A DNA stretch of 64,000 nt. It comes from Modestobacter sp. DSM 44400. Lineage in GTDB: Bacteria > Actinomycetota > Actinomycetes > Mycobacteriales > Geodermatophilaceae. The notes beneath the pieces were generated by a model that was given only the letters and a program-made list of their open reading frames with translations, was not told where the DNA came from and did no database searches. The stretch covers positions 62,001 to 126,000 of the forward strand of contig NZ_FNOZ01000008.1 in the NCBI RefSeq assembly GCF_900107175.1, in the 5' to 3' direction. Shown here one piece after another: positions 1-64,000 of this stretch. Position numbers and translations under genes: made by a program. The stretch's first letter is position 1, and every line of letters begins with the position of its first letter.

Positions 1-125
1 TCGACGGCCTCGACGTGCTCGCCCTCGGCGTGGACGGCGTCGACGGCCGCGCGCAGCGGTGCCTCGAGCTGGGCCCCGTCGGCGCTGACCCGGACGGAGC
101 CCTCGCGGTCTGAGGAGTCGGTCAT
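1..125 (-). CDS. N-terminal fragment of an unidentified protein, cut by the window edge
   Basis: An open leftward frame starts at ATG 125 and runs off the left edge. The visible 41 residues begin MTDSSDREGS and are acidic and Ala/Val rich. The gene is divergent from the prenyl transferase to its right, with 115 bp between the two starts. I recognise no motif in so short a piece. The frame has the third-position GC typical of the neighbours, so it is likely real. Confidence 0.45.
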   Translation of the reverse strand, partial: MTDSSDREGSVRVSADGAQLEAPLRAAVDAVHAEGEHVEAV

Positions 126-240
126 GCACCGAGGCTACGGAGGCGTAGGGAGGGCGTCATCCCGAGTGGACTGTGACCCTCGTCGGCCTCGGGGGCGCGG
201 CAGTCGGCCCGGGGGAGACGGTGGTCCTAGGCTGGCCGAC

Positions 241-1020
241 GTGGGGGTGCGCGCGAGGGTCCGCGACGTGCTCACCGTCCTGTACGAACGGCGGCTGGCA
301 CGGGCGCTGCTGGGCGCCGACATCCCCCGGCACGTCGGTGTGATCATCGACGGCAACCGGCGCTGGGCCCGGGCCATCGGCCTGGCGGACGTCAACGACG
401 GGCACCGCCGCGGGGCGGACAAGATCGTCGACCTGCTCGGCTGGTGCGACGACGCCGGGGTCGAGGTGGTGACCCTGTTCCTGCTCTCGACCGACAACCT
501 GCGCCGTCCCGAGCCCGAGCTCACCCCGCTGCTGCGGATCATCGAGGACGTCGCCGGCGACCTGGCCCGCCCGGGTCGCCGCTGGCAGCTACGCGCGATG
601 GGTGCCCTCGAGCTGCTCCCGGCCGAGACGGTCACCGCACTCAAGCAGGCCGAGGAGGACAGTCGCGACCGGCCGGGCGCCACGGTCAACCTGGCGGTCG
701 GCTACGGCGGGCGACAGGAGATCGCCGACGCCGTCCGGTCACTGCTGGCCGAGCACGCCGAGCGCGGGACGACGCTGGCGGAGCTGGTCGAGACGCTGGA
801 GGTCGACCACATCGCCGAGCACCTCTACACCCGCGGGCAGCCCGACCCTGACCTGGTGATCCGCACCAGCGGTGAGCAGCGGCTGTCGGGTTTCCTGCTG
901 TGGCAGACGGCCAACGCCGAGTTCCACTTCACCGACGTCTACTGGCCGGAATTCCGACGCGCGGACTTCCTGCGCGCGCTGCGCGACTACGCGGCTCGGC
1001 ACCGCCGCTACGGCGGCTGA
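241..1020 (+). CDS. Short-chain cis-prenyl transferase (isoprenyl transferase, UppS family)
   Basis: Predicted to condense isopentenyl diphosphate onto an allylic diphosphate in cis, feeding decaprenyl or undecaprenyl phosphate synthesis for cell-wall assembly. The 259-residue product has the family signature IDGNRRWAR with the catalytic Asp near residue 37, and DLVIRTSGEQRLSGFLLW near the C-terminus. From memory, overall likeness is closest to the M. tuberculosis Z-farnesyl diphosphate synthase Rv1086, including the STDNL and VGYGGR blocks, so the product is probably short-chain Z-FPP rather than C55. The frame is open from 124, but similarity begins just after GTG 241 (VGVRARVRDVL), so I place the start there. 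There is no strong ribosome-binding site. A perfect palindrome follows the stop. Confidence 0.9.
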   Translation: MGVRARVRDVLTVLYERRLARALLGADIPRHVGVIIDGNRRWARAIGLADVNDGHRRGADKIVDLLGWCDDAGVEVVTLFLLSTDNLRRPEPELTPLLRIIEDVAGDLARPGRRWQLRAMGALELLPAETVTALKQAEEDSRDRPGATVNLAVGYGGRQEIADAVRSLLAEHAERGTTLAELVETLEVDHIAEHLYTRGQPDPDLVIRTSGEQRLSGFLLWQTANAEFHFTDVYWPEFRRADFLRALRDYAARHRRYGG

Positions 1021-1024
1021 CCTC

Positions 1025-1050
1025 TTGGCCGAAGTGGCCACTTCGGCCAA
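1025..1050. repeat. Perfect 26-bp palindrome downstream of the prenyl transferase
   Basis: Each 13-base arm (TTGGCCGAAGTGG and its complement) matches without a mismatch. It starts 5 bp after the stop of the prenyl transferase and ends 50 bp before the next ATG. It could act as a terminator hairpin, though no T run follows, or as a protein-binding site. I saw no second copy in the window. Confidence 0.6.
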
Positions 1051-1099
1051 ACCGGGGCGGGGCGCGGGCGGGGCGGTCCCGGCTGAGAGGATGCCGTCC

Positions 1100-2317
1100 A
1101 TGGCAGCCGGCGCGGTCGACGTCCCTCTCGAGTACGTCCGGCTGGGCCTCCGCTTCGACCGGCTCGAGGCCGGCTTCGTCGACGCCTACACCGGTGACCC
1201 GCGGGTCCGGGCGCAGGTCGCCGACGAACCGGCTCCCACGCCGCACCAGCTCCGCGACCGGGCCCGCGACCTGCTCGCCGAGCTAGAGGTGAGTGGCCTG
1301 CCCGCCGACCGGAGCGCCTACCTGCGCGGTCAGCTCACCGGGCTGGAGTGCACGGCGCGCAAGTTCGGCGGTGAGCCGGTGGGTTTCGTCGCGGAGGTGG
1401 CCGCCTACTTCCAGGTCGACGTCGCCCTCGCCGACCCGGCGACGTACGCCGCCGCGCACACCGAGTTGGACCGCCTGCTGCCCGGCAGCGGCACCCTGGC
1501 CGAGCGCTACGCGGTGCACCGCCGCCGTGAGGAGTGCCCGCCGGACCGGCTGGAGGTCGCGGTGCACGCACTGTCCTCCGCGCTGCGCGACCGGGTGCGC
1601 GGTCAGTACGGCCTGCCCGAGGCGGAGACCGTGCGCTACGAGGTGGTCACGGACAAGCCGTGGTCGGGGTTCAACTACTACGAGGGTGCCTTCCGCTCCC
1701 GGGTGGCGATCAACGCCGACCTCCCGCACCGGCTGGGCCAGCTGCCGCACCTGGTCGCCCACGAGGCCTACCCCGGCCACCACACCGAGCACTGCCGCAA
1801 GGAGCGCGGGCTGGTCGAGCGGGCGGCGCGCCTGGAGCACACGGTCTTCCTGGTCAACACTCCCGAGTGCCTGATGGCCGAGGGGCTCGCCGATCTGGGC
1901 GTGGAGGCGGCGATCGGGGAGGGCTGGGGGCCGTGGGCCGCCGACGTCCTGGGCGACCTGGGGCTGCACTTCGACGGCGAGCTGGCCGAGCGGATCGCCG
2001 CCGCCGCGGCTCCGCTCAACCGGGTGCGCCAGGACGCCGCAATCCTGCTGCACGACCGCGGCGCCGACCCCGACGAGGTGATCGCCCACCTGAAGCGCTG
2101 GGGGCTGGTCAGCCACGACCGCGCCGTCCAGCAGTTGCGCTTCCTGACCGACCCGCTGTGGCGCGCCTACATTTCCACCTACGTCGAGGGCTACGACCTG
2201 CTCAGCTCCTGGCTGGCCGCCCGGCCGGCCGAGCAGCCGGTCGCCGACCGGTTCCTGCGGCTGCTCGACGAGCCGCTGACCCCGGCGGTGGTCGCCGCCG
2301 AGCTCGCCACGGCCTGA
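1100..2317 (+). CDS. DUF885-type putative zinc metallohydrolase
   Basis: A 405-residue soluble protein with HEAYPGHHTEH at about residues 216-226, a motif typical of DUF885 proteins, which are related to M32-like metallopeptidases. A second conserved part, CLMAEGLADLG, lies about 35 residues later and would supply a further metal-ligand Glu. There is no signal peptide, so it should be cytoplasmic. The frame is open from 872, but GAGAGG at 1085-1090 lies 9 nt before ATG 1100; ATG 1091 directly abuts that site and is less likely. Its stop overlaps the next small gene by one base (TGATG), so the two are translationally coupled. Substrate unknown. Confidence 0.8.
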   Translation: MAAGAVDVPLEYVRLGLRFDRLEAGFVDAYTGDPRVRAQVADEPAPTPHQLRDRARDLLAELEVSGLPADRSAYLRGQLTGLECTARKFGGEPVGFVAEVAAYFQVDVALADPATYAAAHTELDRLLPGSGTLAERYAVHRRREECPPDRLEVAVHALSSALRDRVRGQYGLPEAETVRYEVVTDKPWSGFNYYEGAFRSRVAINADLPHRLGQLPHLVAHEAYPGHHTEHCRKERGLVERAARLEHTVFLVNTPECLMAEGLADLGVEAAIGEGWGPWAADVLGDLGLHFDGELAERIAAAAAPLNRVRQDAAILLHDRGADPDEVIAHLKRWGLVSHDRAVQQLRFLTDPLWRAYISTYVEGYDLLSSWLAARPAEQPVADRFLRLLDEPLTPAVVAAELATA

Positions 2318-2514
2318 TGCCGCGCCGCACCGCGCGCGACCGTCGCCTGCTGGGCCTGTGGACGGCGGGCTGGCTTGCGCTGCTGCTCCTCGCCGGGCTG
2401 CTGTGGGTGGGTGATCTGTCGTTGCAGTGGCCGGTGCTGCTCGTGCCGGTGATCTGGGCGCTGCTCGCCGTCCGGCCCCGCGCCGATCGGGGCCGACCTC
2501 GCCGCGAGGAGTGA
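2317..2514 (+). CDS. Small two-helix membrane protein
   Basis: A 65-residue protein with a basic N-terminus (MPRRTARDRR), two hydrophobic stretches (about residues 12-30 and 36-50) separated by a short loop, and a basic tail (RPRADRGRPRREE). It probably spans the membrane twice with both ends inside. It starts on the stop codon of the DUF885-like gene, so the pair is co-translated. No family recognised. Confidence 0.65.
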   Translation: MPRRTARDRRLLGLWTAGWLALLLLAGLLWVGDLSLQWPVLLVPVIWALLAVRPRADRGRPRREE

Positions 2515-2564
2515 GCCCGCCGGGTACTGGCTCGGGACCCGCCGGACCCGGGACACTCGCGGGC

Positions 2565-3541
2565 GTGATCCACGCCCGCGGCCTCGCCCGCACGTTCCGG
2601 AAGAAGAAGCAGACGGTGCACGCCGTCGCCGGCGTGGACCTCGACGTCGAGGCCGGGGAGATCGTCGGCTTCCTCGGACCGAAGGGGGTCGGCAAGACCA
2701 CCACCCTGCGCATGCTCACCACTCTGCTCGAGCCCACCGCCGGCACCGCCACGGTCGCCGGGTGCGACCTGGTCCGTGACCCGGTCGGGGTGCGCCGGCG
2801 GATCGGCTACGTCTCGCAGAGCGGGGCCACGGCTCCCGAGGCGCGCGCCGGTGAGGAGGTGGTCGACCACGCGCGGCTGTACGGCATCAGCACCGCCGAG
2901 GCCACCGCCCGCGGCAAGCTGCTGTTCCGCGAGCTGGACCTGGACGGGCTCTGGGAGCGGTAGCCCAAGGCCATGTCCGGCGGACAGCGGCGGCGGCTGG
3001 ACACCGCCGTGTTCCTGGTGCACGTGCCCGGCCTGGTCTTCCTCGACGAGCCCACCACCGGACTGGACCCGGACGGCCCTGCTGCAGGGACCCGCGCCGA
3101 GCTTGCGAGGTGCGGGGGGCAGCAGGGTCCTTCTACTTCCTCACCACCCACTACCTCGACGAGGCCGACGCGCTGTGCGACCGCATCCTGGTCATCGACG
3201 CCGGCCGGATCGTGGCCAGCGGCACGCCGGACCAGCTGAAATCCGAGGTCGGCGGCGACGTCCTCACCGTGACCGCGGAGCGTTCCGAGCAGGCCGGCGA
3301 GGTCGCCCGGCTGATCGGCGCACTGCCCGGCGCCGAGGTGCTGGGGTCCCAGGTCATCGGCCGGGTGCCCGCCGGCGGTTCCGCGCTGGTGGCGCTCGTG
3401 CGGAAGCTGGACGCCGCGGGAATCGCGGTCGCCGGCATCGAGAGCCGCCGGCCCAGCCTGCGCGACGTGTTCCTGGGGCTCACCGGCCGGTCGCTGCGCG
3501 AGACCGGCGCCCCCGTCCAGCCCGAGGAGGCCCTCCGATGA
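2565..3541 (+). pseudogene. Broken ABC-2 type exporter ATPase (DrrA/NodI class)
   Basis: The frame opens at GTG 2565 and encodes a drug-exporter-type ATPase. Walker A is altered (GPKGVGKTTT, where the family has GPNGAGKTTT). The signature [10 protein letters not shown] and Walker [14 protein letters not shown] are present. An in-frame TAG at 2961-2963 interrupts just before the signature, where relatives read on. After LDPDG the frame is lost in a hairpin repeat (3075-3132). Translation resumes in another frame at [13 protein letters not shown] with the H-loop and a full C-terminal domain to 3541. One nonsense codon and one frame loss mean no full-length product. It precedes a likewise broken permease, so the exporter is dead. 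Confidence 0.85.
3075..3132 (+). repeat. Family-1 hairpin repeat, copy A, inside the ABC ATPase gene
   Basis: Outer arms GGCCCTGCTG and CAGCAGGGTCC flank a core with the conserved loop GAGCTTGCGA, itself held by a small GCC/GGT stem. Four other full copies lie at 45448, 46881, 50683 (inverted) and 53561. This copy occupies the stretch where the ATPase should encode about 16 residues between the D-loop and the H-loop, and the reading frame changes across it. Confidence 0.75.
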
Positions 3542-4258
3542 ACACGCTGGCCCGCGACACCTACACCGTCTTCGCCCGGGCGATGCGGATGTCGTTGCGC
3601 ATGCCGGCCTGGCTGGTCATCAGCCTGATGCAGCCGGTGCTCTACATCGTGCTGTTCGGCCCGCTGCTGAAGCCGCTGACGTGCCCGGCATCCTGGTGCA
3701 GCTGGGCATCTTCGGCGCGCTGTTCGTCGGCTTCGGCCTGATCGCCGAGTACCGCGCCGGGGTCATCGAGAGCCAGCGGGTCCCCCCGGCCAGCCGGACG
3801 GCGCTGCTGCTGGGGCGGGTGCTGCGCGACGTCGTCGTCCTGCTGGTGCAGGGCACGCTGCTCGTGCTGGTCTCCATCCCGCTGGGTCTGCGCGCGCCGG
3901 TGCTCGGCGTCGTCCTGGCGCTGGTGGTCATCGCCCTGCTCGGCGCGGCGTTCGCGTCGGTGTCCTACGCGCTGGCGCTCACGCTCAAGAGCGAGGACGC
4001 GTTCGCACCGCTGCTCAACGCCGTCGTCCTGCCCGTGCTGCTGCTGTCGGGGATCCTCCTGCCGATGACGCCGGCCCCGGGCTGGCTGCAGGCGATCAGC
4101 GACGTCAACCCGCTCAAGCCGTGGTCTCCGGGGCGCGCGCGTTCTTCGACGGCGACTACGGCAGCAGCACCGCGTGGTGGGGTGCCGGGCTGACCGTCGC
4201 GATGGGCGTGCTCGGCTGGTGGTTCGGGGTGCGACGTTTCCGGCAGGAGTCCAGCTGA
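3538..4258 (+). pseudogene. Broken ABC-2 type exporter permease (DrrB class)
   Basis: The start overlaps the ATPase stop (ATGA), as in intact exporter operons. The first 45 residues (MNTLARDTYTVF, then a membrane helix ending GPLLKPLT) are in one frame. The match then jumps to another frame at VPGILVQLGIFG, with roughly 10-15 residues apparently deleted near 3680. A second frame change near 4125 leads from DVNPLKPW to a C-terminal helix ending WWFGVRRFRQESS at 4258. Six helices characteristic of ABC2_membrane can be pieced together. Both lesions look like small deletions. The gene is decayed along with its ATPase. Confidence 0.85.
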
Positions 4259-4280
4259 CGAACTGATCCCACCTGTCACT

Positions 4281-4307
4281 CGAAAGCGTGTCGATCGGGT
4301 GCTTTCG
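4281..4307. other. Small hairpin upstream of phoH2
   Basis: CGAAAGC (4281-4287) and GCTTTCG (4301-4307) can pair around a 13-nt loop. It lies after the broken permease and about 175 bp before phoH2. It may terminate the old exporter transcript or sit in the phoH2 leader; no T run follows. I see no gene in 4259-4480. Confidence 0.35.
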
Positions 4308-4480
4308 TCGGTGGCGCGGCCTAGCGTCCGCGGTGGAGGACGAGTTCCACCTCGTCGTCCACGGGAGGTCCGGTTGGTGCGACTTGGTTCGTCGACCAGA
4401 GGGGCCGCGTCCTGGCCCCTGCGCCGGGGCCCGGCCACCTTCGAGCCGGGGCGCGCTGTGCGCCCCACGGGAGCCGACTC

Positions 4481-5776
4481 GTGATCATTCGCCGCACGTA
4501 CGTCCTCGACACCTCCGTCCTGCTGTCCGACCCGGGGGCCCTGCTCCGCTTCGCGGACAGCGACCTGGTGCTCCCGCTCGTCGTCATCGGGGAGCTCGAG
4601 GACAAGCGGGACCACCCCGAACTCGGGTGGTTCGCCCGGCAGACGCTGCGCATGCTCGACGACCTGCGGGTGCAGCACGGCCGGCTCGACGCGGCGATCC
4701 CGGTCGGTGACCAGGGGTGCACCCTGCACGTCGAGCTCAACCACAGCGACTCCTCCGTGCTGCCGGCCGGTTTCCGCAACGACAGCAACGACAGCCGGAT
4801 CATGGTCGTGGCGCTCAACCTGCGCGCCGAGGGCAGGGACGTCTGCTTGGTCACCAAGGACGTGCCGCTGCGCGTGAAGGCGGCGGCCGTGGGGCTGGCC
4901 ACCGACGAGTACCGCGGGCAGGGTGCGGTCGAGACCGGCTGGAGCGGGATGCGCGAGCTGTCGCTGGACGAGGCGGAGATCAGTGCCCTGTACGAGTCCG
5001 GGTCGGTGTTCCTCCCGGCGGCCGCGGAGCTGCCCACCCACACCGGGCTGGTTCTGCTGTCCACCCGCGGGTCGGCGCTGGGGCGGGTCACGCCGGACAA
5101 GCAGGTGCGTCTGGTGCGCGGAGACCGGGATGTCTTCGGGCTGCACGGTCGCTCGGCCGAGCAGCGGATCGCGCTGGAGCTTCTGCTGGACCCCGAGGTC
5201 GGCATCGTGTCGATGGGCGGGCGTGCGGGCACCGGTAAGTCGGCGCTCGCGCTGTGTGCCGGCCTGGAGTCGGTGATGGAGCGGCGGGCACACAAGAAGG
5301 TGGTCATCTTCCGCCCGCTGTACGCCGTCGGCGGCCAGGATTTGGGCTACCTGCCCGGCAGCGAGGGCGAGAAGATGGCGCCGTGGGCCCAGGCGGTGTT
5401 CGACACCCTCGGCGCGCTGGTCTCCCCGGCCGTGCTCGACGAGGTCATCGGCCGCGGCCTGATCGAGGTGCTGCCGCTGACCCACATCCGCGGGCGCTCG
5501 CTGCACGACTCGTTCGTGATCGTCGACGAGGCGCAGTCCCTCGAGCGCGGGGTCTTGCTGACCGTGCTGTCGCGGCTGGGCACCAACTCCCGCGTCGTCC
5601 TCACCCATGACGTCGCGCAGCGGGACAACCTGCGCGTCGGCCGGCACGACGGCGTCACCGCGGTGATCGAGGCGCTGAAGGGACACCCGCTGTTCGCGCA
5701 CGTGACCCTGACCCGGTCGGAGCGCTCGCCGATCGCCGCCCTGGTCACCGAGATGCTGGAGGACCTCCCGCTCTGA
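4481..5776 (+). CDS. phoH2: PIN-PhoH fusion protein (PhoH2 family)
   Basis: A 431-residue cytoplasmic protein. Residues 1-130 form a PIN ribonuclease domain ([12 protein letters not shown] with the first acidic residue, [23 protein letters not shown]). Residues about 215-430 form a PhoH ATPase with Walker [11 protein letters not shown] near 247 and Walker B VIVDEAQS near 348. Mycobacterial PhoH2 is known as a sequence-specific RNA helicase and RNase. GTG 4481 is the start, with GGGAG about 8 nt upstream. It sits near the Rv1086-like transferase, as in mycobacteria, and marks the left edge of the block split by the flagellar island. A hairpin repeat follows directly. Confidence 0.93.
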
Positions 5777-5781
5777 GACCG

Positions 5782-5851
5782 GCTCTTGCGCCGTTCTGTC
5801 CGTTCTCGCGCCGTTGCACGACAGCGAGAGCGGCAGCAACGGCGCAAGAGC
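5782..5851. repeat. Hairpin repeat, left flank of the AbiEi-like gene; possible bidirectional terminator
   Basis: GCTCTTGCGCCGTT (5782-5795) is the exact complement of AACGGCGCAAGAGC (5838-5851). A further partly matching inner pair lies near 5803-5830. The 15-mer CAACGGCGCAAGAGC at its right end recurs exactly at 6903-6917, beyond the other side of the gene. It lies between convergent genes (phoH2 rightward, AbiEi-like leftward), so it can serve as a shared terminator. Confidence 0.65.
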
Positions 5852-5854
5852 AGG

Positions 5855-6778
5855 TCAGCGTCGGCCCCCGCGGGCGAAGGCGCGCTCCAGCCGGTCCCGG
5901 ATCACCTCTGGGGTGTCGAGTTCGGGCCACGTCCAGCGCGCCATCTGCCAGCCGAGGTCGCGCATCTCGTCCTCGCGCAGCTTCTCCTCGTACACGGCGT
6001 CACCCGCTGACTGCCCCGGCCGCAGCAGCCGCCCGTACTTGATGCGACCGTCGAACTCACCGAGGGTCGCGACGTCCTCCCAGCCGAAGTCGCCACGCCC
6101 CACGAGCGTGCTGTCCACCCGGCGGACCTCGACCTGGAGGGCCGGTGCGGGCAACCCCAGCCGCCGGAAGAGCACCCGGCTACGGCTCTCGCCGACACTG
6201 CCGCTGCGCCCGTCGGCGAACGCCAGGACGCGAGCGGCGCGCCGTGATCCGGGCACGGGGCCCATGCGGTCGAGGCAGGCGGCCAGCCGAGCCGGCGTCG
6301 TCGTCCGGCGGCCCAGCGCCGCGTCGGCCACGACGACCGCGGACTCGAACGGCACCGTGCGCGCCAGGTCGATCACGGTGCGCGTGACGTCGGTCAGGAC
6401 GACGCCGTCCATCACACAGGTCTCCTCCAGCGAAAGCCGCGCCACGTGCAGGCGCAACCGCCTGCTGCCGGTGCCGGCGGACGGCGGCTCCCGGGTCACG
6501 TGCACCCGCTCGAAGGGGACCCGCCACAACGGCAGGTCGTGCAGCAGCGCCGCGGAACCGTGGCTGAGCACACCGGGGACCCGGAGTCCGGCAAGGGTGG
6601 CGAGGACGACCGCACGGTGGCGGAGGTCCGGCGTCGCGGCCGGCCCGGACAGGTACGCACCGCGCTGCAACCGCTCGAGGTCGTTGCGGCGGACCAACCG
6701 AGCGAGCTCTGCGTCGGTGTACCCCTCGGCCAACGCGGCAGCCCGAAGCAGGACGACAGGTGCTGGAGGCCGGGTCAC
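5855..6778 (-). CDS. AbiEi-like winged helix plus DUF559-like (PD-(D/E)xK) protein
   Basis: A 307-residue protein. The N-terminal 60 residues (AAALAEGYTDAELARLVRR, LERLQRGAYLSG) match the AbiEi antitoxin N-terminal helix-turn-helix. The C-terminal third has the layout of DUF559/Vsr-like endonucleases: GESRSR, then GRGDFGW near residue 226, then LGEFDGRIKYG and a late YEEKLREDEMRDLGW, consistent with PD-(D/E)xK. No AbiEii partner lies beside it. Such stand-alone proteins are common in actinomycetes and their role is not settled; nuclease or defence function is inference. The start is GTG 6778; the frame is open further upstream but without similarity. Both flanks carry the same hairpin repeat. 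Confidence 0.7.
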   Translation of the reverse strand: MTRPPAPVVLLRAAALAEGYTDAELARLVRRNDLERLQRGAYLSGPAATPDLRHRAVVLATLAGLRVPGVLSHGSAALLHDLPLWRVPFERVHVTREPPSAGTGSRRLRLHVARLSLEETCVMDGVVLTDVTRTVIDLARTVPFESAVVVADAALGRRTTTPARLAACLDRMGPVPGSRRAARVLAFADGRSGSVGESRSRVLFRRLGLPAPALQVEVRRVDSTLVGRGDFGWEDVATLGEFDGRIKYGRLLRPGQSAGDAVYEEKLREDEMRDLGWQMARWTWPELDTPEVIRDRLERAFARGGRR

Positions 6779-6847
6779 CCGGCGAGCGTGGCCCGATGGT
6801 GGGGGTCGAGGAGTGCGGGGCAGCTCACTGCTGTGGACAGCGCGCCT

Positions 6848-6917
6848 GCTCTTGCGCTGACGCGTGCGCGTTTGCGCCGATGCGATACCGCAAACGCGGG
6901 CACAACGGCGCAAGAGC
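6848..6917. repeat. Hairpin repeat, right flank of the AbiEi-like gene
   Basis: Outer arms GCTCTTGCGC (6848-6857) and GCGCAAGAGC (6908-6917) enclose a second perfect pair, GCGTTTGCG and CGCAAACGC (about 6868-6898). The right arm with flank, CAACGGCGCAAGAGC, is identical to 5837-5851. The element ends exactly at the stop codon of the next leftward gene. Confidence 0.6.
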
Positions 6918-7157
6918 TCAGGAGGTGGCGGGCTCGTCGTCGGCCGGTTCGACCCGGGCCGGCCGCTCCCGCGGCGCCGGCTGCCGGGGTGCGCTGGCGA
7001 AGCGGACCAGGGCGACCGCCGCCCAGCCGGCGCCGAGGCACCAGACCAGGCGGGTGGCCACCTCGTCGGCGGTGAGGTCGCCACGCAGGCCCAGCAGGAG
7101 CACCGGCACGGCGAGCAGGAATCCGCAGATCAGCACGTCCCAGCGAAACGGACTCAC
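6918..7157 (-). CDS. Small membrane protein at the end of the flagellar operon
   Basis: A 79-residue protein with two hydrophobic segments (VLICGFLLAVPVLLLGL near 8-24 and LVWCLGAGWAAVALVRF near 38-54) and a charged Pro/Glu-rich tail. It is the last gene of the leftward flagellar run, starting 22 bp after the FlhF-like gene ends. I recognise no family; a flagellar role is suggested only by position. Confidence 0.55.
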   Translation of the reverse strand: MSPFRWDVLICGFLLAVPVLLLGLRGDLTADEVATRLVWCLGAGWAAVALVRFASAPRQPAPRERPARVEPADDEPATS

Positions 7158-7179
7158 GAAACCGCACCGCCTGTCTGCA

Positions 7180-9867
7180 TCAGTGCATCTCCTCCAGCCG
7201 CTCGCACAGCAGGGAGGCCCAGCAGTGCGCGGTGGCGCGGGCGCCGTCGACGCGGGCCACCGGGGCGGTCACGTGGCTCAGCACGGCGGCGGGGTCGGCG
7301 GTGCAGTCGGCGTCCTGCACGACCACGGCGTCCAGGCGGGGCAGACCGTCCAGCCAGGGGACGACGTCCTCCAGCTTGCGGGTGGCGTCCACGACGCCCC
7401 ACACCGCGACCGGCGCCCAGATCGTCAGCATCTGCGCCAGCCAGCCGCCGCCACCGGTGCGCAGCGGCGCGTCGACGGCGACGATGGTGACCGACCCGGC
7501 GTCGGCGCTGTGCTCGGCGCGCTGGACAGCGGTCTCCATCGTGGTGATCCGGCTGTGCTCCGGAGCGAGGTAGGCCGCGTCGCTGGGCGTGGCCCACTGC
7601 ACCCGCGCCGGGTCCAGCCGCAGCGAGACGGCGAGCGACCGGGCGGCGGCGAGGGTCTCCGGACCGGGCCCGACCACCAGCAGCACGTCTCCGGGCTCGG
7701 CCGGCACCTCCGGCAGTGCGGGCAGCCGCGCACCCAGCGTCCGGGTCAGCGCCGCGTAGGTGCCCCGGACGGCGGCGTCGGCGGCGAAGTCGGGGGCGAT
7801 CAGGAACTCGGGCAGGCCCAGGGCCAGCAGCCGGACCACCAGCTCGTCGTCCCGGCTGAGGTGATAGGGCGCCATTTCCTTCGACGTCGAGCGGACCAGC
7901 CGGGTGACCGTGGCCAGCCCGCGCTCGGTGTCGCGGGGGGCCGCGGGCAGGCCCAGGGGCAGCCGCAGGTCGCGGTGGGTGTCGGTCACGTCCAGCGCGG
8001 TGCTGTCGATCGAGCCACCGGCCGACGCCGGCACCGCCGGGCGGACGGCGGTCGGGCGGCTGCCCGTGCTCGGGCCCCGGTCCAGGGGACGGCGCGGCGG
8101 CGGCACCGCCGGGCGGCCCTTGAGCATGGGCGGCTGCCCACCGATGGAGCCCATCCGCTGCGGAGGCAGCAGCGACAGGGGCGGCAGGATCGTGGTGGCG
8201 TCCATCGGCATGGGCGCCGGGTCGCTCGCGGTCCGCGCCATCGGCCAGGCGGCCATCGACGGCGTCATGACCAGCGGCTCGCGGTGGGCGAGGACCTCGT
8301 GCGCCCGCAGGTCCATGCGGAACTCCTGGGTGCGGAAGTCGTGCGCGTGGACGTCGGGCGTGCGGATGTCGTGCACACGGACCTCCTCCCGGCGGACGTC
8401 GGCGATCCAGCCCTCGGTGGCCGTGACCTGGGCGACCGCCGGCACCTGCTCGAACGCGACGTGCTCGACCCCCACCGGCTCGGCCAGCGACCCGGTCCCG
8501 AACAGCCCGGCGTCGAACACGGAGTCGTCGAACATCGAGTCGTCGAACAGGTCGTCGTCGAACAGGTCGTCGTCGAGCAGCGCGGCGTCGAGCTCGACGG
8601 GTCCGGCGCAGGCCAGGTCGACCGGCGCCTCCTCCTGGACGGTCTCCTCGGCGGTGGTCGCGTCTGCGGCGATCGGGTGCTCCGTCTCGTGGTGCAGGGT
8701 CTCGTGGTGCGGGGTCTCGTGGTGCGGGGTCTCGTGGTGCGGGGTCTCGTGCTGCGCGGTCACGAGGGAGGTCCTCGACTCCGGGAAGCGGTGTCGGCCG
8801 GTGGCCGTCAGGTCGTCGTCCTCGGCCGCGGGGGCATCGCTTGCGAGGACCCGCTCCATGACGCCTTCGAGCAGGCGCTCGGCGCCGGGATCGGCGGTAC
8901 CCGGGCCGGCCGCGGTGAGCACCGACTTCAGCGCCGACTGCAGCGAGTCACCCTGGTCCATCGGCTGCTCGGCGACGGTCGCGACGGCCTCCTCGACGAA
9001 CGGCTCGAACGTCTCCTCGACCTCGACCTCGTCTTCGAACCGCGGCTGGCGCAGCACCGCCGGCTCGACGGGCGCCGGCTCGGCGGAGCGCTCGATGGCA
9101 TCGTCCACCGCGGCCGAGACCTCGCGGTCGGCCGACATCCGCGCCAGGGCGGCGGTGAACGCAGAGGGGCCGGCGGGCGCGACGGGCGCGGCGGCGACCG
9201 GCTCCGGTGTCACGTCGTAGCCGTCCAGCGTGGGCCGGTGGCGCTTGGGTGCGAAAGTGGTCGCCTCCGCCTGGGCGGCGGCGCGCGCCTCGGCGACGGT
9301 ACGGGCGCGCGGGGTGGCGCCCGCGGGGGCCGCCGTCCGGGACGTGGAACGGGACGGGCCCCCGCCCCAGGGAGAAGCAGCGCTGCGCTTGGGGGTCGCA
9401 CCCCACGGCGACTCGGCCGGGGCGGTGCTGCTCTTCGGTGTCGCCCCCCACGGGGAGGCAGCCGGCCGGGCAGCAGCCGGCGCGGCGGCGCGGGGACGGC
9501 GCTGGGCGACGAGGTCCTCGATCGCCGGGGCCTGCGCGACACCGGTGGAGGAGTACAGCCCGAGCGGCATCTCAGCGGAGGCCGGGCCCAGCAGGTCGGC
9601 GAGCTCGACCATCCGGTCGTCCTCGGACGCCCGCGCCCGGGGGGCCCGACGGCCGCCCTCGGCGCCCGGCGCCTTGCGGGCGGGCTCCTCGGCGCGGGCC
9701 GCGGGAAGGTCCACCTCGGCGACGAAGCGCTCGTTGGAGAAGAAGCCCATCACCCCGCCCGAGCGGATCCGGCGGACGCCGATGATCTTCACCGACGGCC
9801 CGTACTCCTCGCGTGCGGCCGCGATGGCCTCCTCACGCGTGGCGGCCTCAACGGATTGCGACGGCAC
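7180..9867 (-). CDS. FlhF-like protein with a degenerate GTPase domain and a long low-complexity linker
   Basis: An 895-residue protein. The first 50 residues (EAATREEAIAAAREEYGPS, then VKIIGVRRIRSGGVMGFF) match the FlhF N-terminus. A long linker follows, with Pro/Ala/Arg stretches, an HHETP tandem repeat at about 370-394, an acidic DLFDD repeat at about 425-450 and a His/Asp repeat at about 495-520. The C-terminal 250 residues resemble the FlhF SRP-type GTPase fold, but the Walker A position reads VVGPGPETLAAA and lacks GxxGxGKT. It overlaps the flhA end by 20 nt. FlhF normally guides flagellar placement; this version should not hydrolyse GTP in the usual way. Confidence 0.75.
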   Translation of the reverse strand: MPSQSVEAATREEAIAAAREEYGPSVKIIGVRRIRSGGVMGFFSNERFVAEVDLPAARAEEPARKAPGAEGGRRAPRARASEDDRMVELADLLGPASAEMPLGLYSSTGVAQAPAIEDLVAQRRPRAAAPAAARPAASPWGATPKSSTAPAESPWGATPKRSAASPWGGGPSRSTSRTAAPAGATPRARTVAEARAAAQAEATTFAPKRHRPTLDGYDVTPEPVAAAPVAPAGPSAFTAALARMSADREVSAAVDDAIERSAEPAPVEPAVLRQPRFEDEVEVEETFEPFVEEAVATVAEQPMDQGDSLQSALKSVLTAAGPGTADPGAERLLEGVMERVLASDAPAAEDDDLTATGRHRFPESRTSLVTAQHETPHHETPHHETPHHETLHHETEHPIAADATTAEETVQEEAPVDLACAGPVELDAALLDDDLFDDDLFDDSMFDDSVFDAGLFGTGSLAEPVGVEHVAFEQVPAVAQVTATEGWIADVRREEVRVHDIRTPDVHAHDFRTQEFRMDLRAHEVLAHREPLVMTPSMAAWPMARTASDPAPMPMDATTILPPLSLLPPQRMGSIGGQPPMLKGRPAVPPPRRPLDRGPSTGSRPTAVRPAVPASAGGSIDSTALDVTDTHRDLRLPLGLPAAPRDTERGLATVTRLVRSTSKEMAPYHLSRDDELVVRLLALGLPEFLIAPDFAADAAVRGTYAALTRTLGARLPALPEVPAEPGDVLLVVGPGPETLAAARSLAVSLRLDPARVQWATPSDAAYLAPEHSRITTMETAVQRAEHSADAGSVTIVAVDAPLRTGGGGWLAQMLTIWAPVAVWGVVDATRKLEDVVPWLDGLPRLDAVVVQDADCTADPAAVLSHVTAPVARVDGARATAHCWASLLCERLEEMH
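8684..8757. repeat. 15-bp tandem repeat inside the FlhF-like gene
   Basis: The unit GTGGTGCGGGGTCTC is repeated about five times with few changes. Read leftward it encodes HHETP-type pentapeptides. Such arrays change in copy number by slippage, so length variation between strains is expected. Confidence 0.8.
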
Positions 9868-11893
9868 CGCTCACCACTCCCAGCGACTCGATCTGTGCTG
9901 TGCGGGACACCTCGCTGTAGGAGATGACCGACAGCCGGGGCAGGACCTGGCGGACCAGGCGGGACAGGGGGGCGCGCACCTGGGGAGAGCACACCAGGAC
10001 GGGGGAGAGGCTCATCCGCTCGGCTTCGTCGAGCAGTTCGGTGCAGCCGCGGACCAGGACGTCGACCGTGTGGCCGTCCAGCGCCAGCACCTGGCCGTCG
10101 GCGCCCTGGCGGATCGACTCCAGCAGGCGCTGCTCGAAGCCGGGCTCCAGCGTGATGACGTGCAGCCGCTCGTCGGGGGTGACGTAGGGATGGCTGATCG
10201 CCGAGCCCAGGGCGGAGCGGGCGGCCTCGACCAGGCCGTCGAGGTCGGTGGAGGTCTTGGCCCGCAGCGACAGCGCCTCGAAGATCCGGACCAGGTCGCG
10301 GATGGAGACGTCCTCGTCCAGCAGCGCCTGCAGCACCCGCTGCACCTCGCCGGTGGTCAGCAGCGCCGGGGTCAGCTCGTCGACCACGACCGGGTGCGAC
10401 CGGCGGACCATCTCGATGAGCAGCCGGACGTCCTCGCGGCCCAGCAGGGCCGACGCGTTCTGCCGCACGACCTCGGCCAGGTGCGTGGTGATGACCGAGG
10501 AGCGGTCGACCACGGTGGCTCCGGCCATCTCGGCCTGGCGCTGCAGCTCGGCGGGCACCCACTTGGCGGCAAGCCCGAACACCGGCTCCCGGGTGGGCTT
10601 GCCCGGCAGGCCGTCGAGGTGGTCGCCGATGGCCAGCACGGTGCCGGCCGGCGAGGTGCCCTTGGCCGCCGGGACGCCGTTGAGCCAGATGACGTACTGC
10701 GAGGCGGGCAGGTCCAGGTTGTCGCGGGTGCGCACCAGCGGGATGACCAGGCCGGTGTCCATGGCGACCTTGCGTCGCAGCGCCTTCACCCGGTCCAGCA
10801 GGTCGCCGCCGCGGGCGGTGTCGACCAGCTCCACCAGGTCGAAGGCGACCTCGAGCTCCAGCGGGTCGACCCGCATCCGTTCGGCGATCGCCTCGGGGGA
10901 GTCGGGCTGGGCCTCCAGTGCGGCGCCGGGTGCGGCGTCGTCCTCGGTCTCGTCGACGTCGGAGGTCTCGGTCATCTTGAAGGACAGGAGCAGGAACAGC
11001 CCGCCGACGAGCAGGAACGGCAGCTTGGGCAGACCAGGGATCAGGCAGAGCGCCAGCGCCGCGCCGCCGGCGATGCGCACCGGCATCCTGTTGCGGCCCA
11101 GCTGCTTGAGCAGGTCCTGGCCCATGTCGCCCTCGGACGCCGACCGGGTCACGATCAGGCCGGTGGCCGTGGAGAGCAGCAGGGCGGGGATCTGGGAGAC
11201 CAGCCCGTCGCCGACGGTCAGCAGCGAGTAGGTGGAGACCGCCTCCCCCGGAGCCAGGCCGCGCTGTATGACGCCGATCGCGAAGCCGCCGATCAGGTTG
11301 ATCAGGGTCACGATGATGCTGGCGATGGCGTCGCCCTTGACGAACTTGCTGGCGCCGTCCATCGAGCCGTAGAAGTCGGCCTCGGAGGTGACCTCCTGGC
11401 GGCGCTTGCGCGCCTGCTTCTCGTTGATCAGCCCGGCGTTGAGGTCGGCGTCGATGGCCATCTGCTTGCCGGGCATGGCGTCGAGGGTGAACCGGGCGCC
11501 AACCTCGGCCACGCGACCGGCACCGTTGGTGATGACGACGAACTGGATGATCGTGAGGATCACGAAGATCACCAGGCCGACGATCAGCGATCCGCCGATG
11601 ACGAAGTGCCCGAAGGCCTCGATCACCTTGCCGGCGTAGCCGTCGCTGAGCACCAACCGGGTCGAGGAGACGTTGAGCGCCAGCCGCATCAGTGTGGCGA
11701 TGAGCACCAGCGACGGGAAGACGGAGAACTCCAGCGGCCGGCGGATCTGCATGGAGACCAGGAGGATCAGCAGCGAGCCGGTGATGTTGAACCCGAGGAG
11801 CAGGTCCAGCACGGCTGCCGGCAGGGGCACCACCAGCATCAGGATGATCGAGACGACCCCGATGGGCACGGCGACCTTGGTCATCTTCTTCAC
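9848..11893 (-). CDS. flhA: Flagellar export gate protein FlhA
   Basis: A 681-residue inner-membrane protein of the flagellar type III export gate. Residues 1-315 hold about eight helices and the FHIPEP signature region (RRPLEFSVFPSLVLIATLMR). The C-terminal half is the cytosolic docking domain, ending SLGVVSGAVAIR. The start is GTG 11893 (VKKMTKVAVPIG), with GGAAGGGGG about 5 nt upstream. Its 3' end overlaps the FlhF-like gene by 20 nt, so the two are coupled. FlhA works with FlhB, FliP, FliQ and FliR, which lie just upstream in the same operon. Confidence 0.97.
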   Translation of the reverse strand: MKKMTKVAVPIGVVSIILMLVVPLPAAVLDLLLGFNITGSLLILLVSMQIRRPLEFSVFPSLVLIATLMRLALNVSSTRLVLSDGYAGKVIEAFGHFVIGGSLIVGLVIFVILTIIQFVVITNGAGRVAEVGARFTLDAMPGKQMAIDADLNAGLINEKQARKRRQEVTSEADFYGSMDGASKFVKGDAIASIIVTLINLIGGFAIGVIQRGLAPGEAVSTYSLLTVGDGLVSQIPALLLSTATGLIVTRSASEGDMGQDLLKQLGRNRMPVRIAGGAALALCLIPGLPKLPFLLVGGLFLLLSFKMTETSDVDETEDDAAPGAALEAQPDSPEAIAERMRVDPLELEVAFDLVELVDTARGGDLLDRVKALRRKVAMDTGLVIPLVRTRDNLDLPASQYVIWLNGVPAAKGTSPAGTVLAIGDHLDGLPGKPTREPVFGLAAKWVPAELQRQAEMAGATVVDRSSVITTHLAEVVRQNASALLGREDVRLLIEMVRRSHPVVVDELTPALLTTGEVQRVLQALLDEDVSIRDLVRIFEALSLRAKTSTDLDGLVEAARSALGSAISHPYVTPDERLHVITLEPGFEQRLLESIRQGADGQVLALDGHTVDVLVRGCTELLDEAERMSLSPVLVCSPQVRAPLSRLVRQVLPRLSVISYSEVSRTAQIESLGVVSGAVAIR

Positions 11894-12074
11894 CCGGTCC
11901 CCCTTCCTGCTGGACGGGACGGCCACCGAGTGGTGGCTGTCCGCAGGGGAGCCGGCACGCTCCCCACAGCCGTTCTCGGCAGTTGGGCAGGGGCGCGGTA
12001 CCGATGGCGCGCGCGGTCGTCCCGCGAACCCCACCGGCTCCGGTCGTCCCGGGCGCCCGTCCTGGGACGGCCGC
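11894..12074. other. flhB-flhA intergenic region with small hairpins
   Basis: This 181-bp gap is the longest among the export-gate genes. GCCACC (11922-11927) and GGTGGC (11932-11937) can form a tight hairpin about 30 bp before flhA, and a second weaker pair (GGGGAGC with GCTCCCC) lies just upstream. They may attenuate or stabilise the transcript. No small frame here looks real. Confidence 0.4.
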
Positions 12075-13214
12075 TCAGGCGGCTGCGCGCCGTCCGGCGC
12101 GTGGCAGGCCCTCGACGTCCGGGGCATCGAACCCGGGCCGGTGCACCCCGCCGCGCACGCCGCGGGAATTTAGCTGCATGACGAAGGCGAGCACCCGGGC
12201 GACCGCGGTGAACAGCTGCGCGGGCACCTCCTGGCCCAGCTCGCAGGAGGCGTGCAGGGCCCGGGCCAGGGGGATGTCCTGCACCATCGGCACCCGCGCC
12301 TCGGCAGCCAGGGCGCGCAGCTTGGTCGCCACCTCGCCGGCGCCCTTGGCGACCACGCGCGGCGCACCCCTGTCCGCCTGGTACTTCAGCGCGACAGCCA
12401 CGTGGGTGGGGTTGATGAGCAGGACGTCGGCGTCCTTGACGTCGGACATCATTCGGTTGCGGGACATCGCCATCTGGGTCGACCGCCGCTGGGCCTTCAT
12501 CTGCGGGTCGCCCTCGGACTGCTTGTACTCCTGCTTGATCTCGTACTGGCTCATCTTGAGCTGGGCCATCATCTTCTTCCGCACGACCAGGTAGTCGGCG
12601 ATCGCGATGACCAGCCCGGTGACGCCGACGACGCGGAACATCAGCACCGCGGAGTCCGCGAACACGCTGGTGATCCGGGACAGCGGGAGGGCGCCGGAGG
12701 AGCTGACGAGCTCCTGGGCCTTGCTCGAGGTGGTGATGATGACCACGGCCAGCGCGATCGTCTTGATCAGTGCCTTGATCGCCTCCCGCAGGCCCTGCGT
12801 GCCGAACATCCGCTTGAAGCCGGAGAAGGGGTTGAGCTTCTTCAGCGTCGGCTTCATCGGCTTGCCCGACAGGCTGACGCCGCCCTGGGCGGCCGAGGCC
12901 AGGGTGCCCACGAGCATCATGCCCAGCGCCATCGGCAGCACGGTGCTGAGGAAGGCCATCAGCGCCTGGCCCATCAGCCGGGAGATCGTGGCCGGCTCGG
13001 GGTCGTTGGCCACCGCGCCGACCTGCATGAACAGCTCCTGGGCGGCGTCGTAGGCGTTGCCCACCAGCATCGGCAGCAGCACGCTCGCCGCAGCCGCACC
13101 CAGCCACGTGCCCAGCTCCTGGGTTCGAGGGATCTGCCCGTCCTTGCGGGCCTTCTTCAGCTTCTGGGGTGTCGGCTTCTCTGTCTTCTCACCGCCGGGC
13201 CCGTCCTTAGCCAC
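12075..13214 (-). CDS. flhB: Flagellar export switch protein FlhB
   Basis: A 379-residue membrane protein that switches export from rod/hook substrates to filament substrates. The N-terminus GEKTEKPTPQKLKKARKDGQ is typical. Four helices follow, then a cytosolic domain with the autocleavage motif NPTH near residue 268. The tail beyond LNSRGVRGG is basic and Pro/Arg rich. It starts 28 bp after fliR ends. Confidence 0.97.
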   Translation of the reverse strand: MAKDGPGGEKTEKPTPQKLKKARKDGQIPRTQELGTWLGAAAASVLLPMLVGNAYDAAQELFMQVGAVANDPEPATISRLMGQALMAFLSTVLPMALGMMLVGTLASAAQGGVSLSGKPMKPTLKKLNPFSGFKRMFGTQGLREAIKALIKTIALAVVIITTSSKAQELVSSSGALPLSRITSVFADSAVLMFRVVGVTGLVIAIADYLVVRKKMMAQLKMSQYEIKQEYKQSEGDPQMKAQRRSTQMAMSRNRMMSDVKDADVLLINPTHVAVALKYQADRGAPRVVAKGAGEVATKLRALAAEARVPMVQDIPLARALHASCELGQEVPAQLFTAVARVLAFVMQLNSRGVRGGVHRPGFDAPDVEGLPRAGRRAAA

Positions 13215-13242
13215 GTGGTCGCTCCCCTCCGCGGGCCATGGT

Positions 13243-14007
13243 TCAGCGGCCCCGGAAGGCGGTCATCGCGTGGATCGCCGTGCTCACGAGCGCGTCCAGG
13301 GCGGTGGGCAGCAGCGGGAAGGTCAGTCCGAGCAGCGTCAGGGTCAGCATGATCTTGACCGGGAAGCCGAGGGAGAAGATGTTCAGCGACGGCGCGGCCT
13401 TCGACAGCAGCGCGAGCGCCACGTCGGCCAGCAGCAGCACGGCGACCATCGGCCCGGCGATCTGCAGTGCGGCGAGGAACATCATCGCCAGCGCCGTCAT
13501 CATCGCCTGGCCCAGCTGGGCGGTGTCGATCATGCCGCCCAGCGGCAGCCCCTCGTAGGAGGTGACGAAACCGCGCACCAGCAGCAGGTGGCCGCCGCTG
13601 GTGAAGAGCAGAGTCGTGGCCAGCAGGTAGTGCAGCCGGCCGATCGAGGAGCTCATGGTCAGCGACATCGGGTCGTAGGCCGGCTGCAAGGAGAACCCCC
13701 CCGCCACGTCGATGATGTCGCCGGCCATCTGCACAGCGGCGAACAGCACCTGGACGACGAAGCCCAGCGCCGCCCCGATCACCGCCTCGGTGATCGCCGC
13801 GACCACCAGGAACCCGGGGGTGACCGCCGGCATGTCCGCGGTCAGATGCGGGAACACGACCAGCGCGAGGGCGAGTGCGAAGGTGCCCTTGACCGGCATC
13901 GGGATGCTGGCGTTGTTGAACGGCGGGGCGAGGACGACGAAGCCGGTCGCCCGCGCGGTGCCCAGCAGCAGCGCCGCCAGGGTCGCCGACGGGACCGACA
14001 GGTCCAT
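13243..14007 (-). CDS. fliR: Flagellar export gate protein FliR
   Basis: A 254-residue, almost entirely hydrophobic protein with about six helices. RATGFVVLAPPFNNASIP near the N-terminus and the PFNN-type segment are family hallmarks. FliR, FliP and FliQ form the core export channel. It starts 7 bp after fliQ ends, in the order fliP-fliQ-fliR-flhB-flhA usual for flagellar operons. Confidence 0.96.
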   Translation of the reverse strand: MDLSVPSATLAALLLGTARATGFVVLAPPFNNASIPMPVKGTFALALALVVFPHLTADMPAVTPGFLVVAAITEAVIGAALGFVVQVLFAAVQMAGDIIDVAGGFSLQPAYDPMSLTMSSSIGRLHYLLATTLLFTSGGHLLLVRGFVTSYEGLPLGGMIDTAQLGQAMMTALAMMFLAALQIAGPMVAVLLLADVALALLSKAAPSLNIFSLGFPVKIMLTLTLLGLTFPLLPTALDALVSTAIHAMTAFRGR

Positions 14008-14014
14008 CGCGGCC

Positions 14015-14290
14015 TCAGCTCCTGCCGAGCAACCGGGGCAGGTCGGCGAACAGGCCGTTGGTGAACGACACCAGCTCGGAGAGCACCCAGTTGCCGGTCA
14101 CCAGCAGCGCGATCGCGACGGCGACCATCTTCGGCACGAACGACAGCGTCTGCTCCTGGATCTGCGTCGCCGCCTGGAACAGCGAGATCAGGAAGCCGAC
14201 CAGCAGGGCGGTGAGCAGAATGGGCGCGGCGATCTTGGCGGCGAGCAGCATCGTGTGCATCGCGATCTCGGTGACGTCGGCGTCGCTCAT
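14015..14290 (-). CDS. fliQ: Flagellar export gate protein FliQ
   Basis: A 91-residue protein with two helices and the family core ISLFQAATQIQEQTLSFVPK at about residues 40-59. The start ATG 14290 overlaps the fliP stop (ATGA). The length is normal for FliQ (about 90). Confidence 0.96.
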   Translation of the reverse strand: MSDADVTEIAMHTMLLAAKIAAPILLTALLVGFLISLFQAATQIQEQTLSFVPKMVAVAIALLVTGNWVLSELVSFTNGLFADLPRLLGRS

Positions 14291-15144
14291 GAGTACGACC
14301 CCACCAACGCGGTGGTGATCAGCGACCACCCGTCGACCACCACGAACAGCAGCAGCTTGAAGGGCAGGGACACGATCACCGGCGGCACCATCATCATGCC
14401 CATCGCCATCAATGAGGCGCTGACCAGCATGTCCAGCACCAGGAACGGGATGAAGATGACCAGCCCGATGATGAAGGCGCTCTTGAGCTCCGAGAGCACG
14501 AACGCTGGGACCAGGGTCAGCATGCTCACCGACTCGCGGTCGGCCGGCTTCTCCTCGCCCGACAGACCGATCATCAGCTTGAGCTCGTCGTCGCGGGTGT
14601 TGCTGAGCAGGAACGTCTTCAGCGGCGCCTCGCCGGCGTCGTAGGCCTGCGAGGCGGTGATCGTCCCGTCCAGGTAGGGCTGAACGGCGACCTCGTTGAT
14701 GTCGCCGAACACCGGGCCCATCACGAAGATCGTGAGAAACAGGGCGATGCCGGTCAGCACCTGGTTGGGCGGGGAGGACTGCAGGCCCAGCGCGTTGCGG
14801 GTCAGCGACAGCACCACGAGCATCTTGGTGAACGAGGTGACCAGCAGCAGTGCGGACGGCGCGATCGACAGCACCGTGATCGCCAGGATCAGGGTCACTG
14901 CGGTGGACGGGTTGTCGCCGCCGATCGAGACGTTCAGCCCGCCGTCGTCGACCACGGGGGAGACCGGCGCGGTGGGCGGGGTCGGGGCGGTCGGTGCCGC
15001 CGAGGCGGGCCCGGCCAGCACGAACAGTGCCGCCACCGCGACGAGCAGGGTGAGCAGGACCAGCAGCGCGGCGCGCCGGGCCCGTGCGTTCCCGGGGGAC
15101 ACGACGAGGGCGGCGCCGTTCGCGGGGGAGGGGACCAGGGTCAC
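14287..15144 (-). CDS. fliP: Flagellar export gate protein FliP
   Basis: A 285-residue protein. A hydrophobic leader (ALLVLLTLLVAVAALFVLAG, about residues 27-46) acts as a signal sequence. The mature part has LLLVTSFTKMLVVLSLTR, PPNQVLTGIALFLT and FVLSELKSAFIIGL, all typical of FliP. The start is GTG 15144, whose GTGA overlaps the fliO stop. It forms the FliP/Q/R export channel. Confidence 0.96.
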   Translation of the reverse strand: MTLVPSPANGAALVVSPGNARARRAALLVLLTLLVAVAALFVLAGPASAAPTAPTPPTAPVSPVVDDGGLNVSIGGDNPSTAVTLILAITVLSIAPSALLLVTSFTKMLVVLSLTRNALGLQSSPPNQVLTGIALFLTIFVMGPVFGDINEVAVQPYLDGTITASQAYDAGEAPLKTFLLSNTRDDELKLMIGLSGEEKPADRESVSMLTLVPAFVLSELKSAFIIGLVIFIPFLVLDMLVSASLMAMGMMMVPPVIVSLPFKLLLFVVVDGWSLITTALVGSYS

Positions 15145-15578
15145 CTGCGCACCGTCCGCTCCCGCAGTTCCGCCACGATCGACGTCCAGGCGCCGCGGTC
15201 GAGCACGGAACCGGCGAGCGCACCGGAGCCGCTGCGGGCGGCCAGCGCCGTCGGGGGCGCGAGGGCCGAGCCGTCGCCCGCCGCGGCGGCCAGGGCCACG
15301 GCCCGGGGCGAGGCGGCGAGCGCGGTCTGCACCTCCTCCTCCTCCTCGACCTCGGCGAGCAGGGTGACCTGCTCGTCGGTCGAGCCGACGACCAGCACGC
15401 GGCCGGCGACCCGGAGCACCGAGACGCTGCTGGCCCGGCCCATCCGCTGGCGGGCGACGACCTCGATCAGCCCGTTGCCACCACCGAGTCCGCGCTTCTT
15501 GGCCAGCCGGGAGGCGAAGGCGAGCACCGCGGCGATGAAGGCCAGCGAGAAGACCAGCCGGACGATCATCCACGTCAT
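15141..15578 (-). CDS. fliO: Flagellar biosynthesis protein FliO
   Basis: A 145-residue protein with a single N-terminal helix (LVFSLAFIAAVLAFASRLA) followed by the FliO core (RQRMGRASSVSVLRVAGRVL, then STDEQVTLLAEV). FliO assists FliP assembly. The Glu-rich EEEEE and Ala-rich tail is less conserved. It overlaps fliN upstream and fliP downstream by 4 nt each. Confidence 0.88.
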   Translation of the reverse strand: MTWMIVRLVFSLAFIAAVLAFASRLAKKRGLGGGNGLIEVVARQRMGRASSVSVLRVAGRVLVVGSTDEQVTLLAEVEEEEEVQTALAASPRAVALAAAAGDGSALAPPTALAARSGSGALAGSVLDRGAWTSIVAELRERTVRR

Positions 15579-16321
15579 GACTGGGCGTGCCCGAAGTCAG
15601 CCGCGTCGGTCACAATCTCGCTGATCCGCAGCCCGAAGTCCTCGTCGACCACGACGATCTCGCCGCGGGCGATGAGCGTGCCGTTGACCAGCAGGTCGGC
15701 CGGGGCGCTGGCCGCGCGGTCGAGCTCGATGACCTCGCCGGGGTGCAGGGACAGCAGTTCCTGCACCGTCATGCGGGTCCGGCCGATCTCGACGGTGACC
15801 TCCATGGCCACGTTGCGCAGCAGGTCCAGGCTGCCGCGCTGCTCGCGCTGTACCGGCAGGGTCACCTGCAGGGCGAAGGTGGCCTCGACGACGCCGCCGG
15901 CGACCAGCGGCACCGCGAGGTACATGCCCTTGTCGCGCAGCCCGTCGAGGGCGGCGACGGCCTCCTCGACCCGCTCGGCGGATACCCGGACCCGGCCGAG
16001 GGTCGCCGCGGCGGCCTCGAGCGCGGGCCGCAGCGCGGCCGCGACGTCCATCCGGCCCACGGGGGAGTTGGCCAGGGCGGCGACGACCTCGGCGGAGACC
16101 ACCAGGACGACGTCGCCACTGACCTCACCGGCCAGCCGGGCGGTCACCGCCGAGGCCCCCTCGGGGGGCAGCGGCGTGGCCTCCGGGTCGGCGATGGGCT
16201 CGCCGGCGCTGAGCGGGGCGGCGGCCGGCAGCAGGCCGGCCGCCGCCTGCGCCGCGGCGACGACGGCTGCGGCGATGGTCTCGGACTCGGGCGAGCGCTC
16301 GATGCCGAAGGCGGTGGTCAT
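15575..16321 (-). CDS. fliN: Flagellar switch protein FliN/FliY
   Basis: A 248-residue C-ring protein. The C-terminal 85 residues form the SpoA/FliN domain (VTVEIGRTRMTVQELLSLHP, then RGEIVVVDEDFGLRISEIV). The N-terminal 150 residues are longer than in plain FliN and look CheC-like (ARLAGEVSGDVVLVVSAEVV, then RPALEAAAATLGRV), the layout of FliY in Gram-positives. Whether it has CheY-P phosphatase activity is open; no clear phosphatase ExxN motif was seen. ATGA overlap with the fliM stop. Confidence 0.9.
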   Translation of the reverse strand: MTTAFGIERSPESETIAAAVVAAAQAAAGLLPAAAPLSAGEPIADPEATPLPPEGASAVTARLAGEVSGDVVLVVSAEVVAALANSPVGRMDVAAALRPALEAAAATLGRVRVSAERVEEAVAALDGLRDKGMYLAVPLVAGGVVEATFALQVTLPVQREQRGSLDLLRNVAMEVTVEIGRTRMTVQELLSLHPGEVIELDRAASAPADLLVNGTLIARGEIVVVDEDFGLRISEIVTDAADFGHAQS

Positions 16322-17283
16322 GAGGGGTCCTTTCCGCCGGTGGGGTCGGGGACGATCTCGGCGGCCAGTCGGCGCCGGTGGTTGCTGGCGATCGCGTGGG
16401 CGAACGTCACGTCGTTGGTGGTGACCTCCAGCGGGCTGTCCCGCGGATGGCGCAGAAGCAGCACGTCGCCGACGGCCAGGGTCAGCAGGTCCGCGGAGGG
16501 CACCTCGAGCGGGGCGAACCGGACGCTGACGTCCACCGGCACGTGGCTGAGCCGCTCGGTCAGCGCCTCGGTGGCCTTCTGCCGCTTGCGCAGCGCGGAC
16601 TCCGACAGCTGCGGGGAGGCGGCGTTGATCAGCGCTCCGGCGAAGGAGGAGAACGGCAGCACCAGGGTGGCCCTGGGCTCCCGGCTGCCGATCCGCATCT
16701 CGTAGGTGGCCACCATGACCGTCTCCGAGCCGGAGGCGACCTGGGCGAGCTGCGGGTTGTACTCGAGGCCGGCGAGCGCGGGCTGCAACGGCGTGATGTG
16801 CGCGAAGGCGCTCGCCAGCTCGTTCAGCAGCCGCTCGAGGAGGTGACCGGTGATGGTCGACTCCATCGCCGTCATCGGCCGGTCCGGCTGCTCGCCGGCG
16901 CCGGAGCCGCCCAGCATGTGGTCGACGATGGCCATCGCGGCGTCCAGCGGGTAGGCGATGAGGCCCTTGCCCGGCAGCGGCTCCAGCGAGAAGGTCGCGA
17001 TGAAGACCGGCGTGGGGAGCGTGGCGATGTAGTCGTCGTAGGAGAACTGCTCGATCCCGAGGAGCTCCATGCGGGCACCGGTGCGCAGCATCGAGGTCAG
17101 GATGGTGGTCGCCTGGCGGGCGAAGCCCTCCTGCGCGATCTGCAGGATCCGCACGTGCTCGCGGGAGAGCTTGGTCGGCCGGCGGAAGTCGTAGGTGCGC
17201 GGCTCGCTGCGGCGGCGGCCCGACCCGGCGGGAGGCCGGGGGGCGCTGCTGGGCGCTTCGGCAACGGTGTCGGGCAGGCTCAC
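16318..17283 (-). CDS. fliM: Flagellar switch protein FliM, without the usual CheY-binding peptide
   Basis: A 321-residue C-ring protein. RTYDFRRPTKLSREHVRILQ opens the middle domain (about residues 30-220) and is followed by the C-terminal SpoA domain (VPVDVSVRFAPLEVPSADLL). The extreme N-terminus (VSLPDTVAEAPSSAPRPPAG) shows no LSQxEIDALL peptide, which in most FliM proteins binds CheY-P. The start is uncertain: GTG 17283 is chosen, GTG 17355 would add 24 residues that still lack the peptide. Neither has a strong ribosome-binding site. Confidence 0.9.
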   Translation of the reverse strand: MSLPDTVAEAPSSAPRPPAGSGRRRSEPRTYDFRRPTKLSREHVRILQIAQEGFARQATTILTSMLRTGARMELLGIEQFSYDDYIATLPTPVFIATFSLEPLPGKGLIAYPLDAAMAIVDHMLGGSGAGEQPDRPMTAMESTITGHLLERLLNELASAFAHITPLQPALAGLEYNPQLAQVASGSETVMVATYEMRIGSREPRATLVLPFSSFAGALINAASPQLSESALRKRQKATEALTERLSHVPVDVSVRFAPLEVPSADLLTLAVGDVLLLRHPRDSPLEVTTNDVTFAHAIASNHRRRLAAEIVPDPTGGKDPS

Positions 17284-17391
17284 GACCCACTCATCGGCGG
17301 GGGTGGGGCCGGTCCTGACCGGCCAGCACCCGACGAGCACCCGCGAGGGGCGCACGCCGGGTTCTGTGGGTACGGGAGTGGACTGCTGTGA

Positions 17392-17844
17392 CTACTGGGT
17401 GACGTACTCCGTGTAGTAGATCGACATCACGGTGTCGTGGTACGCGTGCGCGATCGACTCCTGCAGCGCGGCCTTCATGGCCTCGCGGTTGGTCTGCACG
17501 TCCCCGAGTGCGGCGCCGGAGAACTGGGCGATGGCCAGGTCCAGCGCCTTGGCCCCGTTCGGCTCGGATCCGTCTCCCGCCGACGCGTCGGCGGTGAACT
17601 GCAGGGCGATGCCGAGCTTGAGGTAGCTGCCGCCGGCCAGGTTGATGGCGACCGGGTCGATCTCCAGGACCGCACCGGGCTCGGGCTCGGCCGCCTCGGC
17701 GCTGCCGCCGGAGAAGACGAGGAAGTACGCCCCGGCCCCGATGACCAACACGGCGGCCAGCGCGATGACGAGCAGCTTCTTCTTGCCGCCCTTGGTGCCC
17801 TCCTCGTCGGTGGCGGCGTCCTTGTCCTTCGTCTTCCTGTTCAC
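17392..17844 (-). CDS. fliL: Flagellar basal body-associated protein FliL
   Basis: A 150-residue protein with a charged cytoplasmic start (VNRKTKDKDAATDEEGTKGG), one helix near 24-45 (LLVIALAAVLVIGAGAYFLV) and a periplasmic-type domain ending MSIYYTEYVTQ. FliL associates with the stator. GTG 17844 overlaps the motB stop by 4 nt (GTGA). An intergenic gap of about 108 bp to fliM (from 17284) follows, with no evident terminator. Confidence 0.92.
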   Translation of the reverse strand: MNRKTKDKDAATDEEGTKGGKKKLLVIALAAVLVIGAGAYFLVFSGGSAEAAEPEPGAVLEIDPVAINLAGGSYLKLGIALQFTADASAGDGSEPNGAKALDLAIAQFSGAALGDVQTNREAMKAALQESIAHAYHDTVMSIYYTEYVTQ

Positions 17845-18767
17845 GGTTGGCTCCCTTCTGAAGTGGCGTCGATGCCGGGCAACAGTGCGTTGGCCTCGGC
17901 CGAGGCGGTGGACAGCACGACGATGTCGACGCGCCGGTTGACGGACAGGGCGTTCGGGTCGGAGTCGGGCACCAGCGGCCGGGTGTCGCTGTATCCGGTT
18001 GCCGACATCCGGCCCTCCGGGACGCCGTCGGAGTCGGTCAGGTGCAGCAACACGGTGGTGGCCCGGACGGCGGAGAGGTCCCAGTTCGACCGCCACGGTC
18101 CGCCCCGGGTCACCGGCAGTGAGTTCGCGTGGCCCTCGACGCGCAGCTGCTCCTCGAGGGTGGCGAGCGTGGGCCCGAGGGCGTCGAGGACCCGGCCGCC
18201 TTCGGGGCGGAGGTCGGCCTCCTCGGCGTCGAAGAGCACCTCGTCGGCGACGACGTGCACGACCAGGCCCCGCTCGTCGATCTTGAAGGTGGCCGCGTCC
18301 GGGTAACCGGCCTGGGCCAGGGCCGCGGCGAGTGCGTCCCGGGCGGCGGCCAGTCGGTCGTACGCGGCCTGCGCCTCGGCCGCTGTCTGCTGGGCCTCCT
18401 GCTTGGCCACCTCGGCGGCGGCCTTTGCCTCGGCGTCGGTCTGCGCGGTCCCGTCGATAGCGGCCTGGGACTGCACCTGCACCGGCTGGAGCGGGTCGGT
18501 CGTGTCGGTCTCCAGCGCAGCGCCGTCGTTGAGGATGGTGACCGGGGCGCCGAAGCCCTGCTGCAGCCCCTGCGAGAACGCGCTGAACTTGGTGACGTCG
18601 ACCTGACTGAGCGCGTACAGCACGATGAACAGGCACATCAGCAGCGTCACCATGTCGGCGTAGGAGACGAGCCACCTCTCGTGGTTCTCGTGCTCCTCCT
18701 CCTCGTGCTTCTTGGCCCGGCGTCCGCCGTGGCCACCATGGGCGCCGGCGGGCTTCTTCCCGCTCAT
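17841..18767 (-). CDS. motB: Flagellar stator protein MotB
   Basis: A 308-residue protein. After a His/Glu/Lys-rich start, RWLVSYADMVTLLMCLFIVL carries the proton-binding Asp at residue 38 within the single helix. A coiled, Ala/Glu-rich linker (about residues 95-160) leads to an OmpA-like peptidoglycan-binding domain (VEGHANSLP, RATTVLLHL, NRRVDIVVL). The helix has Asp, with no polar pattern pointing to sodium use, so a proton motor is likely. Overlaps motA by 4 nt. Confidence 0.95.
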   Translation of the reverse strand: MSGKKPAGAHGGHGGRRAKKHEEEEHENHERWLVSYADMVTLLMCLFIVLYALSQVDVTKFSAFSQGLQQGFGAPVTILNDGAALETDTTDPLQPVQVQSQAAIDGTAQTDAEAKAAAEVAKQEAQQTAAEAQAAYDRLAAARDALAAALAQAGYPDAATFKIDERGLVVHVVADEVLFDAEEADLRPEGGRVLDALGPTLATLEEQLRVEGHANSLPVTRGGPWRSNWDLSAVRATTVLLHLTDSDGVPEGRMSATGYSDTRPLVPDSDPNALSVNRRVDIVVLSTASAEANALLPGIDATSEGSQP

Positions 18768-19534
18768 GCCGCCTCGCGTTGCTGTTCACCCGGCGGCACG
18801 AGCGAGGTGAGCTTCTGCCGGACGGTGCGCGGGCTGGTGCCGGCCTGGATCTCGGCGATCCCCTCGACGAGCAGCTCCATCTGGGCCGCCTGGAGGTCGC
18901 TGGTCCGGGTGATCTTGGCGCCCATGGGCAGCCAGAAGACGTTGGCCGACAGCACGCCCCACAGGGTGGCGACGAAGGCGCCGGCGATGAGCGGCCCGAG
19001 GCTGTCGGGGTTGGACAGGTTCTCCAGCACGTGGATGAGTCCGACGACGGTGCCGATGATGCCGATCGTGGGGGCGTAGCCGCCCATGGCGTTGAAGAAC
19101 TTGGCGGCGACCTTGTCCTCGGCCTTCTTGGCCGCGATCTCGCCCTCCATGATGGCCCGCAGGTCCTCGGGGTCGGTGCCGTCGATGCTCATCTGCAGGC
19201 CGCGCTTGAGGAAGGGGTCGTCGATCGACTTGACCTCGGCCTCCAGGGCCAACAACCCCTCCTTGCGGGCCTTCTCGGCCAGCTTCACCAGGGTCTGGAT
19301 CCGCTCGGTGACCGGGGGGATCGCCGGCGGCAGCGCGGCCATCTTGAACCAGCCGCCGATCTTCTTGACGTCGGTCATGGTCGAGCCGGCTATCGCGGCA
19401 CCGAAGGTGCCGCCGAAGACGAGGAGCATCGGGGGTAGCAAGATGATGGCCATGGGGGACGAGCCCTCCATGATCATGGTGACCAGCAGGGCGACGGTCG
19501 CCAGACCGAAACCGATCAGGGTGGCCGGGTCCAT
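18764..19534 (-). CDS. motA: Flagellar stator protein MotA
   Basis: A 256-residue protein with four helices. The cytoplasmic loop contains LAEKARKEGLLALE (about residues 88-101), which contacts FliG. GGYAPTIGIIGTVVGLI near 149-165 carries the conserved helix-3 proline, and WGVLSANVFWLPMGAKI lies near the end. It starts 3 bp after flbD ends. It forms a MotA5B2-type proton channel with MotB. Confidence 0.96.
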   Translation of the reverse strand: MDPATLIGFGLATVALLVTMIMEGSSPMAIILLPPMLLVFGGTFGAAIAGSTMTDVKKIGGWFKMAALPPAIPPVTERIQTLVKLAEKARKEGLLALEAEVKSIDDPFLKRGLQMSIDGTDPEDLRAIMEGEIAAKKAEDKVAAKFFNAMGGYAPTIGIIGTVVGLIHVLENLSNPDSLGPLIAGAFVATLWGVLSANVFWLPMGAKITRTSDLQAAQMELLVEGIAEIQAGTSPRTVRQKLTSLVPPGEQQREAA

Positions 19535-19537
19535 GGG

Positions 19538-19825
19538 TCAGCGCTCCTCACGGGTGGGGAACGGCACCACGGAGGAGGACTCGTTGTCCCCCACCGCGGT
19601 GCGGGACGACGGGCGGTACTCACCGCGGTCCATCTGGAAGGCGACCGCCTGCACGCTCGCGCGGTAGTCGCGGATCTCCCGGAGCACGACGTCCACGCTC
19701 TCGGCGACGACGTACTTCGTGTCGTCGACCAGCGCGATGACGGTGTCGGGGTGTCCCTCGACGCGGGCGATCAGGTCGGGGTTGAGCGCGAAGTGCTCCC
19801 CGTTCAGGCGCGTCACTCGGATCAC
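19538..19825 (-). CDS. flbD: Flagellar protein FlbD family
   Basis: A 95-residue protein beginning VIRVTRLNGEHFALNPDLIA, the small FlbD fold found between the hook and stator genes in Gram-positive flagellar operons. Its function is poorly known. The frame is open upstream, but GGAGGA lies 8 nt before GTG 19825, and similarity starts there. The last 25 residues are Ser/Arg rich and variable. Confidence 0.88.
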   Translation of the reverse strand: MIRVTRLNGEHFALNPDLIARVEGHPDTVIALVDDTKYVVAESVDVVLREIRDYRASVQAVAFQMDRGEYRPSSRTAVGDNESSSVVPFPTREER

Positions 19826-19979
19826 GGCGGGGGTCCTCCGGGGTGGGGTCAGGGTTCGGGTCCAGTTCGGGACCACGTCCCACGTCTGGTGCATCGGCCT
19901 CCGGCGGAGACCGCTTGAGCGGGGGCGGCGCGGCCACCACCCGAGGGGGTGACCGCGCCGCCCGGTCAGGCGCACGGGA

Positions 19980-21227
19980 TCACTGCTTGAGGTTGACCAG
20001 TTCCTGGAGGACCTGGTCGGAGGTGGTGATCACGCGGCTGTTGGCCTGGAAGCCGCGCTGGGCGACGATCAGGTTGGTGAACTCCTCGGCCAGGTCCACG
20101 TTGGACATCTCCAGCGCGCCGGCCGACAGCGAACCGCGCCCGCCGGTGCCGGCCACCCCGATGAGGGCCAGGCCGGAGTTGTCCCCGGTCGTGTAGGAGC
20201 TGTTGCCGGCCTTGGCCAGGCCGCCCGGGTTGCTGAAGCTCGCCAGCGCCAGCTGGCCGATCGGCTGCCGGAGGCCGTTGGAGTAGACGCCGGTGATGGT
20301 GCCGTCGTTGCTCAGCGCGAACGACTGCAGGGTGCCCATGGCCGCGCCGTCCTGCTCGGTCGCGGTCACGGTCGTCTTGCCGCCGTACTGGGTTACCCCG
20401 GTCATGTCCAGCGTCACCGGGCCGGGCCAGTCCGCGTTCCGGGGGGTGAACCTCAGCGTCGCGTCCGTGGGCGGGTCGAACCGGCCCTGGGCGTCGAAGG
20501 AGAGCGACTTGGTAGTCGTCGGGACGCCAGACCCGTCGTCCAGGGTCAGCGGACCGGTGTCATCGGAGACCTGCATGTCCCAGCCGGTGGCGGTGCGGGT
20601 GTAGGTGTAGGTGATCGCCTGGGCGTTGCCCTGCGGGTCGTACATCTCGATCTGCGCCTGGATGGCGGTCGGCGGCGTGGTCACCTTCGCCTCGCTGTCC
20701 AGGTTGCCGGCGATCTTCGCGCTGGTGGTGGCCACCGGTGCCAGGCTCTCGCCGTAGGGCACCGAGAGCGGGCCGATGGGGCCGTTGGTGTTGACCACGC
20801 CGTCCGCGTTCGCCGTCCAGCCCTGCAGGACGCCGCCGTCGGGGGTGACCAGCTTGCCGGTGCCGTCGAAGTCGAAGGAGCCGGCGCGGGTGTAGAGCTG
20901 CTGGTTGCCGCTCTGGGTGACGAAGAAGCCGTCGCCGTTGATCATGAAGTCCGTCGAGCGGCCGGTGTTCTGCGCCGCGCCCTGCCCGAAGTTCGTGGTG
21001 ATGCCGGCCAGCTTCACGCCGAGGCCGACCTGGGCCGGGTTGGTGCCGCCGGTCTCACCGGTCGGCGAGGAGCCGTTGCGCAGCACCTGGGACAGGGTGT
21101 CCTCGAAGACGGTCTGGCTGCCTTTGTAACCGACGGTGTTGACGTTGGCGATGTTGTTGCCGGTCACGTCGAGCTTGGTCTGGTGGGCGCGCAGTCCGGC
21201 GATGGCGGAATACATGGAACGCAGCAT
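19980..21227 (-). CDS. flgE: Flagellar hook protein FlgE
   Basis: A 415-residue protein with the rod/hook N-terminal heptad region (MLRSMYSAIAGLRAHQTKLD, then NNIANVNTVGYK), NGDGFFVTQSG near 95, and the matching C-terminal coil (VDLAEEFTNLIVAQRGFQAN). The length fits the hook subunit; the shorter distal-rod proteins FlgF/FlgG (about 260 residues) are not seen anywhere in the window. flgD lies just upstream, as expected because FlgD caps the growing hook. Confidence 0.94.
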   Translation of the reverse strand: MLRSMYSAIAGLRAHQTKLDVTGNNIANVNTVGYKGSQTVFEDTLSQVLRNGSSPTGETGGTNPAQVGLGVKLAGITTNFGQGAAQNTGRSTDFMINGDGFFVTQSGNQQLYTRAGSFDFDGTGKLVTPDGGVLQGWTANADGVVNTNGPIGPLSVPYGESLAPVATTSAKIAGNLDSEAKVTTPPTAIQAQIEMYDPQGNAQAITYTYTRTATGWDMQVSDDTGPLTLDDGSGVPTTTKSLSFDAQGRFDPPTDATLRFTPRNADWPGPVTLDMTGVTQYGGKTTVTATEQDGAAMGTLQSFALSNDGTITGVYSNGLRQPIGQLALASFSNPGGLAKAGNSSYTTGDNSGLALIGVAGTGGRGSLSAGALEMSNVDLAEEFTNLIVAQRGFQANSRVITTSDQVLQELVNLKQ

Positions 21228-21283
21228 GGGGAGGAGCTCCTCGCGGGGTGGGGGGTCGACCGGGATGAGGTAGGGGGCGCGGG

Positions 21284-21709
21284 TCAGCTGCCGGCGAAGA
21301 CCTCGGTGATGCGGCCCAGCGGCACGGCGACGCCGCCGACCATGGCCTTCGCCTCGCTGGTGTCGGTGGCGATCACGACGGAGCTGACCTTGCCGGTGGC
21401 CGTCGTCCCGTCCTCGGCGGTGTAGGACACCGACTGGCCGACGAGCGTGCCGGCGCTGGTGGCCCGCTGCATGGCCAGCATGGCGGCGTTCTGGGTGGCG
21501 ATCTGCTGCAGCTGCTCCACCTGGCTGAAGGTGGCGGTCTGCGCCATGAGCTCGCTGCTGCTGGCCGGGTTGCTCGGGTCCTGGTACTTCATCTGGGCCA
21601 CCAGCAGCTTGAGGAAGGTGTCCTTGTCCATCTGGTCGGACCGGTCCACCATCGTGGCGGCGTTGCTCGTGGCCTGCGGGCCGGTGCTGCCGGCGATCGG
21701 GCTGCTCAT
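21284..21709 (-). CDS. flgD: Flagellar hook assembly protein FlgD (short form)
   Basis: A 141-residue protein with the conserved FlgD N-terminal block (MDKDTFLKLLVAQMKYQDPS, then MAQTATFSQVEQL) and a short beta part (GQSVSYTAEDG). Proteobacterial FlgD has a further C-terminal FlgD/Tudor-like part, so this is the compact Gram-positive form. The open frame extends upstream to 21793, but homology starts at ATG 21709. Confidence 0.92.
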   Translation of the reverse strand: MSSPIAGSTGPQATSNAATMVDRSDQMDKDTFLKLLVAQMKYQDPSNPASSSELMAQTATFSQVEQLQQIATQNAAMLAMQRATSAGTLVGQSVSYTAEDGTTATGKVSSVVIATDTSEAKAMVGGVAVPLGRITEVFAGS

Positions 21710-21728
21710 CGTGTGCCTCGTCTCCGTC

Positions 21729-23093
21729 TCAGGCTCGGACGTCCACGCCGGGTGACGCAGACGAGGAGGAGGTGAGGACGGGGCCGCCCTCACCGAGGTG
21801 GGTGCCGGGCGGGGCCCAGGCGCTGGGGCGGTCCTGCGGGGGCGACTGCTGGCCGCCGGTACCGGAGCCGGTGCCGGCGCCGCGGGCGTCGGCGAGCAAC
21901 TGCTGGGCCGACCGGGTGTCCGGACCGTTGCCGCGGGCGGCGTCGGCGTCGACCTGGAGGCGGGACAGCGTCAGACCGGCGCTCTCCAGGTCCCGGCGGA
22001 GCTCGGGGAGGGCGTCGGTGAGCGCGTGCCGGCCGTGCTCGGAGGCGCCGTGCAGTGTCATGTCCAGCGTGCCGTTGGAGATGGTCACCTGCACCGCCAC
22101 CGGGCCCAGGGAGTCCGGGGTCACGACCAGGGTCATGGTCTGGGTGCCGTCCGGCGCGTTGCGCAGGACGGCGAGCTGCGGCGCCAGCTGGGCGGCCACG
22201 GGCGGCTGCGGAGCCGCCGCCGGGGCGGCCGGCGGAGCGGCGGTGGCCGCCGTGGCCGGTGCCGGAGCGCCCAGCCCGGCCGGGGTCAGGTCGGTGGCGG
22301 CACCGCTGTCGCCGGGAGCCGCCGGCGGTGCGGGCGGGCCCGGCGCGCCGTCGGGCGGCCCGCCGGCGTCGGAGGTGTCGGCCGAGCCGTCTGCCGGAAC
22401 CGCCAACAGCGGGGCGGCCGTGTCGCTGCTGCCGCTGCCGCTGCCGCTGATGCTGCTCGCGCCGGTCGGCGGAACGGCGGCGCCCGCGGACCGGTCCGCC
22501 GGCACAGTGACCACGGGAAGACCGGTCGCCGCAGTCAACGCGCCCACGGTGCCCGATGCCGATGCCGATGCCGATGCGGTCGCCGCCGGCGGCTCGGGCA
22601 GCACGCCGGCCGGGGCCGTCGGCATGGCCTCGGCGGTCGGGTCGGAACCGGTGGGCAGTGCGATCAGGGTCAGGTCACTGCCGGTGGGCGCGGGCGCCGC
22701 GGATTCGCCGACGGGAGCGGCACCGGGGATGCCGGTGGCCACCGGGTCGACCGCGGTGGGGACCGGGGTGGCAGGCGGGGGAACGGGCAGGCCGAGGGAG
22801 GCCATGAGCAGCGCCCACGTCCCGCCGGGCAGGACCGTCGCGTCGGGGGTGGGCACCGGGTCCTCGGCGGGAGCGTCCAGGGCGCCGGGGGCCTCCGTCG
22901 TGCCGGTGGACGCCCCCGACGCGGCGGCCGCGGAGGCGCGCCCGCTGGCCGGCTGCCCTGACGAGCCGCCGAGGGCGTCGTCCAGGGCGCTGGCGAAGGC
23001 GGGGCCGCCGTCGGCGGACCCCGCCTGGGCGCTGCCGCCGGCGGTGCCGATCGCGGGCGCCGAGGGCCCCGCCATCGAGGTGGGAGCCGTCAT
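21729..23093 (-). CDS. fliK: Hook-length control protein FliK
   Basis: A 454-residue secreted ruler protein. Residues about 1-310 are Ala/Pro/Gly/Thr-rich and low-complexity, as expected for the measuring part. The C-terminal Flg_hook domain (TLVVTPDSLGPVAVQVTISN, then DLESAGLTLSRLQVD) contacts FlhB to switch export. GGAGG lies 7 nt before ATG 23093, which also overlaps the preceding stop (ATGA), so it is preferred over ATG 23099. Only the C-terminal domain is recognisable by motif. Confidence 0.9.
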   Translation of the reverse strand: MTAPTSMAGPSAPAIGTAGGSAQAGSADGGPAFASALDDALGGSSGQPASGRASAAAASGASTGTTEAPGALDAPAEDPVPTPDATVLPGGTWALLMASLGLPVPPPATPVPTAVDPVATGIPGAAPVGESAAPAPTGSDLTLIALPTGSDPTAEAMPTAPAGVLPEPPAATASASASASGTVGALTAATGLPVVTVPADRSAGAAVPPTGASSISGSGSGSSDTAAPLLAVPADGSADTSDAGGPPDGAPGPPAPPAAPGDSGAATDLTPAGLGAPAPATAATAAPPAAPAAAPQPPVAAQLAPQLAVLRNAPDGTQTMTLVVTPDSLGPVAVQVTISNGTLDMTLHGASEHGRHALTDALPELRRDLESAGLTLSRLQVDADAARGNGPDTRSAQQLLADARGAGTGSGTGGQQSPPQDRPSAWAPPGTHLGEGGPVLTSSSSASPGVDVRA

Positions 23094-24052
23094 GACCATG
23101 CCTCCGCTGCGTGGGTGACCTTGCGGACGTAGTCCTGCGTCTCGGGATAGGACGGGATGCCGCCGTGGCGCTGCACCGTGCCGGGCCCGGCGTTGTAGGC
23201 GGCCAGTGCCAGGTCGGTGGAGCCGAACTGCTCGCTGAGGCTGCTGAGGTAGCGGGCGGCGCCGTCGATGGCCGACGCCGGGTCGCCGGGGTCCACCCCG
23301 AGACCGCGCGCGGTGGCCGGCATGAACTGCATCAGCCCCCGGGCGCCGGCGGGGGAGACCGCCGAGCTGTTGAAGTTCGACTCGGTCTTGGCCACCGCGG
23401 CGAGCAGTGCGGGGGAGATGCCGTACTTGCTCCCGGCCTGGGTGAACAGGTCGGCGTAGGGCACCCCGGCCAGGCTGCCGCGGCCCGAGGCGGCCGGGAC
23501 GCCGACCGCGGTGGCGCCGCTGTCGGGGAGCACGCGGCGGATGACGGTGGGGGTGCCGACGGACTGCACCTTCACCACCTCGCCCTCCTGCGGCGCGGCG
23601 ATCATCTGCCCGTTGCCGATGTAGATGCCGACGTGGTCGACCCCGGTACGGGAGGACGAGTAGTCGAAGAACACCAGGTCACCGGGCTGGGCATCGGCGA
23701 GCGAGCCCACCGCGCGGCCGGCGGTGGCCTGCTGCGACGACGTCCGGGGCAGGTCGATGCCCAGGTCGGCGAAGACCCGCTGGGTCAGGCCCGAGCAGTC
23801 CAGGCCGGAGGCCGGGTCGGTACCGCCCCACTGGTAGGGCACGCCGACGTACTTGGCGGCGGCGGTGATCACGGCGGAGCCGTTGCCGACAGAGCCGGCG
23901 CCGAGCGAGCCGGCGGAGCTGGTGGCGCCGGCGCCGTTGAGGCCGGCGGAGGCCGCCGCGCTGGCCCACTGTGTCCGGGGGGCCACCGGCGAGGTGAGGA
24001 AGCGCGTGTGGATCTCACTGATCCGGCTGTGCACCGCGGTCAGACCGTCCAC
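23090..24052 (-). CDS. Flagellar NlpC/P60 endopeptidase fused to a lytic transglycosylase
   Basis: A 320-residue protein with two wall-cutting domains. The NlpC/P60 part (about residues 58-175) has GVPYQWGG, LDCSGL with catalytic Cys near 86, and VDHVGIYIGNG with the His near 134. The SLT part (about 200-315) has KTESNFN with the catalytic Glu near 216, GARGLMQFMPATARGLG and ALAAYNAGPGTVQ. It lies between fliJ and fliK and probably opens peptidoglycan for the rod, taking the place of FlgJ. No standard signal peptide is seen, so it may be exported by the flagellar apparatus. GTG 24052 overlaps the fliJ end by 13 nt; GTG 24034 is an alternative. Confidence 0.85.
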   Translation of the reverse strand: MDGLTAVHSRISEIHTRFLTSPVAPRTQWASAAASAGLNGAGATSSAGSLGAGSVGNGSAVITAAAKYVGVPYQWGGTDPASGLDCSGLTQRVFADLGIDLPRTSSQQATAGRAVGSLADAQPGDLVFFDYSSSRTGVDHVGIYIGNGQMIAAPQEGEVVKVQSVGTPTVIRRVLPDSGATAVGVPAASGRGSLAGVPYADLFTQAGSKYGISPALLAAVAKTESNFNSSAVSPAGARGLMQFMPATARGLGVDPGDPASAIDGAARYLSSLSEQFGSTDLALAAYNAGPGTVQRHGGIPSYPETQDYVRKVTHAAEAWS

Positions 24053-24495
24053 GTCTCCTCCTCCTCTCTGCGCCGGGTCTCGCCGTGCTGGCGGGTGACC
24101 AGGTCGTCCACCGTGCGTGCCTCGGCGGCGTCGGCTGCGGTCTGCAGCCGGGCCACGTGCCGTTCCCGCAGTCGCTCCAGGCCCTTGGAGCGCTGGGCGG
24201 CCGCGGTCCACTGGCCCCGAACCACCTCCGCCTGCTCGGCGTGGGCGATCGCGAGAGCGCGTGCAGCCGCTACATCGGCAGCCGCGGTGCGCGATGCGAC
24301 CATCGCGGCGACGAAGTCCCCGGACGACGCCGTCGCCGGCAGCCGGGAGGAGGCGAGCGCGAGGGCCTGTTCGTCGGCCCGCCGGGACGCCTCGGTGGCC
24401 TTCCGGGCGGCAGCGGCGGCCGCCATCGAGGCGGCGCGTTCCTGCGAGCGGCGCAGGCGGAGCACCGGTTCCAGCCGGAAGACCGGCTGTTTCAC
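24040..24495 (-). CDS. fliJ: Flagellar export chaperone FliJ
   Basis: A 151-residue, highly helical protein rich in Ala, Arg and Glu with no membrane segment. It begins VKQPVFRLEPVLRLRRSQER, the typical FliJ opening, and forms an antiparallel coiled coil that stirs the FliI ATPase. Its place directly after fliI and before the wall hydrolase and fliK supports the call. Confidence 0.85.
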   Translation of the reverse strand: MKQPVFRLEPVLRLRRSQERAASMAAAAAARKATEASRRADEQALALASSRLPATASSGDFVAAMVASRTAAADVAAARALAIAHAEQAEVVRGQWTAAAQRSKGLERLRERHVARLQTAADAAEARTVDDLVTRQHGETRRREEEETWTV

Positions 24496-24505
24496 GCCGC
24501 GACCC

Positions 24506-25822
24506 TCACGCGCGGGTCACGATCTGGTGCAGCCGGGCCCAGGCCTCCACCGGACTGGTGCGGTCGTCGGTGGCCTGACGTAGGAAGGCATCGATGTCGG
24601 GGACGAGCCGGCGGGCCCGGTCGACCAGCGGGTCGCTGCCGTCGGAGTAGGCGCCGATCTCGATGAGTTCCCGGACGTCGCGCAGCGCTCCCAGCAACCG
24701 GCGGATCTCGCGCGCGTCGGTCATCTGCGCACCCGGCACCACCGCGGTGGCCACCCGGGAGATCGACTCCAGGACGTCGATGGCCGGGAAGTGCCCAGTG
24801 GTGGCCAGCTTGCGGGTGAGCACCACGTGCCCGTCCAGGATCGACCGGGCGGTGTCGGCGATCGGCTCGTTGTGGTCGTCGCCCTCCACCAGCACCGTGT
24901 ACAGGCCGGTGATCGACCCGGTGGTGCTCGTGCCGGCCTTCTCCAGCAGCTTGGGCAGCATCGCGAAGACGCTCGGCGGATAGCCGCGGGTGGCCGGTGG
25001 CTCGCCCGCGGACAGGCCGACCTCGCGCTGGGCCATCGCCGTCCGGGTGATCGAGTCCATCAGCAGCAGTACGTCGCGGCCCTGGTCGCGGAAGGCCTCG
25101 GCGATGCGCGTGACCACGAAGGCGGCCTTGAGCCGGACCAGCGGCGGCTCGTCGGACGTGGCGACGACGACCACGGTGTTGGCCATCCCCTCCGCACCGA
25201 GGTCCTCCTCGAGGAACTCGCGCACCTCACGGCCGCGCTCACCGATCAGGCCGATGACCCGGATGTCGGCGTCGGTGCCCCGGGTTATCTGGCTCAGCAG
25301 CGTGGACTTGCCGACGCCTGACCCGGCGAAGATGCCCAGCCGCTGGCCGCGGCCGACCGGGACCAGGGTGTCCAGCGCACGCACGCCGGTGGCCAGTGGC
25401 TGGTCCACCCGGGCGCGGGTGAGCGCGTTGGGCGTCTCGCTGGTGAGGTCGACGTAGGAGACCAGGGAGCCCAGCGGGGGACCCCCGTCCAGGGGCCGGC
25501 CGAGTCCGTCGAGCACCCGGCCCAGCAGGGCCTGGCCGACGGGCACCTGCAGCGGCATGCCCGTCGGGCGGACCGGTGCGCCGGCGTGCACGCCGGACAG
25601 GTCACCCAGCGGCATGCAGGTCAGCCGGTCCCGGCCCAGCGCCACGACCTCGGCCAGCAGCGGGCGGGTGCCCGGGTTGACCTCGACCAGGTCGCCGACG
25701 GCGGCGGTGATCCCCTCGACGGTGAGGGTGAGCCCCATGGCGCCGGTGACGACGCCGGTGACGACGGGGCGGGCCGCGATCCGGGCCCGGTCCAGCAGGC
25801 CCGGCTGGCCGGCCAGTGTCAT
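24506..25822 (-). CDS. fliI: Flagellar export ATPase FliI
   Basis: A 438-residue F1-beta-like ATPase that energises export. Walker A GSGVGKSTLL lies near residue 165, LIGERGREVREFLEEDLG near 190, and Walker B VLLLMDSITR near 250. The C-terminal helical part contains DARRI-like REIRRLLGA. The frame is open further upstream, but ATG 25822 overlaps the fliH stop (ATGA) and is where homology begins. Confidence 0.97.
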   Translation of the reverse strand: MTLAGQPGLLDRARIAARPVVTGVVTGAMGLTLTVEGITAAVGDLVEVNPGTRPLLAEVVALGRDRLTCMPLGDLSGVHAGAPVRPTGMPLQVPVGQALLGRVLDGLGRPLDGGPPLGSLVSYVDLTSETPNALTRARVDQPLATGVRALDTLVPVGRGQRLGIFAGSGVGKSTLLSQITRGTDADIRVIGLIGERGREVREFLEEDLGAEGMANTVVVVATSDEPPLVRLKAAFVVTRIAEAFRDQGRDVLLLMDSITRTAMAQREVGLSAGEPPATRGYPPSVFAMLPKLLEKAGTSTTGSITGLYTVLVEGDDHNEPIADTARSILDGHVVLTRKLATTGHFPAIDVLESISRVATAVVPGAQMTDAREIRRLLGALRDVRELIEIGAYSDGSDPLVDRARRLVPDIDAFLRQATDDRTSPVEAWARLHQIVTRA

Positions 25823-26736
25823 GAGCGGAGCACCGTGCGGACGCGCTCGAGCGCCACGCCGAGCTGGGCGTCCACCCGGGTGGTGCCAGCCTCGGCGAGC
25901 GCCCCGGCGCGTTCGACGGTGAGGTCGCCGAGGACGGTGACCGACGCCGGCAGCTTCGCCAGCTCGTCGGACGCCACCTCGGCGAGGTCGTCGGGGTGGA
26001 GCCGGACCACGACCGGGACGTCGGTGGGGCACAGCGTCAGCGCGCGGCGCACGGCGTCCAGGCCGGCGGTGCCGGTGGTGGCCAGCTCCCGGCCGAGCAG
26101 GTCGCCGACCAGGGTGACGACGGCGTCCAGCACGGTGTCGCGCAGCTCGTCGACGACCGGCGCGACCGTCGCCTCGAGCCCTGCTGCGGCCGCGCCGAGG
26201 GCGGCGGTGGCCGTGGCCAGCCGGCGTTCCCAGCGGGCCTGCGCCTCCGCCAGCTGCACTTCGGCGGCGGCCTCGGCGGCGGCGACGACCCCGGCTGCGG
26301 CGGTGACGCCCTCGGCGTGACCGGCCGCCCAGCCCTGGCTGCGTGCCTGCTCGCGGAGCTGGTCCAGCTGCTCGGCGTAGACGTCACTGAGTCGGGCGCG
26401 ACTGCGCAGCCGGCGGTCCTCGCCGGACCGGCGCTCGGCACCGGTGTACGGGGTGGCTTCCGCCGGGGACTCCGACCAGGTCGCCGACACCGCCGCCGGA
26501 GGCGCGGCCGGGGCCGGCCGGGTGGCCGTCGGGGTGGTGTCGGCACCGGTCAGCGGGCTGATGGGCTCGACGGTCGCGACCGGCGCGCTGGGCACCACCG
26601 GGCGGCCGGACTGCGCGGCCGGAGCGGGGCGGTGCTCCCGCTGCCAGGGCGTGGCCGATGCGGCCGACGCCCCGCGCAGCAGCACCGACTCACGCGAGGT
26701 CCGGGGGACCGGCAGCGCGTCAGGCGACGAAGTCAT
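25819..26736 (-). CDS. fliH: Flagellar export regulator FliH
   Basis: A 305-residue protein. The first 110 residues are Pro/Ala-rich and variable. The middle is a coiled coil (LDQLREQARSQGWAAGHAEG), and the C-terminal domain resembles the F1 delta/FliH fold (RLHPDDLAEVASDELAK, then ERAGALAEAGTTRVDAQLG). FliH binds FliI and tethers it to FlhA and the C ring. It overlaps the fliG end by 17 nt. Confidence 0.88.
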   Translation of the reverse strand: MTSSPDALPVPRTSRESVLLRGASAASATPWQREHRPAPAAQSGRPVVPSAPVATVEPISPLTGADTTPTATRPAPAAPPAAVSATWSESPAEATPYTGAERRSGEDRRLRSRARLSDVYAEQLDQLREQARSQGWAAGHAEGVTAAAGVVAAAEAAAEVQLAEAQARWERRLATATAALGAAAAGLEATVAPVVDELRDTVLDAVVTLVGDLLGRELATTGTAGLDAVRRALTLCPTDVPVVVRLHPDDLAEVASDELAKLPASVTVLGDLTVERAGALAEAGTTRVDAQLGVALERVRTVLRS

Positions 26737-27796
26737 CCTCGCCTCCCCGTGAGATCGTCAGCGCGCCCTGCTCCTCGAGGGTGCGGATGACGGCGACGAC
26801 CTTGGCCTGGGCCTCCTCGACGGTGCGCGCACGCACCGGCCCGAGCAGCTCCATCTCCTCGAGCAGGTTCTCGCCGGCCCGTTCGGAGAGGTTCCGGACG
26901 ACCTTGTCCCGGACGTCGGCGCGCACGCCCTTGAGGGCGGTGGCCAGGTCGTTGCCCTCGACGTCGCGGAGCACCAGCTGCAGGGAACGGTCATCGATGG
27001 TGACGATGTCCTCGAAGACGAACATCTGCGAGCGGATCTTCTCGGCGAGCTCCGGGTCGCTGTTCTCCAGCCACTCCAGGATGGAGCGCTCGGTCGGTCG
27101 GGCGGACCGGTTGATGATCTCCACCAGAGTCTCGACCCCGCCGACGGTGGCCATGTCCTGGTAGGCGAGCAGGGAGCCCATCCGGCGGCCCAGCTCCTCC
27201 TCGACCATACGCACCATCTCCGGCGCGGTGCGGTCCATCAGCGCGATCCGGTAGGCGACGTCGGCCTGCTGGTCGGGGGTGAATCCGGACAGCACCTCGG
27301 CGGACTGCACGGCCGGCAGGTGGGCCAGCACCAGGGCGATGACCTGCGGGTGCTCGTCCTTGAGGAAGGTCACCAGCTGGCGGACGTCGCTGTTGCGCAG
27401 CGAGGCGAACGGCAGCTCGGTGTAGACGACGTTGAGCCGGGAGAGGATGCCGTCGGCCTTCTCCTCGCCCAGGCCGGCGGCGAGCACCTCGCGGGCGAAG
27501 TCCACGCCGCCGGTGCCGACGAAGCGCCGGGCCTGCATGAGGGTGTGGAACTCGGTGAGGACCTCGTCGACATCCGTGGCGTCCACGCCCTGCAGGCGCA
27601 TCAGCTCGGTGGTCAGCTTCTCCACCTCCGACGGCCGCAGTTCCTTGAGGACCGCGCCGGCCTCCTCCTTCGACAGCTGGGCGAGGAAGACCGCGGCCTT
27701 GCGCAGGCCCGGCAGCTCCTTGCGGGACACCACGATCGGGGCCGGGGCGGGTGCCCCCGCGATGCCGACCAACTGCTCGACACTGGCGATGCTCAT
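26720..27796 (-). CDS. fliG: Flagellar motor switch protein FliG
   Basis: A 358-residue C-ring protein. The N-terminal part (LPGLRKAAVFLAQLSKEEAG) binds FliF, the middle carries DEHPQVIALVLAHL near residues 147-160, and the C-terminal torque helix region ends VIRTLEEQGALTISRGG. The start is ATG 27796, with GGAGGT 6 nt upstream. That ribosome-binding site is the end of a 99-bp repeat unit, so the repeat directly supplies the translation signal. An in-frame ATG at 27847 lies inside the repeat and is rejected. Confidence 0.96.
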   Translation of the reverse strand: MSIASVEQLVGIAGAPAPAPIVVSRKELPGLRKAAVFLAQLSKEEAGAVLKELRPSEVEKLTTELMRLQGVDATDVDEVLTEFHTLMQARRFVGTGGVDFAREVLAAGLGEEKADGILSRLNVVYTELPFASLRNSDVRQLVTFLKDEHPQVIALVLAHLPAVQSAEVLSGFTPDQQADVAYRIALMDRTAPEMVRMVEEELGRRMGSLLAYQDMATVGGVETLVEIINRSARPTERSILEWLENSDPELAEKIRSQMFVFEDIVTIDDRSLQLVLRDVEGNDLATALKGVRADVRDKVVRNLSERAGENLLEEMELLGPVRARTVEEAQAKVVAVIRTLEEQGALTISRGGEDDFVA

Positions 27797-27802
27797 CGAC
27801 AC

Positions 27803-28000
27803 ACCTCCGGTGAGGTAAAGGAGCGGCTGCGCCGCGCTGTCGGACACATGGGAGCGGGCCTTCGGCCCCTCCGGTGAATGGCTTCGCGATTCACCGGAGG
27901 TACCTCCGGTGAGGAATAGGTGCGGCTATGCCGCACTGTCAGGCACATCAGGGCTGGCCTCCGGCCCAAGTGACGAATGGCTTCGCGATTCGTCACTTGG
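27803..28000. repeat. Family-2 repeat, two tandem 99-bp three-hairpin units between fliF and fliG
   Basis: Units 27803-27901 and 27902-28000 each carry three hairpins. (i) GCGGCtgcGCCGC (27823) and GTGCGGCtatGCCGCAC (27920). (ii) GGGCCttcGGCCC (27856) and GGCCtccGGCC (27956). (iii) A long stem around the identical loop GGCTTCGCG: arms 27868-27879 with 27889-27900, and 27966-27978 with 27988-28000, all perfectly paired but of different sequence. The fliF stop codon lies in the last stem, and the fliG ribosome-binding site is at 27803-27808. A third unit lies at 30325. Confidence 0.85.
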
Positions 28001-29558
28001 CATCGGCGAACCAGCCGCGCAGCATGGTCGCGACCTCGTCGGGACGGTCGCTGACCATCTCGGCGATCTCTCCGCGGACCTTCTCGCGCTTGGCCAGCTC
28101 CACCCGGGCCTGCATGTCGTCCAGCTCCGGGTCGCGGATGCTCGACACCTGGATGCGGTCGAGCTCCAGGTCGTCGTCGTCGAGCTCGAGCTCCTCGTAG
28201 TCCTCACCGCGGCGGCGACGCGAGCGCAGCCACACGATGAGCCCCAGGAGCAGGATGCCGGCGCCGATCCCGCCGGTGCGGATCAGCGACCACATCTGCT
28301 GGCTCTTCTCGGCAGCCGCAGCCGCCGCCAGATCGGCCTTGGCCTGTGCGGCGGCGCTCTGGTCGAAGGCCATCGCGGCGACCGAGATGGCATCGCCCCG
28401 GGCGGGGACCAGGCCGACGGCGTTGCTGACGGCGTCCTGGATCTGCTGCTGGTTGAGGCCGCCGGCGATGGCGTTGTCCATGACGACCGAGACGGTCAGC
28501 CGGTTGATCGCCCCGGGCGCACCCTCGACGGTCTCGGTGGTCTTGTCGACGGCGTTGTTCGACGTCGTCGACTCCTTGTTGTACGTGGAGTCGCCGGTGC
28601 CGCCGGTCCCGGTGCTCTCGGAACCCAGCACCCCGCCGACCGCCCCACCCGTGCCGGTGTAGTCCTCCTTCGTGGTCGTGTCCGACAACGCCGGGGTGCC
28701 CGGGGTGTAGCTGTAGCTCTCGCTGGTCGTGTCCCGCTGGGAGAAGTCCAGGTCCGCGCGCACGGACACGACGGCGTTGCCCGGGCCGGCCACCCGGTCC
28801 AGGATCTGCTGGGCGTTGGCCGCCAGCCGCGCCTCGAACTCCTGCTCCTGCTGCGCCTGCGCGTCCCCGGCGGCGCTGCTGACGCCCTCGCCGGCGGCAG
28901 AGAGCACTGCGCCGGTGGAGTCGGCGACGGTCACGTCCGCGGCGTCCATCTTCTCGATGCTGGAGGACACCAGGTGGGTGACCGCCTGGACCTGCTCCCC
29001 GGAAAGGTTGGTGCCTGGGGCGAGCTCGAGAAGCACCGAAGCGGTCGGCTTGCCCTCGTCGGTGGCGAACACCTCCTCCTTGGGCAGGGCGATGTGCACA
29101 ACCGCGGAGTTCACCCCGTCGATCGCCTTGAGGGTGCTCGCCAGCTCGCCCTCCAGTGCCCGCTGGTAGGAGACCTGCTGCTGGAACTCGCTGGTCGTGA
29201 TGCCCTGCTGGTCCAGCAGGGCGTAGCCGGTCTCGTTGCCGGCCGGCAGGCCCTTGCCGCTCATGGTCAGGCGCAGGCCGTAGACCCGGTCCTGGGCGAC
29301 CATGATCGTCTGGCCGCCGTCGGCGAGCTCGTACGCGACGCCCTCGGCGGTGAGCTCCTCGACGATGGCCGAGGCATCGGTGCTGGCCAGGTTGGAGAAC
29401 AGCGGCGACAGCGTCGGCGCGGTGATCCACCGGGTGAACATGAAGCCACCCAGCAGGAGACCGGCGACCAGGAGACCGATCACGATCTTCTGGCCGACGC
29501 TGATGGTCTCCAACAGCGTCTTGATGCGGTTCAGCGGGCCGGCGAGGGCGGCGGGCAT
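27993..29558 (-). CDS. fliF: Flagellar MS-ring protein FliF
   Basis: A 521-residue protein with one helix near 26-45 (IVIGLLVAGLLLGGFMFTRW) and a second near 435-455 (GIGAGILLLGLIVWL), enclosing the ring-building domains (LSPLFSNLASTDASAIVEEL, then VHIALPKEEVFATDEGKPTA). The C-terminal tail (MARV-like MQARVELAKREKVRGEIAE, then MLRGWFADAK) binds FliG. It ends inside a hairpin of the family-2 repeat. It overlaps the fliE stop by one base. Confidence 0.97.
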   Translation of the reverse strand: MPAALAGPLNRIKTLLETISVGQKIVIGLLVAGLLLGGFMFTRWITAPTLSPLFSNLASTDASAIVEELTAEGVAYELADGGQTIMVAQDRVYGLRLTMSGKGLPAGNETGYALLDQQGITTSEFQQQVSYQRALEGELASTLKAIDGVNSAVVHIALPKEEVFATDEGKPTASVLLELAPGTNLSGEQVQAVTHLVSSSIEKMDAADVTVADSTGAVLSAAGEGVSSAAGDAQAQQEQEFEARLAANAQQILDRVAGPGNAVVSVRADLDFSQRDTTSESYSYTPGTPALSDTTTKEDYTGTGGAVGGVLGSESTGTGGTGDSTYNKESTTSNNAVDKTTETVEGAPGAINRLTVSVVMDNAIAGGLNQQQIQDAVSNAVGLVPARGDAISVAAMAFDQSAAAQAKADLAAAAAAEKSQQMWSLIRTGGIGAGILLLGLIVWLRSRRRRGEDYEELELDDDDLELDRIQVSSIRDPELDDMQARVELAKREKVRGEIAEMVSDRPDEVATMLRGWFADAK

Positions 29559-29896
29559 CAGACCGGCATCCGCATGATCTCAGTGAAGGCCGAGACCGCG
29601 GAGTTCTTCAGCGTTACCACGGTGTCGGTGGCCAGCTTGGCCTCGGTGCTGGCGATCATGTAGTCGTGCGCGTCCCGCAGGTCGCCGGTGGCGGCCTGGG
29701 TGGCGAGCACGTCGGCGTTGGCCTGCACGCCGTTGAGCTGGTCCACGGTGCCGGCGAGCACGGAGGCGAAGCTGCCCTCGCCGCTGACCGGCGACATCGA
29801 GGACGACGCGACGGTGCTGGTCACGCTGGGGGCACCGGTGACGCCCGAGAAGCTGGGGACGGCGAAGCCGCTGATTCCGCCGATGGCCGAGGTCAT
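29558..29896 (-). CDS. fliE: Flagellar rod-MS ring junction protein FliE
   Basis: A 112-residue protein. The C-terminal half has the family core (QAATGDLRDAHDYMIASTEA, then AVSAFTEIMRMPV), while the first 40 residues are Ser/Thr/Gly-rich. FliE links the MS ring to the rod and is needed for export. It starts 2 bp after flgC ends. Confidence 0.93.
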   Translation of the reverse strand: MTSAIGGISGFAVPSFSGVTGAPSVTSTVASSSMSPVSGEGSFASVLAGTVDQLNGVQANADVLATQAATGDLRDAHDYMIASTEAKLATDTVVTLKNSAVSAFTEIMRMPV

Positions 29897-29898
29897 GG

Positions 29899-30303
29899 TC
29901 AGCCCTTCCCGAGCTGGAGTGCCTGCTGGTACGCGGTGGTGGCGCGCTCGACGGTGGCCAGGTTCGCCTGGTAGCTGCGCTGGGCCATCATCATCTGGGT
30001 CATCTGCTCGCCCAGGTCGATGTCGGGGTACTTCACGTAGCCGGACTCGTCAGCGAGCGCGTTGTCCGGCTCGTACACCAGCCGGCCCTCGGTGCTGCCC
30101 AGCCGGGTGGCCGCGACGCGCACGCCGCCTTGGCCCGATCCGTAGTCGACGGCCTCGGCGACGATCATGCGTTCCTGGAACGCGTCGTCGCCGGGGGCTT
30201 TGGCCGTGTTGATGTTGGCGATGTTGTCGGAGACCGCGTCCATCCACTTGCGGTTGGCGTAGAGCCCGGAGCCGGCGATGCGCACGGCGTCGAAAGTGCT
30301 CAT
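29899..30303 (-). CDS. flgC: Flagellar proximal rod protein FlgC
   Basis: A 134-residue rod protein with the N-terminal motif DAVRIAGSGLYANRKWMDAV and SDNIANINTAKAP, and the C-terminal coil DLGEQMTQMMMAQRSYQANL. The gap to flgB (103 bp) contains a family-2 repeat unit. Confidence 0.95.
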   Translation of the reverse strand: MSTFDAVRIAGSGLYANRKWMDAVSDNIANINTAKAPGDDAFQERMIVAEAVDYGSGQGGVRVAATRLGSTEGRLVYEPDNALADESGYVKYPDIDLGEQMTQMMMAQRSYQANLATVERATTAYQQALQLGKG

Positions 30304-30324
30304 CGAGCCGCCGCCCCCCGTGTG

Positions 30325-30403
30325 GGAACGGAACGGCTGCGCCGTGCTGTCATGGGAGCCGGCCTTCGGCCACTCTGATGGATGGCTTCGCGATTCATCA
30401 GGC
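30325..30403. repeat. Family-2 repeat, third copy, between flgB and flgC
   Basis: Three hairpins in the same order as at 27803: ACGGCtgcGCCGT (30333-30345), GGCCttcGGCC (30361-30371), and CTGATGGAT (30375-30383) with ATTCATCAG (30393-30401) around the identical loop GGCTTCGCG. The last stem has one G-T mismatch. The unit lacks the terminal ACCTCCGGTGAGG of the other copies. It starts 3 bp after the flgB stop in the direction of transcription. Confidence 0.75.
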
Positions 30404-30406
30404 TCA

Positions 30407-30754
30407 TCATGACGTCCGCAGGGCCGAGCGCAGCAGCGAGTACTTGCCGTCGAGGGCGTTGATGGCCAGCTGATACCGCAGGCCCGTCTCCGTGGCGATC
30501 ATCGTCTCGGTGTCGAGGTTGACGTTGTTGCCGTCGGTGCGAGTCGGGTCCAGCGACTGGCTGACCGCGCTCTGGCCCACGACGGCGGTCTCGCCGCCGG
30601 CGATCTCGTTCTTGAGCGCGGACTCGAAGTCGGTGCGCCCGGCCAGGAAGCCGGGAGTGTCGATGTTGGCGACGTTGTCGGCGGTGACCCGCTGCCGCTG
30701 CGCGAGGCCGGCGAGGGCGGCGTGCAGCGTGGTCATGGTCGAGTCGGTGATCAC
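30407..30754 (-). CDS. flgB: Flagellar proximal rod protein FlgB
   Basis: A 115-residue rod protein with LHAALAGLAQRQRVTADNVA and IDTPGFLAGR at the N-terminus and a C-terminal coil (TETGLRYQLAINALDGKYSL). GTG 30754 (VITDSTMTTLHAAL) is chosen because FlgB proteins have a short lead before this helix; ATG 30736 is the alternative, and neither has a clear ribosome-binding site. The long leader upstream holds a candidate sigma-28 promoter and a large dyad. Confidence 0.9.
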   Translation of the reverse strand: MITDSTMTTLHAALAGLAQRQRVTADNVANIDTPGFLAGRTDFESALKNEIAGGETAVVGQSAVSQSLDPTRTDGNNVNLDTETMIATETGLRYQLAINALDGKYSLLRSALRTS

Positions 30755-30882
30755 CGGACGCCCGAAAGGGGACGACGGAGCACGAGGTACCTCCGGGTAC
30801 GGCAGGACGCGCGCACAGGTGCTCGACCCGTGCGCGGAGGGGCCGCCGATCCGTGGCGAGTGGTGCTCTCCGTGCCCTCTCT

Positions 30883-30944
30883 TCATCGGCAGCCCGGAAA
30901 ACGAACATGACCACCTGCACCCGATCGGGCGCAAATGGTCATGT
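30883..30944 (-). promoter_or_regulatory. Candidate sigma-28 promoter overlapping a 40-bp dyad, upstream of flgB
   Basis: On the minus strand, TCAT (30910-30907), a 16-nt spacer and GCCGATGA (30890-30883) fit the FliA/WhiG pattern. The dyad 30905-30944 is centred at 30924.5: arms CATGACCA (30906-30913) and TGGTCATG (30936-30943), inner CCCGATCGGG (30920-30929) and GC/GC, with 17 of 20 positions paired. It overlaps the -35, so a regulator bound there would affect the rod/basal-body operon. Inferred, no experimental basis. Confidence 0.5.
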
Positions 30945-30970
30945 GACGAAAAGGCGTGTCGGCGGAGGGG

Positions 30971-31345
30971 TTACAGTCCCCGGTCGAAGAAGGAGGCCAC
31001 CGGGCGAGTGGGGGCGTAGGACATCCGGGCGGCGACGTCGCGCTGCTTCTGCGACTGGGTGATCCGCTCGACGAGCTCCTCGGCCACCGCCAGCTGGTGC
31101 TGTAGCAGCCGCGCCGCGCGCTCCCGCAGCTCGTCGGGGAACGGGCCCAGTCCGCTGGGTGGCACCCAGTCGGTCGAGCGGCGTCCCCAGGTGGCGATCT
31201 CCTCTGCGCGATTGCGCGCGAAGACCTCCTCCGCCTCGTGGACGTCGCCCTCGAGCGCGTCGAGCACGACGGGCCAGCTGCTCTCAGCCGGGCCGGGGGA
31301 GTCCGGTCCAGGGGGCGTCCCGCCGGTGCGACGCTCGGCGGTCAT
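30971..31345 (-). CDS. Small helical protein downstream of fliS, FliT-like by position
   Basis: A 124-residue soluble protein. After a Pro/Gly-rich start it has two amphipathic helices (LEGDVHEAEEVFARNRAEEI, then ERAARLLQHQLAVAEELVER), rich in Ala, Glu and Arg. Its ATG 31345 overlaps the fliS stop (ATGA), the position often held by fliT-like chaperones. I see no clear FliT signature, so a chaperone role is inference. Confidence 0.65.
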   Translation of the reverse strand: MTAERRTGGTPPGPDSPGPAESSWPVVLDALEGDVHEAEEVFARNRAEEIATWGRRSTDWVPPSGLGPFPDELRERAARLLQHQLAVAEELVERITQSQKQRDVAARMSYAPTRPVASFFDRGL

Positions 31346-31728
31346 TCCGGACTCGAGCCCAGGGAGGCCGCAGCCTCCCGCCAGGCGTCGCGCAGCGGCT
31401 CGACGACCTTGCGGCAGTCAGCGACCCGGCGCACGTCGCCCTTGACGTTGGCCTTGATCAGCTCGCCGTGGAGCCAGGTGTAGATGGCGGACAGGCGGGG
31501 CGCGCCCTCCCAGGCATCGATCTGCAGGCTTGAGTGCAGCTCCAGGACGATCTCCTGGGCGTGCTGCAGCTGGTCGTTCGCCTCCGCGCGGTCGCCTGCG
31601 GTGAGGGCGGTGTGCGCGCGGTCGAGGTCCAGGGCCAGCCGGTCGTAGAGCATGACGAGCAGTCGCTGCGGCGAGGCAGTGGCGACCGTGTCGCTCAGGT
31701 AGCGGGCGCGCAGGGCGGCAGCACTCAT
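31342..31728 (-). CDS. fliS: Flagellin-specific chaperone FliS
   Basis: A 128-residue helical protein with RARYLSDTVATASPQRLLVM and LYDRLALDLDRAH at the N-terminus, HAQEIVLELHSSLQID in the middle and LSAIYTWLHGELIKANVKGD later, all FliS hallmarks. It keeps flagellin unfolded before export. It starts 26 bp after fliD ends. Confidence 0.95.
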   Translation of the reverse strand: MSAAALRARYLSDTVATASPQRLLVMLYDRLALDLDRAHTALTAGDRAEANDQLQHAQEIVLELHSSLQIDAWEGAPRLSAIYTWLHGELIKANVKGDVRRVADCRKVVEPLRDAWREAAASLGSSPE

Positions 31729-31754
31729 CAGGGGTTCCTCCGGGTACGGGTTGG

Positions 31755-33149
31755 TCAGGACGATGAGGACGAGGACCAGCGGGGCAGGGAGGAGATCTGC
31801 GAGGACAACCACGACGACTTGTTCTGCAGGGTCCCCAGGGCCGACTCCATCGCGGCGAACTGCCGTTCGAGGGTGTTCCGACGGGTCGCCAGCCGCAGAT
31901 CCCAGTCGTCGATGCGCTTCTGCAGGTCGGTGGCCAGGGTGTCCTGGCCCTTGGCCAGCAGCGTCAGGGTGCCGGTGGTGGAGTCGGTCGCCGTAGTGGC
32001 CAGGGTGAACAGGCGCTGGGCGACGCCGGGCACGGCGGGGGTGGTGACGCCGTTCGTGGTGGTGGCCGGGCTACCGTCGACCAGCTTGCGCGCCAGGGCG
32101 GGGTCGGACTGCAGCGTCTTGGCGAAGGTGTCCGCGGTGAAGGTGAGCTTGCCCTCCCGGGTGAGCTGGATCCCGGCGGCGGACGCGGACGCCGTGCCGC
32201 CGATGGCATTGGCGACCGACTCGAGCACCGAGCTCGCCAGGCGCCGCAGCGAGCTGTCGCCCTTGAGGACGGCGGTGGTGCTCGTGCCGCTGGAGTCCGT
32301 GAAGCCCTTGATGCTGGACAGCACGTCGTTGGCGGCGGTGACCATCGCCGCCACGGCGGCCGTCAGGCTTTCCGGGTCGCTGCTCACCGCGATCGTGGTC
32401 GGCGTTCCGTCGGCCGTCGAGACGGTGATCGAGACCCCGGGCATCAGGTCGCGGAACGTGTTGCTCGACGAGGTAGCGGTGACGCCCCCGCCCAGGTCCA
32501 GCGTGGCGTCGCGCCCGTTCGTGGCGACGACCAGGCCGCGCGTCTGCGTCGGGTCGGCCTCGACGGGGAAGTTGCTGTCGAGGGTGAAGGCACCGTCCAG
32601 GCCGGAGGCCGTGGACGTGACCTGCAACCGATAGCCCGAGCCGGTGTTCACTGCGGCAGCGGTGACGCCGGCGTTGCTGGCGTTGATCGCGGCGACGGCG
32701 TCGGCCAGCGTCGCGTCCGCGGCCAGGGTGATGCCGACCGGCGCGGTGTCGCCGTCGGCGTCGGCGATGGTGAGGGACGTCGCGCCGAAGGCTGCGGTGG
32801 CGGAGTCGAACGCGGGGCCGTTGCTGAAGATGGTGTGCGTGGCGGCCAGCTGGGTGACCCCGAAGGTCAGCGAGCCGGCGGACGCGCTGGCCGAGGCGGT
32901 GGCGGTCACGGACGTCGAGGAGCTGGTGGCCTTGGCCGCCGACCACGTCGCGGCCTTGGTGAGTGCCTCGGCGGCGCTCCGGAGCGCGTCGAACTTGGTG
33001 TTGACCGCGCGGTAGGCCTTTGCGTCGGATCTGGTGTCGACCAGCTTGTTCTTGAGCAGGGTCTGCGGGTTGGCCTCGACCTGTATCAGCTGGCCGATGA
33101 GGGAGGCGGTGTCTAAGCCGGAGATGAGGCCGACGTTCAGACCTGCCAT
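31755..33149 (-). CDS. fliD: Flagellar filament cap protein FliD
   Basis: A 464-residue protein. The N-terminal domain begins AGLNVGLISGLDTASLIGQL. The middle is Ser/Thr/Ala-rich variable domains, and the C-terminal coil has RIDDWDLRLATRRNTLERQF and AMESALGTLQNKSSWLSSQ. It caps the filament and folds incoming flagellin. It follows fliC across a strong hairpin terminator, so readthrough or a separate promoter must supply it. Confidence 0.95.
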   Translation of the reverse strand: MAGLNVGLISGLDTASLIGQLIQVEANPQTLLKNKLVDTRSDAKAYRAVNTKFDALRSAAEALTKAATWSAAKATSSSTSVTATASASASAGSLTFGVTQLAATHTIFSNGPAFDSATAAFGATSLTIADADGDTAPVGITLAADATLADAVAAINASNAGVTAAAVNTGSGYRLQVTSTASGLDGAFTLDSNFPVEADPTQTRGLVVATNGRDATLDLGGGVTATSSSNTFRDLMPGVSITVSTADGTPTTIAVSSDPESLTAAVAAMVTAANDVLSSIKGFTDSSGTSTTAVLKGDSSLRRLASSVLESVANAIGGTASASAAGIQLTREGKLTFTADTFAKTLQSDPALARKLVDGSPATTTNGVTTPAVPGVAQRLFTLATTATDSTTGTLTLLAKGQDTLATDLQKRIDDWDLRLATRRNTLERQFAAMESALGTLQNKSSWLSSQISSLPRWSSSSSS

Positions 33150-33190
33150 GTGGAGTCCTCCGGTACTGGAACGGGGTGAGGGGCGACGTG

Positions 33191-33227
33191 CAGTGAGGGG
33201 GGAGGCCGGGGGCCTCCCCCCTCACTG
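33191..33227. terminator. Long GC hairpin between fliC and fliD
   Basis: Two 17-nt arms (CAGTGAGGGGGGAGGCC and its exact complement) flank a 3-nt GGG loop. It lies 30 bp after the flagellin stop on the transcribed strand. There is no T run, but the length suggests termination or 3' stabilisation of the abundant flagellin mRNA. Confidence 0.75.
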
Positions 33228-33256
33228 GGTGGTGCTCAGGTGGTGGTGTGGCTCGA

Positions 33257-34084
33257 TCAGCCCAGCAGCTTCAGGATGCCCTGAGACGACTGGTTGGCCT
33301 GGGCCAGCATGGCGGTGCCGGCCTGGGTCAGGATCTGGGTCCGGGAGAAGTTGGTCATCTCCTGGGCCATGTCCGTGTCGCGGATCCGGGACTCCGACGC
33401 AGACAGGTTCTCCACCGACGTGTTCAGGTTGTTGATGGTGTGCTCGAACCGGTTCTGGATGGCACCCAGGCCGGCGCGAGCGGCGGACACGGTGGTGATG
33501 GCGGCCTGCACCGAGTTGCTGCCGCCGGTGACGGCACCGGTCGTCGGATCGGTGGTGGTCGCGATCGTGATGGCGCTGAGGGCCGTCGCGTCGAGAGCGG
33601 CGCCCAGGTTGACGCCGATCGTGTCCCCGCCCTTGTAGCCGACCTGGAAGGTCGCCGTCGCAGCGGCCTTGAGCAGGTCGACACCGTTGAACGTGGTGTT
33701 GTCCTGGATCCGGCCGATCTCGGTCTTGAGCGCGTCGAACTCGCCGGTGAGAGCGGCCTTCGAGTCGGCGTTCTGGGTGCCGTTGTTGTACTGCACCGCC
33801 AGGTCGTTCATGCGCTGCAGCATCGAGGTGACCTCGGTGAGGGCACCTTCCGCCGTCTGGACGACCGAGATGCCGTCCTGCGCGTTGCGGGCGGCGACCT
33901 TGAGGCCACCGACCTGCGAACGCAGACCCTCGGAGATGGCCAGCCCGGCCGCGTCGTCGGCGGCGCGGTTGATCCGGAAGCCGGAGGAGAGCTTCTCCAG
34001 CGACTTGTTCATCTGGCCGTCGGTGACGGACAGGTTGCGGTACGAGTTCATCGCCGCGATGTTGGTGTTGACACTGAGACCCAT
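33257..34084 (-). CDS. fliC: Flagellin
   Basis: A 275-residue flagellin of the compact type. The N-terminal D0/D1 part (SVNTNIAAMNSYRNLSVTDG, then SSGFRINRAADDAAGLAISE) and C-terminal part (NLSASESRIRDTDMAQEMTN, then AQANQSSQGILKLLG) are well conserved; the central variable region is only about 70 residues. GGAGG lies about 7 nt before ATG 34084. It has its own candidate sigma-28 promoter and a leader with CsrA-like GGA motifs. A glycosyltransferase gene lies divergently upstream, suggesting the filament may be glycosylated. Confidence 0.97.
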   Translation of the reverse strand: MGLSVNTNIAAMNSYRNLSVTDGQMNKSLEKLSSGFRINRAADDAAGLAISEGLRSQVGGLKVAARNAQDGISVVQTAEGALTEVTSMLQRMNDLAVQYNNGTQNADSKAALTGEFDALKTEIGRIQDNTTFNGVDLLKAAATATFQVGYKGGDTIGVNLGAALDATALSAITIATTTDPTTGAVTGGSNSVQAAITTVSAARAGLGAIQNRFEHTINNLNTSVENLSASESRIRDTDMAQEMTNFSRTQILTQAGTAMLAQANQSSQGILKLLG

Positions 34085-34088
34085 GGTG

Positions 34089-34134
34089 TTCCTCCGTGGA
34101 AGTGGGCTTTCGGGTGGACCCGCTGCATCCGTGC
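34089..34134 (-). promoter_or_regulatory. Candidate CsrA-binding region in the flagellin leader
   Basis: On the transcribed strand, CACGGATG (about 34133-34126) and CACGGAGGAAC (about 34099-34089) are two ACGGA motifs about 30 nt apart, the second overlapping the Shine-Dalgarno. This matches the usual two-site arrangement by which CsrA blocks flagellin translation in Gram-positives, and csrA is encoded at 39797. Inference from motif and context. Confidence 0.45.
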
Positions 34135-34154
34135 TGCGGGGCGTTGCACTACCG

Positions 34155-34182
34155 GTAACGGCTCGGGTCCGCCGCTCCTTGA
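34155..34182 (-). promoter_or_regulatory. fliC: Candidate sigma-28 promoter of fliC
   Basis: On the minus strand, TCAA (34182-34179), a 16-nt spacer and GCCGTTAC (34162-34155) match 6 of 8 of the -10 consensus GCCGATAA. The predicted transcript would have a leader of about 65 nt before ATG 34084. The FliA/WhiG-type sigma gene at 35641 is the obvious partner. Confidence 0.55.
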
Positions 34183-34385
34183 CCCGAACCGGAGAACTTC
34201 TTCGGTCTCCCTCGGGTGAGTGGGGCGGCTGCTGGACGGCCGGTGCCGGCACGTGCTCGCGTTGCCGAAACCTGGCCCGATGCCCCCGGCGCCCCCGGTG
34301 CCGCCCACCTCAAGAGCAGGTCGCACCTGCGCCGGCGACACGACGGGCAAGGGGAGGCCGAACTCCGGAAGGATCCACGTCGAGG

Positions 34386-35450
34386 ATGAACGTCCTGCTC
34401 GCCCCCTCAGTCTTCACCGGCTCGCAGGACTACCGCATGGCCGAGCCGGCTCGCGCCGTGCAGGAGGCGGACCCCGGTATCGCGGTCACGGTCACCCATG
34501 GGCTGGTGACCCGGATGATCCAGCGCCCGGGCGACACCGAGCTCAGCGTTGCCTCGGTGGACGGCCGGGGTGCGGACGTGGTCGTCCTCCAACTGCCGAA
34601 GACCGAGGCGATGCTGCAGTGCCTGCGGCTGCTGCAGGCTCAGGGCATTGCTGTCGTGGTGGAGGTCGACGACCTGCTGTCGGCGGTCCCGTACGGCCAC
34701 TCCGGGCACGACGCCCTGGTCCGAGGCGGGGTGCACCGGTACGCCGTGGCGTGCGCGCGCGAGGCCGACCTGGTCACCGTGTCCACCCCCGCGCTGCTGA
34801 AGAAGTACGCCCCGCACGGGCGCGGGGCGGTCGTGCCCAACGCGGTCCCGCGCCGCATCGCCGAGCTGCCGCCGGCCTACGAACGGGATTCGGAGACGGT
34901 GACGATCGGGTGGACCGGTTCGGTGGCGACCCACCCCTATGACCTACAGGTGATGGAATCGGGGTTGCAGCAGGCACTGGACCGGAGCCGGGGGCAGAGC
35001 CGGTTCATGATCCTCGGCGAGGAGTGCGACGCCCGGGACCGGCTCCGGCTGTCCGAGGACCCGGTGGTCGTGCCCTGGGTCCGGGACGTCGACGAGTACG
35101 TCACGACCCTCGGAGAGCTGTTCGACATCGGGCTGGCCCCGCTCCGGGAGGACCGATTCAACACCTGCAAGAGCTGGCTGAAGGTCCTGGAGTACGCCGC
35201 ACGCGGCGTCTACGCCGTCCGCTCGCCGACCGTGGAGTACGAGCGGCTCGCACTCGGGCGGTCCGCTCGCCGGCCCCGGGACTGGGCGGCCCTGATCGCG
35301 GCGGGGGTCCAAAAGGCCGACCAACGGCGGGAGATCGCGGCGGCTGACCGCGAGAGGGTCCTGGCCGGTCACCTCGTGGAGCAGCGGTGGGCCGACGCCT
35401 GGCGGCTGGCGCGGGAGAACCGCAGCCGCACCCAGCGGATCGTGGCCTGA
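34386..35450 (+). CDS. GT-B fold glycosyltransferase beside flagellin
   Basis: A 354-residue cytoplasmic protein. The N-terminal half resembles the acceptor domain of GT-B enzymes (MNVLLAPSVFTGSQDYRM, then VVVEVDDLLSAVPYGHSG). The hinge and donor domain contain VVPNAVPRR, VTIGWTGSVATHPYDLQVME and DIGLAPLREDRFNTCKSWLK, close to group-1 glycosyltransferases. The frame is open upstream from 33669, but homology starts at ATG 34386. It sits between flagellin and the flagellar sigma gene, so flagellin or hook glycosylation is likely. Sugar donor unknown. Confidence 0.8.
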   Translation: MNVLLAPSVFTGSQDYRMAEPARAVQEADPGIAVTVTHGLVTRMIQRPGDTELSVASVDGRGADVVVLQLPKTEAMLQCLRLLQAQGIAVVVEVDDLLSAVPYGHSGHDALVRGGVHRYAVACAREADLVTVSTPALLKKYAPHGRGAVVPNAVPRRIAELPPAYERDSETVTIGWTGSVATHPYDLQVMESGLQQALDRSRGQSRFMILGEECDARDRLRLSEDPVVVPWVRDVDEYVTTLGELFDIGLAPLREDRFNTCKSWLKVLEYAARGVYAVRSPTVEYERLALGRSARRPRDWAALIAAGVQKADQRREIAAADRERVLAGHLVEQRWADAWRLARENRSRTQRIVA

Positions 35451-35466
35451 ACGGCTTCCGGAAGAC

Positions 35467-35507
35467 ACCGCAGCTCCTCCACTCGTGTGCGGAGAGGAGG
35501 CTGCGGT
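35467..35507. terminator. Hairpin after the glycosyltransferase gene
   Basis: ACCGCAG (35467-35473) pairs with CTGCGGT (35501-35507), extended by CCTCC with GGAGG inside a 2-nt bulge. It lies 17 bp after the stop, between convergent genes, and can stop transcription of the glycosyltransferase. Confidence 0.6.
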
Positions 35508-35640
35508 CCTCGGGTGCGTGGATCAGGCAGCTGGTCCTGCCCTGCTCCCGGGTCGGTCGCCGTGATGTCAGCGGCGGCAGCGGACCCGGCGGGCGGGCGG
35601 TCGACCGGATGGCCGAGAAACCCCGTCGTCGCGGAGGCCC

Positions 35641-36570
35641 TCAGACGGGTTGGGAGGCAGGTCCGCGCCCGGCGACCGGCCAACTGTGCCGGGGTCGGGG
35701 GCGTGGAACCGGAACCGGAACCAGGAGCGGCGGAGCCGGCGGCGTCCGCCGATCCGGGGCCTGTCGTGCCGCCACCCGGTCGACGTAGGCGCGCTGCTGG
35801 TTCCGGGCCCGGACGCCGCCGTCGGCGGGGACGGATCGGCCCTCCCAGATCTCGCTCATCGCCGCGTGCAGCAGTGTGAGCGCCCGGGCCCGCATCTGCG
35901 AGACCCGGGAAAGAGTGACACCCAGGTCGTCGGCGATGTCGGTCAACGACTCGTCACCGAAGAAGTTCCGGTCCACGACCTCGTCGAGGCGGTCGGGCAG
36001 CGCCTGGATCGCCTCGTGCAAGGCGCGGGCGCGCTCGCCGCGGAGGAGGGCGCGCTCGGGGGAGTCGCCGGTGTCGGGCAGGTCCAGGGAGTTGCCGTCG
36101 TTGCCGGGATCAGCGTCGATGCTGACCATCACCGCCCGGTGCAGATCGACCTGCAGCGAGTCCAGCTGCGACCGTCCCACGCCGAGGCTGACGGCGAGCT
36201 CCTGCTTGGTGGGGGGGCGCCCCAGGGAGATGGTGAGGGCGTCGGTCGCGGCGTCCGTGCGTCGGGCGGCGGCCCGGACCGAGCGGCTGGCCCAGTCCCC
36301 GGAGCGCAGCTCGTCGAGCACGGCGCCCTGCAGGCGGGGGATGGCATAGGTCGCGAAGGTGGCGCCGGCGCCGGGGTCGAAACGACGGGCCACCTCGACC
36401 AAGGCCACGTGTGCACAGGAGAGCAGGTCGTCGCGGCTCACGTGACTCGGCAAGGAGATCCGGGAGGCCACCGCGTTGACCGCGAACTGGGCAAGGGGCA
36501 GGTGAGTGGTCACCAGCGCGTCGACGTCGGGCTGGAGGCGCTCGCTCGCCGGTGGGCTGACTGTGGTCAC
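35641..36570 (-). CDS. fliA: FliA/WhiG-type flagellar RNA polymerase sigma factor
   Basis: A 309-residue sigma-70 group 3 protein. Region 2 contains LAQFAVNAVASRISLPSHVS and RRFDPGAGATFATYAIPRLQ; region 3 has TDALTISLGRPPTKQELAVS; region 4 has ESLTDIADDLGVTLSRVSQM with the helix-turn-helix. A Pro/Arg-rich tail of about 60 residues follows and is not typical of FliA. The start is GTG 36570, with GAAGGA about 4 nt upstream. No anti-sigma FlgM was found in the window. A sigma-28-like promoter lies in front of it, suggesting autoregulation. Confidence 0.9.
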   Translation of the reverse strand: MTTVSPPASERLQPDVDALVTTHLPLAQFAVNAVASRISLPSHVSRDDLLSCAHVALVEVARRFDPGAGATFATYAIPRLQGAVLDELRSGDWASRSVRAAARRTDAATDALTISLGRPPTKQELAVSLGVGRSQLDSLQVDLHRAVMVSIDADPGNDGNSLDLPDTGDSPERALLRGERARALHEAIQALPDRLDEVVDRNFFGDESLTDIADDLGVTLSRVSQMRARALTLLHAAMSEIWEGRSVPADGGVRARNQQRAYVDRVAARQAPDRRTPPAPPLLVPVPVPRPRPRHSWPVAGRGPASQPV

Positions 36571-36608
36571 GCTGTCCTTCTCGGCGGACCCGAGCGCGCA
36601 TCGGACCG

Positions 36609-36636
36609 GCATCGGGGACTTTCGTCCCCGGCTTGA
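36609..36636 (-). promoter_or_regulatory. Candidate sigma-28 promoter of the sigma factor gene, overlapping a hairpin
   Basis: On the minus strand, TCAA (36636-36633), a 16-nt spacer and CCCGATGC (36616-36609) follow the same layout as the fliC and flgB sites. The spacer is itself largely a perfect hairpin, CGGGGACtttcGTCCCCG at 36613-36630, which could be an operator. Confidence 0.4.
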
Positions 36637-36666
36637 GCGATATCGGTGGACTCCGCTGAACTCGGC

Positions 36667-36694
36667 TTGATCCGCTTCCGGCGCATGCCGATGG
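36667..36694 (+). promoter_or_regulatory. Weak candidate sigma-28 promoter of flgN-flgK-flgL-csrA
   Basis: GCCGATGG at 36687-36694 matches 6 of 8 of the -10 consensus, and a 16-nt spacer leads back to TTGA at 36667-36670, a poor -35. It lies 71 bp before the flgN ATG, in the right place for a class-3 flagellar promoter. Confidence 0.3.
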
Positions 36695-36764
36695 GACTGG
36701 CAACGAGCACTCGTCGACCGGCGGGTGCCTGCAGTCACCACACGACGAGGGAGGGGCGGCCGCC

Positions 36765-37250
36765 ATGGACCACCAGCACCTGTCGACGTTGCTCTGGCGT
36801 GAGCAGGAGCTGCTCGACCTGCTCCTGTTCAAGGCCGAGGAGAAGCAGTACCTGATCCTCACCGGGAAGACCCGGTGGCTGGCCCGGATCGCGCACGAGA
36901 TCGAGGTCGTCCTGGACCAGCTGCGCACCCTGGAGGTCGAGCGCGCGGCGGCCACCGAGCAGATCGCCGGCCGGTTGGGTCTGACGGCGAACCCGTCGCT
37001 GCGTCAGCTCGCCGAGGTCGCACCGGTGCCGTGGAGTGACCTCTACGTCAAGCACCACGAGAACCTGCTCACGCTCGTCACCGAGCTGCGCACCCTCTCC
37101 GACGCCAACAAGGGTCTGATCGAGGGCGGCCTGGCCGCCATCGGCGACGCACTGCTGTCGACCCGGGGCACCGCCGCGGGCACGTACACCAACCATGGGC
37201 GGGCGGCGGGCAACGCCTACCGCGCCGTGACGCTGGACGGTGCCCTGTGA
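36765..37250 (+). CDS. flgN: Flagellar export chaperone FlgN
   Basis: A 161-residue helical protein beginning MDHQHLSTLLWREQELLDLL, with LTGKTRWLARIAHEIEVVLD and a long C-terminal helix (LYVKHHENLLTLVTELRTLS). FlgN escorts the junction proteins FlgK and FlgL, which follow directly. GGGAGG lies about 8 nt before the ATG. Its stop codon overlaps a GAGCTCGCGA-loop hairpin. Confidence 0.92.
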   Translation: MDHQHLSTLLWREQELLDLLLFKAEEKQYLILTGKTRWLARIAHEIEVVLDQLRTLEVERAAATEQIAGRLGLTANPSLRQLAEVAPVPWSDLYVKHHENLLTLVTELRTLSDANKGLIEGGLAAIGDALLSTRGTAAGTYTNHGRAAGNAYRAVTLDGAL

Positions 37251-37269
37251 GCGAGCTCGCGAGCTCACC
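37248..37269. repeat. Minimal family-1-like hairpin between flgN and flgK
   Basis: GTGAGC and GCTCAC pair around the loop GAGCTCGCGA, one base different from the family-1 loop GAGCTTGCGA. The flgN stop codon is inside the stem. It lacks the outer covarying stem of the full copies. Confidence 0.5.
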
Positions 37270-37323
37270 GATCAGCACAGCAGCTCGGCGAACGCCGGCG
37301 ACGAGCGCCAGCGAGGAGTCCAA

Positions 37324-38742
37324 GTGAGCACCTTCTCCGGTCTGAACACCGCGGTGACCGCGCTCTGGGCGCAGCAGCGCGGGATGGACGTCACCGGCCA
37401 GAACATCGCCAACGTCAACACCGCCGGGTACTCCCGGCAGCGGGCCGACCTGCAGTCGGTCGCCGGCAGTACCGTCCCGGCCGTCTTCTCGGTGGGCAAC
37501 GGCATCGGCCAGGGCGTCAGCGCCGACACGATCACCCGCATCCGGGACGCCTTCCTGGAGCGCCGGGCGCAGACCGAGCACGCGGTCACCGCCAGCCTCA
37601 CCGTCCAGGACACCACGTTCACCCAGATGGAGGACGCCTTCCGCGAGCCCGGCACCACGGGCATCGCACAGCAGCTGACGAAGATGTGGGCGGGCTGGAG
37701 CGACGTGATGAACAACCCGACCGAGCTCGGTGCCCGCAGCCAGGTCCTGCAGTCCACCCGCACGCTCGTGGACGGACTGCACACCGCGAGCGCCACGCTG
37801 GACCAGCAGTGGGAGCAGAACCACGCCAGCCTCGAGTCGCTGGCCGCGGACGTGAATGCGACGGCGGCCTCCATCGCCGACCTGAACGTGGCGATCGCGC
37901 GGGCGTCGAACGCCGGCATGCCGAGCAACGAGCTGGCCGACAAGCGGGACACGCTGGTCCTCAAGCTGTCCGACCAGGTCGGCGCCACGGCCGCGGTGGG
38001 CGAGGACGGCAGCATGACCGTCACCGTGGGCGGGTCCACGCTGGTCAGCGGCTCCAGCGTGCTGGCGCTGCGACTGGCCGGCAGCACCGACCCCGCCGAC
38101 GCGGCCACCGACCCGCCCCGCCTGGTCACCGCCCCCGGTGGCACGACCGTCCGCCCCGGCGGGACGGCGGACGGCCAGCTCGCCTCGATGACCCGGATCA
38201 TTCCGAAGTACCGGACGCAGCTGGACGGGATCGCCCAGCAGCTCGCCGACCAGTTCAACGCGGTCCACACCAGCGGGTACGACCTGAAGGGGAACCCCGG
38301 CAAGCCGCTGTTCGACGACGGGGCAGGGGGCCTCACCGGGATCACCGCGGCCACCCTCGACCTGGCGATCAGCAGCACCGACGAGCTCGCCGCCGCGAGC
38401 CTGTCCCCGGCCACGGCCGGAGCCGTCTCGGGCGAAAACGGCAATGCCGACCGGATCTACCAGCTGCGGTTGGCATCGGCCGGAGCCGACGCCAACTACC
38501 GGAAGCTGATCGTGACGCTGGGCGTCGAGGCGTCGACCACCACGAACGACCTCGCCACACAGAGCGTGATCGCTACTCAGGTGGACGCCTCCCGCGAGTC
38601 GGTCGCCGGCGTCAACCTCGATGAGGAGATGACCAACATGCTTCAGTTCCAGCACGGCTACCAGGCGGCCGGCCGGCTGATCACCGCCATAGACGAGATG
38701 CTCGACGTGCTGATCAACCGCACCGGGCTCGTGGGGCGCTGA
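37324..38742 (+). CDS. flgK: Hook-filament junction protein FlgK
   Basis: A 472-residue protein. The N-terminus STFSGLNTAVTALWAQQRGM plus NIANVNTAGYSRQRADL is typical, as is LDGIAQQLADQFNAVHTSGY in the middle and the C-terminal coil (VNLDEEMTNMLQFQHGYQAA). The start is GTG 37324, with GAGGAG 8 nt upstream; the open frame before it is not conserved. flgL begins 5 bp after its stop. Confidence 0.96.
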   Translation: MSTFSGLNTAVTALWAQQRGMDVTGQNIANVNTAGYSRQRADLQSVAGSTVPAVFSVGNGIGQGVSADTITRIRDAFLERRAQTEHAVTASLTVQDTTFTQMEDAFREPGTTGIAQQLTKMWAGWSDVMNNPTELGARSQVLQSTRTLVDGLHTASATLDQQWEQNHASLESLAADVNATAASIADLNVAIARASNAGMPSNELADKRDTLVLKLSDQVGATAAVGEDGSMTVTVGGSTLVSGSSVLALRLAGSTDPADAATDPPRLVTAPGGTTVRPGGTADGQLASMTRIIPKYRTQLDGIAQQLADQFNAVHTSGYDLKGNPGKPLFDDGAGGLTGITAATLDLAISSTDELAAASLSPATAGAVSGENGNADRIYQLRLASAGADANYRKLIVTLGVEASTTTNDLATQSVIATQVDASRESVAGVNLDEEMTNMLQFQHGYQAAGRLITAIDEMLDVLINRTGLVGR

Positions 38743-38747
38743 CCCTG

Positions 38748-39650
38748 ATGCGGATCACCCAGCGTGCGATCACGACGACCAGCCTGCAGGGGCTCAACAG
38801 CAACCTGGCGGCGGTCAACAAGATCCAGCAGCAGCTGACGTCGGGGACGACGATCAGCCGGCCCTCGGACTCGCCGACCGGCACCAACACCTCGCTGCTC
38901 ACCCGCAGGGACATGGCCGGTGTCGACCAGCAGGCCCGCAACATCACCGACGGCGTCACCGTCCTGAACTCGACCGACTCGACGCTGCAGGACATGCTCG
39001 ACCAGGTCCTGGTGGTCCGGAACCTGACCCTCCAGGCCCTGAACCAGGGCACGATGTCCGCCGAGTCCCAGCAGGCGATCGCGGCCCAGGTCTCCGGGCT
39101 GCGGGAGAGCCTGCTGGGCGCGGCCAACACCGTCGTGCAGGGGCGGCCGCTGTTCGGCGGTGTAACCACCGGCAGGGCGGCCTATGCCTCCGACGGCACG
39201 TACACCGGCCTCGGCGGCTCGGGGGGGATCCCCGTGGTGCCGGTGAACCGGCGGATCTCCGACGTCGAGAGCGTCCGGGTGGACATCACCGGCGCGGAGG
39301 CCTTCGGCGACCCGGTCGCCGGCAAGGACCTGTTCGCCGTCGTCGCCAACATCGTCGCCAACGTCGGGGACGTCGCGGCGCTCAGGAGCGACCTGGCCGA
39401 CCTGGACGTAGTGCGGGGCAAGATGCTCACCGCCACTGCGGACATCGGCACCCGGCAGGCCCGCTTCGACACCGCCAAGGAGGTCAACACCAACCGGTCG
39501 CTGATCTTGCAGGCGCAGCTGTCGGCCAACGAGGACGTCGACATGCCACGGACGATCATGGAGCTGCAGATGCAGCAGACCGGTTACCAGGCCGCTCTGC
39601 AGGCGACCGCACAGGTAATCCAGCCGACCCTGCTGGACTTCTTGCGCTGA
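38748..39650 (+). CDS. flgL: Hook-filament junction protein FlgL
   Basis: A 300-residue protein with RITQRAITTTSLQGLNSNLA and SSGTTISRPSDSP-like LTSGTTISRPSDSPTGTN at the N-terminus, and DMPRTIMELQMQQTGYQAAL at the C-terminus, as in FlgL and flagellins. It joins FlgK to the filament. Confidence 0.96.
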   Translation: MRITQRAITTTSLQGLNSNLAAVNKIQQQLTSGTTISRPSDSPTGTNTSLLTRRDMAGVDQQARNITDGVTVLNSTDSTLQDMLDQVLVVRNLTLQALNQGTMSAESQQAIAAQVSGLRESLLGAANTVVQGRPLFGGVTTGRAAYASDGTYTGLGGSGGIPVVPVNRRISDVESVRVDITGAEAFGDPVAGKDLFAVVANIVANVGDVAALRSDLADLDVVRGKMLTATADIGTRQARFDTAKEVNTNRSLILQAQLSANEDVDMPRTIMELQMQQTGYQAALQATAQVIQPTLLDFLR

Positions 39651-39796
39651 TCCGACCGACAGTCCCCGACCCGTTCGGCGGTCGGCCTGCCGAGAACTGA
39701 ACAGGGCGTCGGACCACTGCGGTGGCCCGGCACCCCTCGTCCGCCGATGATCGGGGGACGGCCACGGAGGCCACACACCCATGGAGGGGTCAACTC

Positions 39797-40039
39797 ATGC
39801 TCACACTCACCCGCAGCGTCGGCGAAAGCATCCGGATCGGCGAGGACATCGAGGTCTACGTCGTCGAGGTCCGCGGCGGCACGGTCCGGCTGGGCTTCAA
39901 GGCGCCGCGCGAGGTCACCATCCACCGCGAAGAGGTCTACAAGCAGATCGCCGAGGCGAATGCCCTGGCCGCCGAGGTGGCTGCGGATGCCATGGCTGCG
40001 CTTGCGGCCTTTGCACCTGGGACGGATCGGTCCGCGTAG
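39797..40039 (+). CDS. csrA: Translational regulator CsrA
   Basis: An 80-residue RNA-binding protein. MLTLTRSVGESIRIGEDIEV and APREVTIHREEVYKQI carry the RNA-contacting first strand and the Arg of the GxxAPxxVxVHR segment. GGAGGGG lies 7 nt before ATG 39797; the upstream in-frame part is not conserved. In Gram-positives CsrA restrains flagellin translation and is itself held by FliW. No fliW gene is visible in the window. The last 15 residues are Ala-rich. Confidence 0.95.
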   Translation: MLTLTRSVGESIRIGEDIEVYVVEVRGGTVRLGFKAPREVTIHREEVYKQIAEANALAAEVAADAMAALAAFAPGTDRSA

Positions 40040-40184
40040 ATTAACTTGCCAACATGGACGCTAGTTCGCCCCAACTATTGCTTTTCCCGCCTGCCCCACT
40101 AGTAACAGGACGGCGAGTCTCGCCGTTGGTTCATCGTTCCGTGCGCAAGTCTTCCCCCACAGCACGACACAGGGGGCAACGTTC

Positions 40185-40781
40185 ATGGAACTCAGCGCAA
40201 CCACTCGTCCGGCCCACGCCGGCAGCCAGTTCGCCGGTGCGGGCACGGCGGACCTCGGCCTCGAGCCGGGCATCGACCTGAGCACCCTCGGTGCCGACCT
40301 CGGCATCCACCCGGGTGCCGGGGTCGAGACCGACGGCGAGCCGGAGTTCACCGACTCGGTCGTGGTCCACGTGCAGCTGCGCCCCCGCCGGCCCGCGGTG
40401 CGCAAGTGCCTGGCCGCGCTCGTCGCGCTGGCCGCCGAGCACCCGTTGGTCGCCTTCGAGCTGACCGGGCTGAGCAAGGACGACCGCGTCGCCCGCGTCA
40501 CCGTCGGCATCGACCTGGGCGCGCGGGCCGAGGTCGCCAAGTTCTCCGCGTCGGCCCAGGCCGCATACCTTTTCGTCGACGGCCTGTTCACCTCGCTGTA
40601 CGACTACATGCCGGTCTACGTCGCCGAGCCCAGCGATGCCGAGCGCAGCGCCACCGTCGGCGTCCTCGACGCGGTCGCCGCGCCGCGCCCCTTCATCCCG
40701 GCCCCCCGCCGCAGCGAGTCCGCCCCCGCGACCGGCTCCCCGGCGCAGGACGCCCGCCGCGCGGTGCCCGTCCACGCCTGA
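40185..40781 (+). CDS. Uncharacterised protein downstream of csrA
   Basis: A 198-residue soluble protein of no family I recognise. The first 55 residues are Gly/Ala/Leu-rich; a folded core follows (DSVVVHVQLRPRRPAVRKCL, then LVAFELTGLSKDDRVARVTV); the tail is Pro/Ser/Ala-rich. Codon usage matches the flagellar genes. A relatively AT-rich gap (40040-40184) upstream, with a small ACGGCGAG/CTCGCCGT hairpin, could hold its promoter. Confidence 0.65.
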   Translation: MELSATTRPAHAGSQFAGAGTADLGLEPGIDLSTLGADLGIHPGAGVETDGEPEFTDSVVVHVQLRPRRPAVRKCLAALVALAAEHPLVAFELTGLSKDDRVARVTVGIDLGARAEVAKFSASAQAAYLFVDGLFTSLYDYMPVYVAEPSDAERSATVGVLDAVAAPRPFIPAPRRSESAPATGSPAQDARRAVPVHA

Positions 40782-40869
40782 GGCGTTCCGCGCCCCCGCC
40801 GGCGCGCAGGCCGGCCCGCATTTCTCTCTTCCCCACCACGCCCACCTTGACTTCCCCTCAGGAGGACCG

Positions 40870-41982
40870 GTGTCCCACCCCGCTCTGCCCACTACCGCCC
40901 TGCCCACGACGGCGATCGACGACCGTCCGCGCACCCGCGAGCCCCTCGTCTTCGGGGGCATCAGTGAGGCCGAGGGCTGGGCGCTGGCGCCGATCACCCC
41001 GCGCGACCGGGTGCACTTCCGAGCCGACCGCGAGCTGCCGCTGGCCACCTTCCGGGCCACGCTGCCGGCCGGCGTCATTGTCACCTACGACGAGGGCGAG
41101 GGCCTGTACCGGGTCGACGGCGCATGCGGGGAGGGCGACTCCATGGCGACCCTCATCCGGGCCTGGTGCGCCGAGCACGGCTACGCCACGGTCGGCCTGC
41201 GCGCCGAGGCCGACGTGCGCCGGCGGGCTCCGCGGGACCTGCCGTCGGACTTCCTCGCCGACCTGTGCCGGCACTACTGCCGGATCAGCCTCAAGCGGCT
41301 GCAGCGGAACATGAGCACCATCCGGCTGCACCTGCCCGACAACGACGACGTCGACCAGCAGGTCGCCGAATGGGTGCTGAAGGCCGTCGGACAGTACGAC
41401 GAGGGCAAGGGCGTCCCTTTCGGGGCCTTCCTGGCCACCCAGCTGTCCAAGTGGGTGCACGACCTGGGCCGCAACGCCTACGGCCGCACCGCTGCGGACA
41501 CCGAGAACAAGCAGCAGAAGGCGATCGCCGCCTTCACCGCGGAGCACCAGCGCCGGCCGAGCGAGAAGGAGCTGGCCGCCTACATGGGGCAGAGTGTCGC
41601 CACCCTGCGCCGCAACTCCCAGACGGTGGCCACCCTCAACGGTCTGCGCAACCTGCACTCCCTGGACGGCGGCCCGGACTCGGTCGAGTACGTGCTGCCC
41701 GACAGCGCCGAGGTGCCCGACGAGCTCATGGGCGAGGCGGAGCAGACGCTGCTGTCGCACGCGCTCACCGCTGCCTGCGCTCCCGACCCGACCGCCCGGC
41801 GTGACCAGCGCGCCGCCCAGCCGAACGTGCTGGGTTGGGCGACCTGGTACCTCACCACCTGGGGCGGCAAGACCAAGACCCAGCTCTCCAACGAGCTGGT
41901 CACCTCGGTGCGCAACATGAACGTGCACGCCGACCGGGCAGAGCGCGCCCTCAAGGAGCGGCTCACCGAGTTGGCCGGCTGA
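40870..41982 (+). CDS. Divergent sigma-70-like protein beside the flagellar genes
   Basis: A 370-residue protein. An N-terminal 130-residue part is unfamiliar. The middle reads like sigma regions 2-3 of FliA/WhiG: WVLKAVGQYDEGKGVPFGAF, LATQLSKWVHDLGRNAYG and FTAEHQRRPSEKELAAYMGQ. The C-terminal part (WYLTTWGGKTKTQLSNELVT, then ALKERLTELAG) could take the place of region 4, but no clear helix-turn-helix is visible. GGAGG lies 5 nt before GTG 40870. It may be a specialised sigma factor, an anti-sigma-like decoy or a phage-type regulator. Inference from motif likeness only. Confidence 0.6.
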   Translation: MSHPALPTTALPTTAIDDRPRTREPLVFGGISEAEGWALAPITPRDRVHFRADRELPLATFRATLPAGVIVTYDEGEGLYRVDGACGEGDSMATLIRAWCAEHGYATVGLRAEADVRRRAPRDLPSDFLADLCRHYCRISLKRLQRNMSTIRLHLPDNDDVDQQVAEWVLKAVGQYDEGKGVPFGAFLATQLSKWVHDLGRNAYGRTAADTENKQQKAIAAFTAEHQRRPSEKELAAYMGQSVATLRRNSQTVATLNGLRNLHSLDGGPDSVEYVLPDSAEVPDELMGEAEQTLLSHALTAACAPDPTARRDQRAAQPNVLGWATWYLTTWGGKTKTQLSNELVTSVRNMNVHADRAERALKERLTELAG

Positions 41983-42017
41983 CCTGCGGCCGCTCCGGCC
42001 ATCCGCCGTCCCCGCTG

Positions 42018-42049
42018 TGGGCCGGTCGACCTCCGGGTGGACCGGCCCA
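42018..42049. terminator. Hairpin after the sigma-like gene
   Basis: TGGGCCGGTC (42018-42027) and GACCGGCCCA (42040-42049) pair perfectly around a 12-nt loop, 35 bp after the stop. No T run follows. Confidence 0.65.
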
Positions 42050-42184
42050 TCGACGTTCGGGGGCGGGTGGCCTGGGGTGGAAACGTCCGGCCGGGGGTCC
42101 GATGGACCGCGGAGCTGCCGATGTATGTGTCGTGACGGTCCCTGCCTGCAACGGTCGCCCCGCGGTGGCCGGGGAGGGGTGGTC

Positions 42185-42529
42185 GTGAGCGCCCCGCTGG
42201 AGGACCCGACCCAGGCTGTCCTCGTCCCGCACTGGCTCGCCGCCGTGGACCGGGCCGACGTGCAGCGGGCCGTGCAGGCTGCCCTGGACGCCCCGGGGCT
42301 GCACCCCGTGGTCGCCATCCACCTCGGCGACGTGCTCACCGAACTGCACGTCGCGGCCGCCCGCGAGCTGGTCTGGCCCGCCCCGATCCTGCGGGTGCGT
42401 CAGGCCACCGGCTGGGGCACCGACGTCGTTCCGGTCCGGCTGTCCGCAGCCGAGCTGGCCGGTGTGCTGTCCCTGGCGGAGTTGTCCCCGGTCGCGCGAG
42501 CGGCGCTGACCGGGAGGCGGAGCGCCTGA
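42185..42529 (+). CDS. Uncharacterised small protein
   Basis: A 114-residue soluble protein, Ala/Val/Leu-rich, with DVQRAVQAALDAPGLHPVVA in the middle. GGGGAGGGG lies 5 nt before GTG 42185. Its stop shares a base with the next ATG (TGATG), so the two form an operon. Both this protein and the next contain an A(A/T)LDAPGLxx segment, hinting at relatedness. No known family. Confidence 0.6.
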   Translation: MSAPLEDPTQAVLVPHWLAAVDRADVQRAVQAALDAPGLHPVVAIHLGDVLTELHVAAARELVWPAPILRVRQATGWGTDVVPVRLSAAELAGVLSLAELSPVARAALTGRRSA

Positions 42530-43275
42530 TGGAGCAGCCGTTCGGCGCCCCGGCGGGGCTGCTGCACCGCCTGACCCGCGCCCAGGTGCGCACCGGTGAC
42601 CTCATCGCCGCCGTCGAGGACGTGCGCGCGACGCTGGACGCCCCCGGGCTCGAGCTGGCCGTCGTTGACGGCCCGGTCCTGGTCGTCGAGGAGGGCGGGC
42701 GCCGGACCCGGGTGCCGTTGGTCGAGCTGGCCGGGGAGATGAGCCGCGCGCGCGTGCTGCCCACGCCGGAGGGGGTGACCGCGGCCCTGCGCTCGTGGCT
42801 CGCCCGCCGTCCGGTGCCCGACGTGGTGGCGAGGAAGGCCGGGATCGCCGTCCTCGACTGGGCCGACACCCGGCAGTCCGTGCTGGGCTGGCGCGTCGTC
42901 GTGGCCCGGGAGGGCACGATCGTGACCTGGCGTCCCTCCCGGACGGCGACCCTCCCGGCGGTCCACCAGGTCCGGTCGGCGGCCCTGGGCCGAGCCTCCG
43001 TGCTGCCCGGGGAGCTGCACCTGGCGGGGCCCGTGGCCCTGTGGTCGCACCCCGATATGCCGGGCCTGGACACCGCGCTGCTGACCCGCCCGGAGGACCT
43101 GCTGGCGGAGTCGGCGTCCGCGGGGCTGAGCCTGCCGGACGCCCACGTCGTGGTCACCCCCCGGCGGCCGGTCGCCTGCGCCGAGCCCGGCGTGGCCCGC
43201 CGGCTGGCCGCCGAGGCGACCGAGGCCAGCCGGACGATGCCCTGGCGGGACCTCGCCGACCTCGGCTGGGCCTGA
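42529..43275 (+). CDS. Uncharacterised protein, second gene of a two-gene unit
   Basis: A 248-residue soluble protein. Residues 15-70 (TGDLIAAVEDVRATLDAPGL, then VVEEGGRRTRVPLVELAGE) and 95-150 (KAGIAVLDWADTRQSVLGWR) look folded; no catalytic motif is evident. It overlaps the previous gene by one base and ends 21 bp before the convergent wall-hydrolase gene. Confidence 0.6.
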   Translation: MEQPFGAPAGLLHRLTRAQVRTGDLIAAVEDVRATLDAPGLELAVVDGPVLVVEEGGRRTRVPLVELAGEMSRARVLPTPEGVTAALRSWLARRPVPDVVARKAGIAVLDWADTRQSVLGWRVVVAREGTIVTWRPSRTATLPAVHQVRSAALGRASVLPGELHLAGPVALWSHPDMPGLDTALLTRPEDLLAESASAGLSLPDAHVVVTPRRPVACAEPGVARRLAAEATEASRTMPWRDLADLGWA

Positions 43276-43296
43276 CCACCCCTACGCGAGGCGGGG

Positions 43297-45240
43297 TCAG
43301 AGCAGGGCGCCGTACTCCCAGTGCCATGCCTCGGGGTTGGAGCCGGACCGGTCGGCCCAGCCCGGGTGCAGCCAGCCGAAGCGGGCCGCGTTCGCCGTCA
43401 TCCAGGCCGTCTGTGGCGTACCGAAGACGTTCACCCCACCGCACAGGTCGACGGCGAGCCCCCACCCGTGGTTGGACGTGCCGGGGACGGCGGTGATGCG
43501 CGGCTTGCGCTCGTGGGCGTCGACCTGCGCGCCCAGCGACCGGTAGGAGTCGGTGATGCACAGTGGGCTGCCGAAGGCCATCTCGTAGGCCGCCGACATC
43601 GCCGTGTACGCCGCCGCCGCGTCGCAGCGCAGCCGGTGGGAGCCCCCGGCGACCCGGCACAGCTGGTCGGCCGGGATCTGCCCGTTGGCCCAGCCGCCCC
43701 ACGCCCCGCTGGTCGCCGTCAGCCCGCCGACCGGGAGCGGCGGCGCACTGCAGCTGGCCGGCAGCACACCGGCCACCGGGACGGGCGTCGGCTGGGCCGG
43801 GACCACGGTGACCCGGACGGCGGTGGTCAGGTCGGGCACCTCGCGCACGCCCACCTGGTAGTTGTCCGCGGACGCCGACAGCACCCGGTTGCCGCCCAGG
43901 AACAGTCCGACGTCGTCCAGCCCGCTCATCGGGTCGGTGGTGAAGACCAGGTCCCCGACCTGCAGGTCGGCGCTGGGCACTGGGGTGCCCTGTGCCCACT
44001 GACCGGCCAGGTCCGCGGGCAGGCCGAAGCCGGCGCTGGTCCACGCGGTCGCGGTGAGACCGCCGCAGTCGTAGCCGTCGGGTCCGCTCCGGCCGGCCAG
44101 GTAGGGCTTGCCGAGCTGGGAGAAGCCCGCGCTGACCGCGGCGACGGTCTCCGCCGACACCACGGCGACGGTGCGCCCGCCGGCGTAGGTGACGGCGACG
44201 CCGGGCACCGTGGTGCCGGCGGCGTCCCGGAGCGGGGCCAGGCCGTCGGGCAGGTGCGCGGGGTCGGTCAGCTCGGCGGCCGGCGGCGGGGTCACCCCGG
44301 ATGTGGCCAGGTCCCCGAGGTAGGTCTGCCAGTCGTGGAGGGCGGTGGCATTGCGGGTCTGCTGGGCGGCCGAGGTGGGTGTCGTGCCGAGCGCGGCCCA
44401 GCCGGCAGTCACCGCTGGGCCGAGCTGCCCCACCAGCTCCCGGACGTCGGCGAGCACGCCGGCGGCCCGGGCACGGGCAGCGTCAGCGGCGTCCTGCGCA
44501 GCGGCGGCCCGGTCGATGGACTGGGCGGCGTGGAGGGCGGACAACGCCGCCCGGCCGACCGCGCGATCCTGCCGGGTGCTGAGCTGCTCGGCCAGGTCCT
44601 GCGCGTGCAGGACGTCGGGGGTGGCAGCGGCGTGGTCCAGCGACAGCGCGCTCAGCGGGTAGCGCTGTGTGGTGGTGCGCTGATAGGCCGCCTGGGCGTA
44701 CCCGCCGACCTCGGCCCGGTCGACCGCGTTCTCCGCACTGGCGGCGGCGGCGTCGTCCCGGTTCTGTTGCGCCTGGGCGTCGTGGCGGGCGGCGGCGGCG
44801 AGGTCCGCACGGTAGCGGGTGGTCAGGTCGGAGATCGTCGTCGCGGCCGCCTGCGGGCTGGACGTCAGGCCCGCGGGGAGCACCTGGCCGGCCTCTGTGG
44901 GCGGCTGGGGGAGCGCGGCCAGCACCGTCGCCAGCACCATCGTCGCGCCGGCTACGACGGCCAGCCGGATGAGCCACGACGCACCGGTGCGCGGCGTGCG
45001 GGCGCGGGGAGCGGGGTGGCGGCGGCGGGCGGGCGGCCGGCTGCGCGAACCGGAGGGAACGCGGCGGACGGGGGCGCCGGTGCGGGGAGTGCCGGCGCGT
45101 GGGGTGCCGGTCCGGGCGGCGGCGGTGCGTGGGGCGCCGGTGCGGGGCGCCCCGCTGCGGGTCGACGGGGTAGCGGTGCGGCCGGCCGGGGTCTGCGCAC
45201 GGAGGCGCGGAGCAGCGCTCTCCGTGCGCGGTGCAGCCAT
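43297..45240 (-). CDS. Bifunctional cell-wall enzyme: NlpC/P60 plus M15 D-Ala-D-Ala carboxypeptidase
   Basis: A 647-residue exported protein. A basic, Pro/Thr/Arg repeat-rich head (repeats of RTGAP and RTGTP) precedes a signal anchor near 89-110 (LIRLAVVAGATMVLATVLAA). A coiled linker (about 130-300) leads to an NlpC/P60 domain with YDCGGLTATAW (catalytic Cys near 388) and a VanY-like M15 domain with TSNHGWGLAVDL and the late HWEYGALL zinc/catalytic residues. Coiled coil plus NlpC resembles RipA/RipB-type daughter-cell separators. Combining both peptidases in one chain is uncommon. Convergent with the upstream gene pair. Confidence 0.85.
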   Translation of the reverse strand: MAAPRTESAAPRLRAQTPAGRTATPSTRSGAPRTGAPRTAAARTGTPRAGTPRTGAPVRRVPSGSRSRPPARRRHPAPRARTPRTGASWLIRLAVVAGATMVLATVLAALPQPPTEAGQVLPAGLTSSPQAAATTISDLTTRYRADLAAAARHDAQAQQNRDDAAAASAENAVDRAEVGGYAQAAYQRTTTQRYPLSALSLDHAAATPDVLHAQDLAEQLSTRQDRAVGRAALSALHAAQSIDRAAAAQDAADAARARAAGVLADVRELVGQLGPAVTAGWAALGTTPTSAAQQTRNATALHDWQTYLGDLATSGVTPPPAAELTDPAHLPDGLAPLRDAAGTTVPGVAVTYAGGRTVAVVSAETVAAVSAGFSQLGKPYLAGRSGPDGYDCGGLTATAWTSAGFGLPADLAGQWAQGTPVPSADLQVGDLVFTTDPMSGLDDVGLFLGGNRVLSASADNYQVGVREVPDLTTAVRVTVVPAQPTPVPVAGVLPASCSAPPLPVGGLTATSGAWGGWANGQIPADQLCRVAGGSHRLRCDAAAAYTAMSAAYEMAFGSPLCITDSYRSLGAQVDAHERKPRITAVPGTSNHGWGLAVDLCGGVNVFGTPQTAWMTANAARFGWLHPGWADRSGSNPEAWHWEYGALL

Positions 45241-45399
45241 GGCCCGTGTCCCCGTCGACTCGTCCGATCCCGGCCCGCCCGGCCGGTCGGCAGGCGGGGT
45301 ACCGGTCTCTCATCGACGCGTCCGGAGGGCAGGAGGAGAGGCGGCCACCGGGTCGGGGGGTGAGGTTCACCCCGGAGGGTGAGAGGGGGAGATAGCACG

Positions 45400-45431
45400 A
45401 GGCCCCGCCGTCCGGATGGACGACGGGGCCT
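45400..45431. terminator. Hairpin between gltA and the wall-hydrolase gene
   Basis: AGGCCCCGCCGTC (45400-45412) and GACGACGGGGCCT (about 45419-45431) pair at 12 of 13 positions around a 6-nt loop. It can terminate the leftward gltA transcript after the family-1 repeat. Confidence 0.6.
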
Positions 45432-45447
45432 GGTGACGTGCTGGAGC

Positions 45448-45504
45448 GGCCCCCTTCCAGGGGCCCGCGCTGAGCTTGCGAAGCGTGGGGAGGAAGGGGG
45501 TCCT
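45448..45504 (+). repeat. Family-1 hairpin repeat, copy B, downstream of gltA
   Basis: Outer arms GGCCCCCTTCC and GGAAGGGGGTCC; inner stem CGCT/AGCG around the loop GAGCTTGCGA. The arm sequence differs from copies A, C, D and E yet stays paired. It abuts the gltA stop codon. Confidence 0.8.
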
Positions 45505-46806
<1,302 letters not shown>

Positions 46807-46880
46807 CACTCGGGACGCTACTCAGTTCTCCGCCATCCGCGACACGGCCCCGCCGTCCGGCCCCGTCCAGCCCGTCCTAC

Positions 46881-46934
46881 GGCCCCCTGCAGGGTCCCGC
46901 CGCGAGCTTGCGAGTGGTGGGGGGCAGGGGGTCC
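46881..46934 (+). repeat. Family-1 hairpin repeat, copy C, between fumC and gltA
   Basis: Outer arms GGCCCCCTGC and GCAGGGGGTCC; inner stem CCGC/GTGG around GAGCTTGCGA. It lies 3 bp after the fumC stop in the direction of transcription. Confidence 0.8.
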
Positions 46935-46937
46935 TTT

Positions 46938-48332
46938 TCAGGGATGGGTCATGGAGAGGACGTCCAGGGCGCCGTCCAGCTGCTGCTCGGTGAGCTTGCC
47001 CGCCTGGACGTAGCCCCGCTCCACCACGACCTGGCGAATCGTCTTCTGCTCTGCCAGGGACTGCTTTGCCACCTTGGCAGCCTCCTCATAGCCGATGTAC
47101 TTGTTCAGCGGCGTCACGATCGAGGGGGAGGACTCGGCCAGCTCACGGCAGCGCTCGACGTTGGCGGTGATCCCGTCCACGCAGCGGTCGGCCAGCAGCC
47201 GGCTGACGTTGGCCAGCAGGCGGATGGACTCCAGCACGTTGCGGGCCATCAGCGGCAGCGTCACGTTCAGCTCGAAGGAGCCGGTCGTACCGGCGAAGGT
47301 CACCGCGGCGTCGTTGCCGATCACCTGGGCAGCGACCTGGATGGTCGCCTCGGGGATGACCGGGTTCACCTTGCCCGGCATGATCGAGCTGCCCGGCTGC
47401 AGGTCGGGCAGGGCGATCTCGCCGAGACCGGTGCGCGGGCCCGAGCCCATCCAGCGCAGGTCGTTGGCGATTTTCACGAGGCCGACGGCGATGGTCTTCA
47501 GCTGACCCGAGCCCTCCACAAGGGCGTCCCGGGAGCTCTGCGCCTCGAAGTGGTCGCGGGCCTCGGACAGCGGCAGGTCCAGGTCGGCGGCCAGCTTCTC
47601 GATGATGGCGGCGGCGAAGCCGGGCGGGGTGTTGATGCCGGTGCCGACCGCAGTGCCGCCCAGCGGGAGTTCCCCGATGCGGGGGAGGGAAGCCTGCAGC
47701 CGTTCGACGCCGTAGCGCATGGCCGCGGCGTAGCCGCCGAACTCCTGCCCGAGGGTCACCGGGGTGGCGTCCATCAAGTGGGTGCGGCCGCTCTTGACCA
47801 CGTCGGCGAACTCCTCCGCCTTGCGCGACAGCGAGGCGGCCAGGTGCTCCAGGGCCGGGATCAGCTCACGGACGATCGCCCGGGTCGCGGCGACGTGGAT
47901 CGCCGAGGGGAACACGTCGTTGGAGGACTGCGAGGCGTTGACGTGGTCGTTCGGGTGTACCGGGGAGCCCAGCGCCTCGGTGGCCAGGCTGGCGATGACC
48001 TCGTTGGTGTTCATGTTGCTCGACGTCCCCGAACCGGTCTGGAAGACGTCGATCGGAAAGTGGGCGTCCCAGTCGCCGCGGGCCACGGTCTGGGCGGTGG
48101 TGGAGACGGCGTCGGCGATCTCCTGCGGCAGGACGCCGAGGGAGGCGTTCACCGTCGCGGCCGCGCCCTTGATGGACGCCAGGGCGGCGATGAGCTCGCG
48201 CTCGATCGGGGTGCCCGAGATGGGGAAGTTCTCGACCGCGCGCTGGGTCTGGGCCCGCCACTTGGCCCACGCGGGGACCCGGACCTCTCCCATGGAGTCG
48301 TGCTCGACGCGGTACTCCGGCTCGGTGGCCAC
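46938..48332 (-). CDS. fumC: Class II fumarate hydratase
   Basis: A 464-residue enzyme interconverting fumarate and malate in the citric acid cycle. It carries the superfamily signature [11 protein letters not shown] near residue 318, [14 protein letters not shown] near 100 and [17 protein letters not shown] near 190. The start is GTG 48332, with GGGAG 6 nt upstream. Neighbour glpX is on the same strand, as in mycobacteria; a broken rightward gene lies between them. Confidence 0.97.
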
Positions 48333-48477
48333 GGTGCGCTCCCGGTGTGGTGTGGTGTTCGGTGCTCGACCCAGGACCCTAGACACCGCCCGGACGGCGT
48401 CCAGCCGAGGTGTCGCGAGGCGTGCCGGGCCGCCCGCGCTAATACGTGTGGTCGGCGCCGCCGGGGCAGCCGGCGCG

Positions 48478-48864
48478 GTGAGCAGCGTCTTCGTCGACGT
48501 CCGTCTGGCCCAGATGCCCGGCGTGCCGGAGCGGGTCAGCACGGTCTTCGGCGACGTCCGGGTCGACCTGCGACAGCTGGCGACCTCGGCCGAGACGGTG
48601 CACCTGCAGGTGGGCACCGTCTTCGGTGACGTGGAGGTGCTGGTGGCGAGGGCATCGACGCGGAGATCGAGGGCTGGACGGTGTTCCACGATTGGAAGAC
48701 CCAGCTGGCACCGGTCCCGCGGCTGGCGGGCACGCCGCGGGTCGTCGTCCGGGCGTGGACGGTCTTCGGCGACCTCCAGCTGTGCAGTCTCCCCGGGGGA
48801 GGACCCGCGTCGCTGGCGGGCGGTGCTCGACCGGTTCAACGTCCCGCGGCCGCCGCCGCGCTGA
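48478..48864 (+). pseudogene. Frameshifted LiaF/DUF1707-like C-terminal domain protein
   Basis: From GTG 48478 the frame reads [32 protein letters not shown] and [13 protein letters not shown], the repeating TVFGDV pattern of LiaF-like cell-wall response domains. A missing base near 48650 (expected GCGGAG, seen GCGAG) moves the match to the next frame ([20 protein letters not shown], then [15 protein letters not shown]). An extra base in a G run near 48800 restores the first frame for [17 protein letters not shown]. No complete product is possible unless one or both shifts are sequence errors. Rightward between leftward fumC and glpX. Confidence 0.7.
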
Positions 48865-48889
48865 CCGCCCGGCCGGGCACCGCGATGGG

Positions 48890-49945
48890 TCAGCCGTCGT
48901 GCCCGAAGGGGACGGCGGAGTACTGGCTAAGCTTCTGCAGGGAGTGCAGGCTCTCGATGGAGCGGATCGTGCCCGACCGCGACCGCATGACCAGCGACTG
49001 CGTGGTCGCGCCACCGGAGCGGTACTGCACCCCGCGCAGCAGCTCGCCGTCGGTGATGCCGGTGGCCACGAAGAACACGTCGCCGGAGACCAGGTCGTCG
49101 ATGTCGAGCACCCGGTCCAGGTCGTGGCCGGCGTCCAGCGCCTTCTGCCGCTCTTCGTCGTTGCGCGGCCACAGCCGGCCCTGTAGGGCGCCGCCCATGC
49201 ACTTGAGGGCACAGGCGGTGATGATCCCCTCGGGGGTGCCGCCGATGCCCATCAGCAGGTCGACCCCGGTGCCCTCACGGGCCGCGGCGATGGCTCCGGC
49301 CACGTCGCCGTCGGTGATGAACTTGATCCGGGCGCCGGCGTCTCGCACCTCCTGGACCAGCTGCTGGTGGCGCGGCCGGTCGAGGATGCAGACGGTGACG
49401 TCGCCGACCGAGCTCTTCTTGGCCTTGGCGACCCGGCGGATGTTCTCTGCGGTCGGTGCGGTGATGTCGATCGCGTCGGCGGCCGCGGGACCGGTGGCGA
49501 TCTTGTCCATGTAGAAGACCGCCGACGGGTCGTACATGGCGCCCCGGTCGGCGACCGCCATGACCGCGATCGCGTTGGGCATGCCCTTGGCCATCAGCGT
49601 GGTGCCGTCGACGGGGTCGACGGCGACGTCGCACTCGGGGCCCTGCCCGTCGCCGACCTCCTCGCCGTTGAACAGCATCGGGGCCTCGTCCTTCTCGCCC
49701 TCCCCGATGACGACGACGCCACGCATGCTGACGGTGCCGATCAGGGCCCGCATCGCGTCGACGGCCGCGCCGTCGCCGCCGTTCTTGTCACCGCGGCCGA
49801 CCCACCGCCCGGCGGCCATCGCGCCGGCCTCGGTGACCCGGACCAACTCCATCGCGAGGTTGCGGTCGGGGGCCGGCCGGTCCCCGCCGGACCAGGCGGT
49901 ACCAGGCGTGGTGGTGCTGGGCAGCGGGCTCTCGGGCAGGGACAC
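48890..49945 (-). CDS. glpX: Class II fructose-1,6-bisphosphatase
   Basis: A 351-residue enzyme of gluconeogenesis. [32 protein letters not shown] and [20 protein letters not shown] near residue 112 supply the metal and substrate sites; [20 protein letters not shown] lies later. In mycobacteria glpX also follows fum. The first 28 residues are an unconserved Pro/Thr/Ser lead. Confidence 0.96.
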
Positions 49946-50019
49946 GCGAACCTCCTCGGACGACCACCGGCCGACGCTGGCCGACGGGGTGGGGGAGCTG
50001 TGCTGCGATCCTAGGGGGC

Positions 50020-50679
50020 ATGGCAGAACCCGGCCCGCGCGGTCATCGTCCCGACGAGCAGGCCCCGCCCGTCGTCCCCCCGGCCGCCGAGGTCGGGGCC
50101 GCGCCGTCCGCGGGCTCCACGAAGCTGTCGCCGGCCGAGCTGCGGGCGCTGAAGTTCACCGCCCGCAACATGCTGTGGTCGCTGCTGCCGTTGACCGTGC
50201 TCGTCGTCGTCATGGTCTGGTGGACCCAGCTGCGCCAGCCCGACCAGGTGGTGCGGCCGGTCGAGATTGACGGTTCGGTGTTCCTGGCCTCGCAGCGGGC
50301 GGCCTATCCACTGCTGATCCCACAGGGGTTGTCTGACGGGTGGCAGCCGACGAGCGTGCGCACCGATGCCGGCGCGGCCGCCGACCCCGGCGATCCGGTG
50401 ACCCTGCAGATCGGCTGGTACACCCCTGACGGCGAGTACGCCGGCTACGTGGTCAGTGACGACGCCGAGGTCGACGCGCTCACCGACGTGCTGGGCGACG
50501 CGACCGCCGACGGCACAGCGCAGGTGGACGGCGTCCCGTGGCAGCGGCTGACCACGGGGCGCGGTGAGACCGCGCTGACCCGCACCGAGGGGACGGTGAC
50601 GCTGCTGGTCACCGGCTCGGCGGTTGAGGAGGAGTTGGAGGAGCTGGCGGGTGCCGTCAGCCCCTACCGCGCCTCCTGA
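50020..50679 (+). CDS. DUF4245 membrane-anchored protein
   Basis: A 219-residue protein with a charged N-terminus, one helix near 52-70 ([16 protein letters not shown]) and an extracellular domain ([20 protein letters not shown], then [20 protein letters not shown]). It matches the actinobacterial DUF4245 proteins, one of which lies next to glpX in mycobacteria. Divergent from glpX; only 74 bp separate the starts, so the promoters overlap. Function unknown. Confidence 0.88.
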
Positions 50680-50682
50680 GGA

Positions 50683-50739
50683 AGGACCCCCCTGCCCCCC
50701 ACCGCTCGCAGGCTCGCGGCGGGCCCCTGCAGGAGGGCC
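50683..50739 (-). repeat. Family-1 hairpin repeat, copy D (inverted), between convergent genes
   Basis: Read on the minus strand, outer arms GGCCCTCCTGC and GCAGGGGGGTCC (one T-G type mismatch) and inner stem CCGC/GCGG hold the loop GAGCCTGCGA, one base off the other copies. It fills the gap between the DUF4245 gene and xseB. Confidence 0.75.
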
Positions 50740-50746
50740 GCTGGCG

Positions 50747-50959
50747 TCAGTCGGTGGGCTGGGCGGCGGCCAGGCGCTCGCGGGCCCGGTCCAGCCAGTG
50801 CCGGCACAGCTCGGCGAGCTCCTCGCCGCGCTCCCACAGCGACAGCGACTCCTCGAGTGGGAGCCCGCCCGCCTCCAGCCGACGGACCACGTCGGCGAGT
50901 TCCTCGCGCGCCTGCTCGTAGGTCTGCGTCGGCTCCTGCTTCTCAGGGGTGTCGCTCAC
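50747..50959 (-). CDS. xseB: Exodeoxyribonuclease VII small subunit
   Basis: A 70-residue protein with the family pattern TYEQAREELADVVRRLEAGG, then LPLEESLSLWERGEELAELC. It pairs with XseA to degrade single-stranded DNA. GTG 50959 has GGAGAGG about 9 nt upstream; ATG 50968 is the alternative. It overlaps the xseA end by 17 nt. Confidence 0.94.
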   Translation of the reverse strand: MSDTPEKQEPTQTYEQAREELADVVRRLEAGGLPLEESLSLWERGEELAELCRHWLDRARERLAAAQPTD

Positions 50960-52190
50960 GAAGCCCATCCTCTCCGGTGGCCGTCCGGTCGACGCGGACC
51001 GGGAGCCTGCCGCCGGCGACGCGGACCTGCAGCCGCTCGTCGTCGGCGACCTCAGTCGGGTTGCGGACGAGTGAGCCGTCGGCCCGCTGCACCACCGCAT
51101 AGCCACGCTGCAGGGTCGCGGCGGGAGAGAGGGCGGCCACCCGGGCCCGGGCGTGCCCGAGGTCCCGCTCGGCGGAGTCGACCCGGTGGGTGAGCGTCCG
51201 GGTGGCGCGCCCGCGCAGGGCCAGGACGTCGTCGGCCCGGCCGGCGAGCAGCCGCTGCGGCTCGGCGAGCACCGGGCGGGAGCGCACCGACTCCAGCCAG
51301 CGCTCCTGCTGCTCCAGCCGGCCGGTCACCAACGAGCGGGCGCGGGCACGTAGCCCGTCGACCAGCCGGCGCTCCTCACCGATCTCGGGCACCACCCGGT
51401 GCGCGGCGTCGGTGGGGGTGGCCGCGCGGACGTCGGCCACGTGGTCGACGAGCGTGGTGTCGGTCTCGTGGCCGACGGCGGTGACCACCGGCGTACGGGT
51501 GGCGGCGATCGCCCGCACCAGGCCCTCGTCGGAAAAGGGCAGCAGGTCCTCGACCGACCCGCCGCCACGGGCGATCACGATCACCTCGACCGCCGGGTCG
51601 GCGTCCAGCTGCCGTAGCCCGTCGATGACGCCGGCGGCCGCGGTCGGCCCCTGGACGGCGCAGTTGTGCATCGCGAACCGGACCGCCGGCCAGCGCCGCC
51701 GGGCAGTGACCAGAACGTCGCGCTCGGCGGCGCTGTCCCGCCCGGTGATCATCCCGACGACGGCCGGGGCGAACGGCAGCGGCCGCTTCCGGACGACGTC
51801 GAAGAGTCCCTCGGCGGCCAGCAGCTGGCGGATCCGCTCGATCCGGGCAAGCAGCTCGCCCAGCCCGACGGCGCGGATCTCGGTGGCCCGCAGGCTGAAG
51901 GAGCCGCGGGCGACGTAGTAGTCCGGGCGGGCGCGGACGATGACCCGGGCACCCTCGGTGAGCACGAGACCGGGACGGTCGGCGACGTCGCGGTGGCACG
52001 TCACCGGTACCGAGAGGTCCGCCGCAGGGTCGCGCAGGGTGAGGAAGACGGTCGCGGCGTTGCCCCGCCGGGACAACTGCGCGACCTGGCCCTCGACCCA
52101 GACCTCGCCCAGCCGGCCGATCCACTCGGCGACCTTGCGGGCGACGGTGCGCACCGGCCACGGCGACTCGGGCGAGGACGGGCTGCTCAC
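50943..52190 (-). CDS. xseA: Exodeoxyribonuclease VII large subunit
   Basis: A 415-residue nuclease. An N-terminal OB fold (GEVWVEGQVAQLSRRGNAAT, then VFLTLRD) is followed by the catalytic domain (VVGMITGRDSAAERDVLVTA, VIVIARGGGSVEDLLPFSDE, TAVGHETDTTLVDHVADVRA) and a C-terminal coiled coil. Ends RGYAVVQRADG as in the family. GTG start at 52190. Confidence 0.96.
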   Translation of the reverse strand: MSSPSSPESPWPVRTVARKVAEWIGRLGEVWVEGQVAQLSRRGNAATVFLTLRDPAADLSVPVTCHRDVADRPGLVLTEGARVIVRARPDYYVARGSFSLRATEIRAVGLGELLARIERIRQLLAAEGLFDVVRKRPLPFAPAVVGMITGRDSAAERDVLVTARRRWPAVRFAMHNCAVQGPTAAAGVIDGLRQLDADPAVEVIVIARGGGSVEDLLPFSDEGLVRAIAATRTPVVTAVGHETDTTLVDHVADVRAATPTDAAHRVVPEIGEERRLVDGLRARARSLVTGRLEQQERWLESVRSRPVLAEPQRLLAGRADDVLALRGRATRTLTHRVDSAERDLGHARARVAALSPAATLQRGYAVVQRADGSLVRNPTEVADDERLQVRVAGGRLPVRVDRTATGEDGLRERHP

Positions 52191-52239
52191 CTTCCCGAGC
52201 CTGCCAGGTGTGCCGGCTGGACACCGCCTTGCCCCGCTG

Positions 52240-53490
52240 TCAGGCCGGCGACGAGGTGAGCTTGGTCAGCCGGTTCGACAACAGCGTCACGTACGACGCG
52301 CGGGCGCGGGTGGCCTGCTCGTACTCCAGCAGTGCCTGGACCGTCTCGGCGTCGAAGCTGCGCAGCCGCCCGCGCAGCGTCGGGATGCTGTAGCCGTCGT
52401 AGCCCTCGACCGGCGCGGCGCCGGCGGCCTGCGAGCCCGCGAGGTCGCTGCCGCCCTCGGGCTCATCGGTGACCGCCTCCGGCGCCTGCTCCGGCGCCCG
52501 CTCGGACTCGTCGGCGGTCGTGGTGTTCGCCCCGGTCACCCCGGGGAGGGCGTCGGCGCCGGCCACGTCCGGCTGCACGACAACGGGCTCGGCGGCGCCC
52601 AGGTCGATCACCTCGGCGGCCGCGTCGTCCAGCGCCTCGACATCCGGGGCGACGTCGCCGAGAGCCACCTCCGAGGGTGCCTCCGCGGGGCCCTGGCCCG
52701 AGGTCGTCGCCTCGGCCGCGGCCTCGGCCTCGGCCACCTCTTCGTCGGCGACGGTCGCGACAGTGTCGGCGGCCAGGTCGTCGGCCAGGTCGTCGGCGAC
52801 CGTCTCCGGCAGCTCGGCGGCGAGCTCGGCGTCCACCTCGGCGGCCAGTTCGTCGACCGCCTCGGTCACGGCGTCGGCCGGTGGGTCGGCGGGCAGGTCG
52901 GCGACCTCGGCGTCGCTGAGGCCCGCACCCTCGGCCGCCAGGGTCTCGAATGCGAGGACGTCGGTGAGCGGCGCGGCGTCCGCGATGTCGTCCGCGCCGT
53001 CTGCCAGCTCCTCGAGCGCGGCGTCCAGCAGCGCGCCCTCGACCGGGGCGGCGTCGGCCAGCTCCTCGATCGCAGTCTCGACCTCCACGTCGATCACCTC
53101 GACGTCGGCCATCGCGTCCCCGAGGTCGACGATCTCGTCGCTGAGCTCGACGGTCAGGTCGTCGGCGGGGCTCTCGGCCAGGTCGACGACCCGGTCAAAG
53201 GCCGAGCTGCGCGGCGCGGGCCGGTCGCCGGGGACGGTCACCGGCGGCTCGTCCTCGTCGAAGGTGGCCATGCCGGGCTCGGACTCGCCCCACAGCCCGG
53301 TGAACACCTCGTCGCCCCGGGCGACGAGCCCGGAGTACTGCTGCTGGAGGCGCAGCGAGGTCTGCAGGGCCAGTCCGATGAGCCGCACCGGCAGGCCGGG
53401 GAGGGTCGCGGGCAGCTTGCAGGTCTCGTCCAGGACGGTGGCGACCAGTCCGGCCGCAGCACGGACGGCCTCGGGGATCTCTCGAGCCAT
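52240..53490 (-). CDS. Lipid-droplet-associated-type protein with a long acidic insert
   Basis: A 416-residue protein. The first 70 residues (IPEAVRAAAGLVATVLDETC, then LPGLPVRLIGLALQTSLRLQ) and the last 55 (GYSIPTLRGRLRSFDAETVQ, then ATRARASYVTLLSNRL) match the actinobacterial family containing Rv1109c, which also sits between xseA and lytB2. Between them lie about 280 residues rich in Ala, Asp, Glu and Val, far longer than the family norm of about 200 in total. ATG 53490 starts the conserved part. Confidence 0.78.
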   Translation of the reverse strand: MAREIPEAVRAAAGLVATVLDETCKLPATLPGLPVRLIGLALQTSLRLQQQYSGLVARGDEVFTGLWGESEPGMATFDEDEPPVTVPGDRPAPRSSAFDRVVDLAESPADDLTVELSDEIVDLGDAMADVEVIDVEVETAIEELADAAPVEGALLDAALEELADGADDIADAAPLTDVLAFETLAAEGAGLSDAEVADLPADPPADAVTEAVDELAAEVDAELAAELPETVADDLADDLAADTVATVADEEVAEAEAAAEATTSGQGPAEAPSEVALGDVAPDVEALDDAAAEVIDLGAAEPVVVQPDVAGADALPGVTGANTTTADESERAPEQAPEAVTDEPEGGSDLAGSQAAGAAPVEGYDGYSIPTLRGRLRSFDAETVQALLEYEQATRARASYVTLLSNRLTKLTSSPA

Positions 53491-53560
53491 GGACCCCAGC
53501 GTGCCGTACGGCGGCCCGACCGGCAGCCTGACGTGTGCCCTCGTCCCCCGGATCTCACTC

Positions 53561-53617
53561 GGCCCGCCTGCAGGGGCCCGCCGCGAGCTTGCGAGCGATG
53601 GGGGCAGGCGGGTCCTG
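53561..53617 (+). repeat. Family-1 hairpin repeat, copy E, upstream of ispH
   Basis: Outer arms GGCCCGCCTGC and GCAGGCGGGTCC; inner stem CGC/GCG around GAGCTTGCGA. It ends about 17 bp before the ispH ATG and would fall in the ispH leader or promoter. Confidence 0.8.
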
Positions 53618-53633
53618 TCTCTACCATGGGCGC

Positions 53634-54605
53634 ATGGCTGAACCGCGCGGACGCGTCCTGCTCGCCGACCCCCGGGGGTACTGCGCCGGGGTGGACCGGG
53701 CGGTGGTCGCGGTCGAGCGTGCACTGGAGATCCACGGGGCGCCGGTGTACGTGCGCAAGCAGATCGTCCACAACAAGCACGTCGTGGCCACCCTGGAGCG
53801 CAAGGGCGCGGTGTTCGTCGAGGAGACCGACGAGGTGCCCGAGGGCGCGGTCGTCGTCTTCAGCGCCCACGGGGTGTCCCCGGCGGTGCACGAGCAGGCG
53901 CGGGAGCGGTCGCTGCGGACGATCGACGCCACCTGCCCGCTGGTGAGCAAGGTGCACATGGAGGCCAAGCGCTTCGCCAAGGACGACTACGACATCCTGC
54001 TGATCGGCCACCGCGGGCACGAGGAGGTCGAGGGCACCGCCGGCGAGGCGCCGGCCCACATCCAGCTCGTCGACGGCGCAGAGGACATCGCCAACGTCCA
54101 GGTCCGCGACCCGGAGAAGGTGGTCTGGCTCTCGCAGACCACCCTGTCGGTCGATGAGACGCTGGCGACGGTCGACTCGCTGAAGAACCGGTTCCCCGGG
54201 CTGCAGAGCCCGCCGAGTGACGACATCTGCTATGCCACCCAGAACCGGCAGCAGGCCGTCAAGCAGATGGCCGGCGAGTGTGACCTGGTCCTGGTCGTCG
54301 GGTCGACGAACTCGTCGAACTCGGTGCGGCTGGTCGAGGTGGCCCTGGAAGCCGGTGCCCGTGACTCCCACCTGGTCGACTTCGCCAGCGAGATCGACGA
54401 GGCCTGGCTGGCGGGGGTCGGCACGGTCGGGGTGACCAGCGGCGCGTCGGTGCCGGAGATCCTGGTCTCGGAGGTGCTGGACTGGCTGGCCGAGCGCGGC
54501 TACCCGGACGTGGAGACCGTCAAGGCCGCCGAGGAGCGCCTGGTGTTCGCGCTTCCGCACGAGCTCAAGCCCCGCCGCAGCGCGCTCGCCGTCGAGCCGG
54601 GCTGA
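53634..54605 (+). CDS. ispH: 4-hydroxy-3-methylbut-2-enyl diphosphate reductase
   Basis: A 323-residue iron-sulfur enzyme that makes IPP and DMAPP in the last step of the MEP pathway. The three cluster cysteines are in PRGYCAG (Cys17), DATCPLV (near 103) and [10 protein letters not shown] (near 199). ATG 53634 is the start; earlier in-frame codons run through the family-1 repeat. It supplies precursors for the prenyl transferase at 241. Confidence 0.97.
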
Positions 54606-54666
54606 CCGCCGCCCGAGCGCGCGGCATGCGAAACATTCCGCGCCTGCTCGGGCGGAACGGAGGAAC

Positions 54667-54724
54667 GCTCGGCGTAGCCGAGTCGTCGCAGTCCGGGCTC
54701 GGCGTAGCCGAGTCGTCGCAGTCC
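54667..54724. repeat. Direct repeat of 28 bp, each with a small hairpin, after ispH
   Basis: A 28-bp unit beginning GCTCGGCGTAGCCGAG occurs at 54667-54694 and 54697-54724, identical in both copies, 30 bp apart. CTCGG and CCGAG in each unit pair around CGTAG. It fills the gap between convergent ispH and the DUF6542 gene and may help end both transcripts. Confidence 0.7.
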
Positions 54725-54731
54725 TGGTGCG

Positions 54732-55361
54732 TCAGCGGCGGGCCACGAGCCGTCCGACGGCGACGACCAGCGCCGCGCCGACGCCCAGACCCATGGCCGG
54801 GAAGCCGCGGATCAGCAGCGTGGCCAGCGTGGTCAGACTGAGGGTGGCCGAGGGGGCCAGCACGATGTTGACCAGCGCGACGCCGACGAAAACCAGCGGC
54901 GGGGCGACGACCACGCTCAGCAGGTCGCGACGGCGCACCAGCAGCGCGGCGGCCACGGAGGACGCGAACAGGGCGAGCAGTGTGATGGTGCCCAGCCCGA
55001 CGCCGATGTAGGAGTCGGCGGCCGCGGCGAGCAGCGTCACCGCGAACATGCCGAACACTGCGATCGCTCCGCGGGTGCGGGGGCCGGGGACGGGGACTTC
55101 CCGGCGCGCCGGGGGGCGGGCCGAGGGACGGTCGTCGCGCTGGCCGGCCGCGGCCGACTGCGGACGGCGTGCGCCCGGAGCCCGCTCGGGACCCCGGACG
55201 GCGTCCGGGCCAGCCGGCATGCGGGGCGGTGTGGGACGGGCGGCCGGTCGGGCCTGGCCGGCCCGGTCCGTCGCCCGGCCGCGCGGCGCACTGCCGCCGG
55301 ACCGTGGGGACGGGTAACCGCGCCCGGAAGCCGAACCGGCATCGCTGCGCTCTGCGCGCAC
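54732..55361 (-). CDS. DUF6542-type membrane protein
   Basis: A 209-residue protein. The first 115 residues are Arg/Pro/Ala/Ser-rich and likely unstructured. Four helices follow (AIAVFGMFAVTLLAAAADSY, ITLLALFASSVAAALLV, VVVAPPLVFVGVALVNIVL, GLGVGAALVVAVGRLV). GGGAGG lies 6 nt before GTG 55361, which sets the start within a longer open frame. An Rv1111c-like gene occupies this place next to lytB2 in mycobacteria. Confidence 0.75.
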   Translation of the reverse strand: MRAERSDAGSASGRGYPSPRSGGSAPRGRATDRAGQARPAARPTPPRMPAGPDAVRGPERAPGARRPQSAAAGQRDDRPSARPPARREVPVPGPRTRGAIAVFGMFAVTLLAAAADSYIGVGLGTITLLALFASSVAAALLVRRRDLLSVVVAPPLVFVGVALVNIVLAPSATLSLTTLATLLIRGFPAMGLGVGAALVVAVGRLVARR

Positions 55362-55710
55362 GGCGTCCTCCCGCCTCGCCTCGACAGCACTGCTCGGAGC
55401 GATGGTGCACCTCCTGGTGGCTGGTGGGGAGCGTGAGCGCACCACCGATCGCGCCACGGTAACGGCCAGCGCTGGCAGGTAGCTGCAGGTTGCCGGGAGT
55501 GGCGAGCCACTTCTGCTGCGCGAACCGCGCAGCCGGGACGCGTGGGACTGAGGACGTCCAGTGAGGGAAGTGCGCCCGGCGGGCGGCCGTCCCGGAATCG
55601 TGAGCCGGAGCTGCGCCGGGGAGGACCACCACACCCTTGCGAGCAGTCGGTCCAGGGCGGCGACGACCTCGGTCACGGTCACCTGGGCCACGGCGGTGCC
55701 GGAAAACGGC
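55362..55710. other. 349-bp gap between the DUF6542 gene and rmuC
   Basis: Both flanking genes are leftward, so the part near 55400 should hold the DUF6542 promoter. Open frames run through but show no recognised protein. I see no strong hairpin or repeat. Confidence 0.4.
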
Positions 55711-56883
55711 TCACCCGGTGGCGCCGTCCCGTCCGGGTGCCGCGTCGTCGGCTCCGTGGCCTCCGGCTGCGTTGGCCCCCGCACCATGGCCGCCTGCTCC
55801 GTGGACCGCGGCGCCATCGGGCACCGACCGCAGCATGCGCACCGCACCCTCCGCCGGCGCGGGCGTCGGGACCGGCGACTCTGCCACCCCGAGGTCGTCG
55901 AACCGCCGGGCGGCGACCAGCACCGAGTTCTCGTAGGAGCCGACCGTCTCGTTGTAGCGAGTCAGCGTCGAGCCCAGCGCCGCGCCGAGCCGGGTCAGGT
56001 GCCCGGACAGCGTGGTGAGCCGGGTGTGCACCGTGCGCCCCACCTCGAGCACCGCGGTGGCGTCGCGGGCGAGCCGCTCCTGCCGCCACGAGTAGGCGAC
56101 GGTGCGTAGCAGTGCCAGCAGCGTGCTCGGCGTCGCGATGACCACGTCGCGGGCGAAGCCGTGCTCCAGCAGCCCCGGCTCGGCCTCCAGCGCGGTGATG
56201 AGGAAGCCGTCGGAGGGGACGAACAGCACGGTGAAGGGCGCCGCCGATCCGAACGCGGTGGGGTAGTGGCGGGCGGCGAGGGCGTCGACGTGGGTGCGCA
56301 GCTGGCGGGCGTGCTCGGCGATGCGCTGGAGCCGCACCGCCTCGTCGGTGGCCTGGACGGCCTCGATGTAGCCGGCGAAAGGGACCTTGGCGTCGACGAC
56401 CACCTGCCGGCCGTCGGAGAGGGTGACCACCAGGTCAGGGCGCACCCGGGCGCCGTCGGCGGTGGTGCCACTCGGCTGCTCGACGAAGTCGCAGTGCTCG
56501 ACCAGGCCGGCCACCTCGACCACCCGGCGCAGCTGGACCTCTCCCCACCGGCCCCGCACGTGCGGGGTGCGCAGCGCGGTCACCAGCGCGGCGGTCTCCT
56601 GGCGGAGCAGTGCCGAGGTCTGGCCGACGGTGCCGACCTGCTCACGCAGCTCGCCGTGGGCGGTGGCCCGGTCGCGCTCGATGCCGGCCAGCACCCGGTG
56701 CAGGTGGTCCAGTGACTCGTGCACCGGTTCCAGCGCGTCGAGCGGGGGCCGCCGGCGGCCCGACAGCGCGACGACGCCGAGGGTGACGGCGGTGGCCAGC
56801 AGCGCGCCGATGAGGAGCCCGAGCAGCAGGGAAGCGGCGTCCATGTCCGGCAGGGTGCCGGACGGGTCCGACAGTTCCGTCAC
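55711..56883 (-). CDS. rmuC: DNA recombination protein RmuC
   Basis: A 390-residue protein. One N-terminal helix (LLLGLLIGALLATAVTLGVV), a coiled coil, then the RmuC nuclease-like core (RGRWGEVQLRRVVEVAGLVE, VRPDLVVTLSDGRQVVVDAK, VPFAGYIEAV, VLFVPSDGFLITAL). RmuC limits sequence inversions. A Gly/Ala/His-rich tail of about 45 residues is unusual. Start GTG 56883; ATG 56844, just before the helix, is possible. Confidence 0.92.
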   Translation of the reverse strand: MTELSDPSGTLPDMDAASLLLGLLIGALLATAVTLGVVALSGRRRPPLDALEPVHESLDHLHRVLAGIERDRATAHGELREQVGTVGQTSALLRQETAALVTALRTPHVRGRWGEVQLRRVVEVAGLVEHCDFVEQPSGTTADGARVRPDLVVTLSDGRQVVVDAKVPFAGYIEAVQATDEAVRLQRIAEHARQLRTHVDALAARHYPTAFGSAAPFTVLFVPSDGFLITALEAEPGLLEHGFARDVVIATPSTLLALLRTVAYSWRQERLARDATAVLEVGRTVHTRLTTLSGHLTRLGAALGSTLTRYNETVGSYENSVLVAARRFDDLGVAESPVPTPAPAEGAVRMLRSVPDGAAVHGAGGHGAGANAAGGHGADDAAPGRDGATG

Positions 56884-56900
56884 GCCGTCCCGGCCCAGGC

Positions 56901-56955
56901 ATTGGAAGCTTTGCCCCCAGTTTTCGGTCGGCGAAGTGGGAGTAAAGCTTCCAAT
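56901..56955. terminator. Long hairpin between ogt and rmuC
   Basis: ATTGGAAGCTTT (56901-56912) pairs exactly with AAAGCTTCCAAT (56944-56955), extended by CCCCCA with TGGGAG at one mismatch. It lies 6 bp after the ogt stop and is notably less GC-rich than its surroundings. It can terminate the ada-ogt transcript; a HindIII-like AAGCTT is in each arm. Confidence 0.65.
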
Positions 56956-56961
56956 ACCTGT

Positions 56962-57504
56962 TCAGGCCTCGACCGAGACCGGGACGGCGGCGTGCTCGGC
57001 CTCGTGGTCGAGCAGCCACCGCTTGACCGGCGTCCCCCAGCGGAAACCGCCCAGGCCGCCGCCGGTGGCCAGCACCCGGTGGCAGGGGACGAACAGCGCC
57101 GCGGCGTTGCGCGCGCAGGCGCCGGCGGCGGCCCGTACCGCCGCCGGGCGCCCGCACCGGGCGGCGAAGGCGGTGTAGGTGTCCGGTTGGCCGGCCGGGA
57201 CGGTGCGCAGCACCTCCCAGGCGTCCTCGAGGAACGGCCCGGACCGCTGCCGCACCTCGACCTGGTCGATGGCGGTGACGTCGCCGACGACGAAGGCCTC
57301 CACCGTCTCCAGGACGGGCAGGGTGTCGGCCCGCTCCACCCAGGTGGGCCGGAGCTGGCGGTGGATCACCGGCAGCAGTTCGTCGACCTCGGCGGTCCAG
57401 CCGCTGGCGAGCACCACGTCCCTCCCCTCGGAGGTGGTCACGACGACGGTGAACGGGCCGGGCGGGGTGGGGACGGTGGCGTAACGGGCCGGCGGGTGGT
57501 TCAT
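56962..57504 (-). CDS. ogt: Methylated-DNA-protein-cysteine methyltransferase
   Basis: A 180-residue suicide enzyme that removes alkyl groups from O6-alkylguanine. The active-site Cys141 is in FVPCHRVLATGGGLGGFRWG. ATG 57504 overlaps the stop of the AdaA-AlkA gene (ATGA), so both repair proteins are co-expressed. Confidence 0.95.
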   Translation of the reverse strand: MNHPPARYATVPTPPGPFTVVVTTSEGRDVVLASGWTAEVDELLPVIHRQLRPTWVERADTLPVLETVEAFVVGDVTAIDQVEVRQRSGPFLEDAWEVLRTVPAGQPDTYTAFAARCGRPAAVRAAAGACARNAAALFVPCHRVLATGGGLGGFRWGTPVKRWLLDHEAEHAAVPVSVEA

Positions 57505-58982
57505 GGTGCGCTCCGATCGGAGGACGGGCGGCGGGTGAACAGGTCGGGGACGGCCAGCGCCCACAGGTGCATCACGGCGTAGGAGCGCCACGGCCGCCAG
57601 CGGGTCGCGGCGTCTACGTCCGAGCTGCCCAGGGTCCTCAGACTGCGGCGCAGCGCAAGGTCCCCGGGCAGCCAGACGTCGGGATCGGCGAGTCCGCGCA
57701 GCCCGACCAGCGCCGCGGTCCACGGCCCGATGCCGGGCACCGCGAGGAGGGCGCGGGTGGCCGCCTCCCGGTCGGCGCCGGGGCCGAGGTCCACCGAGCC
57801 GTCTGCCAGCGCCGCGGCCAGGGCGTGCACGGTCCGCCGCCGGGAACCGGTCAGGCCGACGGCGGTGAGGTCGGCGTCGGCCAGCGCGGCCGGCCGGGGA
57901 AAGGCGTGCGTCAGGCTGCCGATCGGCTCGGGCAGCGGCTGCCCGGCGGCGGTGACCAGCCGGGCGGTCAGGGTGCGGGCACCGGCGACCGAGACCTGCT
58001 GCCCGAGTACCGCGCGGACGGCCAGCTCCGGGGCGTCGGGGGAGGTCGGCACCCGCCGTCCGGGGGCGCCGGCGACCAGTGCGGACAGCGCCGGGTCGGC
58101 GCCGAGCACCTCGTCGACGGCGGTCGGGTCGGCGTCCAGGTCGAGCAGCCGGCGGCACCGTGCGACCGCCGTTCCGAGGTCGCGCAGCTCGGGAAGCTGC
58201 AGGCGGGCGGTGACCGCGCTGCCGGCGCCGGCGGAGAGCCGGACGACGGCCGGTCCGTGCGGCAGGTCGAGCACCCGGGAGAACGTCGTCCCGTCCCACT
58301 CCTCCAGACCCGGGGTGGCGTGCGCGCCGAGGAAGAGGAGCACCTCGTCGGCGGCGAACGGGGCGCGGGCGGCCAGCCGCAGGGTCAGCCAGCCGGGGCT
58401 GCCGCCGTCCGGGCGGAGGGACGTCGGCCGCAACGCCGACGGCGTGGTGGCGAAGACCGCCTGCACGGTCTCGTTGAACTGCCGGATGCTGGCGAAGCCG
58501 GCGGCGAAGGCGATCTCGGCCATCGACAGCCGGGTGGTCTCGATGAGCAGCCGCGCGGTCTGCGCGCGCTGCGCCCGGGCCAGCGCCAGGGCGCCGACGC
58601 CGAGCTCGGCAACGAGCAGCCGGTGCAGCTGGCGCTCGGAGTACCCCAGCCGCGCGGCCAGTCCGGGGACACCGGTGCGCTCCACCTCACCGTCGGCGAT
58701 GAGCCGCATGGCGCGGGCGACGGCGTCGGCGCGCACGTCCCACTCCGGTGATCCGGGGACGGCGTCGGGGCGGCAGCGGCGGCAGGCGCGGAACCCGGCG
58801 GCCTGGGCGCCGGCCGCGGTGGGAAAGAAGGTGATGTTGTGCGCCAGCGGCGTGCGAGCCGGGCAGGAGGGGCGGCAGTAGATGCCGGTGGTGTGCACGC
58901 CGGTGAAGAACCAGCCGTCGAAGCGCGCGTCGCGGCTGGCGACCGCCCGGTACCGGCGCTCGACGTCCACGATGTCCGGCAT
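57501..58982 (-). CDS. AdaA-AlkA fusion: alkylation-responsive regulator and DNA glycosylase
   Basis: A 493-residue protein. An Ada zinc/methyl-phosphotriester domain has Cys36, Cys40, Cys67 and Cys70 (GIYCRPSCPAR, FRACRRCRPD). An AraC-type HTH pair follows (VPGLAARLGYSERQLHRLLV, then MAEIAFAAGFASIRQFNETV). The C-terminal half is an AlkA-like 3-methyladenine glycosylase with HhH motif LLAVPGIGPWTAALVGLRGL and the catalytic Asp in DVWLPGDLALRR. One chain thus senses damage, activates genes and repairs. ATG 58982 is the start. Confidence 0.93.
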   Translation of the reverse strand: MPDIVDVERRYRAVASRDARFDGWFFTGVHTTGIYCRPSCPARTPLAHNITFFPTAAGAQAAGFRACRRCRPDAVPGSPEWDVRADAVARAMRLIADGEVERTGVPGLAARLGYSERQLHRLLVAELGVGALALARAQRAQTARLLIETTRLSMAEIAFAAGFASIRQFNETVQAVFATTPSALRPTSLRPDGGSPGWLTLRLAARAPFAADEVLLFLGAHATPGLEEWDGTTFSRVLDLPHGPAVVRLSAGAGSAVTARLQLPELRDLGTAVARCRRLLDLDADPTAVDEVLGADPALSALVAGAPGRRVPTSPDAPELAVRAVLGQQVSVAGARTLTARLVTAAGQPLPEPIGSLTHAFPRPAALADADLTAVGLTGSRRRTVHALAAALADGSVDLGPGADREAATRALLAVPGIGPWTAALVGLRGLADPDVWLPGDLALRRSLRTLGSSDVDAATRWRPWRSYAVMHLWALAVPDLFTRRPSSDRSAP

Positions 58983-59046
58983 GCACCCAGGATGACAGCA
59001 CCCGGAGTGACCGACTGGCGGTTTTCGGACGTCGCCGTGCGGTGCC

Positions 59047-59068
59047 CCGTCCACCGATCGGTGGACGG
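59047..59068. promoter_or_regulatory. Perfect 22-bp palindrome between ada-alkA and the ABC exporter operon
   Basis: Each 11-base half (CCGTCCACCGA and its complement) matches exactly. It is in the 140-bp divergent promoter region, 54 bp before the ABC ATPase ATG, the usual place for an operator. The response regulator encoded at 62096 is the natural candidate binder; no proof. Confidence 0.55.
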
Positions 59069-59122
59069 CGGACCCACGGTTCGATGGTTCCGCCGCCGAT
59101 GCCGCCCGGACAGGCTCGTCTC

Positions 59123-60034
59123 ATGACGACGACAGAGGTGGTGCCCCGGCCGGCGACGGCGGCCGGCGCAGACGGGCCGGCCGTGCGGGTGCGCGGACTG
59201 GAAAAGCGGTACGGGGGCCGGGCCGTGCTCGAGGGCCTGGACCTCGAGGTGCGGCGCGGGGAGGTGTTCGCGCTGCTCGGCCCCAACGGGGCCGGCAAGA
59301 CCACCACCATCGAGGTGCTGGAGGGCGTCCGCCGCCGCGACGGCGGGGCGGTCACCGTGCTGGGTGAGGACCCGGCCCGGGCCGGTCGTGCGTGGCGGGC
59401 CCGGATCGGGGTGGTGAGCCAGGGAGAGCCGGCCGGTCAGGCGCTGAGCGTCCGGGAGACCCTGGACCACTTCGCCGCCTACACCGCGACCCCGCGCAGC
59501 ACCGCCGATCTGTTGGACGCCGTGGGGCTGACCGATCAGGCCGGCACCCGGGTCGGCCGGCTCTCCGGTGGCCAGCAGCGCAGGCTCGCCGTGGCCCTCG
59601 GCGTGCAGGGCCGCCCGGACCTGGTGTTCCTCGACGAGCCGACGACCGGCATGGACCCGGTCGCCCGTCGGCAGTTCTGGGAGCTGGTCCGGAACCTGCG
59701 CGCCGGAGGCACCACGGTGCTGCTCACCACCCACTACCTGGACGAGGCCGCGGAGCTCGCCGACCGGGTCGGCGTGGTCTCCGGCGGCCGGCTGGTCGAG
59801 GTCGGCGCACCGGATGAGCTCGGTGCCGCGCTGCGCAGGGTCGCCACGGTCAGCTGGACCGAGGCCGGCGCCCGCCGCCAGGTGCGCACCGATGCGCCGG
59901 CCGCGGTGCTCCGCGACCTGCTCGCCGTCGCGCCCTCCGAGGTCCCCGGCCTCACCGTCACCAGCCCCGGCCTGGAGGACGTTTACCTCCAGCTCGTCGG
60001 CGCCGTCCCCACCACCGCAGGAGGAACCCGATGA
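59123..60034 (+). CDS. ABC-2 type exporter ATPase
   Basis: A 303-residue ATPase. Walker A GPNGAGKTTTIEVLEG, Q-loop VVSQGEPAGQ, signature LSGGQQRRLAVALG, Walker [16 protein letters not shown] and H-loop [13 protein letters not shown] are intact, unlike the decayed copy at 2565. A C-terminal domain closes with GLEDVYLQLVG. Its stop overlaps the permease start (ATGA). The operon continues with a histidine kinase and response regulator, suggesting export of an antibiotic or lipid sensed by that pair. Confidence 0.93.
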   Translation: MTTTEVVPRPATAAGADGPAVRVRGLEKRYGGRAVLEGLDLEVRRGEVFALLGPNGAGKTTTIEVLEGVRRRDGGAVTVLGEDPARAGRAWRARIGVVSQGEPAGQALSVRETLDHFAAYTATPRSTADLLDAVGLTDQAGTRVGRLSGGQQRRLAVALGVQGRPDLVFLDEPTTGMDPVARRQFWELVRNLRAGGTTVLLTTHYLDEAAELADRVGVVSGGRLVEVGAPDELGAALRRVATVSWTEAGARRQVRTDAPAAVLRDLLAVAPSEVPGLTVTSPGLEDVYLQLVGAVPTTAGGTR

Positions 60035-60855
60035 CCGCCGTCCTGACCACCCGCCCGGGTCCGCCGTCCGCGGCCCGCATCGCGCTGGCCCGCACCCGGC
60101 TGGAGCTGCGCCTGTTCGCCCGGGAACGGCAGCAGGTGGTGTTCGCCTTTGCCTATCCGCTGGTGATGATGGTGATCTTCGGGTCGCTGCTGGGCGGCGA
60201 CGAGACACCGGGCGGCTTCTCCTTTCCGCGGTACTTCCTGGCCGGCATCGCCGCCACCGGCATCATGCTGGTCAGCTTCCAGGCGGTCGCGACGTCGATC
60301 GCCGCTGAGCGGGAGACCGGGCAGCTGGAGCGGCTGCAGCTGCTGGGCACCCCGCCGGTGGCCTACTTCGCCGGCAAGGCCGGGCAGGTGCTGGTCACCA
60401 CCGCGGTCCAGCTGGCCCTGCTGCTGCCGCTGGCCCGCTACAGCTTCGACGTGCCGATGCCGGTCGACGCCGCGCACTGGCTGACCTTCGCCTGGGTGAC
60501 CGCCCTGGGAGCGCTGGCCGGCACGGTGCTGGGCATCGCCGTCTCGGGGCTGGGCGGCAGCGCCGCCTCCGTCTCGACCAGCGTGATGGGCTTCGCGATC
60601 GTGCTGCAGTTCTTCTCCGGCGTGTTCTTCGCCTTCCCCGAGCTGCCGGGCTGGATGCAGCAGGGAGCGGCGCTGTTCCCGTTGAAGTGGCTGACCCAGG
60701 GAATGCGGTCGGCGTTCCTGTCCGACGGTGCCTCCGCGTTCGAAATCGTTGGGGGATGGGAGCACGGCAGGACTGTCCTGGTGCTGGTCGGATGGGTGAT
60801 CATCGGCGGCGTGGTGTGCGTGCGCACGTCCCGGTGGCGGCGGGGCGAGGGGTGA
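60031..60855 (+). CDS. ABC-2 type exporter permease
   Basis: A 274-residue membrane protein with six helices and the ABC2_membrane pattern (FARERQQVVFAFAYPLVMMV, then SIAAERETGQLERLQLLGTP, FFSGVFFAFPELPGWMQQGA). It overlaps the ATPase upstream and the kinase downstream by 4 nt each. Confidence 0.92.
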   Translation: MTAVLTTRPGPPSAARIALARTRLELRLFARERQQVVFAFAYPLVMMVIFGSLLGGDETPGGFSFPRYFLAGIAATGIMLVSFQAVATSIAAERETGQLERLQLLGTPPVAYFAGKAGQVLVTTAVQLALLLPLARYSFDVPMPVDAAHWLTFAWVTALGALAGTVLGIAVSGLGGSAASVSTSVMGFAIVLQFFSGVFFAFPELPGWMQQGAALFPLKWLTQGMRSAFLSDGASAFEIVGGWEHGRTVLVLVGWVIIGGVVCVRTSRWRRGEG

Positions 60856-62099
60856 CCATCGCGCCCTGGCTGCGGTCCGTCGTCGTCCCCTCGGACCGCG
60901 GGGACGACGACGAACCGCCGCTGTCCGAGCGGGGATGGCGGGTCACCGTCGGAGTCCTGCACCTGGCCTTCGTCGTCGTCGGGGCGACCGCCGTCGTGGA
61001 CACGCTGGTCAGCCAGAGCGGCGGGCGCCGGATCGTGCTGCTGGCCGCCCTCGCCGTGCTGGCGGTGGTCTACGCGGTCGTCGGTGCCGGGGCGCTCGCC
61101 GGCCGGGACCACCGGCGGTCGGTGCTTTACCTGGTCGTGCTCGTGGCCGTGGTCGGCGTCCTTGCCTGGGTCTTCCCCGAACTGCTGTTCCTGATGTTCG
61201 TGGCCTTTCCGCAGGTGTGGTTCATGGTCGGCTCGGTGCGTGCGGGTCTGCTGTGGACGCTGGCTCTCGGCGCCGCGAGCACCGTCGGGCCGGTGGTGCA
61301 CTGGACGCAGGGCACCGAACCCCTGTCCGGACCCGGTCAGACGCTGGTCGGGCTGGCGTTCAGCGTCGCGATGGGCATCTGGGTCACCCGGGTGCTGGAC
61401 CAGAGCCGGCAGCGGGCCACGCTCATCCGTGAGCTCGAACAGACCCGCGCGGAGCTCGCCGTCGCGCACCGGGAGCAGGGCATCGTCGCCGAGCGCGAGC
61501 GGCTGGCCCGCGAGGTGCACGACACCCTGGCGCAGGGCTACACGAGCATCGTCGTCCTGGCGCAGACGGCAACCGCCCAGCTGGCGGCCGACCCGGGTGG
61601 CGCGGCCGAGCGGCTCGGGCTGATCGAAGAGGTCGCCCGGGAGAACCTGGCCGAGGCCCGCGCGATGGTGGGCGCGTTCGCCCCGGTGGGGCTGGAGTCG
61701 GCCACCCTGGTGGAGGCGTTGCAGCGGCTGGCGGAGCGGTTCGGCCGGGAGACCGGCGTTGCCACCCGGCTGGACACCACGGCGCTGGGTGAGGGGCCGC
61801 CGCTGCCCCGCAGCCAGGAGATCGTGCTGCTGCGCGGTGCGCAGGAGGCGCTGACCAACGTGCGCCGGCACGCGGCGGCGAGCGCGGTGGTGCTGCGGGT
61901 CGGCCGCGTGGGCGCGGGGGAGGCGGTGCAGCTGTCGGTGCACGTGGAGGACGACGGCGTCGGCTTCGACCCGGCGGGGACGGCGGGTGCCGGGCTGGGC
62001 GGGTTGCGCGACCGTGCGGAGCAGGTCGGTGGGGCAGTGGAGGTCGCCTCGGCGCCGGGGCAGGGAACGCGGGTGACGGTCCGGGTGCCGGCGCGATGA
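60852..62099 (+). CDS. Sensor histidine kinase (NarL/DesK-type)
   Basis: A 415-residue membrane kinase with about five to six N-terminal helices and almost no extracellular part, a layout typical of intramembrane sensors of cell-envelope stress. HisKA_3 contains RLAREVHDTLAQGYTSIVVL with the phospho-acceptor His near 222. The ATPase domain has N-box RGAQEALTNVRRHAAA, G1 VEDDGVGFDPAG and G2 GLGGLRDRAEQVGG. GTG 60852 overlaps the permease stop. Confidence 0.93.
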   Translation: MTIAPWLRSVVVPSDRGDDDEPPLSERGWRVTVGVLHLAFVVVGATAVVDTLVSQSGGRRIVLLAALAVLAVVYAVVGAGALAGRDHRRSVLYLVVLVAVVGVLAWVFPELLFLMFVAFPQVWFMVGSVRAGLLWTLALGAASTVGPVVHWTQGTEPLSGPGQTLVGLAFSVAMGIWVTRVLDQSRQRATLIRELEQTRAELAVAHREQGIVAERERLAREVHDTLAQGYTSIVVLAQTATAQLAADPGGAAERLGLIEEVARENLAEARAMVGAFAPVGLESATLVEALQRLAERFGRETGVATRLDTTALGEGPPLPRSQEIVLLRGAQEALTNVRRHAAASAVVLRVGRVGAGEAVQLSVHVEDDGVGFDPAGTAGAGLGGLRDRAEQVGGAVEVASAPGQGTRVTVRVPAR

Positions 62100-62731
62100 C
62101 CCGCATCCTGGTCGTGGACGACCACCCGGTGGTGCGCGGCGGGCTGGTCGGCTGGCTGGCCGCGCAGCCGGACCTCGAGGTCGTCGGGGAGGCAGCCGAC
62201 GGGCTGGCCGCGTTGGCGGCGGTGGCCGAGCACGAGCCGGACGTCGTCCTGATGGACCTGCGGATGCCGCGGATGGACGGCGTAACGGCCACTGGCCGGA
62301 TCACCGCGGTCCATCCCGACGTGCGGGTACTGGTGCTGACCACCTACGACACCGACGCCGACATCGTGCGGGCGGTGGAGGCCGGCGCGGCCGGCTACCT
62401 GCTCAAGGACACCCCGCTGCCGCAGCTGGCCGACGCGGTCCGCGCCGCGGCCCGCGGCGAGACGGTGCTCGCGCCGCCGGTCGCGGCCAAGCTGGTGTCC
62501 CGGATGCGCGCGCCGGCGGTCGAGGCGCCGACGGCGCGGGAGCTGCAGGTGCTGGCCGGCGTGGCGCGCGGCCTGACCAACGCCGACATCGGGCGGGAGC
62601 TGTTCATCGGCGAGGCGACGGTGAAGACCCACCTGCTGCGGGTCTTCGCCAAGCTAGGGGTCGACGACCGCACCCGGGCGGTGCTGGTGGCGGTGGAGCG
62701 GGGGCTGCTCGCGGTGCCAGGTGGGTCGTGA
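62096..62731 (+). CDS. NarL/FixJ-type response regulator
   Basis: A 211-residue protein. The receiver has the phospho-acceptor Asp54 in VVLMDLRMPRMDG and acidic pair VVDDHP. The LuxR-type HTH (TARELQVLAGVARGLTNADI, then EATVKTHLLRVFAKLGVDDR) is at 145-211. It is the last gene of the exporter operon and likely regulates it. Confidence 0.95.
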   Translation: MTRILVVDDHPVVRGGLVGWLAAQPDLEVVGEAADGLAALAAVAEHEPDVVLMDLRMPRMDGVTATGRITAVHPDVRVLVLTTYDTDADIVRAVEAGAAGYLLKDTPLPQLADAVRAAARGETVLAPPVAAKLVSRMRAPAVEAPTARELQVLAGVARGLTNADIGRELFIGEATVKTHLLRVFAKLGVDDRTRAVLVAVERGLLAVPGGS

Positions 62732-62772
62732 TGACTCCGCATCATGATCCTGATCCCAGGTGCTGTGGACGT

Positions 62773-62792
62773 TGACCAGCCCAGGTTGGTCA
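62773..62792. promoter_or_regulatory. Possible operator of the toxin-antitoxin pair
   Basis: TGACCA (62773-62778) and TGGTCA (62787-62792) are inverted around 8 nt, and CAGCCCAG occurs twice across the same region (62778 and 62791). It lies 16 bp before the antitoxin ATG, as expected for autorepression. Confidence 0.4.
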
Positions 62793-62807
62793 GCCCAGAC
62801 TGACATC

Positions 62808-63035
62808 ATGGCCAAGACCGTGAAGGTGCAGGACGCGAAGACTCATCTGTCCGCGCTCCTGGCCGAGGTGGAGCGTGGGGCAGAGGTGGTCATCGCCCGC
62901 GGTGACGTTCCCGTGGCAACATTGGTCCCGTACGCCGGCGCCGGGGACAGGGAGCTCGGTTTCGTCGCCTACCGGCTGCCGACTTCGTTCTTCGAGGCCC
63001 TGCCGGAGGTTGAACTCGAAGCGTGGGAGCAGTGA
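62808..63035 (+). CDS. Phd/YefM-type antitoxin
   Basis: A 75-residue protein opening AKTVKVQDAKTHLSALLAEV, the Phd/YefM DNA-binding fold with the conserved GxAVVIARxGxPVA-like EVVIARGDVPVATLVPY. The short C-terminus (SFFEALPEVELEAWEQ) should bind the toxin. Its stop overlaps the toxin start (GTGA). Confidence 0.9.
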   Translation: MAKTVKVQDAKTHLSALLAEVERGAEVVIARGDVPVATLVPYAGAGDRELGFVAYRLPTSFFEALPEVELEAWEQ

Positions 63036-63430
63036 CGCCGCGTCGGCTCTTGCTGGACACCCACGCGTTGCTGTGGATGCTCACCGAGCCGGCCCGGCTT
63101 TCGCAGTCCGTCCGCGAGCTCGTGACGACGCGTCGGACCGAGCTGTTCGCGTCGGCGGCATCGGCATGGGAAATTGCCACGAAGCGGCGGTTGGGGAAGC
63201 TGCCGCAGGCCGACCTGCTGGTGCACGGGTATGAGCAGCACCTTGCGCGGCTCGGAGTTGAGTCGCTGGACGTGACGGCTCGCCACAGTCTCCTGGCCGG
63301 GTCGTTGGACTGGCAGCATCGTGATCCCTTCGACCGGATGATCGCTGCTCAGTGCATGCTCGAGTCGCTTTCACTGGCGACGGCGGACGACGCGTTCACG
63401 ACGCTGCCAGGGGTCGAGGTCCTGTGGTGA
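63032..63430 (+). CDS. VapC-like PIN-domain toxin
   Basis: A 132-residue PIN ribonuclease. RRLLLDTHALLWML gives the first Asp, ASAASAWEIATKRRLGKL the Glu, and DWQHRDPFDRMIAAQ the later Asp cluster; this pattern fits the Sll0205-like PIN subgroup. GTG 63032 is chosen for the 4-nt overlap with the antitoxin; GTG 63023 would add three residues. Confidence 0.9.
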   Translation: MTPRRLLLDTHALLWMLTEPARLSQSVRELVTTRRTELFASAASAWEIATKRRLGKLPQADLLVHGYEQHLARLGVESLDVTARHSLLAGSLDWQHRDPFDRMIAAQCMLESLSLATADDAFTTLPGVEVLW

Positions 63431-63469
63431 ACCAACGAGGGCGCAGCCGCTCGAGGAACTCGGCCGGCC

Positions 63470-64000
63470 GTGACCACGAACGAAGGCCTTGGGACGCCTG
63501 GCCCGGTCCTCACAGTCAGCCGTAGCGACGTGCACCGGTTCGGCAAGCGCAACCAGGACGACATCGAGCTCATCGCCGGTCTCGGTGTGGACGGCGACGC
63601 CCACGCCGGGGCGACCGTCCAGCACCGGTCCCGGGTAGCGGTCGACCCGTCCCAGCCCAACCTGCGCCAGCTGCACCTCATTCACGCCGAGCTGTACGAC
63701 GAGCTCAACGGTCGTGGCTTCGGGATTGCGCCGGGGCAGTTGGGCGAGAACGTGACCACCCGCGGCGTCGACCTGCTGGGCCTGCCGCGTGGCACTCACC
63801 TGCATCTCGGTCGGAACGCGGTGATCGAGGTGACCGGGCGGCGGAACCCGTGTCGTCAGCTCGACGACTTCCGTCCCGGCCTGATGCAGGCGGTCCTCGA
63901 CCGGGACGAGAAGGGACACCTGGTCCGCAGAGCGGGGGTCATGGGGGTCGTTGTCGCCGACGGTTCCGTCCGACCTGCGGACGGCGTCCGGGTCGAGCTG
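63470..64000 (+). CDS. MOSC-domain protein, truncated by the window end
   Basis: An open frame of 177 codons from GTG 63470 with no stop before the edge. It reads LGVDGDAHAGATVQHRSRVA, PNLRQLHLIHAELYDELNGR, APGQLGENVTTRGVDLLGLP and VTGRRNPCRQLDDF with the MOSC cysteine, then RRAGVMGVVVADGSVRPADG. MOSC domains bind sulfur or molybdenum cofactor; the substrate here is unknown. The first codons lack a clear ribosome-binding site. Confidence 0.85.
   Translation, partial: MTTNEGLGTPGPVLTVSRSDVHRFGKRNQDDIELIAGLGVDGDAHAGATVQHRSRVAVDPSQPNLRQLHLIHAELYDELNGRGFGIAPGQLGENVTTRGVDLLGLPRGTHLHLGRNAVIEVTGRRNPCRQLDDFRPGLMQAVLDRDEKGHLVRRAGVMGVVVADGSVRPADGVRVEL

Follow-up and report, generated by a model that had tools for sequence, protein, structure and literature searches.

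Results

Five hairpins with a common loop

The stretch of Modestobacter sp. DSM 44400 DNA analysed here (64,000 nt, hereafter the window) carries dispersed hairpins which, according to an earlier note, share their loop and the ends GGCCC...GGTCC and differ in their arms, with complementarity retained. The question raised by such a family is what maintains it: selection on a folded structure, or the mobility of a REP/MITE-like element copied by a loop-recognising enzyme, both of which the note had put forward. A loop scan returned five full hairpins (four exact loops and one inverted variant), about 54-56 nt long plus a short T-rich foot. The copies and the features next to them are:

3075..3130, plus strand: hairpin copy 1, loop 3099-3108; inside a remnant ABC-ATPase gene, no antisense stop codon next to it
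45432..45447, plus strand: left extension GGTGACGTGCTGGAGC, adjoining copy 2
45448..45503, plus strand: hairpin copy 2, loop 45472-45481; citrate synthase TAG stop (minus strand) 1 nt off
45505..46809, minus strand: citrate synthase gene, neighbour of copy 2 (Pfam PF00285)
46881..46934, plus strand: hairpin copy 3, loop 46904-46913; fumarase TGA stop (minus strand) 3 nt off
46938..48332, minus strand: fumarase gene, neighbour of copy 3 (Pfam PF00206 and PF10415); the longest ORF extends to 48839
50020..50679, plus strand: DUF4245 gene, neighbour of copy 4 (Pfam PF14030)
50684..50739, minus strand: hairpin copy 4, loop 50706-50715, reading GAGCCTGCGA; DUF4245 gene TGA stop (plus strand) 4 nt off, and a convergent exonuclease VII small-subunit gene on the far side
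53561..53615, plus strand: hairpin copy 5, loop 53585-53594; called ispH/LytB start 18 nt downstream, without an adjacent antisense stop codon

All five full copies listed in the earlier note were recovered, with the ends and common loop as described there. A covariance model of the loop strand (R1, made from 24 aligned copies), applied to the window with filters disabled, gave them 69.6-80.1 bits (E 2.8e-14 or better), against 16 bits (E 0.12) for the best other place, although these scores are partly a product of construction, as the five copies are among the 24 sequences used to build the model. The 25 matches on contig C104, from which no seed was taken, are independent of model building. 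In the same search the position 37248, which had been taken for a minimal relative, scored only 11.1 bits (E 1.7) and is attributed to chance. An RNA family already known to Rfam was ruled out, no match being found within the window at the gathering score.

Base pairing and strand preference of the hairpin

On the loop strand, the element folds into an 11-bp outer stem, an asymmetric internal loop with (A/C)GGGN at the left and two nt at the right, an 8-bp inner stem whose fourth pair is frequently a G.T wobble, and the 10-nt loop GAGCYTGCGA, which could presumably close further by two G.A mismatches and a CYUG tetraloop. Unpaired positions are conserved in both the loop and the internal loop.

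Covariation was tested against slid-partner and shuffle controls. Stem cells were paired in 94.5% of cases in 24 copies, compared with 48.7-61.4% in the slid controls, and in 95.8% of cases in 120 copies from named genomes, compared with 41-60% for slid partners; in the latter set, 318 stem cells showed two-sided changes versus 7-34 for slid partners. The complementary arm changes claimed at the outset are thus real, and base pairing of the stems is well supported.

In 141 of 146 copies the loop strand folded more stably than its complement (mean -36.3 versus -29.5 kcal/mol). Mismatches, counted after removal of poorly paired or duplicate rows, pointed to the same strand. Among 81 copies from five genomes fetched without a flank pattern, the fixed wobble was G.T in 51 and A.C in 2; the ratio of G.T to A.C was 18:2 for outer pairs 4-11 and 18:0 for the pair second from the loop, and no strand bias was seen in the remaining inner pairs (10:9). 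Larger sets gave 103:22 in 197 copies and 70:17 in 255 copies (23:15 if the pair second from the loop is omitted), but these counts include 80 named loci, out of 116 fetched, for which the fetching pattern itself fixes the inner G.T wobble, so that they are inflated, unlike the 81-copy count; the 120-copy set also contains such loci, and its wobble frequency is inflated likewise. Folding of the loop strand is therefore favoured, with a clear bias at some pairs and none at others, and selection on a folded structure, as proposed in the earlier note, is supported in part by the covariation and by this bias at several pairs.

Copy number and distribution

The loop word GAGCYTGCGA occurred 130 times in the 5.0-Mb genome to which the window belongs, versus 15 times for the backward word, and 146 of 150 scored candidates matched R1, giving at least 146 copies. 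When 464 kb (400 kb of contig C104 plus the window) were searched directly, 30 matches with E 1.2e-4 or better were obtained, from which about 300-320 copies per genome are extrapolated. The family far exceeds the copies in the window and its stems covary, and the outcome that the earlier note had named as speaking against it, with copies limited to the window and lacking covariation, did not occur.

With 89 candidates scored per genome, R1 matched in 22 of 22 genomes of the same genus and in 9 of 12 genomes of other genera of the family, and in none of 24 genomes from other families of the order. A pattern scan located at least 116 element-bearing stretches among named genomes; among the matches listed, the hosts were Geodermatophilus, Blastococcus, Modestobacter, Trujillonella, Goekera, Klenkia and unplaced Geodermatophilaceae, the exceptions being two stretches labelled Bacillus sp. 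AZ43 (flagged as unverified) and one labelled Frankiales. Across 96 family genomes, our own included, loop counts ranged from 1 to 321, with a broad spread within one genus; counts below about 20 correspond to the control level. Genus g4 lay close to background, and several genomes of g5 exceeded 200 loops.

R1 was also run on 17 candidates from each of 296 genomes across the class, and besides our own genome only two matched, both of the genus f18/g38. A core model of 35 positions, for which that genus supplied part of the sequences, found 21 and 10 matches in its two genomes; a class-wide scan with it, scoring 23 candidates per genome, gave weak matches (28.8-30.7 bits) in three further genomes. 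With so few candidates (17, 23 or 89, depending on the search), absences across the class are weak evidence. All 20 f18/g38 copies inspected had the core loop or a close variant, on outer stems different from those of the Geodermatophilaceae element. An antisense gene end lay 9 nt past the core match in 4 of the 20 and within 18 nt in 4 more, and not in the others. The lack of a U-rich foot in these copies argues against the shared role being that of a simple U-tract terminator.

Viral spread was also considered. Twelve IMG/VR contigs fitted a loose pattern, the best with a covariance score of 15.2 bits (E 0.31), and none was counted; a second pattern gave no match.

Phasing to antisense stop codons

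With genes called by a codon-usage script, and leaving out 4 of the 150 hits that lay near ends, 97 of 146 copies proved to have the stop of an opposite-strand gene -1 to 7 nt past GGTCC, 57 of them at exactly 4 nt. Only 2.4% of random intergenic points had such a stop (115/4722 and 105/4255), and on the GGCC side a same-strand stop was equally close in just 17 of 146 copies. Four further genomes showed the same arrangement (39/53 within -1 to 7 nt, 17 at exactly 4 nt, and 4/53 on the other side, after omission of 3 of 56 partial hits). As copies are related to each other, these counts are of non-independent events. GGTCC was mostly followed by TTC(N) and then by the stop codon in reverse reading. 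Random insertion followed by purging does not explain such exact phasing. A target word TCAG was rejected, being absent within 12 nt in all 43 copies without an adjacent antisense stop, an absence that is partly one of definition.

A wider distance limit gave 103 hosted copies, that is, copies next to a gene ending antisense to them, and a neighbour could be called on the far side for 101. This neighbour lay on the host's strand in 64, hence not pointing at the hairpin, and was convergent in 37. Tandem gaps of 20 nt or less were avoided (6 of 64 copies versus 38%, p 4e-7), and enrichment between convergent genes was not clear, either in our own genome (8/22 versus 89/336) or in the family (29/79 versus 235/680). 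The end of a gene in the sense of the loop strand lay within 25 nt of the GGCC side in 35 of 146 copies. Loop-strand direction along C104 was mixed (12 plus, 13 minus), indicating that orientation follows the gene and not one replication arm. The foot of hosted copies had T at positions +1 to +5 in 87, 78, 27, 38 and 62% of cases and was C-rich from +3; T was also frequent at +1 and +2 in non-hosted copies (81% and 74%), and the opposite side of the hairpin was not T-rich.

Occupancy of equivalent sites in related genomes

The sites of the window were compared with those of relatives. In 12 relatives the fumarase stop region had three matches, including a weak one (E 1.3e-6); the seven relatives aligned near citrate synthase gave one weak match (E 0.0016) and one copy in the opposite orientation; upstream of ispH, one of six relatives with both flanks had a match. 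Copy 1 replaces about 60 nt of an ABC-ATPase gene whose coding sequence is uninterrupted at that place in 8 of 8 relatives. The reading frame of that gene ends already at 2963, upstream of the copy, and its C-terminal domain lies in a different frame, leaving it with at least two lesions; it may already have been non-functional when the hairpin appeared there, which makes this copy weaker evidence for spread.

Two pairs of close genomes were then compared, with identities of 94.5% (first 200 kb of 600 kb) and 92.6% (200 kb). Both pairs together held 56 model matches, of which 46 could be placed in the partner (10 were not placed or were partial). Of the placed copies, 21 had no match at the partner's site, 20 were matched in the same orientation and 5 in the opposite one, with the qualification that shared sites are counted from both sides, that 'no match' takes in remnants, and that gain and loss are mostly not polarised. 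Fairly clean filled/empty pairs were L272:16441 (beside a TAG stop), L278:15163 (between overlapping reading frames) and L272:5518; no target-site duplication was recognised by eye at such pairs, where junctions are inexact in genomes 92.6% identical. Other sites showed internal deletions, a different hairpin, nested copies or shared copies with altered arms, among them a paired outer-stem change in one shared copy (L261:7715 and L272:2735). Shared copies could also be almost unchanged (L285:4262, L246:10298). Matched and near-identical copies indicate that part of the family is old and stable. Remnants or another hairpin occupy many of the unmatched sites, so that some of the difference comes from loss or exchange.

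Half-hairpin arrays of 46 nt, with breaks within the loop, were found at two places in one 400-kb stretch. The left extension GGTGACGTGCTGGAGC adjoins 17 of 146 copies and also serves as the spacer in these arrays.

Discussion

What maintains the hairpin

The reading we tentatively prefer, to which we give nearly an even chance, is that of a REP-like family of palindromic DNA, devoid of RAYT, which is still spreading or turning over in Geodermatophilaceae and is kept at gene ends. Copies would spread as a single-stranded hairpin, mobilised by a putative enzyme or by template switching during replication; insertions away from gene ends would mostly be purged and those at gene ends retained. The mobility proposed in the earlier note agrees with the hundreds of copies, the loop counts from background to 321, the different occupancy of orthologous sites and the copy in a former coding sequence. 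Its enzymatic part fared worse: no loop-recognising enzyme was found, and the suggested Y1/RAYT transposase (PF01797) was detected in 0 of 35 family genomes, compared with 3 of 24 from other families of the order and 5 of 14 controls. Against ongoing spread stand this lack of a mobilising enzyme and of a recognisable target-site duplication. A bolder version, which we deem improbable, would make the element a new class of Y1-less mobile palindrome, moving as a single-stranded hairpin and aimed at, or retained with nearly single-base precision at, antisense stop codons; its core (loop, internal loop and frequently the wobble) is found again on other outer stems in a second actinobacterial family, where several copies lie beside antisense stops.

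The hairpin of the loop strand, together with its TTCNTCA foot, would perhaps form a boundary at the stop codon of the neighbour, where antisense or convergent transcription is halted. The foot and the folding strand make such a boundary, or a terminator-like function, plausible. For most copies, however, no gene points at the hairpin in that direction. Taken further, the family might consist of intrinsic terminators with a conserved loop, whose transcript folds and ends in a pyrimidine foot, selected and mostly changed in place, with exchange between copies. The stability of the loop-strand hairpin, a foot T-rich at +1 and +2 on one side only, the avoidance of short tandem gaps and the presence of another hairpin at many element-free sites are in line with this explanation, but it is hard to reconcile with the prevalence of far-side neighbours on the host's strand, with the lack of enrichment between convergent genes, with a foot turning C-rich from +3 and with the f18/g38 copies, and termination has no need to keep the loop, the internal loop and the G.T wobble; we consider it rather unlikely.

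Conservation of the unpaired positions in loop and internal loop, and of the same core on different outer stems in another family, would be expected of a DNA or RNA binding site at gene ends, where a protein would bind the loop region, folded or as duplex, in nucleoid organisation or RNA processing and the sites would spread by selection. Since no candidate protein was found and the range of loop counts among relatives is left unexplained, this appears less probable still. The half-hairpin arrays breaking within the loop, the nested copies and the near equal-length replacement in the ABC-ATPase gene could instead be by-products of mutation, palindrome-templated correction and template switching matching the arms and multiplying copies without selection or enzyme. 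Correction, however, should erase the G.T wobble, which 51 of 81 copies retain, and would produce no phasing to stop codons, making this the least likely of the explanations, and a very unlikely one. The preferred reading, a REP-like family turning over and kept at gene ends, matters because palindromes at gene ends are commonly ascribed to RAYT enzymes or terminators, and here a large actinobacterial family in which RAYT was not found turns over between close relatives, yet keeps its pairing and is phased to stop codons opposite the mRNA strand. Two questions thereby become accessible to test: by what means palindromes without RAYT move, and whether the 3' ends of genes are protected from antisense transcription.

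Comparison with known repeats

The excerpted part of a REP survey (PMC3733652) describes high-copy palindromes, mostly downstream of coding regions and some within genes, with copy numbers varying widely among species, and divides them into a GTAG super-family, associated with RAYT, and a CGTC super-family, likewise without a dedicated transposase; Actinobacteria are not named in that part. Our element resembles REPs so described in its many extragenic palindromes near gene ends, some inside genes, and in copy numbers uneven between genomes. It differs from them (20-40 nt) in its length of about 55 nt, its two stems with an internal loop, its conserved 10-nt loop and its phasing to stop codons, and from RAYT-moved REPs in lacking PF01797 in the 35 genomes and in the rarity of a GTAG-like foot: only 10 of 146 copies have CTAC (GTAG on the other strand) 9 nt or less from GGTCC. 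With a GTAG foot so rare and no Y1 transposase found in those genomes, the element was not filed as a RAYT REP. The terminal inverted repeats of DDE-type MITEs were not found either, since the arms vary, although complementary, and only the outermost GGCC/GGTCC is common. Judged from listings of the open literature, no publication was recognised as treating this Geodermatophilaceae hairpin.

Intrinsic terminators include conserved, species-specific ones, such as TRIT of Mycobacterium tuberculosis. Like them, the element forms a stable hairpin behind genes, with a foot on one side that is T-rich at +1 and +2; unlike them, it is mostly antisense to the adjacent gene, conserves its loop and internal loop, and has a short, C-containing foot. 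The MIRU repeats of mycobacteria are likewise short and intergenic, touch stop codons and form tandem arrays, all of which is also seen in our element; its basic unit, in contrast, is a single covarying hairpin, and the arrays observed are made of half-hairpins.

Half-hairpin arrays and other palindromes

Two tandem 46-nt arrays were found on contig C104 of the strain's own genome (G000:C104, approximately 41342-41495 and 255960-256021; loci L070 and L080), made up of half-hairpins that run from the left arm as far as the middle of the loop, with the spacer GGTGACGTGCTGGA(A/G)C between them. These arrays terminate in a single complete hairpin adjoining a stop codon. Among loci fetched from pairs of close genomes, apparent nesting in, or merger with, an earlier hairpin copy was seen at L259:13855-13963, L270:16181 and L308:3341.

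Another palindrome family, with the core CACCAGCGTTGGTG and arms unlike those of the family-1 hairpin, occupies gene ends whose counterpart in the sister genome carries the family-1 hairpin. The close-genome comparison gave the following:

L295/L285 region, G001 site 331575 (joined coordinates): CACCAGCGTTGGTG palindrome
L269, partner of L259:13855: CACCAGCGTTGGTG palindrome

A GC-rich simple palindrome lies downstream of the citrate synthase gene (window 45397-45434), and sequence alignment revealed a similar form in several of the aligned relatives.

Other features of the window

Further repeats were located as follows:

27803-27992 and 30351-30397: diverged repeats with GAATGGCTTCGCGATTC, 3 copies
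8676-8765: short tandem repeat GGTGCGGGGTCTCGT, 15-nt period

ARAGORN predicted a tRNA-Ser(GCT) at window 28391-28472, within a long open reading frame, and this may be a false call.
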